Shown here: piece by piece, positions 1 through 64,000 of the stretch
How the letters are laid out: every line of letters begins with the position of its first letter
Numbering within the stretch: the stretch's first letter is position 1
From: Ilex aquifolium
Lineage: Eukaryota > Streptophyta > Magnoliopsida > Aquifoliales > Aquifoliaceae
Length of the DNA stretch: 64,000 bases
NCBI GenBank assembly: GCA_951799425.1
Contig: OX637394.1
Location: forward strand, 34,384,001-34,448,000
Direction of reading: 5' to 3'
Made by a program: the position numbers and the translations under genes
Notes under the pieces: model-generated
The model's input: only the letters and a program-made list of their open reading frames with translations
Database searches by the model: none
What the model was told of the DNA's origin: nothing

Positions 1-1249
1 AAGGGAGATCCCTCTTGGTCTTGCCAACTAGAGGATTTAGCTACTCATACTTGGAATGGAAATAACTATGTAATGGAAGAGCATTCAAATCTATGAACTT
101 CTAAGGTGGCTAAATATCAGAATTTATGAGCTAAAAGAACATGTATTTAAACCCATTGCATAGTTATGAAAGATGAAATACTTGGAGCATTAATGGTGAA
201 GCATTAAATGAACATTGAACTAACAAAACATGAAGGAAAAACAACATTCATGGCATTCAATGAACTACTAAGAGTCTTACTCAAGATTACAAGACAATGC
301 AGTAGAAGAATATGCAAAAATCACAACTTTCTCTCTCTAGAAACTACTGTTCATCTCCTTCTCCGCCCAGACTTTCTCTCTCTAAAAACCTATTATAAAA
401 AATATGCTCTCTAATCTCCCTGGCTTCCTGGTCATCCCCATCCTTGGAGAACATTTCTTTCTCCAAAACGTGCCTGGGCATCCCCTGAAGCTTCAGCAGC
501 AGAGCCTAGTCTGCAGGCTTGGACCAGGAAGATGCAGCAACTCTCTGCACCCCAACTTGCCTTCTTGGTGTAATTTCCTTTGCTATGGAGAAAAGCCCCT
601 TTTTCCCTTCACTCCCCATTCTGGAGAAGAGGGAGTCTCCCATCTGTTTTTGTCTCAGAGGAGTGCAGCAGCCAGGGACAGACAGGAAGTGGCAGAGCAT
701 GTCTGCCTACCCAGCTCATCCCATCCTCTCTCTCTTCATTCAATGCTTTAAATCCACAAGTCTAGAAGGGAGTGTGAGTCCTGATGAATAGAAAGGTGGG
801 CGTATCAGAGAGAAGCATGGAGGGGTCCACAAGACAGCTGAGCAGATCTGCAGAGTTTGGGCACTTCAGGGAATCAGTACCGGTACTGGGTACCGGTACC
901 ATTTGGTACCGGTACCGAGTACCGGTACTGCGATTCCAGTAGGTTTTGGGTACCGGTACTGGGTACCGGTACCATTTGGTACCGGTACCGAGTACCGGTA
1001 CTGTTCTGCATCCTTTTCTGAATTTCTTGATTTCTTGCTCCCGATCTATCCTCGAACTATCATTCCCACTCCTTTCATCCCAAGTGGTATGGGAGGGTCT
1101 TTAAAGGCCATATTTAGCTTCATTCAACTACAAGAACAACAACTTGATGTTAAGACTTCAAGTGGCATAACGTACATAATTTAAAGCTCTAAAGTAAGTG
1201 AAATGAGTTGATTAGCATCTTAAAGATATGCAAAGTTGTGTGCTAATCA
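1..1249 (-). mobile_element. LTR J: diverged A-superfamily LTR, partial
   Basis: Read on the minus strand this is an LTR whose first bases (TGATTAGCAC, ending at 1249) resemble the A-family LTR start TGATGAGCAC. The part near position 1 (ctcttggt...gctactcata) aligns with the A-family solo LTRs near 45355 and 56050. It contains a TACCGGTA palindrome cluster preceded by the same gggcacttc context seen at 56782. The LTR runs off the left edge. At 1249/1250 it abuts chromovirus LTR sequence, so it was inserted into that LTR. The small ORFs inside show no coding signature. Confidence 0.7.
877..1001. repeat. Palindrome cluster GTACCGGTAC in LTR J
   Basis: Eight perfect or near-perfect copies of the 10-bp palindrome GTACCGGTAC are spaced a few bases apart, in two near-identical blocks. 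On the minus strand this block and its flank align with the cluster inside the A internal region (16385-16494), including the shared spacer ctactggaatcgcag. Confidence 0.9.
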
Positions 1250-3167
1250 GTCTCCCAGTGTGCAGGCTCCTCGACTCCCAGCTCTTCCTCGAGAGAGTAA
1301 TCTGAAAAGGTTGTTAAGTAGGGGGTGAGCACGAAGCTCTGTAGGAAAATTCTTCCAAACCCGAACAAGGTTTAGAAAACATGTAAAACAAGTCGGTCTC
1401 ATTTCACAAACATCATATATAACTTTTGAAGTAAAACGAGGACATTTTAAATAGATCTCCAGTTTAAGCCGTAACAATAATCAAGTGAAAGGTTAAGATA
1501 AATTTCATAACAATATACCATTTCCAAATATAATCCCTTCCGATGCATTGTCCTATGCCAATGCAACGGCCAAGGCGGTCCAACCCATCATCCCATTTAT
1601 ATTGGTTCATCCCCGTACCATGTATGTTGATTGCTTCTCATGAATCTACCCAACGATTATACCTAGTCCACCAATCACAATCACAATCACAAACACTTTA
1701 AGAAAGGGCGTCTACCATCCCAATGGCAGTGACGAGTCCCTTCCAAGGAAAAATATACCATCCCTTGTTCGAACTCCAGTGAACGATAGTGGTCGCATTA
1801 CCAAATGACAACCCACTACAAGTGTTAGGAAACCATCTCACCCCCACTGGGATAGACTAACCTCTAACACTCTACGGCATCTCTCAAAGGCAATCCAAGT
1901 CCATCACAACAACCATACAAATGAGGAAACCAAAATATTCTCAATTCACCAACAATTCCAAATAACTACAAAATCCACAATTTCTCATTTTACAAGCATA
2001 TCTCAAAATTCCCAAATTAAGCATGTGACATTTTCAATAACCAACCAAGAAAAATGCAAGAGATCACAACAATATCATTTTACTACTCAACACAAAACAC
2101 TATGATTTTGAAATCAAGAATAAAGGAAAACCCATCACTCTTGCAAACTAGGGTTTTTCAAACAAAAGAGGGATTTCATGGGTATACAACCCTAACTTTG
2201 TGTAAAACATGTTAACAATTGCAAGAGAACCAAGAAACAATGAACCCATAGCAAATACATATGATTAGGAGTCAAAACATATATATATAATAACCCTAAC
2301 ATCAATGAACAAGAATGGAAGAAAACCCCTACTTGGTATTCTCAAAAATCTAGGGCTTTGCTCTTTTTGGAAGTGTAACTCCCTCGTGATCTTGTGTTTA
2401 TTTCTCCTCCTTTATCTCCTCCTAGGGTTCTAAAGTGTTTAGGATGAGAGTGGAGTGAAGAATGGAGCAAATGAGAGCTTGAGGTGGTGTTTTAAACCCA
2501 AAAATCCCGACTTTTTAACTGTTCGGCGCGTGTTAGAGAAAGCGTACCGGTACGCGGTACCGGTACGGTATGGTACCGGTACGCGGTACCGGTACGGTTA
2601 AGCCACTGGTTCGGGCGTACCGGTACGGTACCGTACTGGTACGGTGTACCGGTACACTTTGGCTGCTTCACCTTCCAGGGCATTTTGGACCCATTTAGAG
2701 GTCGAATTGGAAAATTTTCAGGAGATACACTTTTGTATCCCTAGATGTCTACTATCTACTGTCCAAATTTCAGATCAATTGGACATAAGGATAAAAAGTT
2801 ATGACCAAAATACTAGAAGGTGTCCCAACTCCTTTTTACCCAAATTCTCTCTAAGTGTGTTTTCACTCCGGAATACTTCCTAGCTTCCAATACACCCCAT
2901 ATTACCTCTCCCAAGGTTGTTCGACCTTCCGGATTCAATAGACACCTTATTTTGACCTAAAAATATTTAGAAATTCATCTAATCACCCTTTCCAAGTTTA
3001 GACGTCTTTGAAACTCAAACTTCCCAATCAATATGCATCTCTAGCATTGCTCCTACTATTACAATCTATATAGTTCATTCTTACACCATTACACATATCC
3101 ACATTTTTACAACAATTATTTACTACATATCTATATACATATATAAAAGAAAATGCAGGGTGTTACA
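1250..3167 (-). mobile_element. LTR I: Tekay-like chromovirus LTR, partial
   Basis: It begins inside the LTR with tctcccagtgtgc, identical in context to the element B LTR at 7968, and ends with the family terminus gggtgttaca. Blocks shared with the B and D LTRs include aacaaggtttag and the acttcc...ccctaac leader. Its terminal ~300 bp are missing because LTR J interrupts it. The flank after 3167 is C-type LTR, so this was an insertion into a C-type LTR. No internal region is visible, so solo LTR versus LTR of a larger element cannot be decided. Confidence 0.75.
2543..2655. repeat. Palindrome cluster CGTACCGGTACG in LTR I
   Basis: Repeated CGTACCGGTACG/GGTACCGGTACGG palindromes in the U3 part of LTR I, at the position equivalent to the clusters of the B and D LTRs. 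The GCG-flanked variant is shared with the A-family solo LTR at 46059-46125, which belongs to a different lineage. Confidence 0.88.
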
Positions 3168-3710
3168 GTATCTGACTCTCTCTGAATATCCCTAACTATC
3201 CAGACTTCCCTCCACTCTCTCTGGCTTTCTCTCTGACTGAACCAACTGACTGAAACTGAACTATGCTGAACGCTGAAAATGGAAAGCTGTAGGGGTATTT
3301 ATAGGCTCTAGGGGAGCTGCTTTAAGGCGGCAAAATTGGGGAGGACCAATTAGAAGTGTTTGTTGCATATTCTGGCCAATGGGAGGGCAGAAGACCTTAC
3401 GGCGGTTTGGTGACCATCCGGACGCCACCACCACCGTCCGGACGGTGCTAAGCCTTTGGATTTGGTGTGCATGTTCCTTGGTTGGTTGATGTAATTACTC
3501 TTTGACCCCTTGCTGGTTTAGACTTTGATATATTGCTCACCTATACTTTGTAGCATTTACGCACAAAACCCTGAGAAATAAGACAATTAACGCATTAACC
3601 CAAATTTACGCACTAACCCTAATTTCATGTATTCTGACTGTTTTAACTCTTTTACCTAACATAATTAACCTATTAACCTAACTCAATTACGCACTAATTA
3701 GAGTTAATCA
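3168..3710 (-). mobile_element. C-type LTR, partial
   Basis: On the minus strand it starts TGATTAACTCTAATTAG at 3710, matching the C 3' LTR start at 44348 (TGATTAAACCTAATTAG). It also shares the purine-rich block near 3200-3250 with 59890-59950. A TATA-like box (TATAAATA, minus, 3297-3304) lies downstream of CCGTCCGGACGG palindromes. The sequence on the far side of 3710 is not a polypurine tract, so this is not the 3' LTR of an adjoining C element. A solo LTR interrupted by LTR I is the simplest reading. Confidence 0.65.
3412..3446. repeat. CCGG-centred palindromes of the C-type LTR
   Basis: ACCATCCGGACGCC followed by the perfect palindrome ACCGTCCGGACGGT, 110-150 bp upstream of the minus-strand TATA box. 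The same motif pair, partly mutated, is in the other C LTR at 44613-44646. Confidence 0.8.
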
Positions 3711-4335
3711 TTCATCATATCATGAGCATATATGAACATACCCAATTTCTCAAATCTTAATTATATCATAAAGTATATAATAACATTTCACAACACCATT
3801 AAGCATGTTATAGCATTTTCAATTCAAATAACACACTTAATCATCCACAGGCATTTTATAAAACACCTATAAAGCACATTGTAAACACATAGCATGCCCA
3901 AGCAACATATTCTTCAAGAAATCCAAACCAACCAATTTCATCAACCAAATCATACCAGAATTCATTTTAAATACTCTTATACCCATTTTCCATATTCTAG
4001 CTACATTAGGTTTATGTTAAACAAGAGAATTCATCCCTAATCATCCTACCCTTTTCATAAACAACCCTAGGTTAAAAATAAACCTAGTTAGGAAAGGAAC
4101 CCGACCTCTTGTAGCGTAAATTCGCGTATAAGAAACTCCAAGATCCCAAATCAAGCTTCAATGCTTTAATCCCAACAATCATGTCTTTGAGATTTTGGTG
4201 AAACTCGCGATCTTTGGTGTGTACGTGTTGCTCTCGTCACGGAGAACAACTTTGCCTCTAGGCCTAAAGAGATCCAATGGTAGGATTGCCATAGATCAAA
4301 GGTAGAAATGAAGGAGAACCCTTGGTTTTCGTTTC

Positions 4336-4395
<60 letters not shown>

Positions 4396-4746
4396 GGAAT
4401 GACTAAAGCAAATGAGGAGAAAAATTTTGATTTTTTCTCCCCTTTTATATCCCTCAATTGCTTGGCCTAAAACGCGACACACGTCCCTCTTTTGATTGGT
4501 CCAATTTGATCCCAAATCAATTAAATCTAATCTCTTTTTAAGTTTAGTATATTTTTATTGAACTAAATATAAATTATTTCCTAGGTTCTGTGAATAAAAT
4601 CTGATCGCGTTTTTATTGAACTAAATCTAACTGTCTCGGAATTCAACAAATATTGATTGGGTAGCCAGATTTCGCGACATGAATCCAATGGTGAAGTCCG
4701 CTTTATCATCTGAGTTCTAGAAATATTGGGTTTCATCAACCCATAC
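3711..4746. other. Unclassified, probably LTR-derived sequence
   Basis: No coding signature. A minus-strand TATA-like motif lies at 4443-4450 (tttttat/atataaaag) with a pyrimidine-rich leader, giving it the look of an old LTR leader. I could not match it to another element in the window or find its termini. Confidence 0.35.
4340..4393. repeat. (CT)n microsatellite
   Basis: An uninterrupted run of about 25 CT dinucleotides. Confidence 0.95.
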
Positions 4747-5676
4747 TGTAACGGCTAATTATCGTTTTACCCTTTTCTAATAAAATTTTAAATTTTCTGG
4801 GTTTTACAGTTATCCTGATGAACTGGTTCTACAAATGTGGTACCGGTTCTTCGTGGGATAGAATGTCTAGTACCGGTTCTACAACTCTAGATCTGGTTCT
4901 AGGCCACCTAGAACCTTATTGTATCTGTTCTACCTTATATAACTGGTTCTTCTCTAGACCGAGAATTTATTTTCCATTATAACTCCCTATTCCACTGTCA
5001 AAACTCAACCCTAACCCTTCTAAACCATAAACCACACTAATTTGATGCATTTAAAAGCTTAAGAACATATTAATTCAAGGAAAACAATTCACCTTCGTTA
5101 TGACCCGATTCCTTCAAAACTCTCTACAACTCTCAAACTCTAAAAACCTTGGGTTCTTAGTTCTTTGATTCACAACCACCACTCAATTCCTTGTATACAA
5201 GCAAGGATTATGCAAGCTCCTAAGAATAATTTACACACAAACTCAAGAAATTTAGATGTTCTTTCCCACCTATTTTTTTTTGTTTGGTAAAAAGGTTTAC
5301 AACTTGTTTCAAAATCCACCAACTCTCCCTCTCTTAATGAACTGGTTCTAAGGGGAGTCCTCCTTTTATACTTCAAGCATGAGAGACTTCGTTATGCCGG
5401 GTGTTCCTCATAACTCCTTCCCAAACCCTTGTTCACATCAACCTCTCCATTTGTTTCTCCTATTCCAACAATTATCACATAATTCTCCAACACTTCTAAA
5501 ATCTCATCTATAAACTCTACAATCTTATAATTCAACAATAAAATTCTTTAATTAAAAGCATACTTAATTTATTAGGGTTTAATTATCATAATTTTAAACC
5601 CATTCAAATTTTGAAAAATTACAACTTAACCCACAATATTTATAAAATACTACGATATGCATGTTCGGGTCTCACA
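4747..5676 (-). mobile_element. Element F 3' LTR (chromovirus)
   Basis: Read on the minus strand it starts TGTGAGACCC at 5676 and ends CCGTTACA at 4747, giving TG...CA termini and 930 bp. A polypurine tract adjoins its start and a minus-strand TATA box (tataaaag, near 5365) lies about 310 bp in. It contains several copies of ACCGGTTCTA/CTGGTTCTA between 4815 and 4960, a half-palindromic relative of the TACCGGTA motif. Confidence 0.65.
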
Positions 5677-5690
5677 ACTCTTCCCCTCTT
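5677..5690 (-). promoter_or_regulatory. Element F polypurine tract
   Basis: On the minus strand AAGAGGGGAAGAGT directly precedes the LTR start TGTGAGACCC. This is where plus-strand DNA synthesis would be primed. A decayed hairpin (AAAATT...AATTTT around CAGGGACA) lies just upstream. Confidence 0.65.
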
Positions 5691-5710
5691 AAAAAAATTA
5701 TGTCCCTGAA

Positions 5711-6575
5711 ATTTTACTCACCGTGTTGAAACAACTGAGTATATCCTGCTTGCATATTTTCCTCACTCTCCCAAGTCACATCTTCCACTGCATGAATCTG
5801 CCATAAAACTTTAACCATGGGTATAGTCTTTGTAAGTAAGACATGTTCTTTTCGATCTAGAATCTCAACTGGTTCCTCTACAAATGTTAGATCTTCCTTA
5901 AGCTCAATAGGTTCCTCTGTCAACACATGTGATGGATCAGGTATATACCTCCACAACATTGACACGTTGAACACATAATGCAGTCAAGAGAGATTTGGTG
6001 GAAATGCTAAACGATAAGCCAATGCCTCAATACGTTCAAGGATTCCAAACGGTCCAATATACCTTGGACTTAGTTCATATTTCTTACCAAACCTCATAAC
6101 ACCCTTCCATAGAGATATATGTAAAAACACTAGATCACCAATAGTAAATTCCAAGTCTCTTCTCTGGTTATCCGCATAGCTTTTCTGCTGATTTTGGGCA
6201 ATTTTCAATCATTCCTAAATCACATTTACCTTATCTGTAGTTACTTTCAACAATTCAAGACCTAATATCTTCCTTTCTCCTCCATCATTCTAACATATCG
6301 ACGTCCTACATCATCTTTCATAAAGAGCTTCATACGGTGCCATGCCAATACTTGCTTGATAGCTGTTGTTATATGTAAATTCTATCAATGGCAAATGATC
6401 ATCCCAGCTAACCTTGAATTCCATTACATAGGACCTCACCATATTCTCCAAGATATGAATAAAACATTTAGATTAACCATTTTTTTGCCGATGAAAGGTC
6501 GTACTAAACTTCAAGGTAGTACCCAAAGCCTCTTGTAAGCTTATCCACATACAGTTTTGCATACCTATCCAAAAA
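5711..6575 (-). pseudogene. pol: Element F integrase C-terminus and chromodomain, degraded
   Basis: Minus-strand remains of a Ty3/gypsy chromovirus pol. From 6575 downward: an integrase core remnant (SLQEALGTTLKFSTTF, where the usual HPQTDGQ has decayed), then the [18 protein letters not shown] region near 6330-6380. Next comes the GPY/F module (LSPRYIGPFGILERI, within 5984-6208) and a chromodomain-like end (VEEPVEILDRKE...VKVLWQIHAVEDVTWE, within 5714-5974). Reading frames change at least near 5980 and 6210. The rest of gag-pol is missing. The degree of decay makes this one of the older copies in the window. Confidence 0.8.
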
Positions 6576-7659
6576 AAAATTAGGTTTAATAGCAATAAAA
6601 TGTGCAAGAATAAGAGAGTGATTACGGATCCCTTGTGGCCGATGGTGGAGCAATTTGCACCATTAGACAAGACATCTTTAAGGAAGAGCCATGGAGTCCA
6701 ACTCGAGGAGCAGCCAGAGTTACCACCTGCACCGCAGTAAGAACCATTTCAAGGAGTAGAAGATTTTCACCCACCAGAGGAGCCTTAGCTACAGGAGGAG
6801 CAGCTGTATATACCGGTTGATGATAGGTCCGACCGATAGATTTTGTTGTGGTTGGAGACCAGTCCACCCAGCTTAGAACCAGCATCACCCAGCTTGATCA
6901 ACACATGGTTGAATATGATTAGAATCAGAGCGAGATCTTGAGGCTACTCAGAGGACACTTCGGTGGAGGCCCATCTACTTCCTGATCAGAGACCTTTCAA
7001 GAGATTCCACATCATCACTTCTACTACTATCTTTCCTAAAAACTTTTTAAATTCTGCATTTTCATTTTAGTTTTATGTTTTTGAATGATGTTTTGAATTT
7101 GGTTTTTAATTAATCTAGTTTATGTTTTGGTTAAATTTTGTTAATTTAGGATGCGTAATTCATGTGATTCACGTTACAATTAGGATATTATTCTTATGTT
7201 TTGCAGGGATATCCTTAACCCGTTTGCGCGGGATTTTCATACAATATTTGTGCACTATCCTAATATTTTCATTGAAACTCATTATTCTGAACACGTAAAA
7301 TTCCTTATTTTGAGAAAATTTTTGAAATATTGCACTCATTTATTAAGCTTACATATATATTGGAGATGTAAAACCTATTTCAGATTTTGAGCCAATCTTC
7401 ATTGGAGATATATTTCACACTTACTCAAATAAAAATTTTCAATTCAGCAATAAATTTCTTTGAATAATCTCATTATTTTTGCTTTGATTAACACTCCTTG
7501 AATTACATAGTTAGCATTTTCCTTAAATTTTTAATTCGGAACTATGCAGGCGTATGATTTCTTGAAAATGATCAGAACTATGCAAGTGTATGATTTCTGA
7601 AAAATGATCTTAGGCAATCTTTGATTAAATTTTGAGCCTTACCCATTTCTTTTACAAAA
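6576..7659 (+). mobile_element. Element C internal region, left part
   Basis: The portion from about 7395 aligns with the A internal region near 17115-17320 (acttactcaa, ataatctcatta, gatcttaggc.atcttt, gagcctta) in plus orientation. The alignment resumes at 43242 after element B. 6640-7010 looks like a decayed coding end (DPLWPMVEQFAPLDK with several stops). The boundary with element F at about 6576-6620 is not sharp, and no 5' LTR is seen. Confidence 0.6.
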
Positions 7660-7664
7660 TTATA
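7660..7664. repeat. Target-site duplication of element B (left), TTATA
   Basis: TTATA before the LTR start TGTAACACCC. The partner copy is at 43237-43241. Removing B restores C sequence homologous to the A internal region (gtgaaattttatccctag). Confidence 0.9.
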
Positions 7665-8300
7665 TGTAACACCCCAAAACACACCCTGGACGGCATTACA
7701 TTCTCAAACATTCATATCATGAGAGCACTAATATAATCCATCAATAAATAAGACTTCATCAAGTCATCCATAACATTTACAACATTATCCCCAAAAGAAT
7801 AGACCCATTTTGGCCTTTACATTCCAAAAATCAACTAATGTAGCGCAGCGGAAATAACAAAATAAAACTAGACTTTACACGGTTCAAAATGAATATCCTA
7901 GTCTAGAACAAAAGGAAGTGTCGCTCTAGGCGTCCACCTCGGGATCCACGCTCCCGTCTATCGGAATCTCCCAGTGTGCGGGCTCCTCGACTCCCAGCTC
8001 TTCCTCGAGAGGGTAATCTGAAAAATGTTAGCGGTAGGGGGTGAGCACGAAGCTCTGTAGAAAAATTCTCTCAAACCCAAACAATGTTTAGAAACGTATT
8101 TAAAATGGCCGGTCTCATTTTTAACATAACATAGATACATAATTTGAAATAAGACAGTGACATTTCAACAAGGATCTCAAGTTTAAATAGCAATAGTACT
8201 AGAAATGAACAATAATAACCCATTTTAATAAACATCCATTTTCAAAATATAAACCATTTCCCACACATTATATAATATTGTCCTCTTTTGGCATGATCAT

Positions 8301-8716
8301 CCTTATAAGGAACCTCTCACCCTCAAGGCTTGGTTACTCAAGCATCCTAATAAGGAACCTCTTGAGGAAAATCACATACTGTCCTCTTTTGGCATGAGCA
8401 TCCTTATAAGGAACCTCTCACCCTCAAGGCTTAGTTTCTTAAGCATCCTTATAAGGAACCTCTTAAGGAAAATCACATACTCTCCTCTCTTGGCATGAGC
8501 ATCCTTATAAGGAACCTCTCACCCTCAAGGCATCACAAACTCAAGCATCCTTATAAGGAACCTCTTGAGGGAAATCACATACTCTCCTATCTTGGCATGA
8601 GCATCCTTATAAGGAACCTCTCACCCTCAAGGCATCACAAACTCAAGCATCCTTATAAGGAACCTCTTGAGGGAAATCACATATTCTCCTCTCTTGGCAT
8701 GAGCATCCTTATAAGG
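8301..8716. repeat. CArG-box tandem array in B 3' LTR
   Basis: Nine sites about 45-56 bp apart, in an alternating two-half-unit repeat of about 102 bp. Eight are the perfect CArG box CCTTATAAGG and one is CCTAATAAGG (8346). Starts: 8301, 8346, 8402, 8447, 8503, 8549, 8604, 8651, 8707. CC(A/T)6GG is the classical MADS-domain binding sequence. Binding itself is not shown. Confidence 0.9.
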
Positions 8717-9358
8717 AACCTCTCACCCTCAAGGCATCACAAACAACCCAACCAAGCATACCATTCCAATATTTATATCATTTTACAAGCATCTCTCCAA
8801 AATCCCCAAGATATATTATGTAACAATTCCCCAACCAACAAAGAAAATACATGAGATCACAATAACATCATTTTTCTACCCAACACAAACAACTACGGTT
8901 TTTGAAGTTCATAATAAAGAAGCATTTAAGAAGAAATACATCACTCTCCCAACAACTAGGGTTTTAAAAATAGAAAAGAGATTTCATGGGTATTAAACCC
9001 TAACTTTGTTCAAAACATGTAATCTTTGCCAAAAAGCCTAAGAGAGGATGATTCCATAACATATATATATACCATTGATAGCCAAAACATACATATATAA
9101 ATACCCTAGCCATCAATGTAAGTGAGTGAGAGAAAACCCCTACCTTGATGTTCTTGGAAATCTAGGGCTTGGATCTTGAATCACCCTTAAATTCCTTGTT
9201 TTTCACCTTTGATCTTGTGTTTTTCTCTTCCCCTCTTTCTCTCTAATGTTTTCTAGGGTTTTAAGGTGTGTAATGAAGGCTAAGGGGATGGCAAGAAGTA
9301 TTTATAGTGGGGGAAAAACCGGCTGTTCGCGAACTAAAATTGTCTGATTTTTACAGTG

Positions 9359-9523
9359 ACTACCGGTAGTTAAACTATGACTACCGGTAGCTCGACTATT
9401 CTGGGCACTCGACTACCTGTTGACTACCGGTAGTCCGAGTACACTGGGCACTTGACTACCTATTGACTACCGGTAGTCCGAGTACACTGGGCACTTGACT
9501 ACCGGTAGTTACTACCGGTAGTT
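9359..9523. repeat. Palindrome cluster ACTACCGGTAGT in B 3' LTR
   Basis: Copies of ACTACCGGTAGT and decayed derivatives separated by spacers reading gagtacactgggcacttga. The cluster edge lies 53 bp upstream (minus sense) of the TATA box at 9299-9306. Confidence 0.9.
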
Positions 9524-9702
9524 GATGCCAGATTTGCCTACTTCCTTTATTTTTCATTTCCAATCCATTCCTAAGCCAACCAAATCCATCCCAAACCTTT
9601 CCAACACATATTTCTACACATATCCACATTTTTACCACAATTATTTATTATATATCTATATACATATATATATAAAAGAAAAAAAAAATGCGGGGTGTTA
9701 CA

Positions 9703-9740
9703 ATCCACCCCCCTTAAGGAAAGTTTCGTCCTCGAAACTT
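9703..9740 (-). promoter_or_regulatory. Element B polypurine tract with upstream hairpin
   Basis: On the minus strand the 18 bases before the 3' LTR include AAGGGGGGTGGAT. Immediately upstream (9721-9740) is a perfect 8-bp stem, AAGTTTCG-AGGA-CGAAACTT. The gag-pol stop codon (9744-9746) lies just before the hairpin. Confidence 0.88.
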
Positions 9741-9743
9741 ACC

Positions 9744-10283
9744 TCAAGTAGCGAACAAATATGGATACCTCTCCCGCATTTCTTGATCCGGTTCCCATGT
9801 AGCTTCCTCCACTCCATGGTGTTGCCACCGAACCTTTACCAATCTGATAACTTTGTTGCGAAGCACTTTTTCCTTGGTGTCGATAATTTCTACTGGTTGT
9901 TCTTCGTATGTTGCTCCGTCTTGGATTTCAATCTCCTCCAAGTTCACTACTGGAGTTGCATCCGATTGACACTTTCTCAACATCGACACGTGGAACACGT
10001 CATGCACCCCAGACAACTGAGCTGGTAACTGCAACTGATATGCCGCTTTGCCCACCACTTTAATTACCTCGAATGGCCCAGTATATCTTGGTGCTAATTT
10101 TCCCTTCTTGGCGAATCTCAATACTCCTTTCTTGGGCGACACTTTGAGGAACACGTAGTCTCCCACTTTGAATTCTAAGGGTCTTCTTCTGTGGTCCGCA
10201 TAGCTTTTCTGTCTACTTTGCGCCGTCCGTAGTCTCTCTCGGATGAGTTGAATCTTCTCCGTAGTTTCTCGAACAATGTCCGG
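9744..10283 (-). pseudogene. pol: Element B integrase C-terminus and chromodomain, after the stop
   Basis: In-frame continuation of pol beyond the TGA at 10284-10286. It begins PDIVRETTEKIQ and passes through the GPY/F module (KLAPRYTGPFEVI). It ends with a chromodomain-like segment (EEQPVEIIDTKEKVL...LVKVRWQHHGVEEATWEPDQE), a module thought to guide integration by reading histone marks. The closest start codon inside it is at 10166, but as part of a polyprotein it would not have its own start. It ends 3 bases before the pre-polypurine hairpin. It is open throughout, so the chromodomain became separated only recently. Confidence 0.85.
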
Positions 10284-13200
10284 TCACAACAAACTACTCT
10301 CGCCGGCTTCTAACCAACAAGTCGGTGATCGGCATGGTCTTCCATACAACGCTTCATACGGTGCCATCCCAATACTTTCTTGATAGCTGTTGTTGTATGC
10401 AAATTCCACCAACGGCAAATGGTCGCTCCAACCTCCCGTGAAGTCCAACACACAAGCCCGCAACATGTCTTCTAGAATCTGGATTACCCTCTCGGATTGG
10501 CCATCCGTTTGGGGATGAAAAGCGGTGCTGAAGTGCAACTCTGTCCCCATAGCTCTTTGAAGACTTTGCCAAAATTGCGCTACGAAACGAGAATCACGAT
10601 CCGACACAATGGATAGTGGAACTCCATGCAATCTCACTATCTCGCGAATATAGAGCTTGCTCAGGGTCTCTAATGTGTCGGTGGTCTTCATACCCAAGAA
10701 GTGAGCGGACTTGGTGAGTCTATCAACGATGACCCATACGACATTATGCCCTCGTGAAGTCCGTGGAAAGCCAGATACGAAGTCCATGGTGATGTGATCC
10801 CACTTCCACTCTGGGATAGGCAAAGACTGTAGGACTCCTCCTGGCCTTTGGTGCTCAATCTTCACCTGCTGGCACACCGTACATTTTGCCACATACTTGG
10901 CCACATCTCGCTTCATTCCCCTCCACCAGTATTGACGCTTCATGTCCTTATACATCTTTGTGCTACCGGGGTGGATAGCAAACTTGGAGCGATGACACTC
11001 CCCAAGTATTTCCTCCTTTAGGGACGAATCATTGGGGACACATAGCTTCTCCCCATATCTCAACTCTCCATTCTTCCAAGACCATCCTTCCATCGCTTCT
11101 CCATTCTCTAATCGGGCTCTAATCAAATCGAGTTCTGAATCCAGGCATTGTAACTCCACCACCCGTTGCAAAAGCGTCGGTTGAGCTACAAGGTTGAATA
11201 TATAGGGTTGATACTCCGGTCCATCCACCCATAGATCGTACTCCTCCAATGCATCAATCATTTTCCACCTATTTACCGCAAGAGAATTGATTTCACCCCG
11301 AGACTTCCTGCTAAGAGCGTCAGCAACTACATTGGCCTTCCCCGGATGGTAGTTGAGCGTGAACTCATAATCTTCCAAGTACTCAATCCACCTTCTCTGC
11401 CGGAGATTCAAGTCTTTCTGTGTGAAGATATACTTGAGGCTTTTATGGTCCGAGAACACTTGAAATTTCTCCCCGTATAAATAACATCTCCACAACTTAA
11501 GAGCAAACACCACCGCAGCTAGCTCCAAGTCGTGTGTGGGATAATTCTGCTCATGCACCTTGAGTTGCCTCGAGCCATAAGCCACTACCTTCCTTCCTTG
11601 CATTAGAACGCATCCCAAGCCTCTTAGTGAAGCATCGGTGTAGACATCGTAGCCTTCCCCGCTACTCGGAATGATGAGGATAGGTGCCGTCGTCAACTTC
11701 TCCTTCAAGGTGCGGAAAGCTAGTTCACACGCTTGAGTCCACGAAAATTTCTCCCCCTTCTTTGTAAGGCGAGTCATCGGCATCGCAAGCTTGGAGAATC
11801 CTTCCACAAACCTACGATAATAGCCGGCTAACCCCAAGAAACTCCGTACTTCTGTCACGTTCTTCGGTGGTTCCCATTTCATCACGGCCTCAATCTTTGC
11901 GGGATCAACCGCTACTCCTTGCTCGGACACAACATGGCCAAGGAACTTCACTTCCTTCATCCAAAACTCACACTTGCTCATCTTTGCATATAACTTATGT
12001 TCTCTCAATGTTTGTAGCACCATAGAGAGATGACGAGCATGTTCCTCCTGAGTCTGTGAGTAAACCAATATGTCATCAATAAACACAATGACAAATTGAT
12101 CGAGGTAAGGCCGGAAGACTCTGTGCATCAAATCCATGAAGGCTGCGAGGGCATTAGTCAATCCGAACGGCATCACCGTATACTCGAAATGACCATACCA
12201 GGTACGAAAAGCAGTCTTAGGAATATCCTCCTCCTTAATCCGCAGCTGATGATACCCCGTGCGAAGATCAATCTTGGAGTAATACTTTGAACCCTTCAAC
12301 TGATCAAATAAGTCATCAATTCTCGGCAACGGATACTTATTCTTCACGGTAACCCGATTCAACCTCCGGTAATCCGTGCAGAACCGTAGAGTCTCATCTG
12401 TTTTCTTCACAAAGAGGACCGGGGCTCCCCAGGGTGAAGTGCTTAGACGGATAAACCCAATCGCCAACAAATGATCCAACTGCTTCCTTAGCTCCTTCAA
12501 CTCCAAAGGTGCCATCCGGTAGGGAGCAATAGATATGGGTTCGATTCCCGGATAGAGATCGATCTTGAATTCAATTTCCCTATGTGGCGGTAATCCGGGT
12601 AATTCCTCGGGAAAAACATCTGAAAACTCCGAAACAATTAACACCACATCCGTGTGGAGTTTATCCTTGTTATCTCCCATCAAGCTAGCTAAGAAACTCA
12701 ATTGACTTCCCGCTTTCGCTTTTAAGAATCTACTACCCGTAGTAGGAAATGGATGGAAAGAATCTCGGTTATTCACAAAACTAAAAATGACTCCTCCCGG
12801 TAACTGAAATGTAATCCGCTTGTGGAAACAATCCATTACCGCCCGGAAAGCAGACAACAAGTTCATCCCGAAAATCACATCATACCCCTTTATCTCTAAA
12901 GCAATCAAATCCACAATCAATTCGTGCTCCCCAATGCGAAGCACGCAATCCTTGCAGACTCGGCTAGAGTCTAACCGTTCTCCCGTGGGCAAGCTAATAT
13001 TCATAACATGCTCTAACTTCGCGAAACTCAATCCCAAATCAAGTGCGTATGTCGTGCGTACAAATGAGTGTGTTGCACCGGGGTCAAATAATATGCGGGC
13101 CCAAGAATTATAAATAAGGACGATACCTTCCACAACGGCGTTGGCAATGTCCTCCTCCGGCTGAGTCAAAGCAAATACTCGCCCTTGGTTGGCGCCGCCG

Positions 13201-13424
13201 GGGGCGTGAGCTTGTATCGGTCGCTGCGGTGCAGGCCTCGGTGGTGGTGGTTGGGCTACTGGTACCTGTCTGGCGGTCTGGATCGGCCCCTGAGGTGGAT
13301 AGACTCGGCAATGCATCCGAAGATGTCCCACACCTCCGCATGCAAAGCAGGATCGTGGGATAAAACCGGCTCTAGTCTGAGTGTCTCCCTCTCCTCGGGC
13401 TGTCAAAAGTCGATGTCCCCCTGT
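10284..13424 (-). pseudogene. pol: Element B gag end and pol (protease-RT-RNaseH-integrase)
   Basis: A minus-strand open frame of about 1046 codons from the array A junction to a TGA at 10284. Numbered on the 1050-residue open frame, which opens with four residues of array/junction origin: CCHC zinc knuckle at 30-43 ([14 protein letters not shown]), protease DPGATHSF near 118, RT with FIDD at 452-455. RNase H residues are D601, E638, D663 and D706. The integrase HHCC residues are H815/H822 and C852/C855, with DDE at D885, D946 and E982 (35-residue D-E spacing). All catalytic residues are present; the protease reads DPG rather than DSG/DTG. The frame is broken upstream by array A, which enters just after a DQTG motif, and downstream by one nonsense codon where relatives have Gly. 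It would encode the replication enzymes of the element but cannot now be made from this copy. Confidence 0.95.
13420..13424. repeat. Target-site duplication of array A (left), CCTGT
   Basis: CCTGT precedes the first A LTR. The second copy is 40363-40367, after the sixth LTR. The two flanks join into one continuous gag frame when one copy and the array are removed. Confidence 0.93.
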
Positions 13425-15253
13425 TGATGACCACATAATATTGCATATTTGAAGGGCTCATTACATGCATTTTAACTCAACTTTTGCATTTAAGTACTTA
13501 GAGTTAGCCGAAATTATGAATAATGTTGATATTTTGATGTTGCAAGTTTTTATTGCTTAAATCATGTATTTTAGGACATTGCAACTATGTTGGATGTGTG
13601 GTGAAGGCATGGACACAATACATGAAGAATTGGAGGCTTAAAAGTGAAGAAATCAAGAAGGCATTGGTGCTTGGGAACAAGGGCACCAGTTGCAGCAACA
13701 ATTGGAAGCACTGCCTCAGAACTCCTCCATTTTGACCATGATCTACTCAGAATTTGGAAAAGTTCAAAACATGAAAGTTGTATATATGAGTGTCTTCTGT
13801 TTAGTTTCAAAATTTCAGTCCAATCCAACGGTTAGATCAAGAGTTATACCGATTCTACCAAAGGTGGTCCAGTGCAGAAAAAACAGTACCGGTACCTAGT
13901 ACCGGTACTCCGGACCTTCTGGTCGCGAAAACAGCCTGTAACTCAACTTTGAGGCTTGGGGGTCCCACCTACACTTCTCCCACGCCTATCCCAACATTTC
14001 CTTACACATTTGCAGGCCTCCTACACTCAAGTGGAAGACTTTGAAGGCCAATGCATTGATGGAGGATGGGAGAGAAGTGGGCTGCCAGGGCTATGATCTC
14101 CTAGCCTGTCAAGCCATCCATTCAGCCCTCTCTTGATGGGAGCTCGTACACACAGCTAGGGGGGAGCCTCTTGGACGTTTTGGCAAGTCTCCACACAACA
14201 TATATTGAACATTAGAAGCTTGTATAGGAGTTGGCTACCTAAGCTTAGTTTTTGCTCCATTGAGGAAGAAGATGAATTGTGTAATGTAATTTCGTTTTTG
14301 CATTTCTTCCATCCATTTCACTTGTAATCCTTTGTAAGAACTTGGTAAGCTTCATTTAATGTATTTAATGTTATTCACTGCAAGTTCATTTCAAGTTTAA
14401 TCTTTCATTTTAGCTTTCACCATTGTTGCTTCCATGTTTTCTTCATTTCTTAGCTTAAAATGGGTATTGCATATTTTCCTTCATAGCTTTAGATTTCTTG
14501 CTTCAAGTTAAGTTTCATGCTTTAAATTTCCATTTCTCTTCCATGTCCATCTACATTATGCTTGTCTTGCATTTTTAATATGAGTAGCTAGGATTTAAGT
14601 TGGTTAATCCAAGGGAAAATTCCTCTTGGGAATACCATTTTCAACTCTTCTTCATTCCTCCCTTTAGAGTCAAATGGTTCGGTTTGACGGGGTTGAGAGT
14701 GGATGAGTTGGTGAGCCTTTGATATTCCGTAGGCCTAGTCACGGTTTATGCTTAGATACTCACCAATCTCGTCCCTAGCTTCCCCCGAATCAATCGTTCA
14801 TTCATGCTCAATCGAAGGAAGGCTTTGAGTTGATTTGGTATTCCCATTGGAATGAACCATTTGGATTAGCCAACACTTGCTTTCTTGCATTTTCATTTTG
14901 AACAAAACTCACCAAAACACAAATACAAGATTTTACACTTTCTTTTTTTTTTTGCAAAATCACTTTCACAAAACTCCATTTCCTTCCCTGAGGAGACGAC
15001 CTTGGAATATTTTCCAAGTAAAACACACGACCACAAAAGACTCCTTGCGATTGGGGAGCACTTTTGTTCACCACACACGCATTTCATTTCATAACATTTT
15101 GTTCATTCCATTCATTTCCATCACCATTCCATTGTTGCCTAATCTTTTGCATCATTCCGAGTGAGAGTGACACTCACCCATTCCTATAAGCCATACACAC
15201 ATTTAGGGATGATGTTTAGAGGTTAGGATACAACAACGTTTTCCAATCAATCA
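13425..15253 (+). mobile_element. Array A LTR 1 (left outer)
   Basis: 1829 bp, starting TGATGACCAC and ending AATCAATCA. It has private variants against LTRs 2-6: GACC for GAGC at the start, gcaactatg, gaaggcatgg, a T-run at 14944-14953 in place of ttttcactttt, and caatcgaagg. Palindromes GTACCGGTAC are at 13886-13895 and 13899-13908. Confidence 0.95.
15161..15177 (+). other. Putative RNA stem-loop near the A LTR end
   Basis: GTGAG-AGTGACA-CTCAC, a 5-bp stem with a 7-nt loop, 76 bp before the LTR end. The same loop sits on a GGGAG/CTCCC stem in the two A-family solo LTRs (44798-44814 and 55501-55517, minus sense), so the second base pair changed T-A to G-C. It repeats in all array LTRs. Confidence 0.55.
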
Positions 15254-15256
15254 TTT

Positions 15257-15274
15257 TGGCGCCGTTGCCGGGGA
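15257..15274 (+). promoter_or_regulatory. Primer binding site, tRNA-Asp (unit 1)
   Basis: TGGCGCCGTTGCCGGGGA, 3 bases after the LTR. From memory of plant tRNA-Asp(GUC), this is the exact complement of its last 18 bases including CCA. tRNA-Asp priming is typical of Athila/Tat-type elements. Confidence 0.9.
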
Positions 15275-15385
15275 AGGTAAAGCGTCGAGTTCGAGGGTGA
15301 TTTTGGGACGGCATAAGGTAAGTCTTGTGATTTTCATCACGGGCCAAGGTATGTCGTCTAACTTGTAAATATTTTGTTTTATATA

Positions 15386-16222
15386 ATGTCTTATAATTAT
15401 TATGAAAATGTATCAAATGCCCCTTATTATGAAAATGTGTGTGAGATTTGTGATGACCTTGGGCTCATCTCTTGTATGTGCCAAATAAATTATCCGGTTC
15501 AAGACTTTGCATGCGAAAACTTTTATCCCAACCATTATGTTTCACCGAGTTATCCGAGTTATGGTTGGGAGAATGAACCGTATAATTTTCCATCCAATCT
15601 CACACCACCAAATGAATTTTGTCATTATCCAACGTATGAGGACTTAACCGAACAAGCATTGGAAAATACTTTTTGCGAGTTTATGCAATGCCAATTGGAA
15701 TTCAATGCCCAATTAGGCGAGTTTATGCAAAGCCAAATGGAATTCAATGCCCAAATAACTCAACAACTTGATACATTGACTAATGCTATAATTGTTATGC
15801 ATGAAGAACAACACCTTGAGCATAGTCAATATATTGAGAATGATCCCCCCAATGAAATGCATATTAATGTTGAATCTCCCACCACTCTAGATTGTGAAAC
15901 ATTTAATGAAGTTATTATCTCACATGAGGCTAATGAGCCCAATGTCATTTTGCCATCTTTGAGTGGTGTTGAGATTCACATTTCTCAACTTGGGGAGGGC
16001 ATTGCAATGGAGTCAAGTGTTGAAACTTGTAAAGAAAAATTGTATACTCCATTTGTGGGATTGCATAAACTTGCCTACACATCTATTTGGTTGAGAATTT
16101 TTAATCAACATCCTTTATATGTTTGGATAGATGGTTTAAGAAGGGCATTGATGCAACAAAAAAATTTTAAAATCAAAAAAATCCATGGGCGTAAGGTCAT
16201 ATCCGAATTGAAGCCGGATTGA
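15386..16222 (+). CDS. Orphan ORF of element A, 278 codons (unit 1)
   Basis: The first ATG after the primer site opens a 278-codon frame; an in-frame TTG 12 bases earlier is less likely. I recognise no domain. Visible features: a Tyr/Asn-rich N-terminus with a repeated YYENV, a Cys cluster (CEICDD...CMCQ) at about residues 18-32, and a tandem 14-residue repeat EFMQCQLEFNAQLG/EFMQSQMEFNAQIT near 100-130. An acidic middle follows, then a basic C-terminus (KNFKIKKIHGRK). The helical Gln-rich repeat faintly recalls the linker after plant Ty3/gypsy Gag, so a Gag remnant or a Gag-like packaging protein is possible. No CCHC knuckle, protease or RT motif is present. The frame is open in all five units. 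Confidence 0.6.
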   Translation: MSYNYYENVSNAPYYENVCEICDDLGLISCMCQINYPVQDFACENFYPNHYVSPSYPSYGWENEPYNFPSNLTPPNEFCHYPTYEDLTEQALENTFCEFMQCQLEFNAQLGEFMQSQMEFNAQITQQLDTLTNAIIVMHEEQHLEHSQYIENDPPNEMHINVESPTTLDCETFNEVIISHEANEPNVILPSLSGVEIHISQLGEGIAMESSVETCKEKLYTPFVGLHKLAYTSIWLRIFNQHPLYVWIDGLRRALMQQKNFKIKKIHGRKVISELKPD

Positions 16223-16296
16223 CATGAGCCCTTGTTGTTTTGTTTCCATGTACATAGTAGTTAGATATCTTTTATTGTCATATTTTTATTTTTCAT

Positions 16297-16321
16297 GTCG
16301 TTGTAGTATAATGGTGAGTAT
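16297..16321 (+). other. tRNA-Asp 5'-end fragment (unit 1)
   Basis: A 25-base stretch starting GTCGTTGTAG and ending GGTGAGTAT that, from memory, matches the first 25 bases of plant tRNA-Asp(GUC) with about two differences. It covers the acceptor 5' strand and D-arm and includes a fit to the Pol III A-box (TAGTATAATGG). No B-box follows and the anticodon arm is absent, so it is not a tRNA gene. It lies 75 bp after the ORF stop. The same tRNA species matches the primer site of this element. Confidence 0.75.
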
Positions 16322-16384
16322 CATTGTAGTGAAGTTTTTAACATAAAGCTTGTTTAAGAATCAGGAAGCACACAAAGCAGAACA

Positions 16385-16494
16385 GTACCGATACTCGGTA
16401 CCGGTACCCAGTACTGGTACTAAAAGTCTACTGGAATCGCAGTACCGGTACTCGGTACTGGTACCAAATGGTACCGGTACCCAGTACCGGTACT
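16385..16494. repeat. Internal palindrome cluster (unit 1), derived from a J-type LTR
   Basis: Repeated GTACCGGTAC palindromes. This block and the following ~85 bp (caatctctgcaatgctgctcc) align with the minus strand of LTR J (1001 down to about 820), in the sense orientation of both. It is therefore an LTR U3 segment captured inside the internal region. Confidence 0.8.
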
Positions 16495-18266
16495 GTTTGC
16501 CTGACAGACCCAATCTCTGCAATGCTGCTCCACCTGCTTTGAGGGCATCACCAGCATTTCTCCCCCATGTTCTAGTCTAAGTTGGGGGGTGTAAATGAGC
16601 TTTGTGTGTTTCATTTTCTCTTTTATGTTTATATATATATATATAAAAAAAAAAAGGGGTATCTCATTTCCCATTTTACCTTCATTGTTTTCATTGCATG
16701 ACTCCTTGTGCATTGAGGACAATGCATAGTTTAAGTTGGGGGGTGAGGTGCACCATTCACATGTTCCACCACTTTGTGTATAGAATAAGTTGGAAATGTG
16801 AAAATTTTGAAAAATTTTGGACAATTTTTGTGAAAAATAGTCAATATTGAACTATATTCCTCTATCCTAATTGTTATGGGATTTGTGAATTGCTTGATCT
16901 TCATTTTGAACTTTGAATACATGAGCACATTATAGAAGTTTATCCTATGCTTGAGTATCACATATGTGTTTTCTTTCAAACTCAACCATTGTGCACCTTG
17001 AATGTGTAATTTGGACAATTTACGGATTGAGTTCACATTTGAGTGCTTCACATGAATAGTGGAGATGAGTAAGTACCCGTGTGAGCTTTAGTGCCAATTC
17101 TTGTTGGAAGGAACTTACATTTACTCAAGGAACAATTTTTCAAATTCTAAATTTGTTCAATAATCTCATTATGCTTGTTTTGGTTAGGTGTATTTGGGTA
17201 GTTGATTGACTTTGTCTTGATTGTACAATGCTCTCCCATGCCTATCTAGAAATGATCTTAGGCCATCTTTGATGCTTTGAGCCTTAGCCTTTTTCTTGTG
17301 AAATTTTATCCCTAGTGCCATGATTGAGCCTTAATTGAATTCGTTTCTATGCCACACATGTAACCAAGCCAATGAAAATGATAAATATCTACCTTACCTT
17401 GGTTGTTCCTAGTGCTAAGTTGGGTGATGATAAAAGAAAATGAATGATGGTGTGAAAAATCAAACAAAAGGGATGAAGGATGTTGAAACTCAAAAGAGTT
17501 CAATGGAAAAAGAATGAAAATCCAAGAAAAGGAGTGAAAAAGGAGAAAAAGAATGAGAAAAAGAAAAGGGAAAAATGTAAAGGAAAAGAAAGAAAAGAAA
17601 CAAAGGGTGTGGTGATGGTGTGAAAATCAAAATCCCATAAAAGGGAAGTGTTTTTCTAAGATTAAGGTCATTCACCCGGAACAACCCTCTTTGTTATCCT
17701 ATATCCTTCGTTTCCCTTACCACAACATCACCCCAAGGCCTCATTACAACCCATGAAAGTCCTAAAAGATCTAGAGAAGCATGGGGGATGCATACGTTTA
17801 AAAGAACAAGAGAAGTTGATTTTGCTATCTAATGCCCTAGCATTCCTTTCATGAGATTATGCCAAGGTTGTTTCATTTTTATGCATACTTCATTTTTGGA
17901 TTATATGTGAGCATACTTTGTGTTGTGCACAAGATTCCATCTCACATATACACATGGAGAGCATGCCCGGATAATCATAGTGTTATTCATTTTGAGAGAA
18001 CACCCTTGGTGAGTTTTTGCATCGAAGCTTAATGTGGATGGCCAAAGTAAATGTGAACTCCATTGTGTAAATGTTTAAATTACATGTTCATTTCACACAC
18101 ACACGAGTTTTGAAAGGAAATGTGTATGTGGATACTCTAGAATAGCATTTACGGCTATGATATGTCTCACGCGTGATTTGTTCGGGTGTTTGAACCAAGT
18201 TGTTTTTAGTATTCCATTGCTAATTAAGATAAGGGAATATATTTTAAATATTGGATACTATGAAAA

Positions 18267-18367
18267 GAAGTTTGTAGGTACCTTCACTGGAAACCTTCAC
18301 GAGACAAAACTCGTCCACTAGGGATCACCTAGGGGTTTAAAGGCTTGTTGCATGTGCTAAATGCAAT
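18267..18367 (+). other. Conserved 101-bp block upstream of the A polypurine tract
   Basis: Differs at 6 of 101 positions from element C 44169-44269, although sequence on either side is only loosely alignable. It contains ACGAG-ACAAAA-CTCGT and CTAGG-GATCA-CCTAG, two potential small hairpins, and no ORF. Other units: 23295-23395, 28322-28422, 33349-33449, 38348-38448. Confidence 0.8.
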
Positions 18368-18417
18368 ATCGGAATTAGTATAGTTTTATTTTTTGTTTTC
18401 TTGCTTTTTACATTTTG

Positions 18418-18453
18418 TTTGCTAGGGACTAGCAAAGCTTAAGTTGGGGGGTG
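18418..18453 (+). promoter_or_regulatory. A polypurine tract with upstream hairpin (unit 1)
   Basis: Perfect 8-bp stem TTTGCTAG-GGA-CTAGCAAA (18418-18436), then 17 bases (GCTTAAGTTGGGGGGTG) to the 3' LTR start. The purine tract would prime plus-strand DNA. Hairpins of the other units: 23446-23464, 28473-28491, 33500-33518, 38499-38517. Confidence 0.85.
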
Positions 18454-20281
18454 TGATGAGCACATAATATTGCATATTTGAAGGGCTCATTACATGCATT
18501 TTAACTCAACTTTTGCATTTAAGTACTTAGAGTTAGCCGAAATTATGAATAATGTTGATATTTTGATGTTGCAAGTTTTTATTGCTTAAATCATGTATTT
18601 TAGGACATTCCAACTATGTTGGATGTGTGGTGAATGCATGGACACAATACATGAAGAATTGGAGGCTTAAAAGTGAAGAAATCAAGAAGGCATTGGTGCT
18701 TGGGAACAAGGGCACCAGCTGCAGCAACAATTGGAAGAACTGTCTCGGAATTCCTCCATTTTTACCATGATCTACTCAGAATTTGGAAAAGTTCAAAACA
18801 TGAAAGTTGTAGATATGGGTGTCCTCTGTTTGGTGTCAAATTTCAGCCCAATCCAACGGTTAGATCAAGAGTTATGCCGATTCTACCGAAGGTGGTCCAG
18901 TGCAGAAAAAACAGTACCGGTACCTAGTACCGGTACTCCGGACCTTCTGGTCGCGAAAACAGCCTGTAACTCAACTTTGAGGCTTGGGGGTCCCACCTAC
19001 ACTTCTCCCACGCCTATCCCAACATTTCCTTACACATTTGCAGGCCTCCTACACTCAAGTGGAAGACTTTGAAGGCCAATGCATTGATGGAGGATGGGAG
19101 AGAAGTGGGCTGCCAGGGCTATGATCTCCTAGCCTGTCAAGCCATCCATTCAGCCCTCTCTTGATGGGAGCTCGTACACACAGCTAGGGGGGAGCCTCTT
19201 GGACGTTTTGGCAAGTCTCCACACAGCATATATTGAACATTACAAGCTTGTATAGGAGTTGGCTACCTAAGCTTAGTTTTTGCTCCATTGAGGAAGAAGA
19301 TGAATAGTGTAATGTAATTTCGTTTTTGCATTTCTTCCATCCATTTCACTTGTAATCCTTTGTAAGAACTTGGTAAGCTTCATTTAATGTATTTAATGTT
19401 ATTCACTGCAAGTTCATTTCAAGTTTAATCTTTCATTTTAGCTTTCACCATTGTTGCTTCCATGTTTTCTTCATTTCTTAGCTTAAAATGGGTATTGCAT
19501 ATTTTCCTTCATAGCTTTAGATTTCTTGCTTCAAGTTAAGTTTCATGCTTTAAATCTCCATTTCTCTTCCATGCCCATCTACATTATGCTTGTCTTGCAT
19601 TTTTAATATGAGTAGCTAGGATTTAAGTTGGTTAATCCAAGGGAAAATTCCTCTTGGGAATACCATTTTCAACTCTTCTTCATTCCTCCCTTTAGAGTCA
19701 AATGGTTCGGTTTGACGGGGTTGAGAGTGGATGAGTTGGTGAGCCTTTGATATTCCGTAGGCCTAGTCACGGTTTATGCTTAGATACTCACCAATCTCGT
19801 CCCTAGCTTCCCCCGAATCAATCGTTCATTCATGCTCAATCGGAGGAAGGCTTTGAGTTGATTTGGTATTCCCATTGGAATGAACCATTTGGATTAGCCA
19901 ACACTTGCTTTCTTGCATTTTCATTTTGAACAAAACTCACCAAAACACAAATACAAGATTTTACACTTTCTTTTCACTTTTGCAAAATCACTTTCACAAA
20001 ACTCCATTTCCTTCCCTGAGGAGACGACCTTGGAATATTTTCCAAGTAAAACACACGACCACAAAAGACTCCTTGCGATTGGGGAGCACTTTTGTTCACC
20101 ACACACGCATTTCATTTCATAACATTTTGTTCATTCCATTCATTTCCATCACCATTCCATTGTTGCCTAATCTTTTGCATCATTCCGAGTGAGAGTGACA
20201 CTCACCCATTCCTATAAGCCATACACACATTTAGGGATGATGTTTAGAGGTTAGGATACAACAACGTTTTCCAATCAATCA
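18454..20281 (+). mobile_element. Array A LTR 2
   Basis: 1828 bp. At the start it carries variants of the right outer LTR (GAGC, ccaactatg, gaatgcatgg, ctgtctcgg); at the end it carries variants of the left outer LTR (gaaccatttgg, actccatttcc). Palindromes at 18914-18936. Confidence 0.95.
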
Positions 20282-20284
20282 TTT

Positions 20285-20302
20285 TGGCGCCGTTGCCGGG
20301 GA
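20285..20302 (+). promoter_or_regulatory. Primer binding site, tRNA-Asp (unit 2)
   Basis: Identical to the unit 1 site. Confidence 0.9.
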
Positions 20303-20413
20303 AGGTAAAGCGTCGAGTTCGAGGGTGATTTTGGGACGGCATAAGGTAAGTCTTGTGATTTTCATCACGGGCCAAGGTATGTCGTCTAACTTGTAAATAT
20401 TTTGTTTTATATA

Positions 20414-21250
20414 ATGTCTTATAATTATTATGAAAATGTATCAAATGCCCCTTATTATGAAAATGTGTGTGAGATTTGTGATGACCTTGGGCTCATCTCT
20501 TGTATGTGCCAAATAAATTATCCGGTTCAAGACTTTGCATGCGAAAACTTTTATCCCAACCATTATGTTTCACCGAGTTATCCGAGTTATGGTTGGGAGA
20601 ATGAACCGTATAATTTTCCATCCAATCTCACACCACCAAATGAATTTTGTCATTATCCAACGTATGAGGACTTAACCGAACAAGCATTGGAAAATACTTT
20701 TTGCGAGTTTATGCAATGCCAATTGGAATTCAATGCCCAATTAGGCGAGTTTATGCAAAGCCAAATGGAATTCAATGCCCAAATAACTCAACAACTTGAT
20801 ACATTGACTAATGCTATAATTGTTATGCATGAAGAACAACACCTTGAGCATAGTCAATATATTGAGAATGATCCCCCCAATGAAATGCATATTAATGTTG
20901 AATCTCCCACCACTCTAGATTGTGAAACATTTAATGAAGTTATTATCTCACATGAGGCTAATGAGCCCAATGTCATTTTGCCATCTTTGAGTGGTGTTGA
21001 GATTCACATTTCTCAACTTGGGGAGGGCATTGCAATGGAGTCAAGTGTTGAAACTTGTAAAGAAAAATTGTATACTCCATTTGTGGGATTGCATAAACTT
21101 GCCTACACATCTATTTGGTTGAGAATTTTTAATCAACATCCTTTATATGTTTGGATAGATGGTTTAAGAAGGGCATTGATGCAACAAAAAAATTTTAAAA
21201 TCAAAAAAATCCATGGGCGTAAGGTCATATCCGAATTGAAGCCGGATTGA
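20414..21250 (+). CDS. Orphan ORF of element A (unit 2)
   Basis: Predicted product identical to that of unit 1. Confidence 0.6.
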   Translation: MSYNYYENVSNAPYYENVCEICDDLGLISCMCQINYPVQDFACENFYPNHYVSPSYPSYGWENEPYNFPSNLTPPNEFCHYPTYEDLTEQALENTFCEFMQCQLEFNAQLGEFMQSQMEFNAQITQQLDTLTNAIIVMHEEQHLEHSQYIENDPPNEMHINVESPTTLDCETFNEVIISHEANEPNVILPSLSGVEIHISQLGEGIAMESSVETCKEKLYTPFVGLHKLAYTSIWLRIFNQHPLYVWIDGLRRALMQQKNFKIKKIHGRKVISELKPD

Positions 21251-23481
21251 CATGAGCCCTTGTTGTTTTGTTTCCATGTACATAGTAGTTAGATATCTTT
21301 TATTGTCATATTTTTATTTTTCATGTCGTTGTAGTATAATGGTGAGTATCATTGTAGTGAAGTTTTTAACATAAAGCTTGTTTAAGAATCAGGAAGCACA
21401 CAAAGCAGAACAGTACCGATACTCGGTACCGGTACCCAGTACTGGTACTAAAAGTCTACTGGAATCGCAGTACCGGTACTCGGTACTGGTACCAAATGGT
21501 ACCGGTACCCAGTACCGGTACTGTTTGCCTGACAGACCCAATCTCTGCAATGCTGCTCCACCTGCTTTGAGGGCATCACCAGCATTTCTCCCCCATGTTC
21601 TAGTCTAAGTTGGGGGGTGTAAATGAGCTTTATGTGTTTCATTTTCTCTTTTATGTTTATATATATATATATAAAAAAAAAAAGGGGTATCTCATTTCCC
21701 ATTTTACCTTCATTGTTTTCATTGCATGACTCCTTGTGCATTGAGGACAATGCATAGTTTAAGTTGGGGGGTGAGGTGCACCATTCACATGTTCCACCAC
21801 TTTGTGTATAGAATAAGTTGGAAATGTGAAAATTTTGAAAAATTTTGGACAATTTTTGTGAAAAATAGTCAATATTGAACTATATTCCTCTATCCTAATT
21901 GTTATGGGATTTGTGAATTGCTTGATCTTCATTTTGAACTTTGAATACATGAGCACATTATAGAAGTTTATCCTATGCTTGAGTATCACATATGTGTTTT
22001 CTTTCAAACTCAACCATTGTGCACCTTGAATGTGTAATTTGGACAATTTACGGATTGAGTTCACATTTGAGTGCTTCACATGAATAGTGGAGATGAGTAA
22101 GTACCCGTGTGAGCTTTAGTGCCAATTCTTGTTGGAAGGAACTTACATTTACTCAAGGAACAATTTTTCAAATTCTAAATTTGTTCAATAATCTCATTAT
22201 GCTTGTTTTGGTTAGGTGTATTTGGGTAGTTGATTGACTTTGTCTTGATTGTACAATGCTCTCCCATGCCTATCTAGAAATGATCTTAGGCCATCTTTGA
22301 TGCTTTGAGCCTTAGCCTTTTTCTTGTGAAATTTTATCCCTAGTGCCATGATTGAGCCTTAATTGAATTCGTTTCTATGCCACACATGTAACCAAGCCAA
22401 TGAAAATGATAAATATCTACCTTACCTTGGTTGTTCCTAGTGCTAAGTTGGGTGATGATAAAAGAAAATGAATGATGGTGTGAAAAATCAAACAAAAGGG
22501 ATGAAGGATGTTGAAACTCAAAAGAGTTCAATGGAAAAAGAATGAAAATCCAAGAAAAGGAGTGAAAAAGGAGAAAAAGAATGAGAAAAAGAAAAGGGAA
22601 AAATGTAAAGGAAAAGAAAGAAAAGAAACAAAGGGTGTGGTGATGGTGTGAAAATCAAAATCCCATAAAAGGGAAGTGTTTTTCTAAGATTAAGGTCATT
22701 CACCCGGAACAACCCTCTTTGTTATCCTATATCCTTCGTTTCCCTTACCACAACATCACCCCAAGGCCTCATTACAACCCATGAAAGTCCTAAAAGATCT
22801 AGAGAAGCATGGGGGATGCATACGTTTAAAAGAACAAGAGAAGTTGATTTTGCTATCTAATGCCCTAGCATTCCTTTCATGAGATTATGCCAAGGTTGTT
22901 TCATTTTTATGCATACTTCATTTTTGGATTATATGTGAGCATACTTTGTGTTGTGCACAAGATTCCATCTCACATATACACATGGAGAGCATGCCCGGAT
23001 AATCATAGTGTTATTCATTTTGAGAGAACACCCTTGGTGAGTTTTTGCATCGAAGCTTAATGTGGATGGCCAAAGTAAATGTGAACTCCATTGTGTAAAT
23101 GTTTAAATTACATGTTCATTTCACACACACACGAGTTTTGAAAGGAAATGTGTATGTGGATACTCTAGAATAGCATTTACGGCTATGATATGTCTCACGC
23201 GTGATTTGTTCGGGTGTTTGAACCAAGTTGTTTTTAGTATTCCATTGCTAATTAAGATAAGGGAATATATTTTAAATATTGGATACTATGAAAAGAAGTT
23301 TGTAGGTACCTTCACTGGAAACCTTCACGAGACAAAACTCGTCCACTAGGGATCACCTAGGGGTTTAAAGGCTTGTTGCATGTGCTAAATGCAATATCGG
23401 AATTAGTATAGTTTTATTTTTTGTTTTCTTGCTTTTTACATTTTGTTTGCTAGGGACTAGCAAAGCTTAAGTTGGGGGGTG
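21251..23481 (+). mobile_element. Non-coding 3' region of unit 2
   Basis: Same contents as unit 1; palindrome cluster 21413-21522. A private variant is gctttatgtg near 21629. Confidence 0.8.
21325..21349 (+). other. tRNA-Asp 5'-end fragment (unit 2)
   Basis: Identical to unit 1. Confidence 0.75.
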
Positions 23482-25309
23482 TGATGAGCACATAATATTG
23501 CATATTTGAAGGGCTCATTACATGCATTTTAACTCAACTTTTGCATTTAAGTACTTAGAGTTAGCCGAAATTATGAATAATGTTGATATTTTGATGTTGC
23601 AAGTTTTTATTGCTTAAATCATGTATTTTAGGACATTCCAACTATGTTGGATGTGTGGTGAATGCATGGACACAATACATGAAGAATTGGAGGCTTAAAA
23701 GTGAAGAAATCAAGAAGGCATTGGTGCTTGGGAACAAGGGCACCAGCTGCAGCAACAATTGGAAGAACTGTCTCGGAATTCCTCCATTTTTACCATGATC
23801 TACTCAGAATTTGGAAAAGTTCAAAACATGAAAGTTGTAGATATGGGTGTCCTCTGTTTGGTGTCAAATTTCAGCCCAATCCAACGGTTAGATCAAGAGT
23901 TATGCCGATTCTACCGAAGGTGGTCCAGTGCAGAAAAAACAGTACCGGTACCTAGTACCGGTACTCCGGACCTTCTGGTCGCGAAAACAGCCTGTAACTC
24001 AACTTTGAGGCTTGGGGGTCCCACCTACACTTCTCCCACGCCTATCCCAACATTTCCTTACACATTTGCAGGCCTCCTACACTCAAGTGGAAGACTTTGA
24101 AGGCCAATGCATTGATGGAGGATGGGAGAGAAGTGGGCTGCCAGGGCTATGATCTCCTAGCCTGTCAAGCCATCCATTCAGCCCTCTCTTGATGGGAGCT
24201 CGTACACACAGCTAGGGGGGAGCCTCTTGGACGTTTTGGCAAGTCTCCACACAGCATATATTGAACATTACAAGCTTGTATAGGAGTTGGCTACCTAAGC
24301 TTAGTTTTTGCTCCATTGAGGAAGAAGATGAATAGTGTAATGTAATTTCGTTTTTGCATTTCTTCCATCCATTTCACTTGTAATCCTTTGTAAGAACTTG
24401 GTAAGCTTCATTTAATGTATTTAATGTTATTCACTGCAAGTTCATTTCAAGTTTAATCTTTCATTTTAGCTTTCACCATTGTTGCTTCCATGTTTTCTTC
24501 ATTTCTTAGCTTAAAATGGGTATTGCATATTTTCCTTCATAGCTTTAGATTTCTTGCTTCAAGTTAAGTTTCATGCTTTAAATCTCCATTTCTCTTCCAT
24601 GCCCATCTACATTATGCTTGTCTTGCATTTTTAATATGAGTAGCTAGGATTTAAGTTGGTTAATCCAAGGGAAAATTCCTCTTGGGAATACCATTTTCAA
24701 CTCTTCTTCATTCCTCCCTTTAGAGTCAAATGGTTCGGTTTGACGGGGTTGAGAGTGGATGAGTTGGTGAGCCTTTGATATTCCGTAGGCCTAGTCACGG
24801 TTTATGCTTAGATACTCACCAATCTCGTCCCTAGCTTCCCCCGAATCAATCGTTCATTCATGCTCAATCGGAGGAAGGCTTTGAGTTGATTTGGTATTCC
24901 CATTGGAATGAACCATTTGGATTAGCCAACACTTGCTTTCTTGCATTTTCATTTTGAACAAAACTCACCAAAACACAAATACAAGATTTTACACTTTCTT
25001 TTCACTTTTGCAAAATCACTTTCACAAAACTCCATTTCCTTCCCTGAGGAGACGACCTTGGAATATTTTCCAAGTAAAACACACGACCACAAAAGACTCC
25101 TTGCGATTGGGGAGCACTTTTGTTCACCACACACGCATTTCATTTCATAACATTTTGTTCATTCCATTCATTTCCATCACCATTCCATTGTTGCCTAATC
25201 TTTTGCATCATTCCGAGTGAGAGTGACACTCACCCATTCCTATAAGCCATACACACATTTAGGGATGATGTTTAGAGGTTAGGATACAACAACGTTTTCC
25301 AATCAATCA
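23482..25309 (+). mobile_element. Array A LTR 3
   Basis: 1828 bp, no difference from LTR 2 noticed by eye. Confidence 0.95.
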
Positions 25310-25312
25310 TTT

Positions 25313-25330
25313 TGGCGCCGTTGCCGGGGA
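25313..25330 (+). promoter_or_regulatory. Primer binding site, tRNA-Asp (unit 3)
   Basis: Identical to the unit 1 site. Confidence 0.9.
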
Positions 25331-25441
25331 AGGTAAAGCGTCGAGTTCGAGGGTGATTTTGGGACGGCATAAGGTAAGTCTTGTGATTTTCATCACGGGC
25401 CAAGGTATGTCGTCTAACTTGTAAATATTTTGTTTTATATA

Positions 25442-26278
25442 ATGTCTTATAATTATTATGAAAATGTATCAAATGCCCCTTATTATGAAAATGTGTGTGA
25501 GATTTGTGATGACCTTGGGCTCATCTCTTGTATGTGCCAAATAAATTATCCGGTTCAAGACTTTGCATGCGAAAACTTTTATCCCAACCATTATGTTTCA
25601 CCGAGTTATCCGAGTTATGGTTGGGAGAATGAACCGTATAATTTTCCATCCAATCTCACACCACCAAATGAATTTTGTCATTATCCAACGTATGAGGACT
25701 TAACCGAACAAGCATTGGAAAATACTTTTTGCGAGTTTATGCAATGCCAATTGGAATTCAATGCCCAATTAGGCGAGTTTATGCAAAGCCAAATGGAATT
25801 CAATGCCCAAATAACTCAACAACTTGATACATTGACTAATGCTATAATTGTTATGCATGAAGAACAACACCTTGAGCATAGTCAATATATTGAGAATGAT
25901 CCCCCCAATGAAATGCATATTAATGTTGAATCTCCCACCACTCTAGATTGTGAAACATTTAATGAAGTTATTATCTCACATGAGGCTAATGAGCCCAATG
26001 TCATTTTGCCATCTTTGAGTGGTGTTGAGATTCACATTTCTCAACTTGGGGAGGGCATTGCAATGGAGTCAAGTGTTGAAACTTGTAAAGAAAAATTGTA
26101 TACTCCATTTGTGGGATTGCATAAACTTGCCTACACATCTATTTGGTTGAGAATTTTTAATCAACATCCTTTATATGTTTGGATAGATGGTTTAAGAAGG
26201 GCATTGATGCAACAAAAAAATTTTAAAATCAAAAAAATCCATGGGCGTAAGGTCATATCCGAATTGAAGCCGGATTGA
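25442..26278 (+). CDS. Orphan ORF of element A (unit 3)
   Basis: Predicted product identical to that of unit 1. Confidence 0.6.
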   Translation: MSYNYYENVSNAPYYENVCEICDDLGLISCMCQINYPVQDFACENFYPNHYVSPSYPSYGWENEPYNFPSNLTPPNEFCHYPTYEDLTEQALENTFCEFMQCQLEFNAQLGEFMQSQMEFNAQITQQLDTLTNAIIVMHEEQHLEHSQYIENDPPNEMHINVESPTTLDCETFNEVIISHEANEPNVILPSLSGVEIHISQLGEGIAMESSVETCKEKLYTPFVGLHKLAYTSIWLRIFNQHPLYVWIDGLRRALMQQKNFKIKKIHGRKVISELKPD

Positions 26279-28508
26279 CATGAGCCCTTGTTGTTTTGTT
26301 TCCATGTACATAGTAGTTAGATATCTTTTATTGTCATATTTTTATTTTTCATGTCGTTGTAGTATAATGGTGAGTATCATTGTAGTGAAGTTTTTAACAT
26401 AAAGCTTGTTTAAGAATCAGGAAGCACACAAAGCAGAACAGTACCGATACTCGGTACCGGTACCCAGTACTGGTACTAAAAGTCTACTGGAATCGCAGTA
26501 CCGGTACTCGGTACTGGTACCAAATGGTACCGGTACCCAGTACCGGTACTGTTTGCCTGACAGACCCAATCTCTGCAATGCTGCTCAACCTGCTTTGAGG
26601 GCATCACCAGCATTTCTCCCCCATGTTCTAGTCTAAGTTGGGGGGTGTAAATGAGCTTTGTGTGTTTCATTTTCTCTTTTATGTTTATATATATATATAT
26701 AAAAAAAAAAGGGGTATCTCATTTCCCATTTTACCTTCATTGTTTTCATTGCATGACTCCTTGTGCATTGAGGACAATGCATAGTTTAAGTTGGGGGGTG
26801 AGGTGCACCATTCACATGTTCCACCACTTTGTGTATAGAATAAGTTGGAAATGTGAAAATTTTGAAAAAATTTGGACAATTTTTGTGAAAAATAGTCAAT
26901 ATTGAACTATATTCCTCTATCCTAATTGTTATGGGATTTGTGAATTGCTTGATCTTCATTTTGAACTTTGAATACATGAGCACATTATAGAAGTTTATCC
27001 TATGCTTGAGTATCACATATGTGTTTTCTTTCAAACTCAACCATTGTGCACCTTGAATGTGTAATTTGGACAATTTACGGATTGAGTTCACATTTGAGTG
27101 CTTCACATGAATAGTGGAGATGAGTAAGTACCCGTGTGAGCTTTAGTGCCAATTCTTGTTGGAAGGAACTTACATTTACTCAAGGAACAATTTTTCAAAT
27201 TCTAAATTTGTTCAATAATCTCATTATGCTTGTTTTGGTTAGGTGTATTTGGGTAGTTGATTGACTTTGTCTTGATTGTACAATGCTCTCCCATGCCTAT
27301 CTAGAAATGATCTTAGGCCATCTTTGATGCTTTGAGCCTTAGCCTTTTTCTTGTGAAATTTTATCCCTAGTGCCATGATTGAGCCTTAATTGAATTCGTT
27401 TCTATGCCACACATGTAACCAAGCCAATGAAAATGATAAATATCTACCTTACCTTGGTTGTTCCTAGTGCTAAGTTGGGTGATGATAAAAGAAAATGAAT
27501 GATGGTGTGAAAAATCAAACAAAAGGGATGAAGGATGTTGAAACTCAAAAGAGTTCAATGGAAAAAGAATGAAAATCCAAGAAAAGGAGTGAAAAAGGAG
27601 AAAAAGAATGAGAAAAAGAAAAGGGAAAAATGTAAAGGAAAAGAAAGAAAAGAAACAAAGGGTGTGGTGATGGTGTGAAAATCAAAATCCCATAAAAGGG
27701 AAGTGTTTTTCTAAGATTAAGGTCATTCACCCGGAACAACCCTCTTTGTTATCCTATATCCTTCGTTTCCCTTACCACAACATCACCCCAAGGCCTCATT
27801 ACAACCCATGAAAGTCCTAAAAGATCTAGAGAAGCATGGGGGATGCATACGTTTAAAAGAACAAGAGAAGTTGATTTTGCTATCTAATGCCCTAGCATTC
27901 CTTTCATGAGATTATGCCAAGGTTGTTTCATTTTTATGCATACTTCATTTTTGGATTATATGTGAGCATACTTTGTGTTGTGCACAAGATTCCATCTCAC
28001 ATATACACATGGAGAGCATGCCCGGATAATCATAGTGTTATTCATTTTGAGAGAACACCCTTGGTGAGTTTTTGCATCGAAGCTTAATGTGGATGGCCAA
28101 AGTAAATGTGAACTCCATTGTGTAAATGTTTAAATTACATGTTCATTTCACACACACACGAGTTTTGAAAGGAAATGTGTATGTGGATACTCTAGAATAG
28201 CATTTACGGCTATGATATGTCTCACGCGTGATTTGTTCGGGTGTTTGAACCAAGTTGTTTTTAGTATTCCATTGCTAATTAAGATAAGGGAATATATTTT
28301 AAATATTGGATACTATGAAAAGAAGTTTGTAGGTACCTTCACTGGAAACCTTCACGAGACAAAACTCGTCCACTAGGGATCACCTAGGGGTTTAAAGGCT
28401 TGTTGCATGTGCTAAATGCAATATCGGAATTAGTATAGTTTTATTTTTTGTTTTCTTGCTTTTTACATTTTGTTTGCTAGGGACTAGCAAAGCTTAAGTT
28501 GGGGGGTG
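26279..28508 (+). mobile_element. Non-coding 3' region of unit 3
   Basis: As unit 1, with palindrome cluster 26441-26550. Private variants are gctcaacctgc near 26585 and an extra A in the A-run near 26865. Confidence 0.8.
26353..26377 (+). other. tRNA-Asp 5'-end fragment (unit 3)
   Basis: Identical to unit 1. Confidence 0.75.
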
Positions 28509-30336
28509 TGATGAGCACATAATATTGCATATTTGAAGGGCTCATTACATGCATTTTAACTCAACTTTTGCATTTAAGTACTTAGAGTTAGCCGAAATTA
28601 TGAATAATGTTGATATTTTGATGTTGCAAGTTTTTATTGCTTAAATCATGTATTTTAGGACATTCCAACTATGTTGGATGTGTGGTGAATGCATGGACAC
28701 AATACATGAAGAATTGGAGGCTTAAAAGTGAAGAAATCAAGAAGGCATTGGTGCTTGGGAACAAGGGCACCAGCTGCAGCAACAATTGGAAGAACTGTCT
28801 CGGAATTCCTCCATTTTTACCATGATCTACTCAGAATTTGGAAAAGTTCAAAACATGAAAGTTGTAGATATGGGTGTCCTCTGTTTGGTGTCAAATTTCA
28901 GCCCAATCCAACGGTTAGATCAAGAGTTATGCCGATTCTACCGAAGGTGGTCCAGTGCAGAAAAAACAGTACCGGTACCTAGTACCGGTACTCCGGACCT
29001 TCTGGTCGCGAAAACAGCCTGTAACTCAACTTTGAGGCTTGGGGGTCCCACCTACACTTCTCCCACGCCTATCCCAACATTTCCTTACACATTTGCAGGC
29101 CTCCTACACTCAAGTGGAAGACTTTGAAGGCCAATGCATTGATGGAGGATGGGAGAGAAGTGGGCTGCCAGGGCTATGATCTCCTAGCCTGTCAAGCCAT
29201 CCATTCAGCCCTCTCTTGATGGGAGCTCGTACACACAGCTAGGGGGGAGCCTCTTGGACGTTTTGGCAAGTCTCCACACAGCATATATTGAACATTACAA
29301 GCTTGTATAGGAGTTGGCTACCTAAGCTTAGTTTTTGCTCCATTGAGGAAGAAGATGAATAGTGTAATGTAATTTCGTTTTTGCATTTCTTCCATCCATT
29401 TCACTTGTAATCCTTTGTAAGAACTTGGTAAGCTTCATTTAATGTATTTAATGTTATTCACTGCAAGTTCATTTCAAGTTTAATCTTTCATTTTAGCTTT
29501 CACCATTGTTGCTTCCATGTTTTCTTCATTTCTTAGCTTAAAATGGGTATTGCATATTTTCCTTCATAGCTTTAGATTTCTTGCTTCAAGTTAAGTTTCA
29601 TGCTTTAAATCTCCATTTCTCTTCCATGCCCATCTACATTATGCTTGTCTTGCATTTTTAATATGAGTAGCTAGGATTTAAGTTGGTTAATCCAAGGGAA
29701 AATTCCTCTTGGGAATACCATTTTCAACTCTTCTTCATTCCTCCCTTTAGAGTCAAATGGTTCGGTTTGACGGGGTTGAGAGTGGATGAGTTGGTGAGCC
29801 TTTGATATTCCGTAGGCCTAGTCACGGTTTATGCTTAGATACTCACCAATCTCGTCCCTAGCTTCCCCCGAATCAATCGTTCATTCATGCTCAATCGGAG
29901 GAAGGCTTTGAGTTGATTTGGTATTCCCATTGGAATGAACCATTTGGATTAGCCAACACTTGCTTTCTTGCATTTTCATTTTGAACAAAACTCACCAAAA
30001 CACAAATACAAGATTTTACACTTTCTTTTCACTTTTGCAAAATCACTTTCACAAAACTCCATTTCCTTCCCTGAGGAGACGACCTTGGAATATTTTCCAA
30101 GTAAAACACACGACCACAAAAGACTCCTTGCGATTGGGGAGCACTTTTGTTCACCACACACGCATTTCATTTCATAACATTTTGTTCATTCCATTCATTT
30201 CCATCACCATTCCATTGTTGCCTAATCTTTTGCATCATTCCGAGTGAGAGTGACACTCACCCATTCCTATAAGCCATACACACATTTAGGGATGATGTTT
30301 AGAGGTTAGGATACAACAACGTTTTCCAATCAATCA
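28509..30336 (+). mobile_element. Array A LTR 4
   Basis: 1828 bp, same variant pattern as LTRs 2 and 3. Confidence 0.95.
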
Positions 30337-30339
30337 TTT

Positions 30340-30357
30340 TGGCGCCGTTGCCGGGGA
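30340..30357 (+). promoter_or_regulatory. Primer binding site, tRNA-Asp (unit 4)
   Basis: Identical to the unit 1 site. Confidence 0.9.
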
Positions 30358-30468
30358 AGGTAAAGCGTCGAGTTCGAGGGTGATTTTGGGACGGCATAAG
30401 GTAAGTCTTGTGATTTTCATCACGGGCCAAGGTATGTCGTCTAACTTGTAAATATTTTGTTTTATATA

Positions 30469-31305
30469 ATGTCTTATAATTATTATGAAAATGTATCAAA
30501 TGCCCCTTATTATGAAAATGTGTGTGAGATTTGTGATGACCTTGGGCTCATCTCTTGTATGTGCCAAATAAATTATCCGGTTCAAGACTTTGCATGCGAA
30601 AACTTTTATCCCAACCATTATGTTTCACCGAGTTATCCGAGTTATGGTTGGGAGAATGAACCGTATAATTTTCCATCCAATCTCACACCACCAAATGAAT
30701 TTTGTCATTATCCAACGTATGAGGACTTAACCGAACAAGCATTGGAAAATACTTTTTGCGAGTTTATGCAATGCCAATTGGAATTCAATGCCCAATTAGG
30801 CGAGTTTATGCAAAGCCAAATGGAATTCAATGCCCAAATAACTCAACAACTTGATACATTGACTAATGCTATAATTGTTATGCATGAAGAACAACACCTT
30901 GAGCATAGTCAATATATTGAGAATGATCCCCCCAATGAAATGCATATTAATGTTGAATCTCCCACCACTCTAGATTGTGAAACATTTAATGAAGTTATTA
31001 TCTCACATGAGGCTAATGAGCCCAATGTCATTTTGCCATCTTTGAGTGGTGTTGAGATTCACATTTCTCAACTTGGGGAGGGCATTGCAATGGAGTCAAG
31101 TGTTGAAACTTGTAAAGAAAAATTGTATACTCCATTTGTGGGATTGCATAAACTTGCCTACACATCTATTTGGTTGAGAATTTTTAATCAACATCCTTTA
31201 TATGTTTGGATAGATGGTTTAAGAAGGGCATTGATGCAACAAAAAAATTTTAAAATCAAAAAAATCCATGGGCGTAAGGTCATATCCGAATTGAAGCCGG
31301 ATTGA
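30469..31305 (+). CDS. Orphan ORF of element A (unit 4)
   Basis: Predicted product identical to that of unit 1. Confidence 0.6.
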   Translation: MSYNYYENVSNAPYYENVCEICDDLGLISCMCQINYPVQDFACENFYPNHYVSPSYPSYGWENEPYNFPSNLTPPNEFCHYPTYEDLTEQALENTFCEFMQCQLEFNAQLGEFMQSQMEFNAQITQQLDTLTNAIIVMHEEQHLEHSQYIENDPPNEMHINVESPTTLDCETFNEVIISHEANEPNVILPSLSGVEIHISQLGEGIAMESSVETCKEKLYTPFVGLHKLAYTSIWLRIFNQHPLYVWIDGLRRALMQQKNFKIKKIHGRKVISELKPD

Positions 31306-33535
31306 CATGAGCCCTTGTTGTTTTGTTTCCATGTACATAGTAGTTAGATATCTTTTATTGTCATATTTTTATTTTTCATGTCGTTGTAGTATAATGGTGA
31401 GTATCATTGTAGTGAAGTTTTTAACATAAAGCTTGTTTAAGAATCAGGAAGCACACAAAGCAGAACAGTACCGATACTCGGTACCGGTACCCAGTACCGG
31501 TACTAAAAGTCTACTGGAATCGCAGTACCGGTACTCGGTACTGGTACCAAATGGTACCGGTACCCAGTACCGGTACTGTTTGCCTGACAGACCCAATCTC
31601 TGCAATGCTGCTCCACCTGCTTTGAGGGCATCACCAGCATTTCTCCCCCATGTTCTAGTCTAAGTTGGGGGGTGTAAATGAGCTTTGTGTGTTTAATTTT
31701 CTCTTTTATGTTTATATATATATATAAAAAAAAAAAAGGGGTATCTCATTTCCCATTTTACCTTCATTGTTTTCATTGCATGACTCCTTGTGCATTGAGG
31801 ACAATGCATAGTTTAAGTTGGGGGGTGAGGTGCACCATTCACATGTTCCACCACTTTGTGTATAGAATAAGTTGGAAATGTGAAAATTTTGAAAAATTTT
31901 GGACAATTTTTGTGAAAAATAGTCAATATTGAACTATATTCCTCTATCCTAATTGTTATGGGATTTGTGAATTGCTTGATCTTCATTTTGAACTTTGAAT
32001 ACATGAGCACATTATAGAAGTTTATCCTATGCTTGAGTATCACATATGTGTTTTCTTTCAAACTCAACCATTGTGCACCTTGAATGTGTAATTTGGACAA
32101 TTTACGGATTGAGTTCACATTTGAGTGCTTCACATGAATAGTAGAGATGAGTAAGTACCCGTGTGAGCTTTAGTGTCAATTCTTGTTGGAAGGAACTTAC
32201 ATTTACTCAAGGAACAATTTTTCAAATTCTAAATTTGTTCAATAATCTCATTATGCTTGTTTTGGTTAGGTGTATTTGGGTAGTTGATTGACTTTGTCTT
32301 GATTGTACAATGCTCTCCCATGCCTATCTAGAAATGATCTTAGGCCATCTTTGATGCTTTGAGCCTTAGCCTTTTTCTTGTGAAATTTTATCCCTAGTGC
32401 CATGATTGAGCCTTAATTGAATTCGTTTCTATGCCACACATGTAACCAAGCCAATGAAAATGATAAATATCTACCTTACCTTGGTTGTTCCTAGTGCTAA
32501 GTTGGGTGATGATAAAAGAAAAGGAATGATGGTGTGAAAAATCAAACAAAAGGGATGAAGGATGTTGAAACTCAAAAGAGTTCAATGGAAAAAGAATGAA
32601 AATCCAAGAAAAGGAGTGAAAAAGGAGAAAAAGAATGAGAAAAAGAAAAGGGAAAAATGTAAAGGAAAAGAAAGAAAAGAAACAAAGGGTGTGGTGATGG
32701 TGTGAAAATCAAAATCCCATAAAAGGGAAGTGTTTTTCTAAGATTAAGGTCATTCACCCGGAACAACCCTCTTTGTTATCCTATATCCTTCGTTTCCCTT
32801 ACCACAACATCACCCCAAGGCCTCATTACAACCCATGAAAGTCCTAAAAGATCTAGAGAAGCATGGGGGATGCATACGTTTAAAAGAACAAGAGAAGTTG
32901 ATTTTGCTATCTAATGCCCTAGCATTCCTTTCATGAGATTATGCCAAGGTTGTTTCATTTTTATGCATACTTCATTTTTGGATTATATGTGAGCATACTT
33001 TGTGTTGTGCACAAGATTCCATCTCACATATACACATGGAGAGCATGCCCGGATAATCATAGTGTTATTCATTTTGAGAGAACACCCTTGGTGAGTTTTT
33101 GCATCGAAGCTTAATGTGGATGGCCAAAGTAAATGTGAACTCCATTGTGTAAATGTTTAAATTACATGTTCATTTCACACACACACGAGTTTTGAAAGGA
33201 AATGTGTATGTGGATACTCTAGAATAGCATTTACGGCTATGATATGTCTCACGCGTGATTTGTTCGGGTGTTTGAACCAAGTTGTTTTTAGTATTCCATT
33301 GCTAATTAAGATAAGGGAATATATTTTAAATATTGGATACTATGAAAAGAAGTTTGTAGGTACCTTCACTGGAAACCTTCACGAGACAAAACTCGTCCAC
33401 TAGGGATCACCTAGGGGTTTAAAGGCTTGTTGCATGTGCTAAATGCAATATCGGAATTAGTATAGTTTTATTTTTTGTTTTCTTGCTTTTTACATTTTGT
33501 TTGCTAGGGACTAGCAAAGCTTAAGTTGGGGGGTG
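31306..33535 (+). mobile_element. Non-coding 3' region of unit 4
   Basis: As unit 1, with palindrome cluster 31468-31577. It shares tagagatgag (near 32142) and aaaggaatgatgg (near 32520) with unit 5 only. Confidence 0.8.
31380..31404 (+). other. tRNA-Asp 5'-end fragment (unit 4)
   Basis: Identical to unit 1. Confidence 0.75.
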
Positions 33536-35363
33536 TGATGAGCACATAATATTGCATATTTGAAGGGCTCATTACATGCATTTTAACTCAACTTTTGCAT
33601 TTAAGTACTTAGAGTTAGCCGAAATTATGAATAATGTTGATATTTTGATGTTGCAAGTTTTTATTGCTTAAATCATGTATTTTAGGACATTCCAACTATG
33701 TTGGATGTGTGGTGAATGCATGGACACAATACATGAAGAATTGGAGGCTTAAAAGTGAAGAAATCAAGAAGGCATTGGTGCTTGGGAACAAGGGCACCAG
33801 CTGCAGCAACAATTGGAAGAACTGTCTCGGAATTCCTCCATTTTTACCATGATCTACTCAGAATTTGGAAAAGTTCAAAACATGAAAGTTGTAGATATGG
33901 GTGTCCTCTGTTTGGTGTCAAATTTCAGCCCAATCCAACGGTTAGATCAAGAGTTATGCCGATTCTACCGAAGGTGGTCCAGTGCAGAAAAAACAGTACC
34001 GGTACCTAGTACCGGTACTCCGGACCTTCTGGTCGCGAAAACAGCCTGTAACTCAACTTTGAGGCTTGGGGGTCCCACCTACACTTCTCCCACGCCTATC
34101 CCAACATTTCCTTACACATTTGCAGGCCTCCTACACTCAAGTGGAAGACTTTGAAGGCCAATGCATTGATGGAGGATGGGAGAGAAGTGGGCTGCCAGGG
34201 CTATGATCTCCTAGCCTGTCAAGCCATCCATTCAGCCCTCTCTTGATGGGAGCTCGTACACACAGCTAGGGGGGAGCCTCTTGGACGTTTTGGCAAGTCT
34301 CCACACAGCATATATTGAACATTACAAGCTTGTATAGGAGTTGGCTACCTAAGCTTAGTTTTTGCTCCATTGAGGAAGAAGATGAATAGTGTAATGTAAT
34401 TTCGTTTTTGCATTTCTTCCATCCATTTCACTTGTAATCCTTTGTAAGAACTTGGTAAGCTTCATTTAATGTATTTAATGTTATTCACTGCAAGTTCATT
34501 TCAAGTTTAATCTTTCATTTTAGCTTTCACCATTGTTGCTTCCATGTTTTCTTCATTTCTTAGCTTAAAATGGGTATTGCATATTTTCCTTCATAGCTTT
34601 AGATTTCTTGCTTCAAGTTAAGTTTCATGCTTTAAATCTCCATTTCTCTTCCATGCCCATCTACATTATGCTTGTCTTGCATTTTTAATATGAGTAGCTA
34701 GGATTTAAGTTGGTTAATCCAAGGGAAAATTCCTCTTGGGAATACCATTTTCAACTCTTCTTCATTCCTCCCTTTAGAGTCAAATGGTTCGGTTTGACGG
34801 GGTTGAGAGTGGATGAGTTGGTGAGCCTTTGATATTCCGTAGGCCTAGTCACGGTTTATGCTTAGATACTCACCAATCTCGTCCCTAGCTTCCCCCGAAT
34901 CAATCGTTCATTCATGCTCAATCGGAGGAAGGCTTTGAGTTGATTTGGTATTCCCATTGGAATGAACCCTTTGGATTAGCCAACACTTGCTTTCTTGCAT
35001 TTTCATTTTGAACAAAACTCACCAAAACACAAATACAAGATTTTACACTTTCTTTTCACTTTTGCAAAATCACTTTCACAAAACTCCCTTTCCTTCCCTG
35101 AGGAGACGACCTTGGAATATTTTCCAAGTAAAACACACGACCACAAAAGACTCCTTGCGATTGGGGAGCACTTTTGTTCACCACACACGCATTTCATTTC
35201 ATAACATTTTGTTCATTCCATTCATTTCCATCACCATTCCATTGTTGCCTAATCTTTTGCATCATTCCGAGTGAGAGTGACACTCACCCATTCCTATAAG
35301 CCATACACACATTTAGGGATGATGTTTAGAGGTTAGGATACAACAACGTTTTCCAATCAATCA
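33536..35363 (+). mobile_element. Array A LTR 5
   Basis: 1828 bp. Like LTRs 2-4 at the start, but it keeps right-LTR variants further along (gaaccctttgg, actccctttcc) before switching to left-LTR type at ttttccaagt. Its switch point therefore lies closer to its 3' end. Confidence 0.95.
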
Positions 35364-35366
35364 TTT

Positions 35367-35384
35367 TGGCGCCGTTGCCGGGGA
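35367..35384 (+). promoter_or_regulatory. Primer binding site, tRNA-Asp (unit 5)
   Basis: Identical to the unit 1 site. Confidence 0.9.
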
Positions 35385-35495
35385 AGGTAAAGCGTCGAGT
35401 TCGAGGGTGATTTTGGGACGGCATAAGGTAAGTCTTGTGATTTTCATCACGGGCCAAGGTATGTCGTCTAACTTGTAAATATTTTGTTTTATATA

Positions 35496-36332
35496 ATGTC
35501 TTATAATTATTATGAAAATGTATCAAATGCCCCTTATTATGAAAATGTGTGTGAGATTTGTGATGACCTTGGGCTCATCTCTTGTATGTGCCAAATAAAT
35601 TATCCGGTTCAAGACTTTGCATGCGAAAACTTTTATCCCAACCATTATGTTTCACCGAGTTATCCGAGTTATGGTTGGGAGAATGAACCGTATAATTTTC
35701 CATCCAATCTCACACCACCAAATGAATTTTGTCATTATCCAACGTATGAGGACTTAACCGAACAAGCATTGGAAAATACTTTTTGCGAGTTTATGCAATG
35801 CCAATTGGAATTCAATGCCCAATTAGGCGAGTTTATGCAAAGCCAAATGGAATTCAATGCCCAAATAACTCAACAACTTGATACATTGACTAATGCTATA
35901 ATTGTTATGCATGAAGAACAACACCTTGAGCATAGTCAATATATTGAGAATGATCCCCCCAATGAAATGCATATTAATGTTGAATCTCCCACCACTCTAG
36001 ATTGTGAAACATTTAATGAAGTTATTATCTCACATGAGGCTAATGAGCCCAATGTCATTTTGCCATCTTTGAGTGGTGTTGAGATTCACATTTCTCAACT
36101 TGGGGAGGGCATTGCAATGGAGTCAAGTGTTGAAACTTGTAAAGAAAAATTGTATACTCCATTTGTGGGATTGCATAAACTTGCCTACACATCTATTTGG
36201 TTGAGAATTTTTAATCAACATCCTTTATATGTTTGGATAGATGGTTTAAGAAGGGCATTAATGCAACCAAAAAATTTTAAAATCAAAAAAATCCATGGGC
36301 GTAAGGTCATATCCGAATTGAAGCCGGATTGA
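35496..36332 (+). CDS. Orphan ORF of element A (unit 5)
   Basis: One predicted change, Gln to Pro near the C-terminus (ALMQPKNF), plus a silent change beside it. Confidence 0.6.
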   Translation: MSYNYYENVSNAPYYENVCEICDDLGLISCMCQINYPVQDFACENFYPNHYVSPSYPSYGWENEPYNFPSNLTPPNEFCHYPTYEDLTEQALENTFCEFMQCQLEFNAQLGEFMQSQMEFNAQITQQLDTLTNAIIVMHEEQHLEHSQYIENDPPNEMHINVESPTTLDCETFNEVIISHEANEPNVILPSLSGVEIHISQLGEGIAMESSVETCKEKLYTPFVGLHKLAYTSIWLRIFNQHPLYVWIDGLRRALMQPKNFKIKKIHGRKVISELKPD

Positions 36333-38534
36333 CATGAGCGCTTGTTGTTTTGTTTCCATGTACATAGTAGTTAGATCTCTTTTATTGTCATATTTTTATT
36401 TTTCATGTCGTTGTAGTATAATGGTGAGTATCATTGTAGTGAAGTTTTTAACATAAAGCTTGTTTAAGAATCAGGAAGCAGACAAAGCAGAACAGTACCG
36501 GTACTCGGTACCGGTACCAACTGGTACTGGTACTAAAAGTCTACTGGAATCGCAGTACCGGTACCCAGTACCGATACTGTTTGCCTGACAGACCCAATCT
36601 CTGCAATGCTGCTCCACCTACTTTGAGGGCATCACCAGCATTTCTCCCCCATGTTCTAGTCTAAGTTGGGGGGTGTAAATGAGCTTTGTGTGTTTCATTT
36701 TCTCTTTTATGTTTATATATATATATAAAAAAAAAAGGGGTATCTCATTTCCCATTTTACCTTCATTGTTTTCATTGCATGACTCCTTGTGCATTGAGGA
36801 CAATGCATAGTTTAAGTTGGGGGGTGAGGTGCACCATTCACATGTTCCACCACTTTGTGTATAGAATAAGTTGGAAATGTGAAAATTTTGAAAAATTTTG
36901 GACAATTTTTGTGAAAAATAGTCAATATTGAACTATATTCCTCTATCCTAATTGTTATGGGATTTGTGAATTGCTTGATCTTCATTTTGAACTTTGAATA
37001 CATGAGCACATTATAGAAGTTTATCCTATGCTTGAGTATCACATATGTGTTTTCTTTCAAACTCAACCATTGTGCACCTTGAATGTGTAATTTGGACAAT
37101 TTACGGATTGAGTTCACATTTGAGTGCTTCACATGAATAGTAGAGATGAGTAAGTACCCGTGTGAGCTTTAGTGCCAATTCTTGTTGGAAGGAACTTACA
37201 TTTACTCAAGGAACAATTTTTCAAATTCTAAATTTGTTCAATAATCTCATTATGCTTGTTTTGGTTAGGTGTATTTGGGTAGTTGATTGACTTTGTCTTG
37301 ATTGTACAATGCTCTCCCATGCCTATCTAGAAATGATCTTAGGCCATCTTTGATGCTTTGAGCCTTAGCCTTTTTCTTGTGAAATTTTATCCCTAGTGCC
37401 ATGATTGAGCCTTAATTGAATTCGTTTCTATGCCACACATGTAACCAAGCCAATGAAAATGATAAATATCTACCTTACCTTGGTTGTTCCTAGTGCTAAG
37501 TTGGGTGATGATAAAAGAAAAGGAATGATGGTGTGAAAAATCAAACAAAAGGGATGAAGGATGTTGAAACTCAAAAGAGTTCAATGGAAAAAGAATGAAA
37601 ATCCAAGAAAAGGAGTGAAAAAGGAGAAAAAGAATGAGAAAAAGAAAAGGGAAAAATGTAAAGGAAAAGAAAGAAAAGAAACAAAGGGTGTGGTGATGGT
37701 GTGAAAATCAAAATCCCATAAAAGGGAAGTGTTTTTCTAAGATTAAGGTCATTCACCCGGAACAACCCTCTTTGTTATCCTATATCCTTCGTTTCCCTTA
37801 CCACAACATCACCCCAAGGCCTCATTACAACCCATGAAAGTCCTAAAAGATCTAGAGAAGCATGGGGGATGCATACGTTTAAAAGAACAAGAGAAGTTGA
37901 TTTTGCTATCTAATGCCCTAGCATTCCTTTCATGAGATTATGCCAAGGTTGTTTCATTTTTATGCATACTTCATTTTTGGATTATATGTGAGCATACTTT
38001 GTGTTGTGCACAAGATTCCATCTCACATATACACATGGAGAGCATGCCCGGATAATCATAGTGTTATTCATTTTGAGAGAACACCCTTGGTGAGTTTTTG
38101 CATCGAAGCTTAATGTGGATGGCCAAAGTAAATGTGAACTCCATTGTGTAAATGTTTAAATTACATGTTCATTTCACACACACACGAGTTTTGAAAGGAA
38201 ATGTGTATGTGGATACTCTAGAATAGCATTTACGGCTATGATATGTCTCATGCGTGATTTGTTCGGGTGTTTGAACCAAGTTGTTTTTAGTATTCCATTG
38301 CTAATTAAGATAAGGGAATATATTTTAAATATTGGATACTATGAAAAGAAGTTTGTAGGTACCTTCACTGGAAACCTTCACGAGACAAAACTCGTCCACT
38401 AGGGATCACCTAGGGGTTTAAAGGCTTGTTGCATGTGCTAAATGCAATATCGGAATTAGTATAGTTTTATTTTTTGTTTTCTTGCTTTTTACATTTTGTT
38501 TGCTAGGGACTAGCAAAGCTTAAGTTGGGGGGTG
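36333..38534 (+). mobile_element. Non-coding 3' region of unit 5
   Basis: The most divergent unit. The palindrome cluster (36495-36578) is about 27 bp shorter and differently arranged, and a private ctcatgcgtg occurs near 38248. Hairpin and polypurine tract are intact. Confidence 0.8.
36407..36431 (+). other. tRNA-Asp 5'-end fragment (unit 5)
   Basis: Identical to unit 1 although the flanks here carry substitutions (gagcgcttg, agatctctt). Confidence 0.75.
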
Positions 38535-40362
38535 TGATGAGCACATAATATTGCATATTTGAAGGGCTCATTACATGCATTTTAACTCAACTTTTGCATT
38601 TAAGTACTTAGAGTTAGCCGAAATTATGAATAATGTTGATATTTTGATGTTTCATGTTTTTATTGATTAAATCATGTATTTTAGGACATTCCAACTATGT
38701 TGGATGTGTGGTGAATGCATGGACACAATACATGAAGAATTGGAGGCTTAAAAGTGAAGAAATCAAGAAGGCATTGGTGCTTGGGAACAAGGGCACCAGC
38801 TGCAGCAACAATTGGAAGAACTGTCTCGGACTTCCTCCATTTTTACCATGAGATACTCAGAATTTGGAAACGTTCAAAACATGAAAGTTGTAGATATGGG
38901 TGTCCTCTGTTTGGTGTCAAAATTTCAGCCCAATCCAACGGTTAGATCAAGAGTTATGCCGATTCTACCGAAGGTGGTCCAGTGCAGAAAAACAGTACCG
39001 GTACCTAGTACCGGTACTCCGGACCTTCTGGTCGCGAAAACAGCCTGTAACTCAACTTTGAGGCTTGGGGGTCCCACCTACACTTCTCCCACGCCTATCC
39101 CAACATTTCCTTACACATTTGCAGGCCTCCTACACTCAAGTGGAAGACTTTGAAGGCCAATGCATTGATCGAGGATGGGAGAGAAGTGGGCTGCCAGGGC
39201 TATGATCTCCTAGCCTGTCAAGCCATCCATTCAGCCCTCTCTTGATGGGAGCTCGTACACACAGCTAGGGGGGAGCCTCTTGGACGTTTTGGCAAGTCTA
39301 CACACAGCATATATTGAACATTAGAAGCTTGTATAGGAGTTGGCTACCTAAGCTTAGTTTTTGCTCCATTGAGGAAGAAGATGAATAGTGTAATGTAATT
39401 TCGTTTTTGCATTTCTTCCATCCATTTCACTTGTAATCCTTTGTAAGAACTTGGTAAGCTTCATTTAATGTATTTAATGTTATTCACTGCAAGTTCATTT
39501 CAAGTTTAATCTTTCATTTTAGCTTTCACCATTGTTGCTTCCATGTTTTCTTCATTTCTTAGCTTAAAATGGGTATTGCATATTTTCCTTCATAGCTTTA
39601 GATTTCTTGCTTCAAGTTAAGTTTCATGCTTTAAATCTCCATTTCTCTTCCAAGTCCATCTACATTATGCTTGTCTTGCATTTTTAATATGAGTAGCTAG
39701 GATTTAAGTTGGTTAATCCAAGGGAAAATTCCTCTTGGGAATACCATTTTCAACTCTTCTTCATTCCTCCCTTTAGAGTCAAATGGTTCGGTTTGACGGG
39801 GTTGAGAGTGGATGAGTTGGTGAGCCTTTGATATTCCGTAGGCCTAGTCACGGTTTATGCTTAGATACTCACCAATCTCGTCCCTAGCTTCCCCCGAATC
39901 AATCGTTCATTCATGCTCAATCGGAGGAAGGCTTTGAGTTGATTTGATATTCCCATTGGAATGAACCCTTTGGATTAGCCAACACTTGCTTTCTTGCATT
40001 TTCATTTTGAACAAAACTCACCAAAACACAAATACAAGATTTTACACTTTCTTTTCACTTTTGCAAAATCACTTTCACAAAACTCCCTTTCCTTCCCTGA
40101 GGAGACGACCTTGGAATATTTTACAAGTAAAACACACGACCACAAAAGACTCCTTGCGATTGGGGAGCACTTTTGTTCACCACACACGCATTTCATTTCA
40201 TAACATTTTGTTCATTCCATTCATTTCCATCACCATTCCATTGTTGCCTAATCTTTTGCATCATTCCGAGTGAGAGTGACACTCACCCATTCCTATAAGC
40301 CATACACACATTTAGGGATGATGTTTAGAGGTTAGGATACACCAACGTTTTCCAATCAATCA
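38535..40362 (+). mobile_element. Array A LTR 6 (right outer)
   Basis: 1828 bp, with private variants (tttcatgtttttattgatt, ggacttcctcc, tttgatattcc, ttttacaag, acaccaacg). It ends AATCAATCA at 40362 against the CCTGT duplication. Confidence 0.95.
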
Positions 40363-40367
40363 CCTGT
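40363..40367. repeat. Target-site duplication of array A (right), CCTGT
   Basis: Partner of 13420-13424. Confidence 0.93.
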
Positions 40368-41195
40368 CTGATCGGGGCGACGGTATGGTGTCGGTCTCTG
40401 TGCCCCACTAGTGCTAGCACCCGTCCGTATCGGACCTCCTCTCGAGAAGCCCTGTCGTCGCTGGCTATCCTCTATGTCTCTCTCTACCAGTGCAGCTCTG
40501 TCCACCAAGTCCCCAAATTCACGGATCCTGAGAGCCACCAACTTCTCCCTAATAGCCGGCCTCAGACCCTGCTCGAAGCGCTTGGCCCTGTCGGCCTCAG
40601 TAGATATAAATCCCGTAGCATAACGGGAGAGCTCGTCGAACCGCCTCTCATACTCAGCCACGGTCATACCACCTTGTCGTAATGCAAGAAAATCCGCCTT
40701 CATTCCGTCTCTGACTGATTCAGGGAAATATTTATCTTGGAAAAGTTGATCGAATTCTTCCCAAGTGAGTATGTCGGTGTCCCTTCTCCTCTTTATGGCA
40801 TCCCACCAATAGTCGGCCTCCCCCTCAAACAGGTAGGTCGCCAAACCCACTCTCAGCTCCTCGGCAACTCCCATGCCGTCACAGATCTTCTTCACTCGGC
40901 GAATCCATCTATCCGCCTCCAAAGGATTGGAGCTCCCTTGGAAGTTGGGTGGTCGTTGTCGTAAGAATTCCCGAAGAGCTATCATCCTTCGGTCTCCGTT
41001 CTCATTGCCCGGTACTTGAGCGAGAGGATGAGCTCCACCATTGTGGTTGTTGTTACCATTTTGGTTTTGTACCAAAGTGGTGAGCTCCCTCAAGCATTGG
41101 TAAATGCCTTGCATGGCATCCGGAGGTGGTGGTGGTTGTGGATTCGCTTGACCTCCATGGCCACGCCCACGTCCGCGTCCCCGTGTCCCGTCCAT
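40363..41195 (-). pseudogene. gag: Element B gag, N-terminal part, cut by array A
   Basis: Minus strand, starting at the ATG at 41195 (MDGTRGRGRG), the start conserved in D and E; an upstream in-frame MMCR is unlikely to be used. It has an Arg/Gly- and Pro-rich N-terminus, then the plant retrotransposon Gag domain with WIRRVKKICDGMG, YLFEGEADYWWD, WEEFDQLFQDKYFP and ADFLALRQG. The frame reaches a DQTG motif at the array junction (40363). Its zinc knuckle lies on the other side of the array, near 13308-13349. The product would package the RNA. The frame is open; only the array breaks it. Confidence 0.93.
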
Positions 41196-41379
41196 CCTGC
41201 ACATCAATCCATAATTTAGTTCCCTTGATGTGCTAGATATAAACTACAGTGATATGTAGGATGTCTTGATTTAAGCACAAGGCATATACAAAATTTAACT
41301 TAACAATTTCCTCCACCCTAAACCTACATCTCTAGTGGTAATCCATAACCTACAGCTCCCATGTAAGACCTAAAGCCTA

Positions 41380-41392
41380 GGCTCTGATACCA
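41380..41392 (-). promoter_or_regulatory. Primer binding site of element B, tRNA-iMet
   Basis: TGGTATCAGAGCC on the minus strand, 4 bases inside the 5' LTR. It is the familiar complement of the 3' end of initiator tRNA-Met. Confidence 0.92.
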
Positions 41393-41979
41393 ACTTTGTA
41401 ACACCCCAAAACACACCCTGGACGGCATTACATTCTCAAACATTCATATCATGAGAGCACTAATATAATCCATCAATAAATAAGACTTCATCAAGTCATC
41501 CATAACATTTACAGCATTATCCCCAAACGAATAGACCCATTTTGGCCTTTACATTCCAAAAATCAACTAATGTAGCGCAGCGGAAATAACAAAATAAAAC
41601 TAGACTTTACACGGTTCAAAATGAATATCCTAGTCTAGAACAAAAGGAAGTGTCGCTCTAGGCGTCCACCTCGGGATCCACGCTCCCGTCTATCGGAATC
41701 TCCCAGTGTGCGGTAGGGGGTGAGCACGAAGCTCTGTAGAAAAATTCTCTCAAACCCAAACAAGGTTTAGAAACGTATTTAAAATGGCCGGTCTCATTTT
41801 TAACATAACATAGATACATAATTTGAAATAAGGCAGTGACATTTCAACAAGGATCTCAAGTTTAAATATCAATAGTACTAGAAATGAACAATAATAACCC
41901 ATTTTAATAAACATCCATTTTCAAAATATAAACCATTTCCCACACATTATATAATATTGTCCTCTTTTGGCATGAGCAT

Positions 41980-42292
41980 CCTTATAAGGAACCTCTCACC
42001 CTCAAGGCTTGGTTACTCAAGCATCCTTATAAGGAACCTCTTGAGGAAAATCACATACTGTCCTTTTTTGGCATGAGCATCCTTATAAGGAACCTCTCAC
42101 CCTCAAGGCTTAGTTTCTTAAGCATCCTTATAAGGAACCTCTTAAGGAAAATCACATACTCTCCTCTCTTGGCATGAGCATCCTTATAAGGAACCTCTCA
42201 CCCTCAAGGCATCACAAACTCAAGCATCCTTATAAGGAACCTCTTGAGGGAAATCACATATTCTCCTCTCTTGGCATGAGCATCCTTATAAG
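41980..42292. repeat. CArG-box tandem array in B 5' LTR
   Basis: Seven CCTTATAAGG sites starting at 41980, 42024, 42081, 42126, 42182, 42228 and 42283. One two-box unit fewer than the 3' LTR, so the array changes length by unit loss or gain. Confidence 0.9.
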
Positions 42293-42935
42293 GAACCTCT
42301 CACCCTCAAGGCATCACAAACAACCCAACCAAGCATACCATTCCAATATTTATATCATTTTACAAGCATCTCTCCAAAATCCCCAAGATATATTATGTAA
42401 CAATTCCCCAACCAACAAAGAAAATACATGAGATCACAATAACATCATTTTTCTACCCAACACAAACAACTACGGTTTTTGAAGTTCATAATAAAGAAGC
42501 ATTTAAGAAGAAATACATCACTCTCCCAACAACTAGGGTTTTAAAACTAGAAAAGAGATTTCATGGGTATTAAACCCTAACTTTGTTCAAAACATGTAAT
42601 CTTTGCCAAAAAGCCTAAGAGAGGATGATTCCATAACATATATATATACCATTGATAGCCAAAACATACATATATAAATACCCTAGCCATCAATGTAAGT
42701 GAGTGAGAGAAAACCCCTACTTTGATGTTCTTGGAAATCTAGGGCTTGGATCTTGAATCACCCTTAAATTTCTTGTTTTTCACCTTTGATCTTGTGTTTT
42801 TCTCTTCCCCTCTTTCTCTCTAATGTTTTCTAGGGTTTTAAGGTGTGTAATGAAGGCTAAGGGGATGGCAAGAAGTATTTATAGTGGGGGAAAAACCGGC
42901 TGTTCGCGAACTAAAATTGTCTGATTTTTACAGTG

Positions 42936-43057
42936 ACTACTGGTAGTTAAACTATGACTACCGGTAGCTCGACTATTCTGGGCACTCGACTACCTGTTGA
43001 CTACCGGTAGTCCGAGTACACTGGGCACTTGACTACCGGTAGTTACTACCGGTAGTT
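42936..43057. repeat. Palindrome cluster ACTACCGGTAGT in B 5' LTR
   Basis: Same motif and context as 9359-9523, one block shorter. Confidence 0.88.
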
Positions 43058-43236
43058 GATCCCAGATTTGCCTACTTCCTTTATTTTTCATTTCCAATCC
43101 ATTCCTAAGCCAACCAAATCCATCCCAAACCTTTCCAACACATATTTCTACACATATCCACATTTTTACCACAATTATTTATTATATATCTATATACATA
43201 TATATATAAAAGAAAAAAAAAATGCGGGGTGTTACA

Positions 43237-43241
43237 TTATA
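43237..43241. repeat. Target-site duplication of element B (right), TTATA
   Basis: Partner of 7660-7664. Confidence 0.9.
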
Positions 43242-44347
43242 TCCCTAGTTAGCCATGATTGAGCCTTAAAAATATAATTTCTTTTTCATAAAACCCATAA
43301 GTTAACCGATCTACAGAAAAATATATTTGGCATACCTTTGATATCTAATTTTCTTGCACTCTGTTCTAAATTAGTATGATACGAAAAGCAAGAGTAGAAG
43401 AAAAGGAAGAAAAGAAGAAGGTGATTATTGTCGAAAGAAAGAAAAAAATTCTATGGAAGAAAGAAAAAGAAAGAGAAAAGAAGAAAGAAAAGAACCAAGA
43501 AAGTGAAAAATAAGAAAGAAAATGAAAGAATGGAAATACCATGTATGTGAAAGTTTTGAAAAAGGAAAGAGGTGTGCTACATTACTAAAGAAATGATAGC
43601 TTTTGAATACCATTGATGTCATTTCTTAAACCCTACACCATGGCCACGTTATAACCTTAATAAAGTCTTTTTTGATTCCAGAAGTCATGCATGTGTATTA
43701 TTTCCATCTATTCATGAAAAAATGAAAGTGTTGATAATGTGTTTGATGTTGTGTTAATATTTTTTCATGAGATTATGCCAAATTCCAGTTTTATTCAAAT
43801 AACCATTCTTTTGATATATTATACGTGAAATCATTTGCTTTGTTAATAAAATTCTTATCACATGTAATTTTTGAGTGATAGTCACTATAACGAGAGTGTG
43901 TTATTTGCAGAGTGATTTCCATGAAATGATTGATTTCGAGGCTAAGTCTTGTATATCAAAGTGAAGGGTGGTGATATTTCTTAAGTGATTTTTGAGATAA
44001 AGGAACCATTGCACCCAAACACGAGTTTTTCTGAAAATATATGGATAATGTCACAGCTATTGTGTATTACTCTTATAGTGATCAAGAAAGGGAGGTATCC
44101 TAGAAAATCAGGGGAATGGTGATTTAATTTTATCTATAAAAAATATAAATTATTGTATTCTAACCATTGAAGTTTGTAGGTAGCTTCACTGGAAACCTTC
44201 ACGAGACAAAACTCATCCACTAGGGATCACCTAGAGGTTTAACGGTTTGTTGCATATGCTAAATGCAATCGTGTCATCTACGAAAGTGATTTTATTTTGT
44301 TAATTGTTTTTATTACTAGGGACTAGTAATTTTTAGGTTAGGGGCTG
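43242..44347 (+). mobile_element. Element C internal region, right part
   Basis: Continues the C sequence left at 7659 (tccctag..agccatgattgagcctta aligns with 17310-17335). It contains a purine-rich tract (43380-43520) in the same place as in A, the conserved 101-bp block (44169-44269), and hairpin ATTACTAG-GGA-CTAGTAAT (44312-44330) 17 bases before the LTR. The intervening sequence is diverged and has no gene I can support. Confidence 0.75.
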
Positions 44348-44716
44348 TGATTAAACCTAATTAGTGTTTAATTGAATTAGATTAATAGGTTAATTGTGTT
44401 AGTCAAATGAGTTAAAAGAGTCAAAGTAGTTGAAATTAGGGTCAGTGCGTAAATTAGGGTTAATGCGTGAAATGTTGTATTTTTTAGGGTTTTGTGCATA
44501 AATACCACAAAGCTAAGGGGAGCAAACTGTAAAAGTCAAATCAACAAAGGGGTCAAAGAGCAATTACATCAAATCAAGTAAGGAACTAGCCACACCAAAA
44601 ACAGTGGAATGCCACCGTCCAGACGGTAGTGGTGGCGTCCGGACGATAGGCAAACCGCCTCACGTCCATCCTTCACCTCATTGGCCAGTTTCTGCAGCAA
44701 AAGCTTCTGATTGGAC
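44348..44716 (+). mobile_element. Element C 3' LTR, first part
   Basis: Starts TGATTAAACCTAATTAG after the purine-rich TTTTAGGTTAGGGGCTG. CCGTCCAGACGG and CGTCCGGACG palindromes are at 44613-44646. The LTR resumes as a 12-bp stub at 46593-46604 and at 59808 after two further insertions. Confidence 0.7.
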
Positions 44717-46587
44717 TGATTGGTTGGTAATTACGTCGTTCCTAACCTCGTAACATCACCCTCACCCTCAATGTGTGTATGTGGCTTATAGTGATGGGGG
44801 AGTGTCACTCTCCCTCCGGATGATGCAAGAAGATAGGAAACAACAACAAAATGGATGTAAATGTGGAATGAACAAAATATGTGGAATGAAATGCGGGTGT
44901 GAACAAAAGTGCTCCCCAATCGCAAGGAGTCTTTCGTTGTCGGTGTTTTACTTGGAAGAGTATTCCAAGGTCGTCTCCTCAGGGAAGGAAAGGGAGTTTT
45001 GTGAAAGTGATTTTGCAAAAGTGAAAAGAAAATGTAAAATCTTTTGTTTGAGTTTTGTGTTTGGTTTGTAAATGAAAATGTAAATAAAGAAAGTGTTGGC
45101 TAATCCAAAGGGTTCATTCCAATGGGAATACCAAATCAACTCAAAGCCTTCCTCCGATTGAGCATGAATGAACGATTGATTCGGGGGAAGCTAGGGACGA
45201 GATTGGTGAGTATCTAAGCATAAACCGTGACTAGGCCTACGGAATATCAAAGGCTCACCAACTCATCCACTCTCAACCCCGTCAAACCGAACCATTTGAC
45301 TCTAAAGGGAGGAATGAAGAAGAGTTGAAAAAGGTATTCCCAAGTGGAATTTTCCCTTGGATTAACCAACTTAAATCCTAGCTACTCATATTAACAATGC
45401 AAGACAAGCATAAAGGAAATGGACATGGAAGGGAAATGGAGCATGGAACTTAACTTACAACAAGAAATCTAAAGCTATGAAGGAAAAATATGCAATACCC
45501 AATATAAAAGCTTGAAATGAAGAAAACTTAAATAACAATGGTGAAATGACGAACATGAAAGTAAACTTGCAATAAACTTGAAAGGAATGACATTAAAGAC
45601 AATAAATGAAGCTTACAAGGTTCTTACATTAAACTACAAGTGAAATAGTGGAAGAAAAATGCAAAAACGTCACTTTGAGCACTATTCATCATCTTCCCCC
45701 TTGGAGCTTTCTATATCTAATCCTAAGCTTAGGTAGCCCCCTCAATACAAGCTTGTAATGTTGAATATATGTAGTGTATGCCTCTCATTTTCGTGCATGG
45801 TGGTCCCCCCTAGCTGTGTGAACGAGCTCCCATCAAGAAAGGGCTGAATGGATGGCTTTGACAGGCTAGGGAGAGCATAGCCTGGCAGCCCACTTCCCTC
45901 CCCCTTCCTTCAATGTTCAAGCCTCAAAAGTCTTCCCCAAGGTGTAAGAGAGACATGGTTGTGTAAGGAAATGTTGGGGGAAACGTGGGAGAATCGATGG
46001 TGGGACCCCCAAGCAAGTGGGGCTGAGTTGCAGGAGCATCGGGGCTGCTTCAGGGGAGCGTACCGGTACGCGTACCGGTACCCCGAACACCAGAAACTTC
46101 GGCGTACCGGTACGCGTACCGGTACCCTCTTTTCTACTCTGGACCACTTTTGGTAGAATCGGCATAACTTTTGATCCAACTCTTGGATTGGGCTGAAATT
46201 TTGACACAAAATATAAGACACCCAGATCTACAACTTTCATGTTTTTCACGTGTTCAAATTCGGAGTAGATCATGGTCAAAATGGAGGAACTCCGAGGCAG
46301 TACTTCCAAACGATGTGGCTGCTGATGCCCTTGTTCCCAAGCACCAATGCCTTCTTGATTTCTTCACTTTTAAGCCTCCAATTCTTCATGTATTGTGTCC
46401 ATGCCTTCACCACACATCCATCAAGGTTGCAATGTCCTAAAATCAATCATTTAAGCTATAAAAGGTTGCAACATCAAAATATCAACATTATAGTTCAAAA
46501 CGGCTAACTTCTAAGCACTTATATGCAAAAGTTGAGTTGAAATGCTTGCAATGAGGCCATGAAATATGCAAAATTACGCACTCATCA
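44717..46587 (-). mobile_element. A-family solo LTR (A3)
   Basis: 1871 bp on the minus strand, TGAGTGCG-type start TGATGAGTGC at 46587 and end at 44717 (...ACCAATCA), flanked by TGGAC on both sides (44712-44716 and 46588-46592). No internal sequence remains, as expected after LTR-LTR recombination. It is related to but clearly diverged from array A LTRs. Palindromes here are CGTACCGGTACG (46059-46125). Confidence 0.9.
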
Positions 46588-46604
46588 TGGACCTGCCCAA
46601 GTTT

Positions 46605-47077
46605 TGTAACACCCCAAATACCACCCTGGACGGCATTACATTCTAAAACATTCATGTCATGAGAGCACTAAATATATATCCATCAAATAAGAAACATTCT
46701 TAATTTTAACAAAATTTGGGCAGAGTCTCCTTTGTACAGGAAACTCCACCCAAGAATCACAACCTGTGCAATTCTATTAACTTGACCACACAGGGTCCAT
46801 TTAACCATCCAAAAACAATAAAATTTCTATTTACCATCTATACTACCCTTAACATTATCCCAAAAGAATAGGCCAGATATGACAATTACATTCCCCAAAA
46901 GAATTACATGAATATATCGCGGCGGAGTTTCAAAAGAATCTAGACTTTACATTGTTCAGAAATAAATCCCCTAGTCTAGAGCAAAATAAGCTATATCTCT
47001 AGATGTCCCATTCGGGATCTAGGTACCCCTCCAAGGAAGCTTCCCCAAGGCCCGGCTCATTCACACCGAGCTCTTCC
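46605..47077 (-). mobile_element. Element D 3' LTR, part before element E
   Basis: Near-identical to 57506-57977 of the D 5' LTR, with single substitutions such as ggaaactcc for ggaagctcc. It stops at the E LTR start. Confidence 0.88.
47010..47077. repeat. 68-bp duplication flanking element E
   Basis: The same 68 bases, from attcggga to gagctcttcc, occur again at 50227-50294. A normal insertion would duplicate only about 5 bp. Confidence 0.9.
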
Positions 47078-47383
47078 TGTAACACCCCGCATTTTCGTTC
47101 ATATAGATACATAGATATAGCAAATAATGGTTGTAAAGATGTGGATAGGGGTATTGAAGTGTGTTTGAACTTTGTAAATTTGAAAAGTAAAGATTTAAAA
47201 TGTTAATGAAAATCATAGTTGAAATTTAGTTTTAGTGAGTGAAAATATAAAATGTTAGGTCCTATAACTTGTATTAGATAGGTTTGGTGTATAAATATGT
47301 GTTGGAGAGGTTTGTGATGGATTTGGTTAGTTTTGGAATGGATTGGAAATGGAAAACAAAAGAAATAGACAAATCTGGGATCA

Positions 47384-47553
47384 ACTACCGGTAGTCAAGC
47401 GCCCAGTGTACTCGGACTACCGGTAGTCAAGTATCCAGTGTACCCGAGCTACCGATAGTCAAGTGTCCAGTGTACCCGAGCTACCTGTAGTCAACAGGTA
47501 GTCGAGTGCCAATGTACCCGAGCTACCGGTAGTCAAAATCAGCTACCGGTAGT
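47384..47553. repeat. Palindrome cluster CTACCGGTAG in E LTR
   Basis: Both ACTACCGGTAGT and AGCTACCGGTAGTC versions with decayed members between. Its edge lies 54 bp upstream of the TATA box. Confidence 0.88.
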
Positions 47554-48187
47554 CGCTGTAAAAATCAGACAATTTTAAGTCGCGAACAAGCCGATTTTTC
47601 CTCCACTATAAATACATTTTTGTCACCTCCTTAGCCTTCATTACACCACTCCAAACCCTAGAAAACATAAGAGAGGAAGAGAGAAAGAGAGAAACACAAG
47701 ATCAAGAGAAAACAAGAGATTGAAGGGTTGATTCAAGATCAAAGCCCTAATTTTTCCAAGAACATTAAGGTAGGGGTTTTCTCTCACTCACTTACATTGA
47801 GACTAGGGTATTTATATATGTATGTTGTGGCTATCAATGGTATATATATGTTATGAAATCATCCTCTCTTAGGCTTTTGACAAAGATTACATGTTTTTGA
47901 ACAAAGTTAGGGTTTAATACCCATGGAATCTCTTCTCTAGTTTTAAAACCCTCATTTTTTTGAGAGTGATGCATTTCTTTCTTAAATGCTTTCTTTATTA
48001 TATATTTTGGAACCCTTAGTGCTTTGTGTTGGGTAGAACAATGATGTTATTGTGATCTCATGTATTTTCTTTGTTTGTTGTGGAATTATTACATGATATA
48101 TTTTGGGGGATTTTGGATAGATGATTATAAATTGAAATCAATATTGGAAATTGTATGCTTGGTTGGGTTAATTGTGATGCACATGAG

Positions 48188-48730
48188 TGAGAGGTTCCTT
48201 GTAAGGATGCTCACCCCTTCCCAAGAGGTTCCTTGTAAGGATGCTTGGGAAGCCATGCAATGAATTGTGAGAGGTTCCTTATAAGGATGCTCACCCCTTC
48301 CCAAGAGGTTCCTTGTAAGGATGCTTGGGAAGCCATGTAATGAATTGTGAGAGGTTCCTTGTAAGGATGCTCACCCCTTCCCAAGAGGTTCCTTGTAAGG
48401 ATGCTTGGGAAGCCATGTAATGATTTGTGAGAGGTTCCTTGTAAGGATGCTCACCCATTCTCAAGAGGTTCCTTGTAAGGATGCTTGGGAAGCCATGCAA
48501 TGAATTGTGAGAGGTTCCTTATAAGGATGCTCACCCCTTCCCAAGAGGTTCCTTGTAAGGATGCTAAGGAAGCCATGTAATGAATTGTGAGAGGTTCCTT
48601 GTAAGGATGCTCACCCCTTCCCAAGAGGTTCCTTGTAAGGATGCTTGGGAAGCCATGTAATGATTTGTGAGAGGTTCCTTGTAAGGATGCTCACCCATTC
48701 TCAAGAGGTTCCTTGTAAGGATGCTTGAGA
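48188..48730. repeat. 80-bp tandem repeat with CArG-like boxes in E LTR
   Basis: About seven 80-bp units, each with two copies of AGGTTCCTTRTAAGGATGCT. Most sites read CCTTGTAAGG, which breaks the CArG consensus; two retain CCTTATAAGG. It is the counterpart of the B LTR array. Confidence 0.9.
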
Positions 48731-49394
48731 AACAAAGATGATCTAAAGGGAGGTGGAGGTTACCCTAAAGTATGCCACCTACCGAAAGAATTGTTAGAAA
48801 TTGTTTATGGCAATTAATGGTGATTATTTGCATATGGTACTCGTTTATTCATTTAAGTAATGTTTTACATAAACTTGAGATCCTTTTTAAATGTCACTGC
48901 TTTATTTCAAATTATGTATCTATGTTATGTTAAAAATGAGACCGACCATTTTAAATGCTTTTCTAAACCTTGTATGGGTTTGAGAGAATTTTTCTACAGA
49001 GCTTCGTGCTCACCCCCTACCGCTAACATTTTTCAGATTTCCCGTTTGAGGAGGACTTAAGGGTCAAGGAGCCCGCTACTTGGGAGACTCCACTTGACGG
49101 GACGGTGGACCCCGAGGTGGACGCATAGAGTGACCTCTTTCCTTTTTGTACTAGACTAGAATATTCATTTTGAACCTTGTAAAGTCTAGTTTTCTTTTGT
49201 AATTCCGCTGCGCTACATTATTGGATTTTTGGGATGTAAAGGCCAAAATGGGTCTATTCTTTTGGGATAATGCTGTAAATTTTATGGATGACTTTATGAA
49301 GTCTTATTTATTGATGGATTATTTTAGTGCTCTCATGATATGAATGTTTTAGAATGTAATGCCGTCCAGGGTGTGTTTTGGGGTGTTACAAAGT

Positions 49395-49407
49395 TGGTAT
49401 CAAAGCC
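49395..49407 (+). promoter_or_regulatory. Primer binding site of element E, tRNA-iMet
   Basis: TGGTATCAAAGCC, one mismatch from the B and D site. Confidence 0.88.
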
Positions 49408-49590
49408 TAGGCTTTAGGTCTTACATGGGAGCTGTAGGTTATGGATTACCACTAGAGATGTAGGTTTAGGGTGAAGGAAATTGTAAATTAGATTTTGTAT
49501 ATGCCTTGTGCTTAAATCAAGACATCATACATATCACTTTATTTTATATCTTGCACATCAAGGAAACTAAATTGTGGATTGATGTGTAGG

Positions 49591-50230
49591 ATGGACGGTA
49601 CACGGGGACGAGGACGTGGTCGTGGTCGTGGAGGCCAAGAAAATCCACCACCACCACCTCCCGATGCCATGCAAGGCATCTATCAATGCTTGAGGGAGCT
49701 CACCACTCTGGTACAACACCAGAATGGGAACAACCATAATGGTGGGGCTCATCCACTAGCCCAAGTACGGGGCAACGGAGAGGAGAATAGGAGAATGGTA
49801 GTTCTCCGAGAGTTTCTGAGGCAACACCCGCCTACTTTCCAAGGGATCTCTAACCCCTTGGATGTGGATAAATGAATCCGCCGAGTGAAGAAGATATGTG
49901 ATGGCATGGGGATAGCCGAGGATCTTCGGGTCGGCTTGGCGACTTATCTATTCGAGGGGGAGGCCGACCATTGGTGGGACTCAGTGAAAAGAAGGAGGAC
50001 CACGGATGCACTCACTTGGGAGGAATTTGACCAAATTTTCCAAGACAAGTACTTTCCGGAATCAGTAAGAGACAGAATGAAGGCCGATTTCCTTGCTCTC
50101 CGACAGGGCAGTAGGACAGTGATCGCGTACGAGAGGAGTTTCGATGAGCTATCCCGTTATGCTACAGAGTTTATATCTACTGAGGCCAGCAGGGCCAAGC
50201 GCTTTGAGCAGGGCTTGAGGCCTGCTATTC
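49591..50230 (+). pseudogene. gag: Element E gag, truncated
   Basis: Starts MDGTRGRGRG like B and D and follows the D gag closely (IRRVKKICDGMGIAEDLRVG, WEEFDQIFQDKYFPESV). There is an in-frame TGA at 49873-49875 where D and B have the Trp of WIRRVKK, a G-to-A change. The frame ends at RPAIR at the microhomology junction. The zinc knuckle and all of pol are missing. Confidence 0.9.
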
Positions 50231-50294
50231 GGGATCTAGGTACCCCTCCAAGGAAGCTTCCCCAAGGCCCGGCTCATTCACACCGAGCTCTTCC

Positions 50295-52130
50295 TCTAAA
50301 GCCAAATCTGAAAAATATTAATTGTAGGGGATGAGCACGAAGCTCTATAGCAAAATCTTCCCAAACTCAAACAAGGTTTATAAAAACATATAAAATGGCC
50401 GGTCTCATTTTACAAATAGCATACATAATCTTTGAAGTAAAACATAGACATTTTAAATAGGATCTCAAGTTTAAGTAGCAACAGTAATTTACATAAACAG
50501 TAAAAGAAACCAAGATCCAATACATATCCATTTTCCAAAATATAAACCATTTTCCCACAAGACCTTGTGGAATCCCATACTCCCACAAGTCCTTGTAGGA
50601 AACCATTTTCCACAATAATACAACAATCCATCAATATGTATATGTATCTCAAACATGATGTAAGGCAAACCCCATGAATCGACACATTGAGTAATATCTA
50701 ACCCACACACACCCACACAAATCTTATCAAAGATATCCATCCTTTAGGAAAGGCGTATGCCACACCAATGGCAGTGACGTATCCAACCCAGGCATTAGTA
50801 TACTAACCCTCTTACACGGCACCCGTGAGCAATAGCGGTTTAGTCTTACCAAAGCACTAACCCCACTACGAGTGGTAGGAGAAATGCCAACCTCCACAGA
50901 GCAAGCAACACGTCTACCCACTCTACAATATCTCGTCAAAAGCCACCCATGGTCATCCCACACTCATAAGAGATACAATACCAAACCCAATTTCACAATT
51001 TACAAGAATATCTTAAAAATCCCCAATTTAAGCATGTGACATTTTCAATAACCAACAAAGAAAATGCAAGAGATCACAACAATATCATTTTATTACTCAA
51101 CACAAAACACTATGATTTTGAAATCAAGAATAAAGGAAGAGTTCAAGAGGAAAACCCATCACTCTTGAAAACTAGGGTTTTTCAAACAAAAGAGGGATTT
51201 CATGGGTATACAACCCTAACTTTGTGTAAACCATGTTAACAATTGAAAAAGAACCAATAAACAATGGAGTCATAGCAAATACATATCATTAAGAATCAAA
51301 ACATACATATTTATTAACCCTAACATCAATGTAAGAGAAAGAGAAGAAATCCCCTACCTCAATGCTCAAGAGTTTTAGCCAAATACCCAAGCTTCAAGAC
51401 GTTCTTGCTTTCCTTTCTTTTCCTTTTAATCTCCTCTCCCTAGGGTTTTCAAAAGATTTGGGTGAGAGTGGGTGAAGAATGGAAGAAAAGAGAATGAGTA
51501 GAGAAGTGAAATATTAGAAATCTAGGGTTTTAATCTTCTAAAATGGTGTATCTCTCCTTATCTTTGATGTTCTTCTCTCCCTCTCTTTCTCTCTAAAGGT
51601 GCCTAGGGTTTAGAAGGCTGAAATGGGGCTCAAATAGTCGGCCTTAAGTATTTATAGGGAGAGAGAGAGAGGCCGAAATTCGCGACTTTAAAATAAACAG
51701 TCTGGTTTCGGTAGTACCGGTACTCAGTACCGGTACCATTTAGTACCGGTACCCAGTACCGGTACAAGAAACCTTCTGGAATCGGGGTACCGGTACACAG
51801 TACCGGTACCCAGTACCGGTACCATTTACCCAGTTTTGCCTATTTCTTTTGTTTTCCATTTCCAATCCATTCCAAAACTAACCAAATTCATCACAAACCT
51901 CTCCAACACATATTTATACACCAAACCTATCTAATACAAGTTATAGGACCTAACATTTTATATTTTCACTCACTAAAACTAAATTTCAACTATGATTTTC
52001 ATTAACATTTTAAATCTTTACTTTTCAAATTTACAAAGTTCAAACACACTTCAATACCCCTATCCACATCTTTACAACCATTATTTGCTATATCTATATA
52101 TCTATATGAACGAAAATGCGGGGTGTTACA
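50295..52130 (-). mobile_element. Element D 3' LTR, part after element E
   Basis: Continues the LTR (ctaaagccaaatctgaaaaat) to the terminus GGGGTGTTACA at 52130. TATA box TATAAATA (minus) at 51649-51656. Confidence 0.9.
51714..51823. repeat. Palindrome cluster GTACCGGTAC in D 3' LTR
   Basis: Seven GTACCGGTAC copies; the edge is 58 bp upstream of the TATA box. Confidence 0.9.
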
Positions 52131-52168
52131 ATCCACCCCCCTTAAAGAAAGTTTCGTCCTCGAAACTT
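52131..52168 (-). promoter_or_regulatory. Element D polypurine tract with upstream hairpin
   Basis: TTAAGGGGGGTGGAT before the LTR, with hairpin AAGTTTCG-AGGA-CGAAACTT at 52149-52168, both as in B. Confidence 0.88.
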
Positions 52169-52715
52169 ACCTCAAGTAGTGAACAAAAAGGGATACTTCT
52201 CCCGCATTTCTTGCTCCGATTCCCATGTAGCTTCCTCCACTCCATGGTGTTGCCACCAAACCTTCACTAGTCGGATGACTTTGTTACGGAGTACCTTTTT
52301 CCTTTGCGTCGAGAATTTCTACCGGTTGTTCTTCGTAGGTTGCTCCGTCTTAAATTTCCATCTCCTCCAAGTTCACGACTGGAGTTGCATCCGAGTGACA
52401 CGTCCTCAACATCGACACGTGAAACACGTCATGTACTCTGGATATCTGGGCTAGTAGTCGAAGTTGATACGCCGCATTGCCTACTGCTTTGATCACTTCA
52501 AACGGTCTGGTATATCTTGGCGCTAACTTCTCCTTCTTGCCGAATCGAAACACGCTCTTCTTGTGTGACACCTTGGAAAACATGTAATCTCTCACTTTTA
52601 ATTCCAAGGATCTTCGTCTGTGGTCCGCGTAGCTCTTCTGTCTACTTCGCGCCGTGCGTAGCCTCTCCCGGATGAGTTGAATCTTCTCCGTAGTTTCCCC
52701 ATTGTAGTCCTTACT
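52169..52715 (-). pseudogene. pol: Element D integrase C-terminus and chromodomain remains
   Basis: Minus strand. KLAPRYTRPFEVI (GPY/F module, with Gly changed to Arg) and VHDVFHVSMLRTCHSDATPVV lie within 52350-52607. The downstream part contains a frameshifted chromodomain end (near VWWQHHGVEEATWESEQEMRE). Upstream the homology to the B pol ends at about 52700 (cttctccgtagtttccc). Confidence 0.85.
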
Positions 52716-54056
52716 CCGTTAGTTCGCTGCGCACTCTGATATAAATTACAATCCACCAAAGGTTACAGTTGAAACCTAACCAGACTTGTCCTCCCATCTT
52801 AGCTTCCAAATCCATATACATTTTTCCAACGAAATAATTTAAGAAAAATTAACATAATATCATCGAAAATACCATTTTATTGGTCAATACCAATCTTTAG
52901 AATTTTGAATTAAGGAACAAATAAATAATCAAGCTTGGGAATCAAGAACAAAGTAACAATCGAGTCTTGGAGTCAATAACAGATGCATCTCAAGCTTTAT
53001 AACCAAGAACTAAAGAGTATCGAGTTTTGAACTCAAGGACAAGGAGAAATCAAGTATTGAAATCAAGAGCAATTGAATGTCAAGTCTTGAAATCAAGAAC
53101 CAAAGGATGTCAAGTATTGAATATCAAGAATACATGACTTACAATAGTTATAATCAATCAAATGAATATCAAATTTGGCTATCAAGAGCAAATAAATATT
53201 AAGTTTGGAAATCCAGAATAAAGGCGTATCAAGCGTGAAAGTCGTGAACAAAGGAGAAATTAAGATTTAACGGAACGATCATGTATGGAAATCAATAACA
53301 AACAACTATTAAGGTGTGAAATCAAGAACAAAGGATTATGAAGCTTAGAAATCAAGACCAAAAGAACACTCAAGTCTTGGAACCAAGAACAAAGAATATC
53401 AAGTATTAAATATTGAAAATAATTGAATCACAAGGGTAGAATCAATAACAAACGAATATCAAATTTTTTGGATACCAAGAACAAATGGATCATTAAGCTT
53501 AGGAAGTTAAGGACAAGGAAACAATCAAGTCTCGAGATCAATAACAACGAAGATCAAGCTTGGAATCAGAGATAAAGTAACAATCATGTATTGGAATCGA
53601 TAACAAACGACTATCAAGGTTTGAAATCAATGACAGAGGCAAGATAAAGAGAAAACACCTCTCCCTTGAAAACTAGGATTTCAAGGGCATACCAAAAGGA
53701 TTTGGTGGTCACCCACCCATAACATAGCTTAGAAAAAATAATATTTAAGTTCGGGAATCAAGAACAAAGGAGAAATCAAGAGAAAAACACATCTCCTTTG
53801 TAAACTAGGGTTTGAAGGCATAAGAAAAGATTTAGGGTTTACCCCACCATAATATATTTTGGAACAAGGTAGTATTATCCAGAATGGCAAGACATGATGA
53901 TTTCCTAGCAAGTAGATATAAATTAGAGTCAAAGAGTACATATAAATAAACCCTACTGGTATCCCCTTGTTTTCCCGTAGGCAAGTTAACATATACTGTA
54001 AGTTCTATTCCCTAGAAACCCAATCCCAATTCCACAGCGTACACAGTACGTAGAAA
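52716..54056. repeat. LTR-derived segment with degenerate ~40-bp minisatellite replacing D pol
   Basis: 52880-53640 repeats variants of gaaatcaagaacaaaggaat/atcaagtcttg about twenty times with much divergence. The ends resemble chromovirus LTR leader: attttattggtcaatacc and atcaagagaaaaacacatctcc against attttattactcaacac and gttcaagaggaaaacccatc of the D LTR. No gene is supported here. Confidence 0.65.
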
Positions 54057-54268
54057 AGAATAAGTCACATAGGTATCCAATGTAATTCGGACCCAAGAAT
54101 GGTAGAGAAGAACAATACCTTCCACAACGGCGTTGGAGGCATCTTCCTCCGGTTGAGTCAAAGCAAAAACCCTTCCTTGATTGGCGCCGCCGGGGGCTTG
54201 AGCTTGTAATGGTCTCTATGGTGGTAGTGGCTGTCGTAGCGGTGGCCTGTTTGCATTCACTCGCCCAG
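54057..54268 (-). pseudogene. pol: Element D protease start, frameshifted
   Basis: On the minus strand one frame reads VLLYHSWVRITLDTYVTYSF, aligning with [20 protein letters not shown] of B. The catalytic D-P/S/T-G is replaced by DTY. A +2 shift separates it from gag, and homology to the B protease ends at about 54030-54056. Confidence 0.75.
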
Positions 54269-55417
54269 TTACTTGGTTGGTCTTGGTGGAAAACAATGGA
54301 CAATTATCTTTGAAGTGCCCAACACCTCCACAGGCGAAGCATCAGTGCCTACTCTCTCTGGTACGCCTCCCGCTCCTCGAGCTATCTGAGGTATCTTTTG
54401 TGCTGGCCTTTGTAGAGGTGGCTTGTTTGCTGGTACTTGCTCGGTTGCTTGTTTGGTCCTTGGGGGAAACGAGGGGCATCTATGTTTGAAGTGCCCATAC
54501 TCTCCGCATGCAAAGCATTGGCGCGGGTCAGTTCTTGTTCTAGTCTGAGTCACTTCATCTCCTCGAGTTGTCAGAAGTCTCTGTCCACCTGCCTGGTCTG
54601 GACTTCGGTATGGTGCTGCTCGCTGCACTCCACTGGTGCTAGGGTCCGTCCTGATCGGACCTCCTCTCGCGAAGCTCTGTCGCTGCTGGCTGTCCTCTAT
54701 ATCTCTCTCCACCAATGCAGCTCGGTCAACTAGGTCCCCATACTCCTGGATCTTGAGAGCCACCAGCTTCTCCCGGATAGCAGGCCTCAAGCCCTGCTCA
54801 AAGCGCTTGGCCCTGCTGTCCTCAGTAGATATAAACTCTGTAGCATAACGGGATAGCTCATCGAAACTCCTCTCGTACTCGATCACCGTCCTACTGCCCT
54901 GTCGGAGAGCAAGGAAATCGGCCTTCATTCTGTCTCTTACTGATTCCGGAAAGTACTTGTCTTGGAAAATTTGGTCAAATTCCTCCCAAGTGAGTGCATC
55001 CGTGGTCCTCCTTCTTTTCACTAAGTCCCACCAATGGTCGACCTCCCCCTCGAATAGATAAGTCACCAAGCCGACCCGAAGATCCTCGGCTATCCCCATG
55101 CCATCACATATCTTCTTCACTCGGCGGATCCATTTATCCGCATCCAAGGGGTTAGAGCTCCCTTGGAAAGTAGGCGGGTGTTGCCTCAGAAACTCTCGGA
55201 GAACTACCATTCTCCTATTCTCCTCTCCGTTGCCTGGTACTTGGGCTAGTGGATGAGCCCCACCGTTATGGTTGTTCCCATTCTGGTGTTGTACCAGAGT
55301 GGTGAGCTCCCTCAAACACTGATAGATGCCATTAATTGCATCGGGGGGTGGTGGCGGTGGTGGATTTGCTTGACCTCCACGACCACGCCCACGTCCTCGC
55401 CCTCGTAACCCGTCCAT
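54269..55417 (-). pseudogene. gag: Element D gag, with duplicated zinc knuckle
   Basis: 382 codons from ATG 55417 (MDGLRGRGRG). The Gag domain matches B and E (WIRRVKKICDGMGIAED, YLFEGEVDHWWD, FQDKYFPESVRDRMKADF). A CCHC knuckle CFACGEYGHFKHRC lies near 54476-54520. About 176 bp further on (54299-54343) a second knuckle, [14 protein letters not shown], is readable only in another frame, so a tandem duplication of non-triplet length ended the original frame. The start codon is flanked by the solo LTR target duplication. The N-terminal Gag part is intact; the polyprotein is not. Confidence 0.88.
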
Positions 55418-57312
55418 TGATTGATTGAGAAACATTGTTGTTTCCTAACCCCTAAACAGCACCCTCACCCTCAATGTGTGTATGTGGCTTATAATGATGG
55501 GGGAGTGTCACTCTCCCTCCGGATAATGCAAGAGATATAGGAGCAACAACAAATGTGAATGGAAATGTGGAATGAACAAAATAGATGGAATGAGATGCGG
55601 TGTGCACAAAAATGCTCCCCAATCGAAAGGAGTCTTTTGTGGTCGTGTGTTTTACTTGGAAAATATTCCAAGGTCGTCTCCTCAGGGAAGGAAAGGGAGT
55701 TTTGTGAAAGTGATTTCGCAAAAGTGAAAAGAAATTGTAAAATCTTGTATTTGAGTTTTGTGTTTGGTTTGTAAATGAAAATGCAAATAAAGCAAGTGTT
55801 GGCTAATCCAAAGGGTTCATTCCAATGGGAATACCAAATCAACTCAAAGCCTTCCTCCGATTGAGCATGAATGAACGATTGATTCGGGGGAAGCTAGGGA
55901 CGAGATTGGTGAGTATCTAAGCACAAACCGTGACTAGGTCTACGAAATATCAAAGGCTCACCAACTCATCCACTCTCAACCCCGTCAAACCGAACCATTT
56001 GACTCTAAAGGGAGGAATGAAGAAAAGTTGAAAATGGTATTCCCAAGAGGAATTTTCCCTTGGATTAACCAACTTAAATCCTAGCTACTCATATTAAAAA
56101 TGCAAGACAAGCATAAAGGAAATGGACATGGAAGAGAAATGGAGATTTGAACTTGTAGAAATTGCAAGAAAAGAGCTAAGGTGAAAGAGAAATGACATTC
56201 ATGAACATAATACACATATTAAAACAAATACCCAAATGTAAAACTTGAAAATTAAAGAACTTGAAAACATAAATGGTGAAAGCTAGAACAAAGGATTAAA
56301 CTTGCAATGAACTTGAAATAGATGAGATTAAAGTGCAAGGATTAAGGAATACAAGAAGTTTAAAGCTTACAGCACTTGCAATGGAAAGGAAATGCAAAAA
56401 ACGAAAATTACTATTCATCTTCTTCCTTAGAGCTTTCTATCTCTCTCCTAAGCTTAGGTGGCCCCACTCCCCATACAATGTGTAATGCTGAATATAATGG
56501 TGTGTGGGAGACTTCCAATTTCGTGCATGAGGCTCCCCCTTAGCTGTGTGCAGACCTCTCATCAAGAGGGGGCTGAGTTGATGGGTCTTGACAGGCTAGC
56601 CTGCAACCCCATATGGCAGCCCACTTCTCTCTCCTCTTCATTCAATGCCAAGCCTCCAAAGTCTTCCATTTGTGTAAGGGAGGCATGGTTGTAGGGATAA
56701 AATGTCAGGATAGGCGTGGGAGAAGTGTAGGTGGGACCCCCAAGCAAGTGGAGCAAGAAAGAAGTCGTTCTGGGCACTTCTGGGCAATCAGCTACCGGTA
56801 GCTCGGCGGTAACAGCAACTCCAGAAGCAATCGGCTACCGGTAGTAATGCGGTATCTGGCTTCGCTGGACCAGTTTTGGTAGAATCGGAATAACTTTTGA
56901 TTCAACTGTTGGATTGGGCTGAAATTTGGACACAATATAGAAGACATCCAGATCTACAACTTTCATGTTTTGAACTTTTCATGATTCTGAGTAGATCATG
57001 GCAAAAATGGAGGAAAACCAAGGCAGTGCTTCCAAATGATGTGGCTGCTGATGCCCTTGTTCACAAGCACCAATGCCTTATTGATTTCTTCACTTTTAAG
57101 CCTCCAATTCTTCATGTATTGTGTCTATGCCTTCACCACACATCCATCATAGTTGCAAGGTTATAAAATACATGATTTAAGGTATAAAAACATGCAACAT
57201 CAAAATATCAACATTATTGACAATTTTGGCTAACACTAAGTATTTAAATGCAAAAGTTGAGTTATAATGCATGTAATGAGCCCTTCAAATATGCAATATT
57301 ATGCACTCATCA
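55418..57312 (-). mobile_element. A-family solo LTR (A4) at the D gag start
   Basis: 1895 bp, minus strand, bounded by TCCAT (55413-55417 and 57313-57317). On the minus strand the duplicated bases read ATGGA, the gag start. Palindromes here are AGCTACCGGTAGCT at 56790-56803 and CTACCGGTAG at 56833-56844. Confidence 0.92.
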
Positions 57313-57488
57313 TCCATCCTGCACATCAATTCACAATTCAGTTTCATTGATGTACAAGGCATCCTAAGTATAGATTTAGTCTAAAGCATAAAGTTTATAT
57401 CAAACTAGACCACAATTTCCTTCACCCTAATCCTATATCTCTAATGGTGATCCATAACCTACAGCTCCCATGTAAGACCTAAAACCTA

Positions 57489-57501
57489 GGCTCTGATACC
57501 A
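57489..57501 (-). promoter_or_regulatory. Primer binding site of element D, tRNA-iMet
   Basis: TGGTATCAGAGCC on the minus strand, 4 bases inside the 5' LTR. Confidence 0.92.
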
Positions 57502-57505
57502 ACTT

Positions 57506-59802
57506 TGTAACACCCCAAATACCACCCTGGACGGCATTACATTCTAAAACATTCATGTCATGAGAGCACTAAATATATATCCATCAAATAAGAAACATTC
57601 TTAATTTTAACAAAATTTGGGCAGAGTCTCCTTTGTACAGGAAGCTCCACCCAAGAATCACAACCTGTGCAATTCTATTAACTTGACCACACAGGGTCCA
57701 TTTAACCATCCAAAAACAATAAAATTTCTATTTACCATCTATACTATCCTTAACATTATCCCAAAAGAATAGGCCAGATATGACAATTACATTCCCCAAA
57801 AGAATTACATGAATATATCGCAGCGGAGTTTCAAAAGAATCTAGACTTTACATTGTTCAGAAATAAATCCCCTAGTCTAGAGCAAAATAAGCTATATCTC
57901 TAGATGTCCCATTCGGGATCTAGGTACCCCTCCAAGGAAGCTTCCCCAAGGCCCGGCTCATTCACACCGAGCTCTTCCTCTAAAGCCAAATCTGAAAAAT
58001 ATTAATTGTAGGGGATGAGCACGAAGCTCTGTAGCAAAATCTTTCCAAACTCAAACAAGGTTTATAAAAACATATAAAATGGCCGGTCTCATTTTACAAA
58101 TAGCATACATAATCTTTGAAGTAAAATAGGGACATTTTAAATAGGATCTCAAGTTTAAGTAGCAACAGTAATTTACATAAACAGTAAAAGAAACCAAGAT
58201 CCAATACATATCCATTTTCCAAAATATAAACCATTTTCCCACAAGGCCTTGTGGAATCCCATACTCCCACAAGTCCTTGTAGGAAACCATTTTCCACAAT
58301 AATACAACAATCCATCAATATGTATATGTATCTCAAACATGATGTAAGGCAAACCCCATGAATCGACACATTGAGTAATATCTAACCCACACACACCCAC
58401 ACAAATCTTATCAAAGATATCCATCCTTTAGGAAGGGCGTATGCCACACCAATGGCAGTGACGTATCCAACCCAAGCATTAGTATACTAACCCTCTTACA
58501 CGGCACCCGTGAGCAATAGCGGTTTAGTCTTACCAAAGCACTAACCCCACTACGAGTGATAGGAGAAATGCCAACCCCCACGGAGCAAGCAACACGTCTA
58601 CCTACTCTACGATATCTCGTCAAAGGCCACCCATGGTCATCACACACTCATAAGAGATACAATACCAAACCCAATTTCACAATTTACAAGAATATCTTAA
58701 AAATCCCCAATTTAAGCATGTGACATTTTCAATAACCAACAAAGAAAATGCAAGAGATCACAACAATATCATTTTATTACTCAACACAAAACACTATGAT
58801 TTTGAAATCAAGATTAAAGGAAGAGTTCAAGAGGAAAACCCATCACTCTTGAAAACTAGGGTTTTTCAAACAAAAGAGGGATTTCATGGGTATACAACCC
58901 TAAATTTGTGTAAAACATGTTAACAATTGAAAAAGAACCAAGAAACAATGGAGTCATAGCAAATACATATCATTAAGAATCAAAACATACATATTTATTA
59001 ACCCTAACATCAATGTAAGAGAAAGAGAAGAAATCCCCTACCTCAATGCTCAAGAGTTTTAGCCAAATACCCAAGCTTCAAGACCTTCTTGCTTTCCTTT
59101 CTTTTCCTTTTAATCTCCTATCCCTAGGGTTTTCAAAAGATTTGGGTGAGAGTGGGTGAAGAATGGAAGAAAAGAGAATGAGTAGAGAAGTGAAATCTTA
59201 GAAATCTAGGGTTTTAATCTTCTAAAATGGTGTATCTCTCCTTATCTTTGATGTTCTTCTCTCCCTCTCTTTCTCTCTAAAGGTGCCTAGGGTTTAGAAG
59301 GCTGAAATGGGGCTCAAATAGTCGGCCTTAAGTATTTATAGGGAGAGAGAGAGAGGCCGAAATTCGCGACTTTAAAATAAACAGTCTGGTTTCGGTAGTA
59401 CCGGTACCCAGTACCGGTACAAGAAACCTTCTGGAATCGGGGGTACCGGTACACAGTACCGGTACGGTACAGTACCGGTACCCAGTACCGGTACCATTTA
59501 CCCAGTTTTGCCTATTTCTTTTGTTTTCCATTTCCAATCCATTCCAAAACTAACCAAATTCATCACAAACCTCTCCAACACATATTTATACACCAAACCT
59601 ATCTAATACAAGTTATAGGACCTAACATTTTATATTTTCACTCACTAAAACTAAATTTCAACTATGATTTTCATTAACATTTTAAATCTTTACTTTTCAA
59701 ATTTACAAAGTTCAAACACACTTCAATACCCCTATCCACATCTTTACAACCATTATTTGCTATATCTATATATCTATATGAACGAAAATGCGGGGTGTTA
59801 CA
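57506..59802 (-). mobile_element. Element D 5' LTR
   Basis: 2297 bp, very similar to the D 3' LTR. TATAAATA (minus) at 59333-59340; palindrome cluster 59398-59494 is 58 bp upstream and internally rearranged relative to the other LTR. Confidence 0.92.
59398..59494. repeat. Palindrome cluster GTACCGGTAC in D 5' LTR
   Basis: Five to six GTACCGGTAC copies; one block found in the 3' LTR is missing and an extra ggtacggtac is present. Confidence 0.9.
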
Positions 59803-59807
59803 AGTTT

Positions 59808-60245
59808 GCCGCCTCAAGCACCTCCCTTGGAACTCTATAAATAACCCTGAAGCTTCTAAATTCTGGGGATTCAACAGAATTAAATTTGGGTTCAGTAGTT
59901 CAATCAGAGAGAAAACCAGAGGGAGTGGAGGAAAGTCTGGAGAGGTAGAAACAGTCAGTGAGTGTGAGAGAGTCAAAAATAATACAGCGAAGCCCTACCG
60001 TACCACTTTCAGCCAGTTTTCCAACTTACTTCCAACAGCTTTTCTTTCTTCTACATTTCTGCTATTCCTTTCTACTTGGAGGGTTGAACCTCTCCTACTT
60101 TTGTGCCCTAATCGGTATTAAGAGTGGTTGTGTTTCAACTATTCCTCGGGGAAGGATTGCTTGTGTTTTATTTTGTATTGTAATGAAATTAGTTCGCACC
60201 TCTTGCTCGTCTATAGCAATGGGGTGTGAGTAGTCCACTTTTACC
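59808..60245 (+). mobile_element. Element C 3' LTR, last part
   Basis: Continues the C LTR after element D. TATA box TATAAATA at 59836-59843, then the purine-rich leader seen in inverse at 3170-3260. The LTR end is not sharply defined; about 60237-60252. Confidence 0.6.
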
Positions 60246-60485
60246 ATTCGGTCAAGGGTGAACATATGTAAGATATTGTTTGAGTTATGAAAATGCCGAT
60301 GTTTTAACTGTGCTTTAATGTTATATATACCTCCCTTATTGATGGATGGTTACATTTATAATATGCTCATGGTTATGAACACCAAGTGGTACCTAATGCT
60401 ATATACCATACTATCTGCTAGTTATGTACTTCATGCATGATACAGTGATGTACGTGAGTGGGTTTATGTAACAGTTGATTGATTG
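60246..60485. other. Unassigned sequence
   Basis: AT-rich, no ORF of interest and no match noticed elsewhere in the window. Confidence 0.3.
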
Positions 60486-61937
60486 GTTATAGACGGGTTA
60501 AGTCTCGGCATAGCCTATGCTTTCGAAAGGAATGCTAGGGCATTAGATAGCAAACCAACTTCTCTTTCTCTAAAAGTATGCATCTCCCATGCTTCTCTAG
60601 ATCATTTAGGACTTTCACGGGTTATAATGGGGCCTTGGGGTGATATTGAGGCAATTGAATTGAAGGATATAGGATAACGAAGAGGGTTGTTCTGAGTGAG
60701 TGACTTTTATTCAAAAACATCTCACTTTTCATGGGATTTTCAGTCAAACACCATGACCACACTCTTTGTTTCTTTTCTTTTTTCTCCTTAACATTTTCCT
60801 TTTCCTTTTGTTTTTGATCAATCTTTCTTCTTTTCACCCCTTTTTTCTCCTTTTCTTGGATTTTCATTCTTTTCTATTCATTCTTTGAGTTTCAACCTCA
60901 TTCATCCCTTTTGTTTTAGTTTCCACACCATACTTCCTTCTCTTTTATGATCACTCATATTCAGATCTAGGAATAACCAAGGTGAGGTAGATTTTTATCA
61001 TTTTGCACTAGCTTGGTCAAAATGTATGGTATGAAAACGAATTTACAATTAAGGCTCAATCACGGCACTAGGGATAAACTTTCACAAGAAAAAGGGAAAA
61101 GGCTCAAAATAAATCAAAGATGGCCTAAGATCCTTTCTAGATGGGCATGGGATAGTCTATTCACTACCCAAATGCAACTAATCAAAACAAACATAATGAG
61201 ATTATTGAACAAATTTAGAATTTGAAAAATTGTTCCATGAGTAAATGTAAGTTCCCTCCAACAAGGATTGACACTAAAGCTCTCATGGGTTCTTACTCAT
61301 CTCCACTATTCATGTCAAGCACTAAAATTTGAACTCAATCCATAAATTAACGAAATTACACATTCAAGGTGTACCTAAGGTTGAGTTTAAAAGCAAAAAC
61401 ATATGTGATACTCAAGTATATGATGAACTTCTATAATGTGCTCATGTATTTAAGGTTCAACACAAAGATCAACATATCAACAACCCATGACACTCTAAAT
61501 AAGGGAATACAGATCAACATTCAGATATTTTCACAAAAAATTTCGATTTTTTCACATAATTAGCAACTATTGTGAACAAAAATCTGTATGATATATGAAA
61601 GGTGAATTTTCACCACAAAAAAATGGTATTATCAACAAAAAATTTCCACAAACATTGGTGTATCATACAAATGGTGCACCTCACCCCCCAACTTGATTCA
61701 TGCATTGTCCAAAAAAGATATGATATGCAATGAAAGACTGTAAAAAGATGAGTAGGGTTAGAGAACACCTAGCACTTGAGCTTTTGACAAAAACACTAAT
61801 ATCTACAACTAAGAAAAAAAACACTATAAGAAAAGATAAAGTAAGTAACATGAACAATTAAAGTAAATAAAAATGACTGCACACTAAAAAGCATAAGAAC
61901 AGTTACTCCTCCAACAAGTCCGGGTAAACCGGATCCA
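60486..61937 (-). mobile_element. Element G 3' non-coding region
   Basis: Aligns with array A about 16680-17900 in the same sense. It keeps the PPT-like AAGTTGGGGGGTGAGGTG (61677-61694), the purine-rich tract and the gcctcattacaacccatgaaag block. No tRNA-Asp fragment, orphan ORF or palindrome cluster is present here. Confidence 0.75.
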
Positions 61938-62436
61938 TCAAATCTTCCTCCACTCCTTGTCCTTCAAAACCCTTGAAAAATGGCTTAAGTCTTTGGCCAT
62001 TGACCTTGAATGTCTTGCCATCTTCGGGGTTTGTGACTTCCATGACTTAATAGGGGTAGGCCACCTTGACAAGATAGGGGTCATCCCAATGGGATCGGAG
62101 TTTCCCTTGAAAGATTGAGAGACGAGAGTTGCATAAGAGCACTTTTTGGCCGGGCTCAAATGACTTCCTTACAATGGATTTGTCATGAAAGATCTTAGCC
62201 CACTCTTTTGAAATTTTAGAGCTCTCATACGCATCTCTTCGAATCTCTTACAATTCATTCAGTTCAAGCTTCCTATTCTCTCCAGCCATTCTCATGTTGA
62301 AGTTCAAGGTCTTTATGACCCAATTGGCCTTGTGTTCCATTTCAACTGACAAATGGCAAGCCATTCCATAAAAAAGCCGATAGGGAGACATTCCTAGGAT
62401 GATTTTGTAGGCAGTGCGTTAAGCCCATAGGGCATC
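61938..62436 (-). pseudogene. pol: Element G integrase C-terminal region
   Basis: GQKVLLCNSRLSIFQGKLRSHW and later KTFKVNGQRLKPFF match the C-terminal module of Athila/Tat-type integrases. An in-frame TAA lies near 62046 and a frameshift separates it from the core at about 62437. Confidence 0.8.
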
Positions 62437-62438
62437 GA

Positions 62439-63062
62439 TCAATCGAAATGACCAATCTTTCCTATTGGGTTCACCATTTTCTCTAGGATATTTTTTATCT
62501 CTCTATTGGCCAACTCGGCTTGGCCATTGGTTTGTGGGTGATATGCGGTGGACACCTTGTGTGTGATGCCATATTTATGCATCAACGATGCAAATGGTCT
62601 ATTACAAAAATACAACCCACCATCACTTATCATTGCACGAGGCATCCCAAACCTTGAAAAAATGTTCTCCTTGAGAAACTTGACCACGACCCGGTGGTCA
62701 TTGGTCTTGGTCAGGATAGCCTCCACCCATTTGGATACGTAATTCACTGCCAGCAAAACGTATAGGTAGCCAAATGACATGGGGAAGGGACCCATGAAAT
62801 CGATGCCCCAACAATCAAATATCTCGATAACAAGTACAGGGGAGAGGGGCATCATGTTCCTTCGGGTCACACTACCCAAACGTTGGCACCTATCACATTC
62901 TTTACAGAAAGAGATACAATCTTTTATTAAATAGGGCCAATAAAAACCTGACTGTAGAATTTTTGCCGAAGTCTTCTTTGAAGAGAAATGGCAAACGCAC
63001 ACCTCCGAATGGAAAAATGCAAGGACTTCCTGTTGTTCTTTTTCTAGTACGCATCTCAGCAT
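62439..63062 (-). pseudogene. pol: Element G integrase core
   Basis: A 207-codon open stretch. Zinc-binding HHCC: H18, H25, C56, C59. Catalytic D88 (GIDFMGPF), D147 (ISDGG) and E183 ([10 protein letters not shown]), with the usual 35-residue D-E spacing. The sequence style ([27 protein letters not shown]) is that of plant Athila/Tat elements and unlike the B integrase. The frame is lost after KIGHFD. It would insert cDNA into the genome. This class probably served array A in trans, although this copy is broken. Confidence 0.9.
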
Positions 63063-63065
63063 AAC

Positions 63066-63571
63066 TTATTCAAGACTGTACTTGAACAGGTACTGGTTGT
63101 CGAAGTAAAAGTACTTCACATCTGCCATGAATCGCCTTCTATCCTCCGAGCTCCAATGCGGTGGTATTTGTCCTAGAGCAAGATAATTACATATGTCAGC
63201 ATACCAGGGACAAACAGAATGAATCGAAAGTAAATACTCGTTAGGAATAGAGTCAGGGATAGGAATGTGCTCACTAACATCTTGCACCATAAGTCAGGAT
63301 AAATGGTCTGCCACCACGTTCTCAACTCCCTTTTTATCTTTATCATCAAGTTGAATTCTTGTAGGAAGAGTATCCACCTAATGAGTCTTGGTTTGTCATC
63401 CTGCTTAAACAACAAATACTTCAAAGAAGAGTGATCAGTATAGACTATTATAGGTGAACTAATGATGTAAGACTGAAATTTATCCAATGCAAATACTACA
63501 GCTAGCAACTCTTTTTCAGTAGTACTGTAATTCATTTGTACTTCAGTAAGAGTCTTACTAGCATAGTATGT
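63066..63571 (-). pseudogene. pol: Element G RNase H, cut by LTR H
   Basis: Minus strand. [15 protein letters not shown] and [13 protein letters not shown] are RNase H motifs. A frameshift near 63300 separates them from the linker containing [14 protein letters not shown]. The frame reads back into (A)SKTLTEVQ at the LTR H boundary; RT is outside the window or lost. Confidence 0.85.
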
Positions 63572-64000
63572 TGATGAGCACCAAATATTGTATATTTCAA
63601 GGCCTCATTACATGCAATTCTACTCAACTTTTGCATCTAAGTTCTTAGAGTTAGCCAATTTTATGAATAATGTTGAATTCTCGATGTTGCATGTTTTTAT
63701 AGCTTAAATCATGTATTTTAGGACCTTGCAACTATGATGGATGTGTGGTGAGGGCATGGACACATTACATGAAGATTTGGAGGCTTAAAAGTGAAGAAAT
63801 CAAGGAGGTATTGGTGTTTGGGAACAAAAGCACCAGCAGCCAAACAATCTGGAAACAGAGCCTCGGTATTCCTCCATTTTTACCATGATCCGCTTCGAAT
63901 CTGAAAAATTTTAAAACATGAAAGTTGTATATCTGGATGTCTTATGTATTGTTTCAAAATTTCAGCTCAATCGGACGGTTAGATAAAAAGTTATGACAAT
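63572..64000 (+). mobile_element. LTR H: A-family LTR, partial
   Basis: Starts TGATGAGCACCAAATATTG and follows the first ~430 bp of the array A LTR (gaagatttggaggcttaaaagtgaag, aaacatgaaagttgtatat). It runs off the window before the palindrome position. The preceding TATGT (63567-63571) is the expected target duplication; its partner would lie beyond 64000. Confidence 0.88.

Follow-up and report, generated by a model that had tools for sequence, protein, structure and literature searches.

A five-unit tandem LTR retrotransposon in Ilex aquifolium and the record of LTR exchange in related arrays

Organization of the array and of the element that hosts it

The window analyzed here is a 64-kb stretch of the Ilex aquifolium genome (C4:34384001-34448000), and genome-wide searches were performed on the 800-Mb assembly of 103 contigs. 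Self-comparison and LTR extraction revealed six LTRs of 1.83 kb and five internal regions of 3.2 kb in strict alternation at positions 13425-40362 (Table 1), as the initial annotation of this DNA had described. The LTRs (L1 to L6, from 5′ to 3′) measure 1829 bp for L1 and 1828 bp for each of L2 to L6, and the internal regions I1 to I5 measure 3200, 3200, 3199, 3199 and 3171 bp, so that one LTR (1828 bp) and one internal region (3200 bp) make up a unit of about 5028 bp. All six LTRs were also recovered by the LTR search of the genome, at C4:34397425-34424362. They begin with TGATGA and end with ATCA; TTT followed by the primer-binding site lies directly 3′ of each of L1 to L5, and AAGTTGGGGGGTG directly 5′ of each of L2 to L6. 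The sequence CCTGT abuts the array at both outer ends and is absent from every inner junction. The block thus has an LTR at both ends of the alternation and one target-site duplication enclosing the whole, which is the build of a tandem LTR retrotransposon. The window contains no N. The count of five units is that of the assembly, and the variants found between units argue for the presence of the array in the real genome.

The array lies within element B, another Ty3/gypsy element. Removal of the array together with one copy of CCTGT restored a single open frame of 1338 residues from stop to stop, which runs on the minus strand across the insertion site. The two parts of this frame match the Retrotrans_gag model on one side and the RVP_2, RVT_1, RNase H and integrase models on the other (the integrase core match being under its curated cut-off), and the continuous frame and these domain matches place the array in the gag part of B. 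The proposal of a single CCTGT duplication in the gag frame of B, left by one integration that became a five-unit array with shared LTRs, is consequently borne out: there is one duplication, and the host frame is otherwise continuous. The block is a single integration that grew. Several nested, related retroelements are carried by the window. Each LTR of B contains a minisatellite (102-bp units at 8281-8744 and 101-bp units at 41960-42312), with unequal copy numbers. Another minisatellite, of 80-bp units, lies at 48187-48731, and a 1.9-kb segment occurs twice, at 50227-52131 and 57911-59803, with 97% identity.

An ORF of 282 aa is present in all five units. It had no Pfam match at an E value of 0.001, three weak matches being found below the cut-off, with E values up to 5, and comparison with solved structures gave nothing convincing (three matches, E 0.29 to 0.71). 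A protein search retrieved two relatives. One, with 64% identity across 100% of the query, contains zinc knuckles; the other, with 70% identity across 99%, is without a Pfam match. No pol domain was detected in the ORF, and no second ORF of at least 250 aa in the internal regions. The unit is taken as a non-autonomous Ty3/gypsy element with a putatively gag-derived ORF. It is probably Athila-like, given its primer-binding site, which we take to be complementary to tRNA-Asp; the window itself contains no tRNA gene. TRIM elements are defined, within certain size limits, by very short LTRs and a very short internal region. With an LTR of 1828 bp and a unit of about 5028 bp the element is of a different kind, in agreement with its initial description as non-TRIM.

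Table 1. Features of the window (positions in the window) and tandem arrays of related elements at other loci
Feature	Position	Strand	Remarks
Element B, LTR	7665..9702	-	outer flank TTATA
Element B, protease-RT-RNase H-integrase part of the interrupted frame	10284..13436	-	
Target-site duplication CCTGT, left copy	13420..13424		
LTR 1 (L1), outer 5′	13425..15253	+	26 substitutions relative to L2-L4
Internal region 1 (I1)	15254..18453	+	primer-binding site about 15257-15274; G-rich tract 18441-18453; 282-aa ORF 15374-16222
LTR 2 (L2)	18454..20281	+	identical to LTR 3 and LTR 4
Internal region 2 (I2)	20282..23481	+	ORF 20402-21250
LTR 3 (L3)	23482..25309	+	
Internal region 3 (I3)	25310..28508	+	ORF 25430-26278
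LTR 4 (L4)	28509..30336	+	
Internal region 4 (I4)	30337..33535	+	ORF 30457-31305
LTR 5 (L5)	33536..35363	+	2 substitutions relative to L2-L4, both common to L6
Internal region 5 (I5)	35364..38534	+	most divergent; 29-bp deletion; ORF 35484-36332
LTR 6 (L6), outer 3′	38535..40362	+	17 substitutions relative to L2-L4
Target-site duplication CCTGT, right copy	40363..40367		
Element B, gag part of the interrupted frame	40356..41207	-	
Element B, other LTR	41397..43236	-	outer flank TTATA
Related array	C2:28.77		five LTRs; duplication ATGTG
Related array	C11:1.16		four LTRs; duplication GTAAA
Related array	C1:50.0		four LTRs; duplication GGCGC
Related array	C1:27.29		three LTRs; duplication GCAGG
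Related array	C1:27.44		three LTRs; 3′ LTR truncated
Related array	C1:24.04		three LTRs; 3′ LTR truncated
Related array	C9:14.77		three LTRs; duplication CCTTG

Uneven divergence between the units

L2, L3 and L4 are identical, and L5, L6 and L1 depart from them at 2, 17 and 26 sites, respectively. The two outer LTRs differ from each other at 39 of 1828 sites (2.13%). Private sites number 24 in L1 and 13 in L6, and none was found in L2, L3, L4 or L5. A similar gradient is seen in the internal regions: I1 and I2 differ by one substitution, I2 and I3 by three and an indel, and I3 and I4 by eight, so that I1 to I3 show 1 to 3 mutual differences and I4 stands 6 to 8 differences from them. I5 differs from the other four by 13 to 15 differences and by indels including the 29-bp deletion. 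Its specific substitutions and this deletion all fall within about 390 bp (36260-36650) around a TACCGG repeat tract. The identity of L2 to L4 and the near-identity of I1 to I3 point to the 5′ part as the place where units were gained most recently.

To polarise the LTR alleles, 32 LTRs of the family, taken from other loci, served as the outgroup. Six left sites (157, 182, 285, 290, 310 and 371) are derived in L2-L6, A1434 and A1553 are common to L1-L4, and an extra A at 453 is common to L1-L5. Furthermore, L2-L5 have in common a deletion at 384 and C1121, while G790 is found in L1 and L6 and is absent from L2-L5. Of the derived alleles, those at 290, 310, 1434 and 1553 were encountered in 1, 3, 4 and 1 of the 32 outgroup sequences, respectively, and the remainder in none. 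In the internal regions, where two to seven outgroup copies were informative per site, derived alleles at 1014, 1118, 1138 and 2917 set I1-I4 against I5; T2188 is present in I1-I3, A1808 in I4 and I5, and T1162 in I1-I3 and I5. The polarised order fits an exchange between LTRs, the alleles of L2-L6 lying all on the left (157-371) and those of L1-L4 and L1-L5 on the right (1434 and 1553; A453). By our own arithmetic, the chance of six left and three right sites falling in perfect order is 1 in 84. G790, A1808 and T1162 misfit a stepwise exchange and need extra changes or short conversions, and an unpolarised order test on this array alone was not significant (AUC 0.57, p 0.24). The window locus alone does not decide the mechanism, and its record of crossovers is blurred.

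The divergence between L1 and L6 cannot be read as an insertion age. Element B hosts the array and is therefore older, yet its LTR pair differs at only 13 of 1840 sites (0.71%) versus 39 of 1828 for L1 and L6. Because the pair of the younger insertion is the more divergent, the record has been distorted by conversion or by uneven mutation. Tandem arrays thus mislead LTR dating, the outer LTRs here seeming older than the element in which they lie. Of the 39 differences, 24 fall in the first 452 bp. Hypermutation of this left quarter specific to the array is unsupported, since four ordinary full-length copies are also rich there, with 33 of their 75 LTR differences in the same 452 bp. The left 436 bp of L1 (13425-13860) contain 17 of the 26 differences between L1 and L2; family alleles are kept there where L2-L6 are derived, and many changes are L1's own, so that this part of L1 is possibly a conversion tract from another copy. 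Ectopic conversion of LTRs is documented in humans (PMC4921805). Three stretches of related LTR in the window (44740-46588, 55418-57313 and 63572-63995) were rejected as donors, as they agree at few diagnostic sites. L6 carries 16 substitutions that are absent from the 32 other family LTRs, and 15 of these are transversions, as compared with 121 of the 261 singletons among the 32; four of the 16 are common to L2-L5.

Related arrays and other copies of the family

The best 40 of 7932 LTR candidates were scored and represent a sample of the closest copies. All sites outside the window among these best 40 correspond to 29 loci, a count in which three longer versions of loci already included were dropped. 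Nineteen are solo LTRs with perfect 5-bp duplications and four are simple full-length elements with perfect outer duplications. The remainder comprise four partial LTR matches, the C9 array among them, one locus where two LTRs enclose no internal region, and one single LTR without a matching duplication. Recombination between LTRs is common in this family, as seen from the 19 solo LTRs of the 29 loci versus four simple full-length copies. At C8:24592937-24599010, two LTRs about 2.4 kb apart enclose no internal region and have the same left flanks and nearly the same right flanks; this is perhaps a duplicated solo-LTR segment.

A pattern for the internal-LTR junction, with at most two mismatches, gave 1603 matches in the genome, and the reversed control gave none. 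Among the 100 of these 1603 matches that were listed, seven neighbouring pairs on the same strand lie 4.87-5.27 kb apart. For distances of 4-6 kb a uniform model predicts 0.12 pairs (no more than 3 in any of 2000 runs), which is an underestimate if the family is clustered. Further pairs were found by the internal-region search among the best 40 of 5245 candidates. All seven clusters that were followed, with a spacing of 3.7 to 5.3 kb, proved to be tandem arrays of 2 to 4 units (Table 1); in the C2 and C1 arrays, the reading covered the LTRs and the junctions. A perfect 5-bp duplication flanks each of the six arrays with intact ends, the window array included. Since their LTRs are about 73-98% identical to those of the window, the sister arrays span related subfamilies. 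The survey of the genome for more LTR-internal junctions and longer arrays, which the initial annotation had recommended, was fruitful on the first count; on the second, no array of more than five units was present among the eight read. With its five units of about 5 kb, the window array exceeds the other seven in length; the eight are a sample and not a census. The view that a five-unit array of this kind is exceptional finds no support in this form: it is a long example of the already known tandem LTR retrotransposons, in a family that forms such arrays repeatedly. Same-strand internal copies at C9:19959513-19976628 (about 15 kb apart) and at C8:15274517-15303473 (about 27 kb apart) may be further, longer arrays.

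The exchange itself is recorded in the sister arrays. At C1:27.29, the first and last LTRs differ at 19 sites. Between 263 and 1116 the middle LTR agrees with the last LTR at all 12 sites, and between 1242 and 1807 it agrees with the first LTR at all 7; it has no private change, and the chance of such an order is 1 in 50388. This middle LTR is what a single exchange leaves as its gain product when the 5′ LTR of one copy recombines with the 3′ LTR on the sister chromatid or homologue. The exchange came after the two LTRs of this copy had diverged by about 1%. At C9, both units lack LTR positions 1651-1828 and internal positions 1-1186, including the primer-binding site, with the same junction in both, and 8 of 2017 sites distinguish their two internal regions. 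From what is known of retrotransposon biology, units without a primer-binding site would not be reverse transcribed, which indicates that the duplication at C9 was chromosomal and took place as DNA. At these two loci, the tandem formed after integration. The 3′ LTR of the C9 array (C9:14773251-14775070) is a mosaic that matches the family to about position 600 and continues as a different sequence, about 13-25% divergent; this divergent part implies that the locus also underwent ectopic exchange.

The prediction that a middle LTR resembles the 3′ LTR on its left and the 5′ LTR on its right was evaluated over the arrays. A left/right Fisher test covering seven arrays gave weak results (p 0.08 and 0.11), and the choice of the order test was made once these were known. 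In the order test, all six testable arrays lean as predicted (AUC 0.57 to 1.00). Five of the six are non-significant alone (p 0.15 to 0.25), and the combined p value is 0.0002, or 0.012 without C1:27.29. The C9 array was excluded from both tests because its 3′ LTR is divergent beyond about 600, and C1:24.04, whose last LTR is cut, was tested as far as position 943. The C1:50.0 array, with 0 against 3 sites, allowed no order test; its L2 matches L1 at all three.

Origin of the array and its known counterparts

We consider that repeated out-of-register recombination between LTRs, following one integration, made the window array, with a probability of about 0.78. Growth after integration fits the identity of the inner L2 to L4 while the outer LTRs are 2.1% apart; six co-inserted LTRs ageing equally would not give both this identity and 39 differences between L1 and L6 without later homogenisation. 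A non-autonomous Ty3/gypsy element, probably Athila-like, would have integrated once in the gag region of B and generated the CCTGT duplication. Its LTRs would then have taken part in misaligned exchanges between sister chromatids or homologues, the gain product being LTR-internal-LTR-internal-LTR and the reciprocal product a solo LTR. The new middle LTR would consist of 3′-LTR sequence on its left and 5′-LTR sequence on its right, and further exchanges would have raised the array to five units. We infer the order of these steps, the use of sisters or homologues and the same route at the window locus as at its sisters. The formation of an early middle LTR of this type may have been followed by another exchange, involving L1, once L1 carried A1434 and A1553. 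That would make L5 the earlier of the middle LTRs and place L2-L4 after it, I5 having split off first and I1-I3 last.

An unlikely alternative is that an extrachromosomal copy, circular or linear, recombined into the resident 5′ LTR and added younger inner units in one or few events. Yeast Ty multimers have been proposed to arise in a comparable way, from cDNA joining a resident element, as opposed to the exchange within one integrated copy envisaged here. Such an event accounts for the presence of G790 in L1 and L6 only, and for the mirror mosaic in which L1 has T1121 followed by A1434 and A1553 and L5 has C1121 followed by C1434 and C1553, with one crossover between 1121 and 1434. However, the extra A at 453 in L1 must then have arisen separately and the left part of L1 must be a foreign tract, the inner haplotype occurs in none of the 32 LTRs sampled outside the array, and the C1:27.29 and C9 arrays are accounted for by exchange inside a single integrated copy. 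Less probable still is a multi-unit cDNA that was reverse transcribed and inserted ready-made, a route discussed for tandems in PMC11899658 and compatible with the single duplication. LTRs of equal age predict similar private counts and not the 24, 13 and zero seen in L1, L6 and L2-L5, and the C9 units have no primer site. Moreover, a cDNA of 25 kb is implausibly long. An insertion of two ready-made units may nevertheless have preceded growth by LTR recombination. An assembly error that created the array or some of its units, as the identity of L2, L3 and L4 could suggest, is highly improbable in view of the absence of N, the internal units with variants of their own, the distinct outer LTRs, the clean duplication and host frame, and eight arrays of the same build at separate sites, six of them with perfect duplications.

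Tandem LTR retrotransposons are common and polymorphic in rice and are present in Arabidopsis, almond and cotton, Athila being enriched among the tandems of the latter three (PMC11899658). The TLI1, TLI2 and IDENTAM loci described in that study, mostly gypsy and polymorphic in unit number, resemble the window array in their alternating LTRs and internal regions, shared inner LTRs and one 5-bp duplication. The loci detailed in its text have two units, as compared with five units of a non-autonomous element here. The same study left undecided whether tandems are inserted as such or result from later recombination, the order of events not being establishable. The recombinant middle LTR and the units devoid of a primer site provide a direct test of this question, and recombinant middle LTRs are seen in the sister arrays. 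A literature search for recombinant or middle LTRs in such arrays found none; its coverage of subscription journals was poor, so that this is no proof of novelty. The record of the exchange in the sister arrays is the most useful result, and the family helps to answer where tandems come from.

Arrays with shared LTRs are also formed by TRIMs and by Cassandra: a maize TRIM array has up to five LTRs and four internal regions (PMC4717578) and a Cassandra array 13 LTRs by PCR (PMC7215508). Their units are of a few hundred bases, whereas those of the window are of about 5 kb with a 282-aa ORF. Yeast Ty multimers, as cited in PMC11899658, likewise are tandem elements with shared LTRs. The satellites derived from Ogre are another case of retroelement sequence becoming tandem DNA (PMC7004042); short internal subrepeats expand in that case, and whole elements with their LTRs repeat here.

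Tandem arrays alter local genome size and are a starting point for satellites derived from retroelements. Satellite DNA consists of many homogenised monomers in long arrays, and the block in the window, with five units only and with homogeneous inner LTRs, falls short of this. The initial suggestion of a satellite in the making describes a possible future at most. A bolder reading, which we put forward tentatively and hold well below that of growth by LTR recombination, is that the family habitually forms arrays through stepwise LTR exchange, located here near the 5′ end, so that the interior would be renewed and the outer LTRs would preserve the older record; the array might then represent an early proto-satellite whose order of growth can be read base by base.
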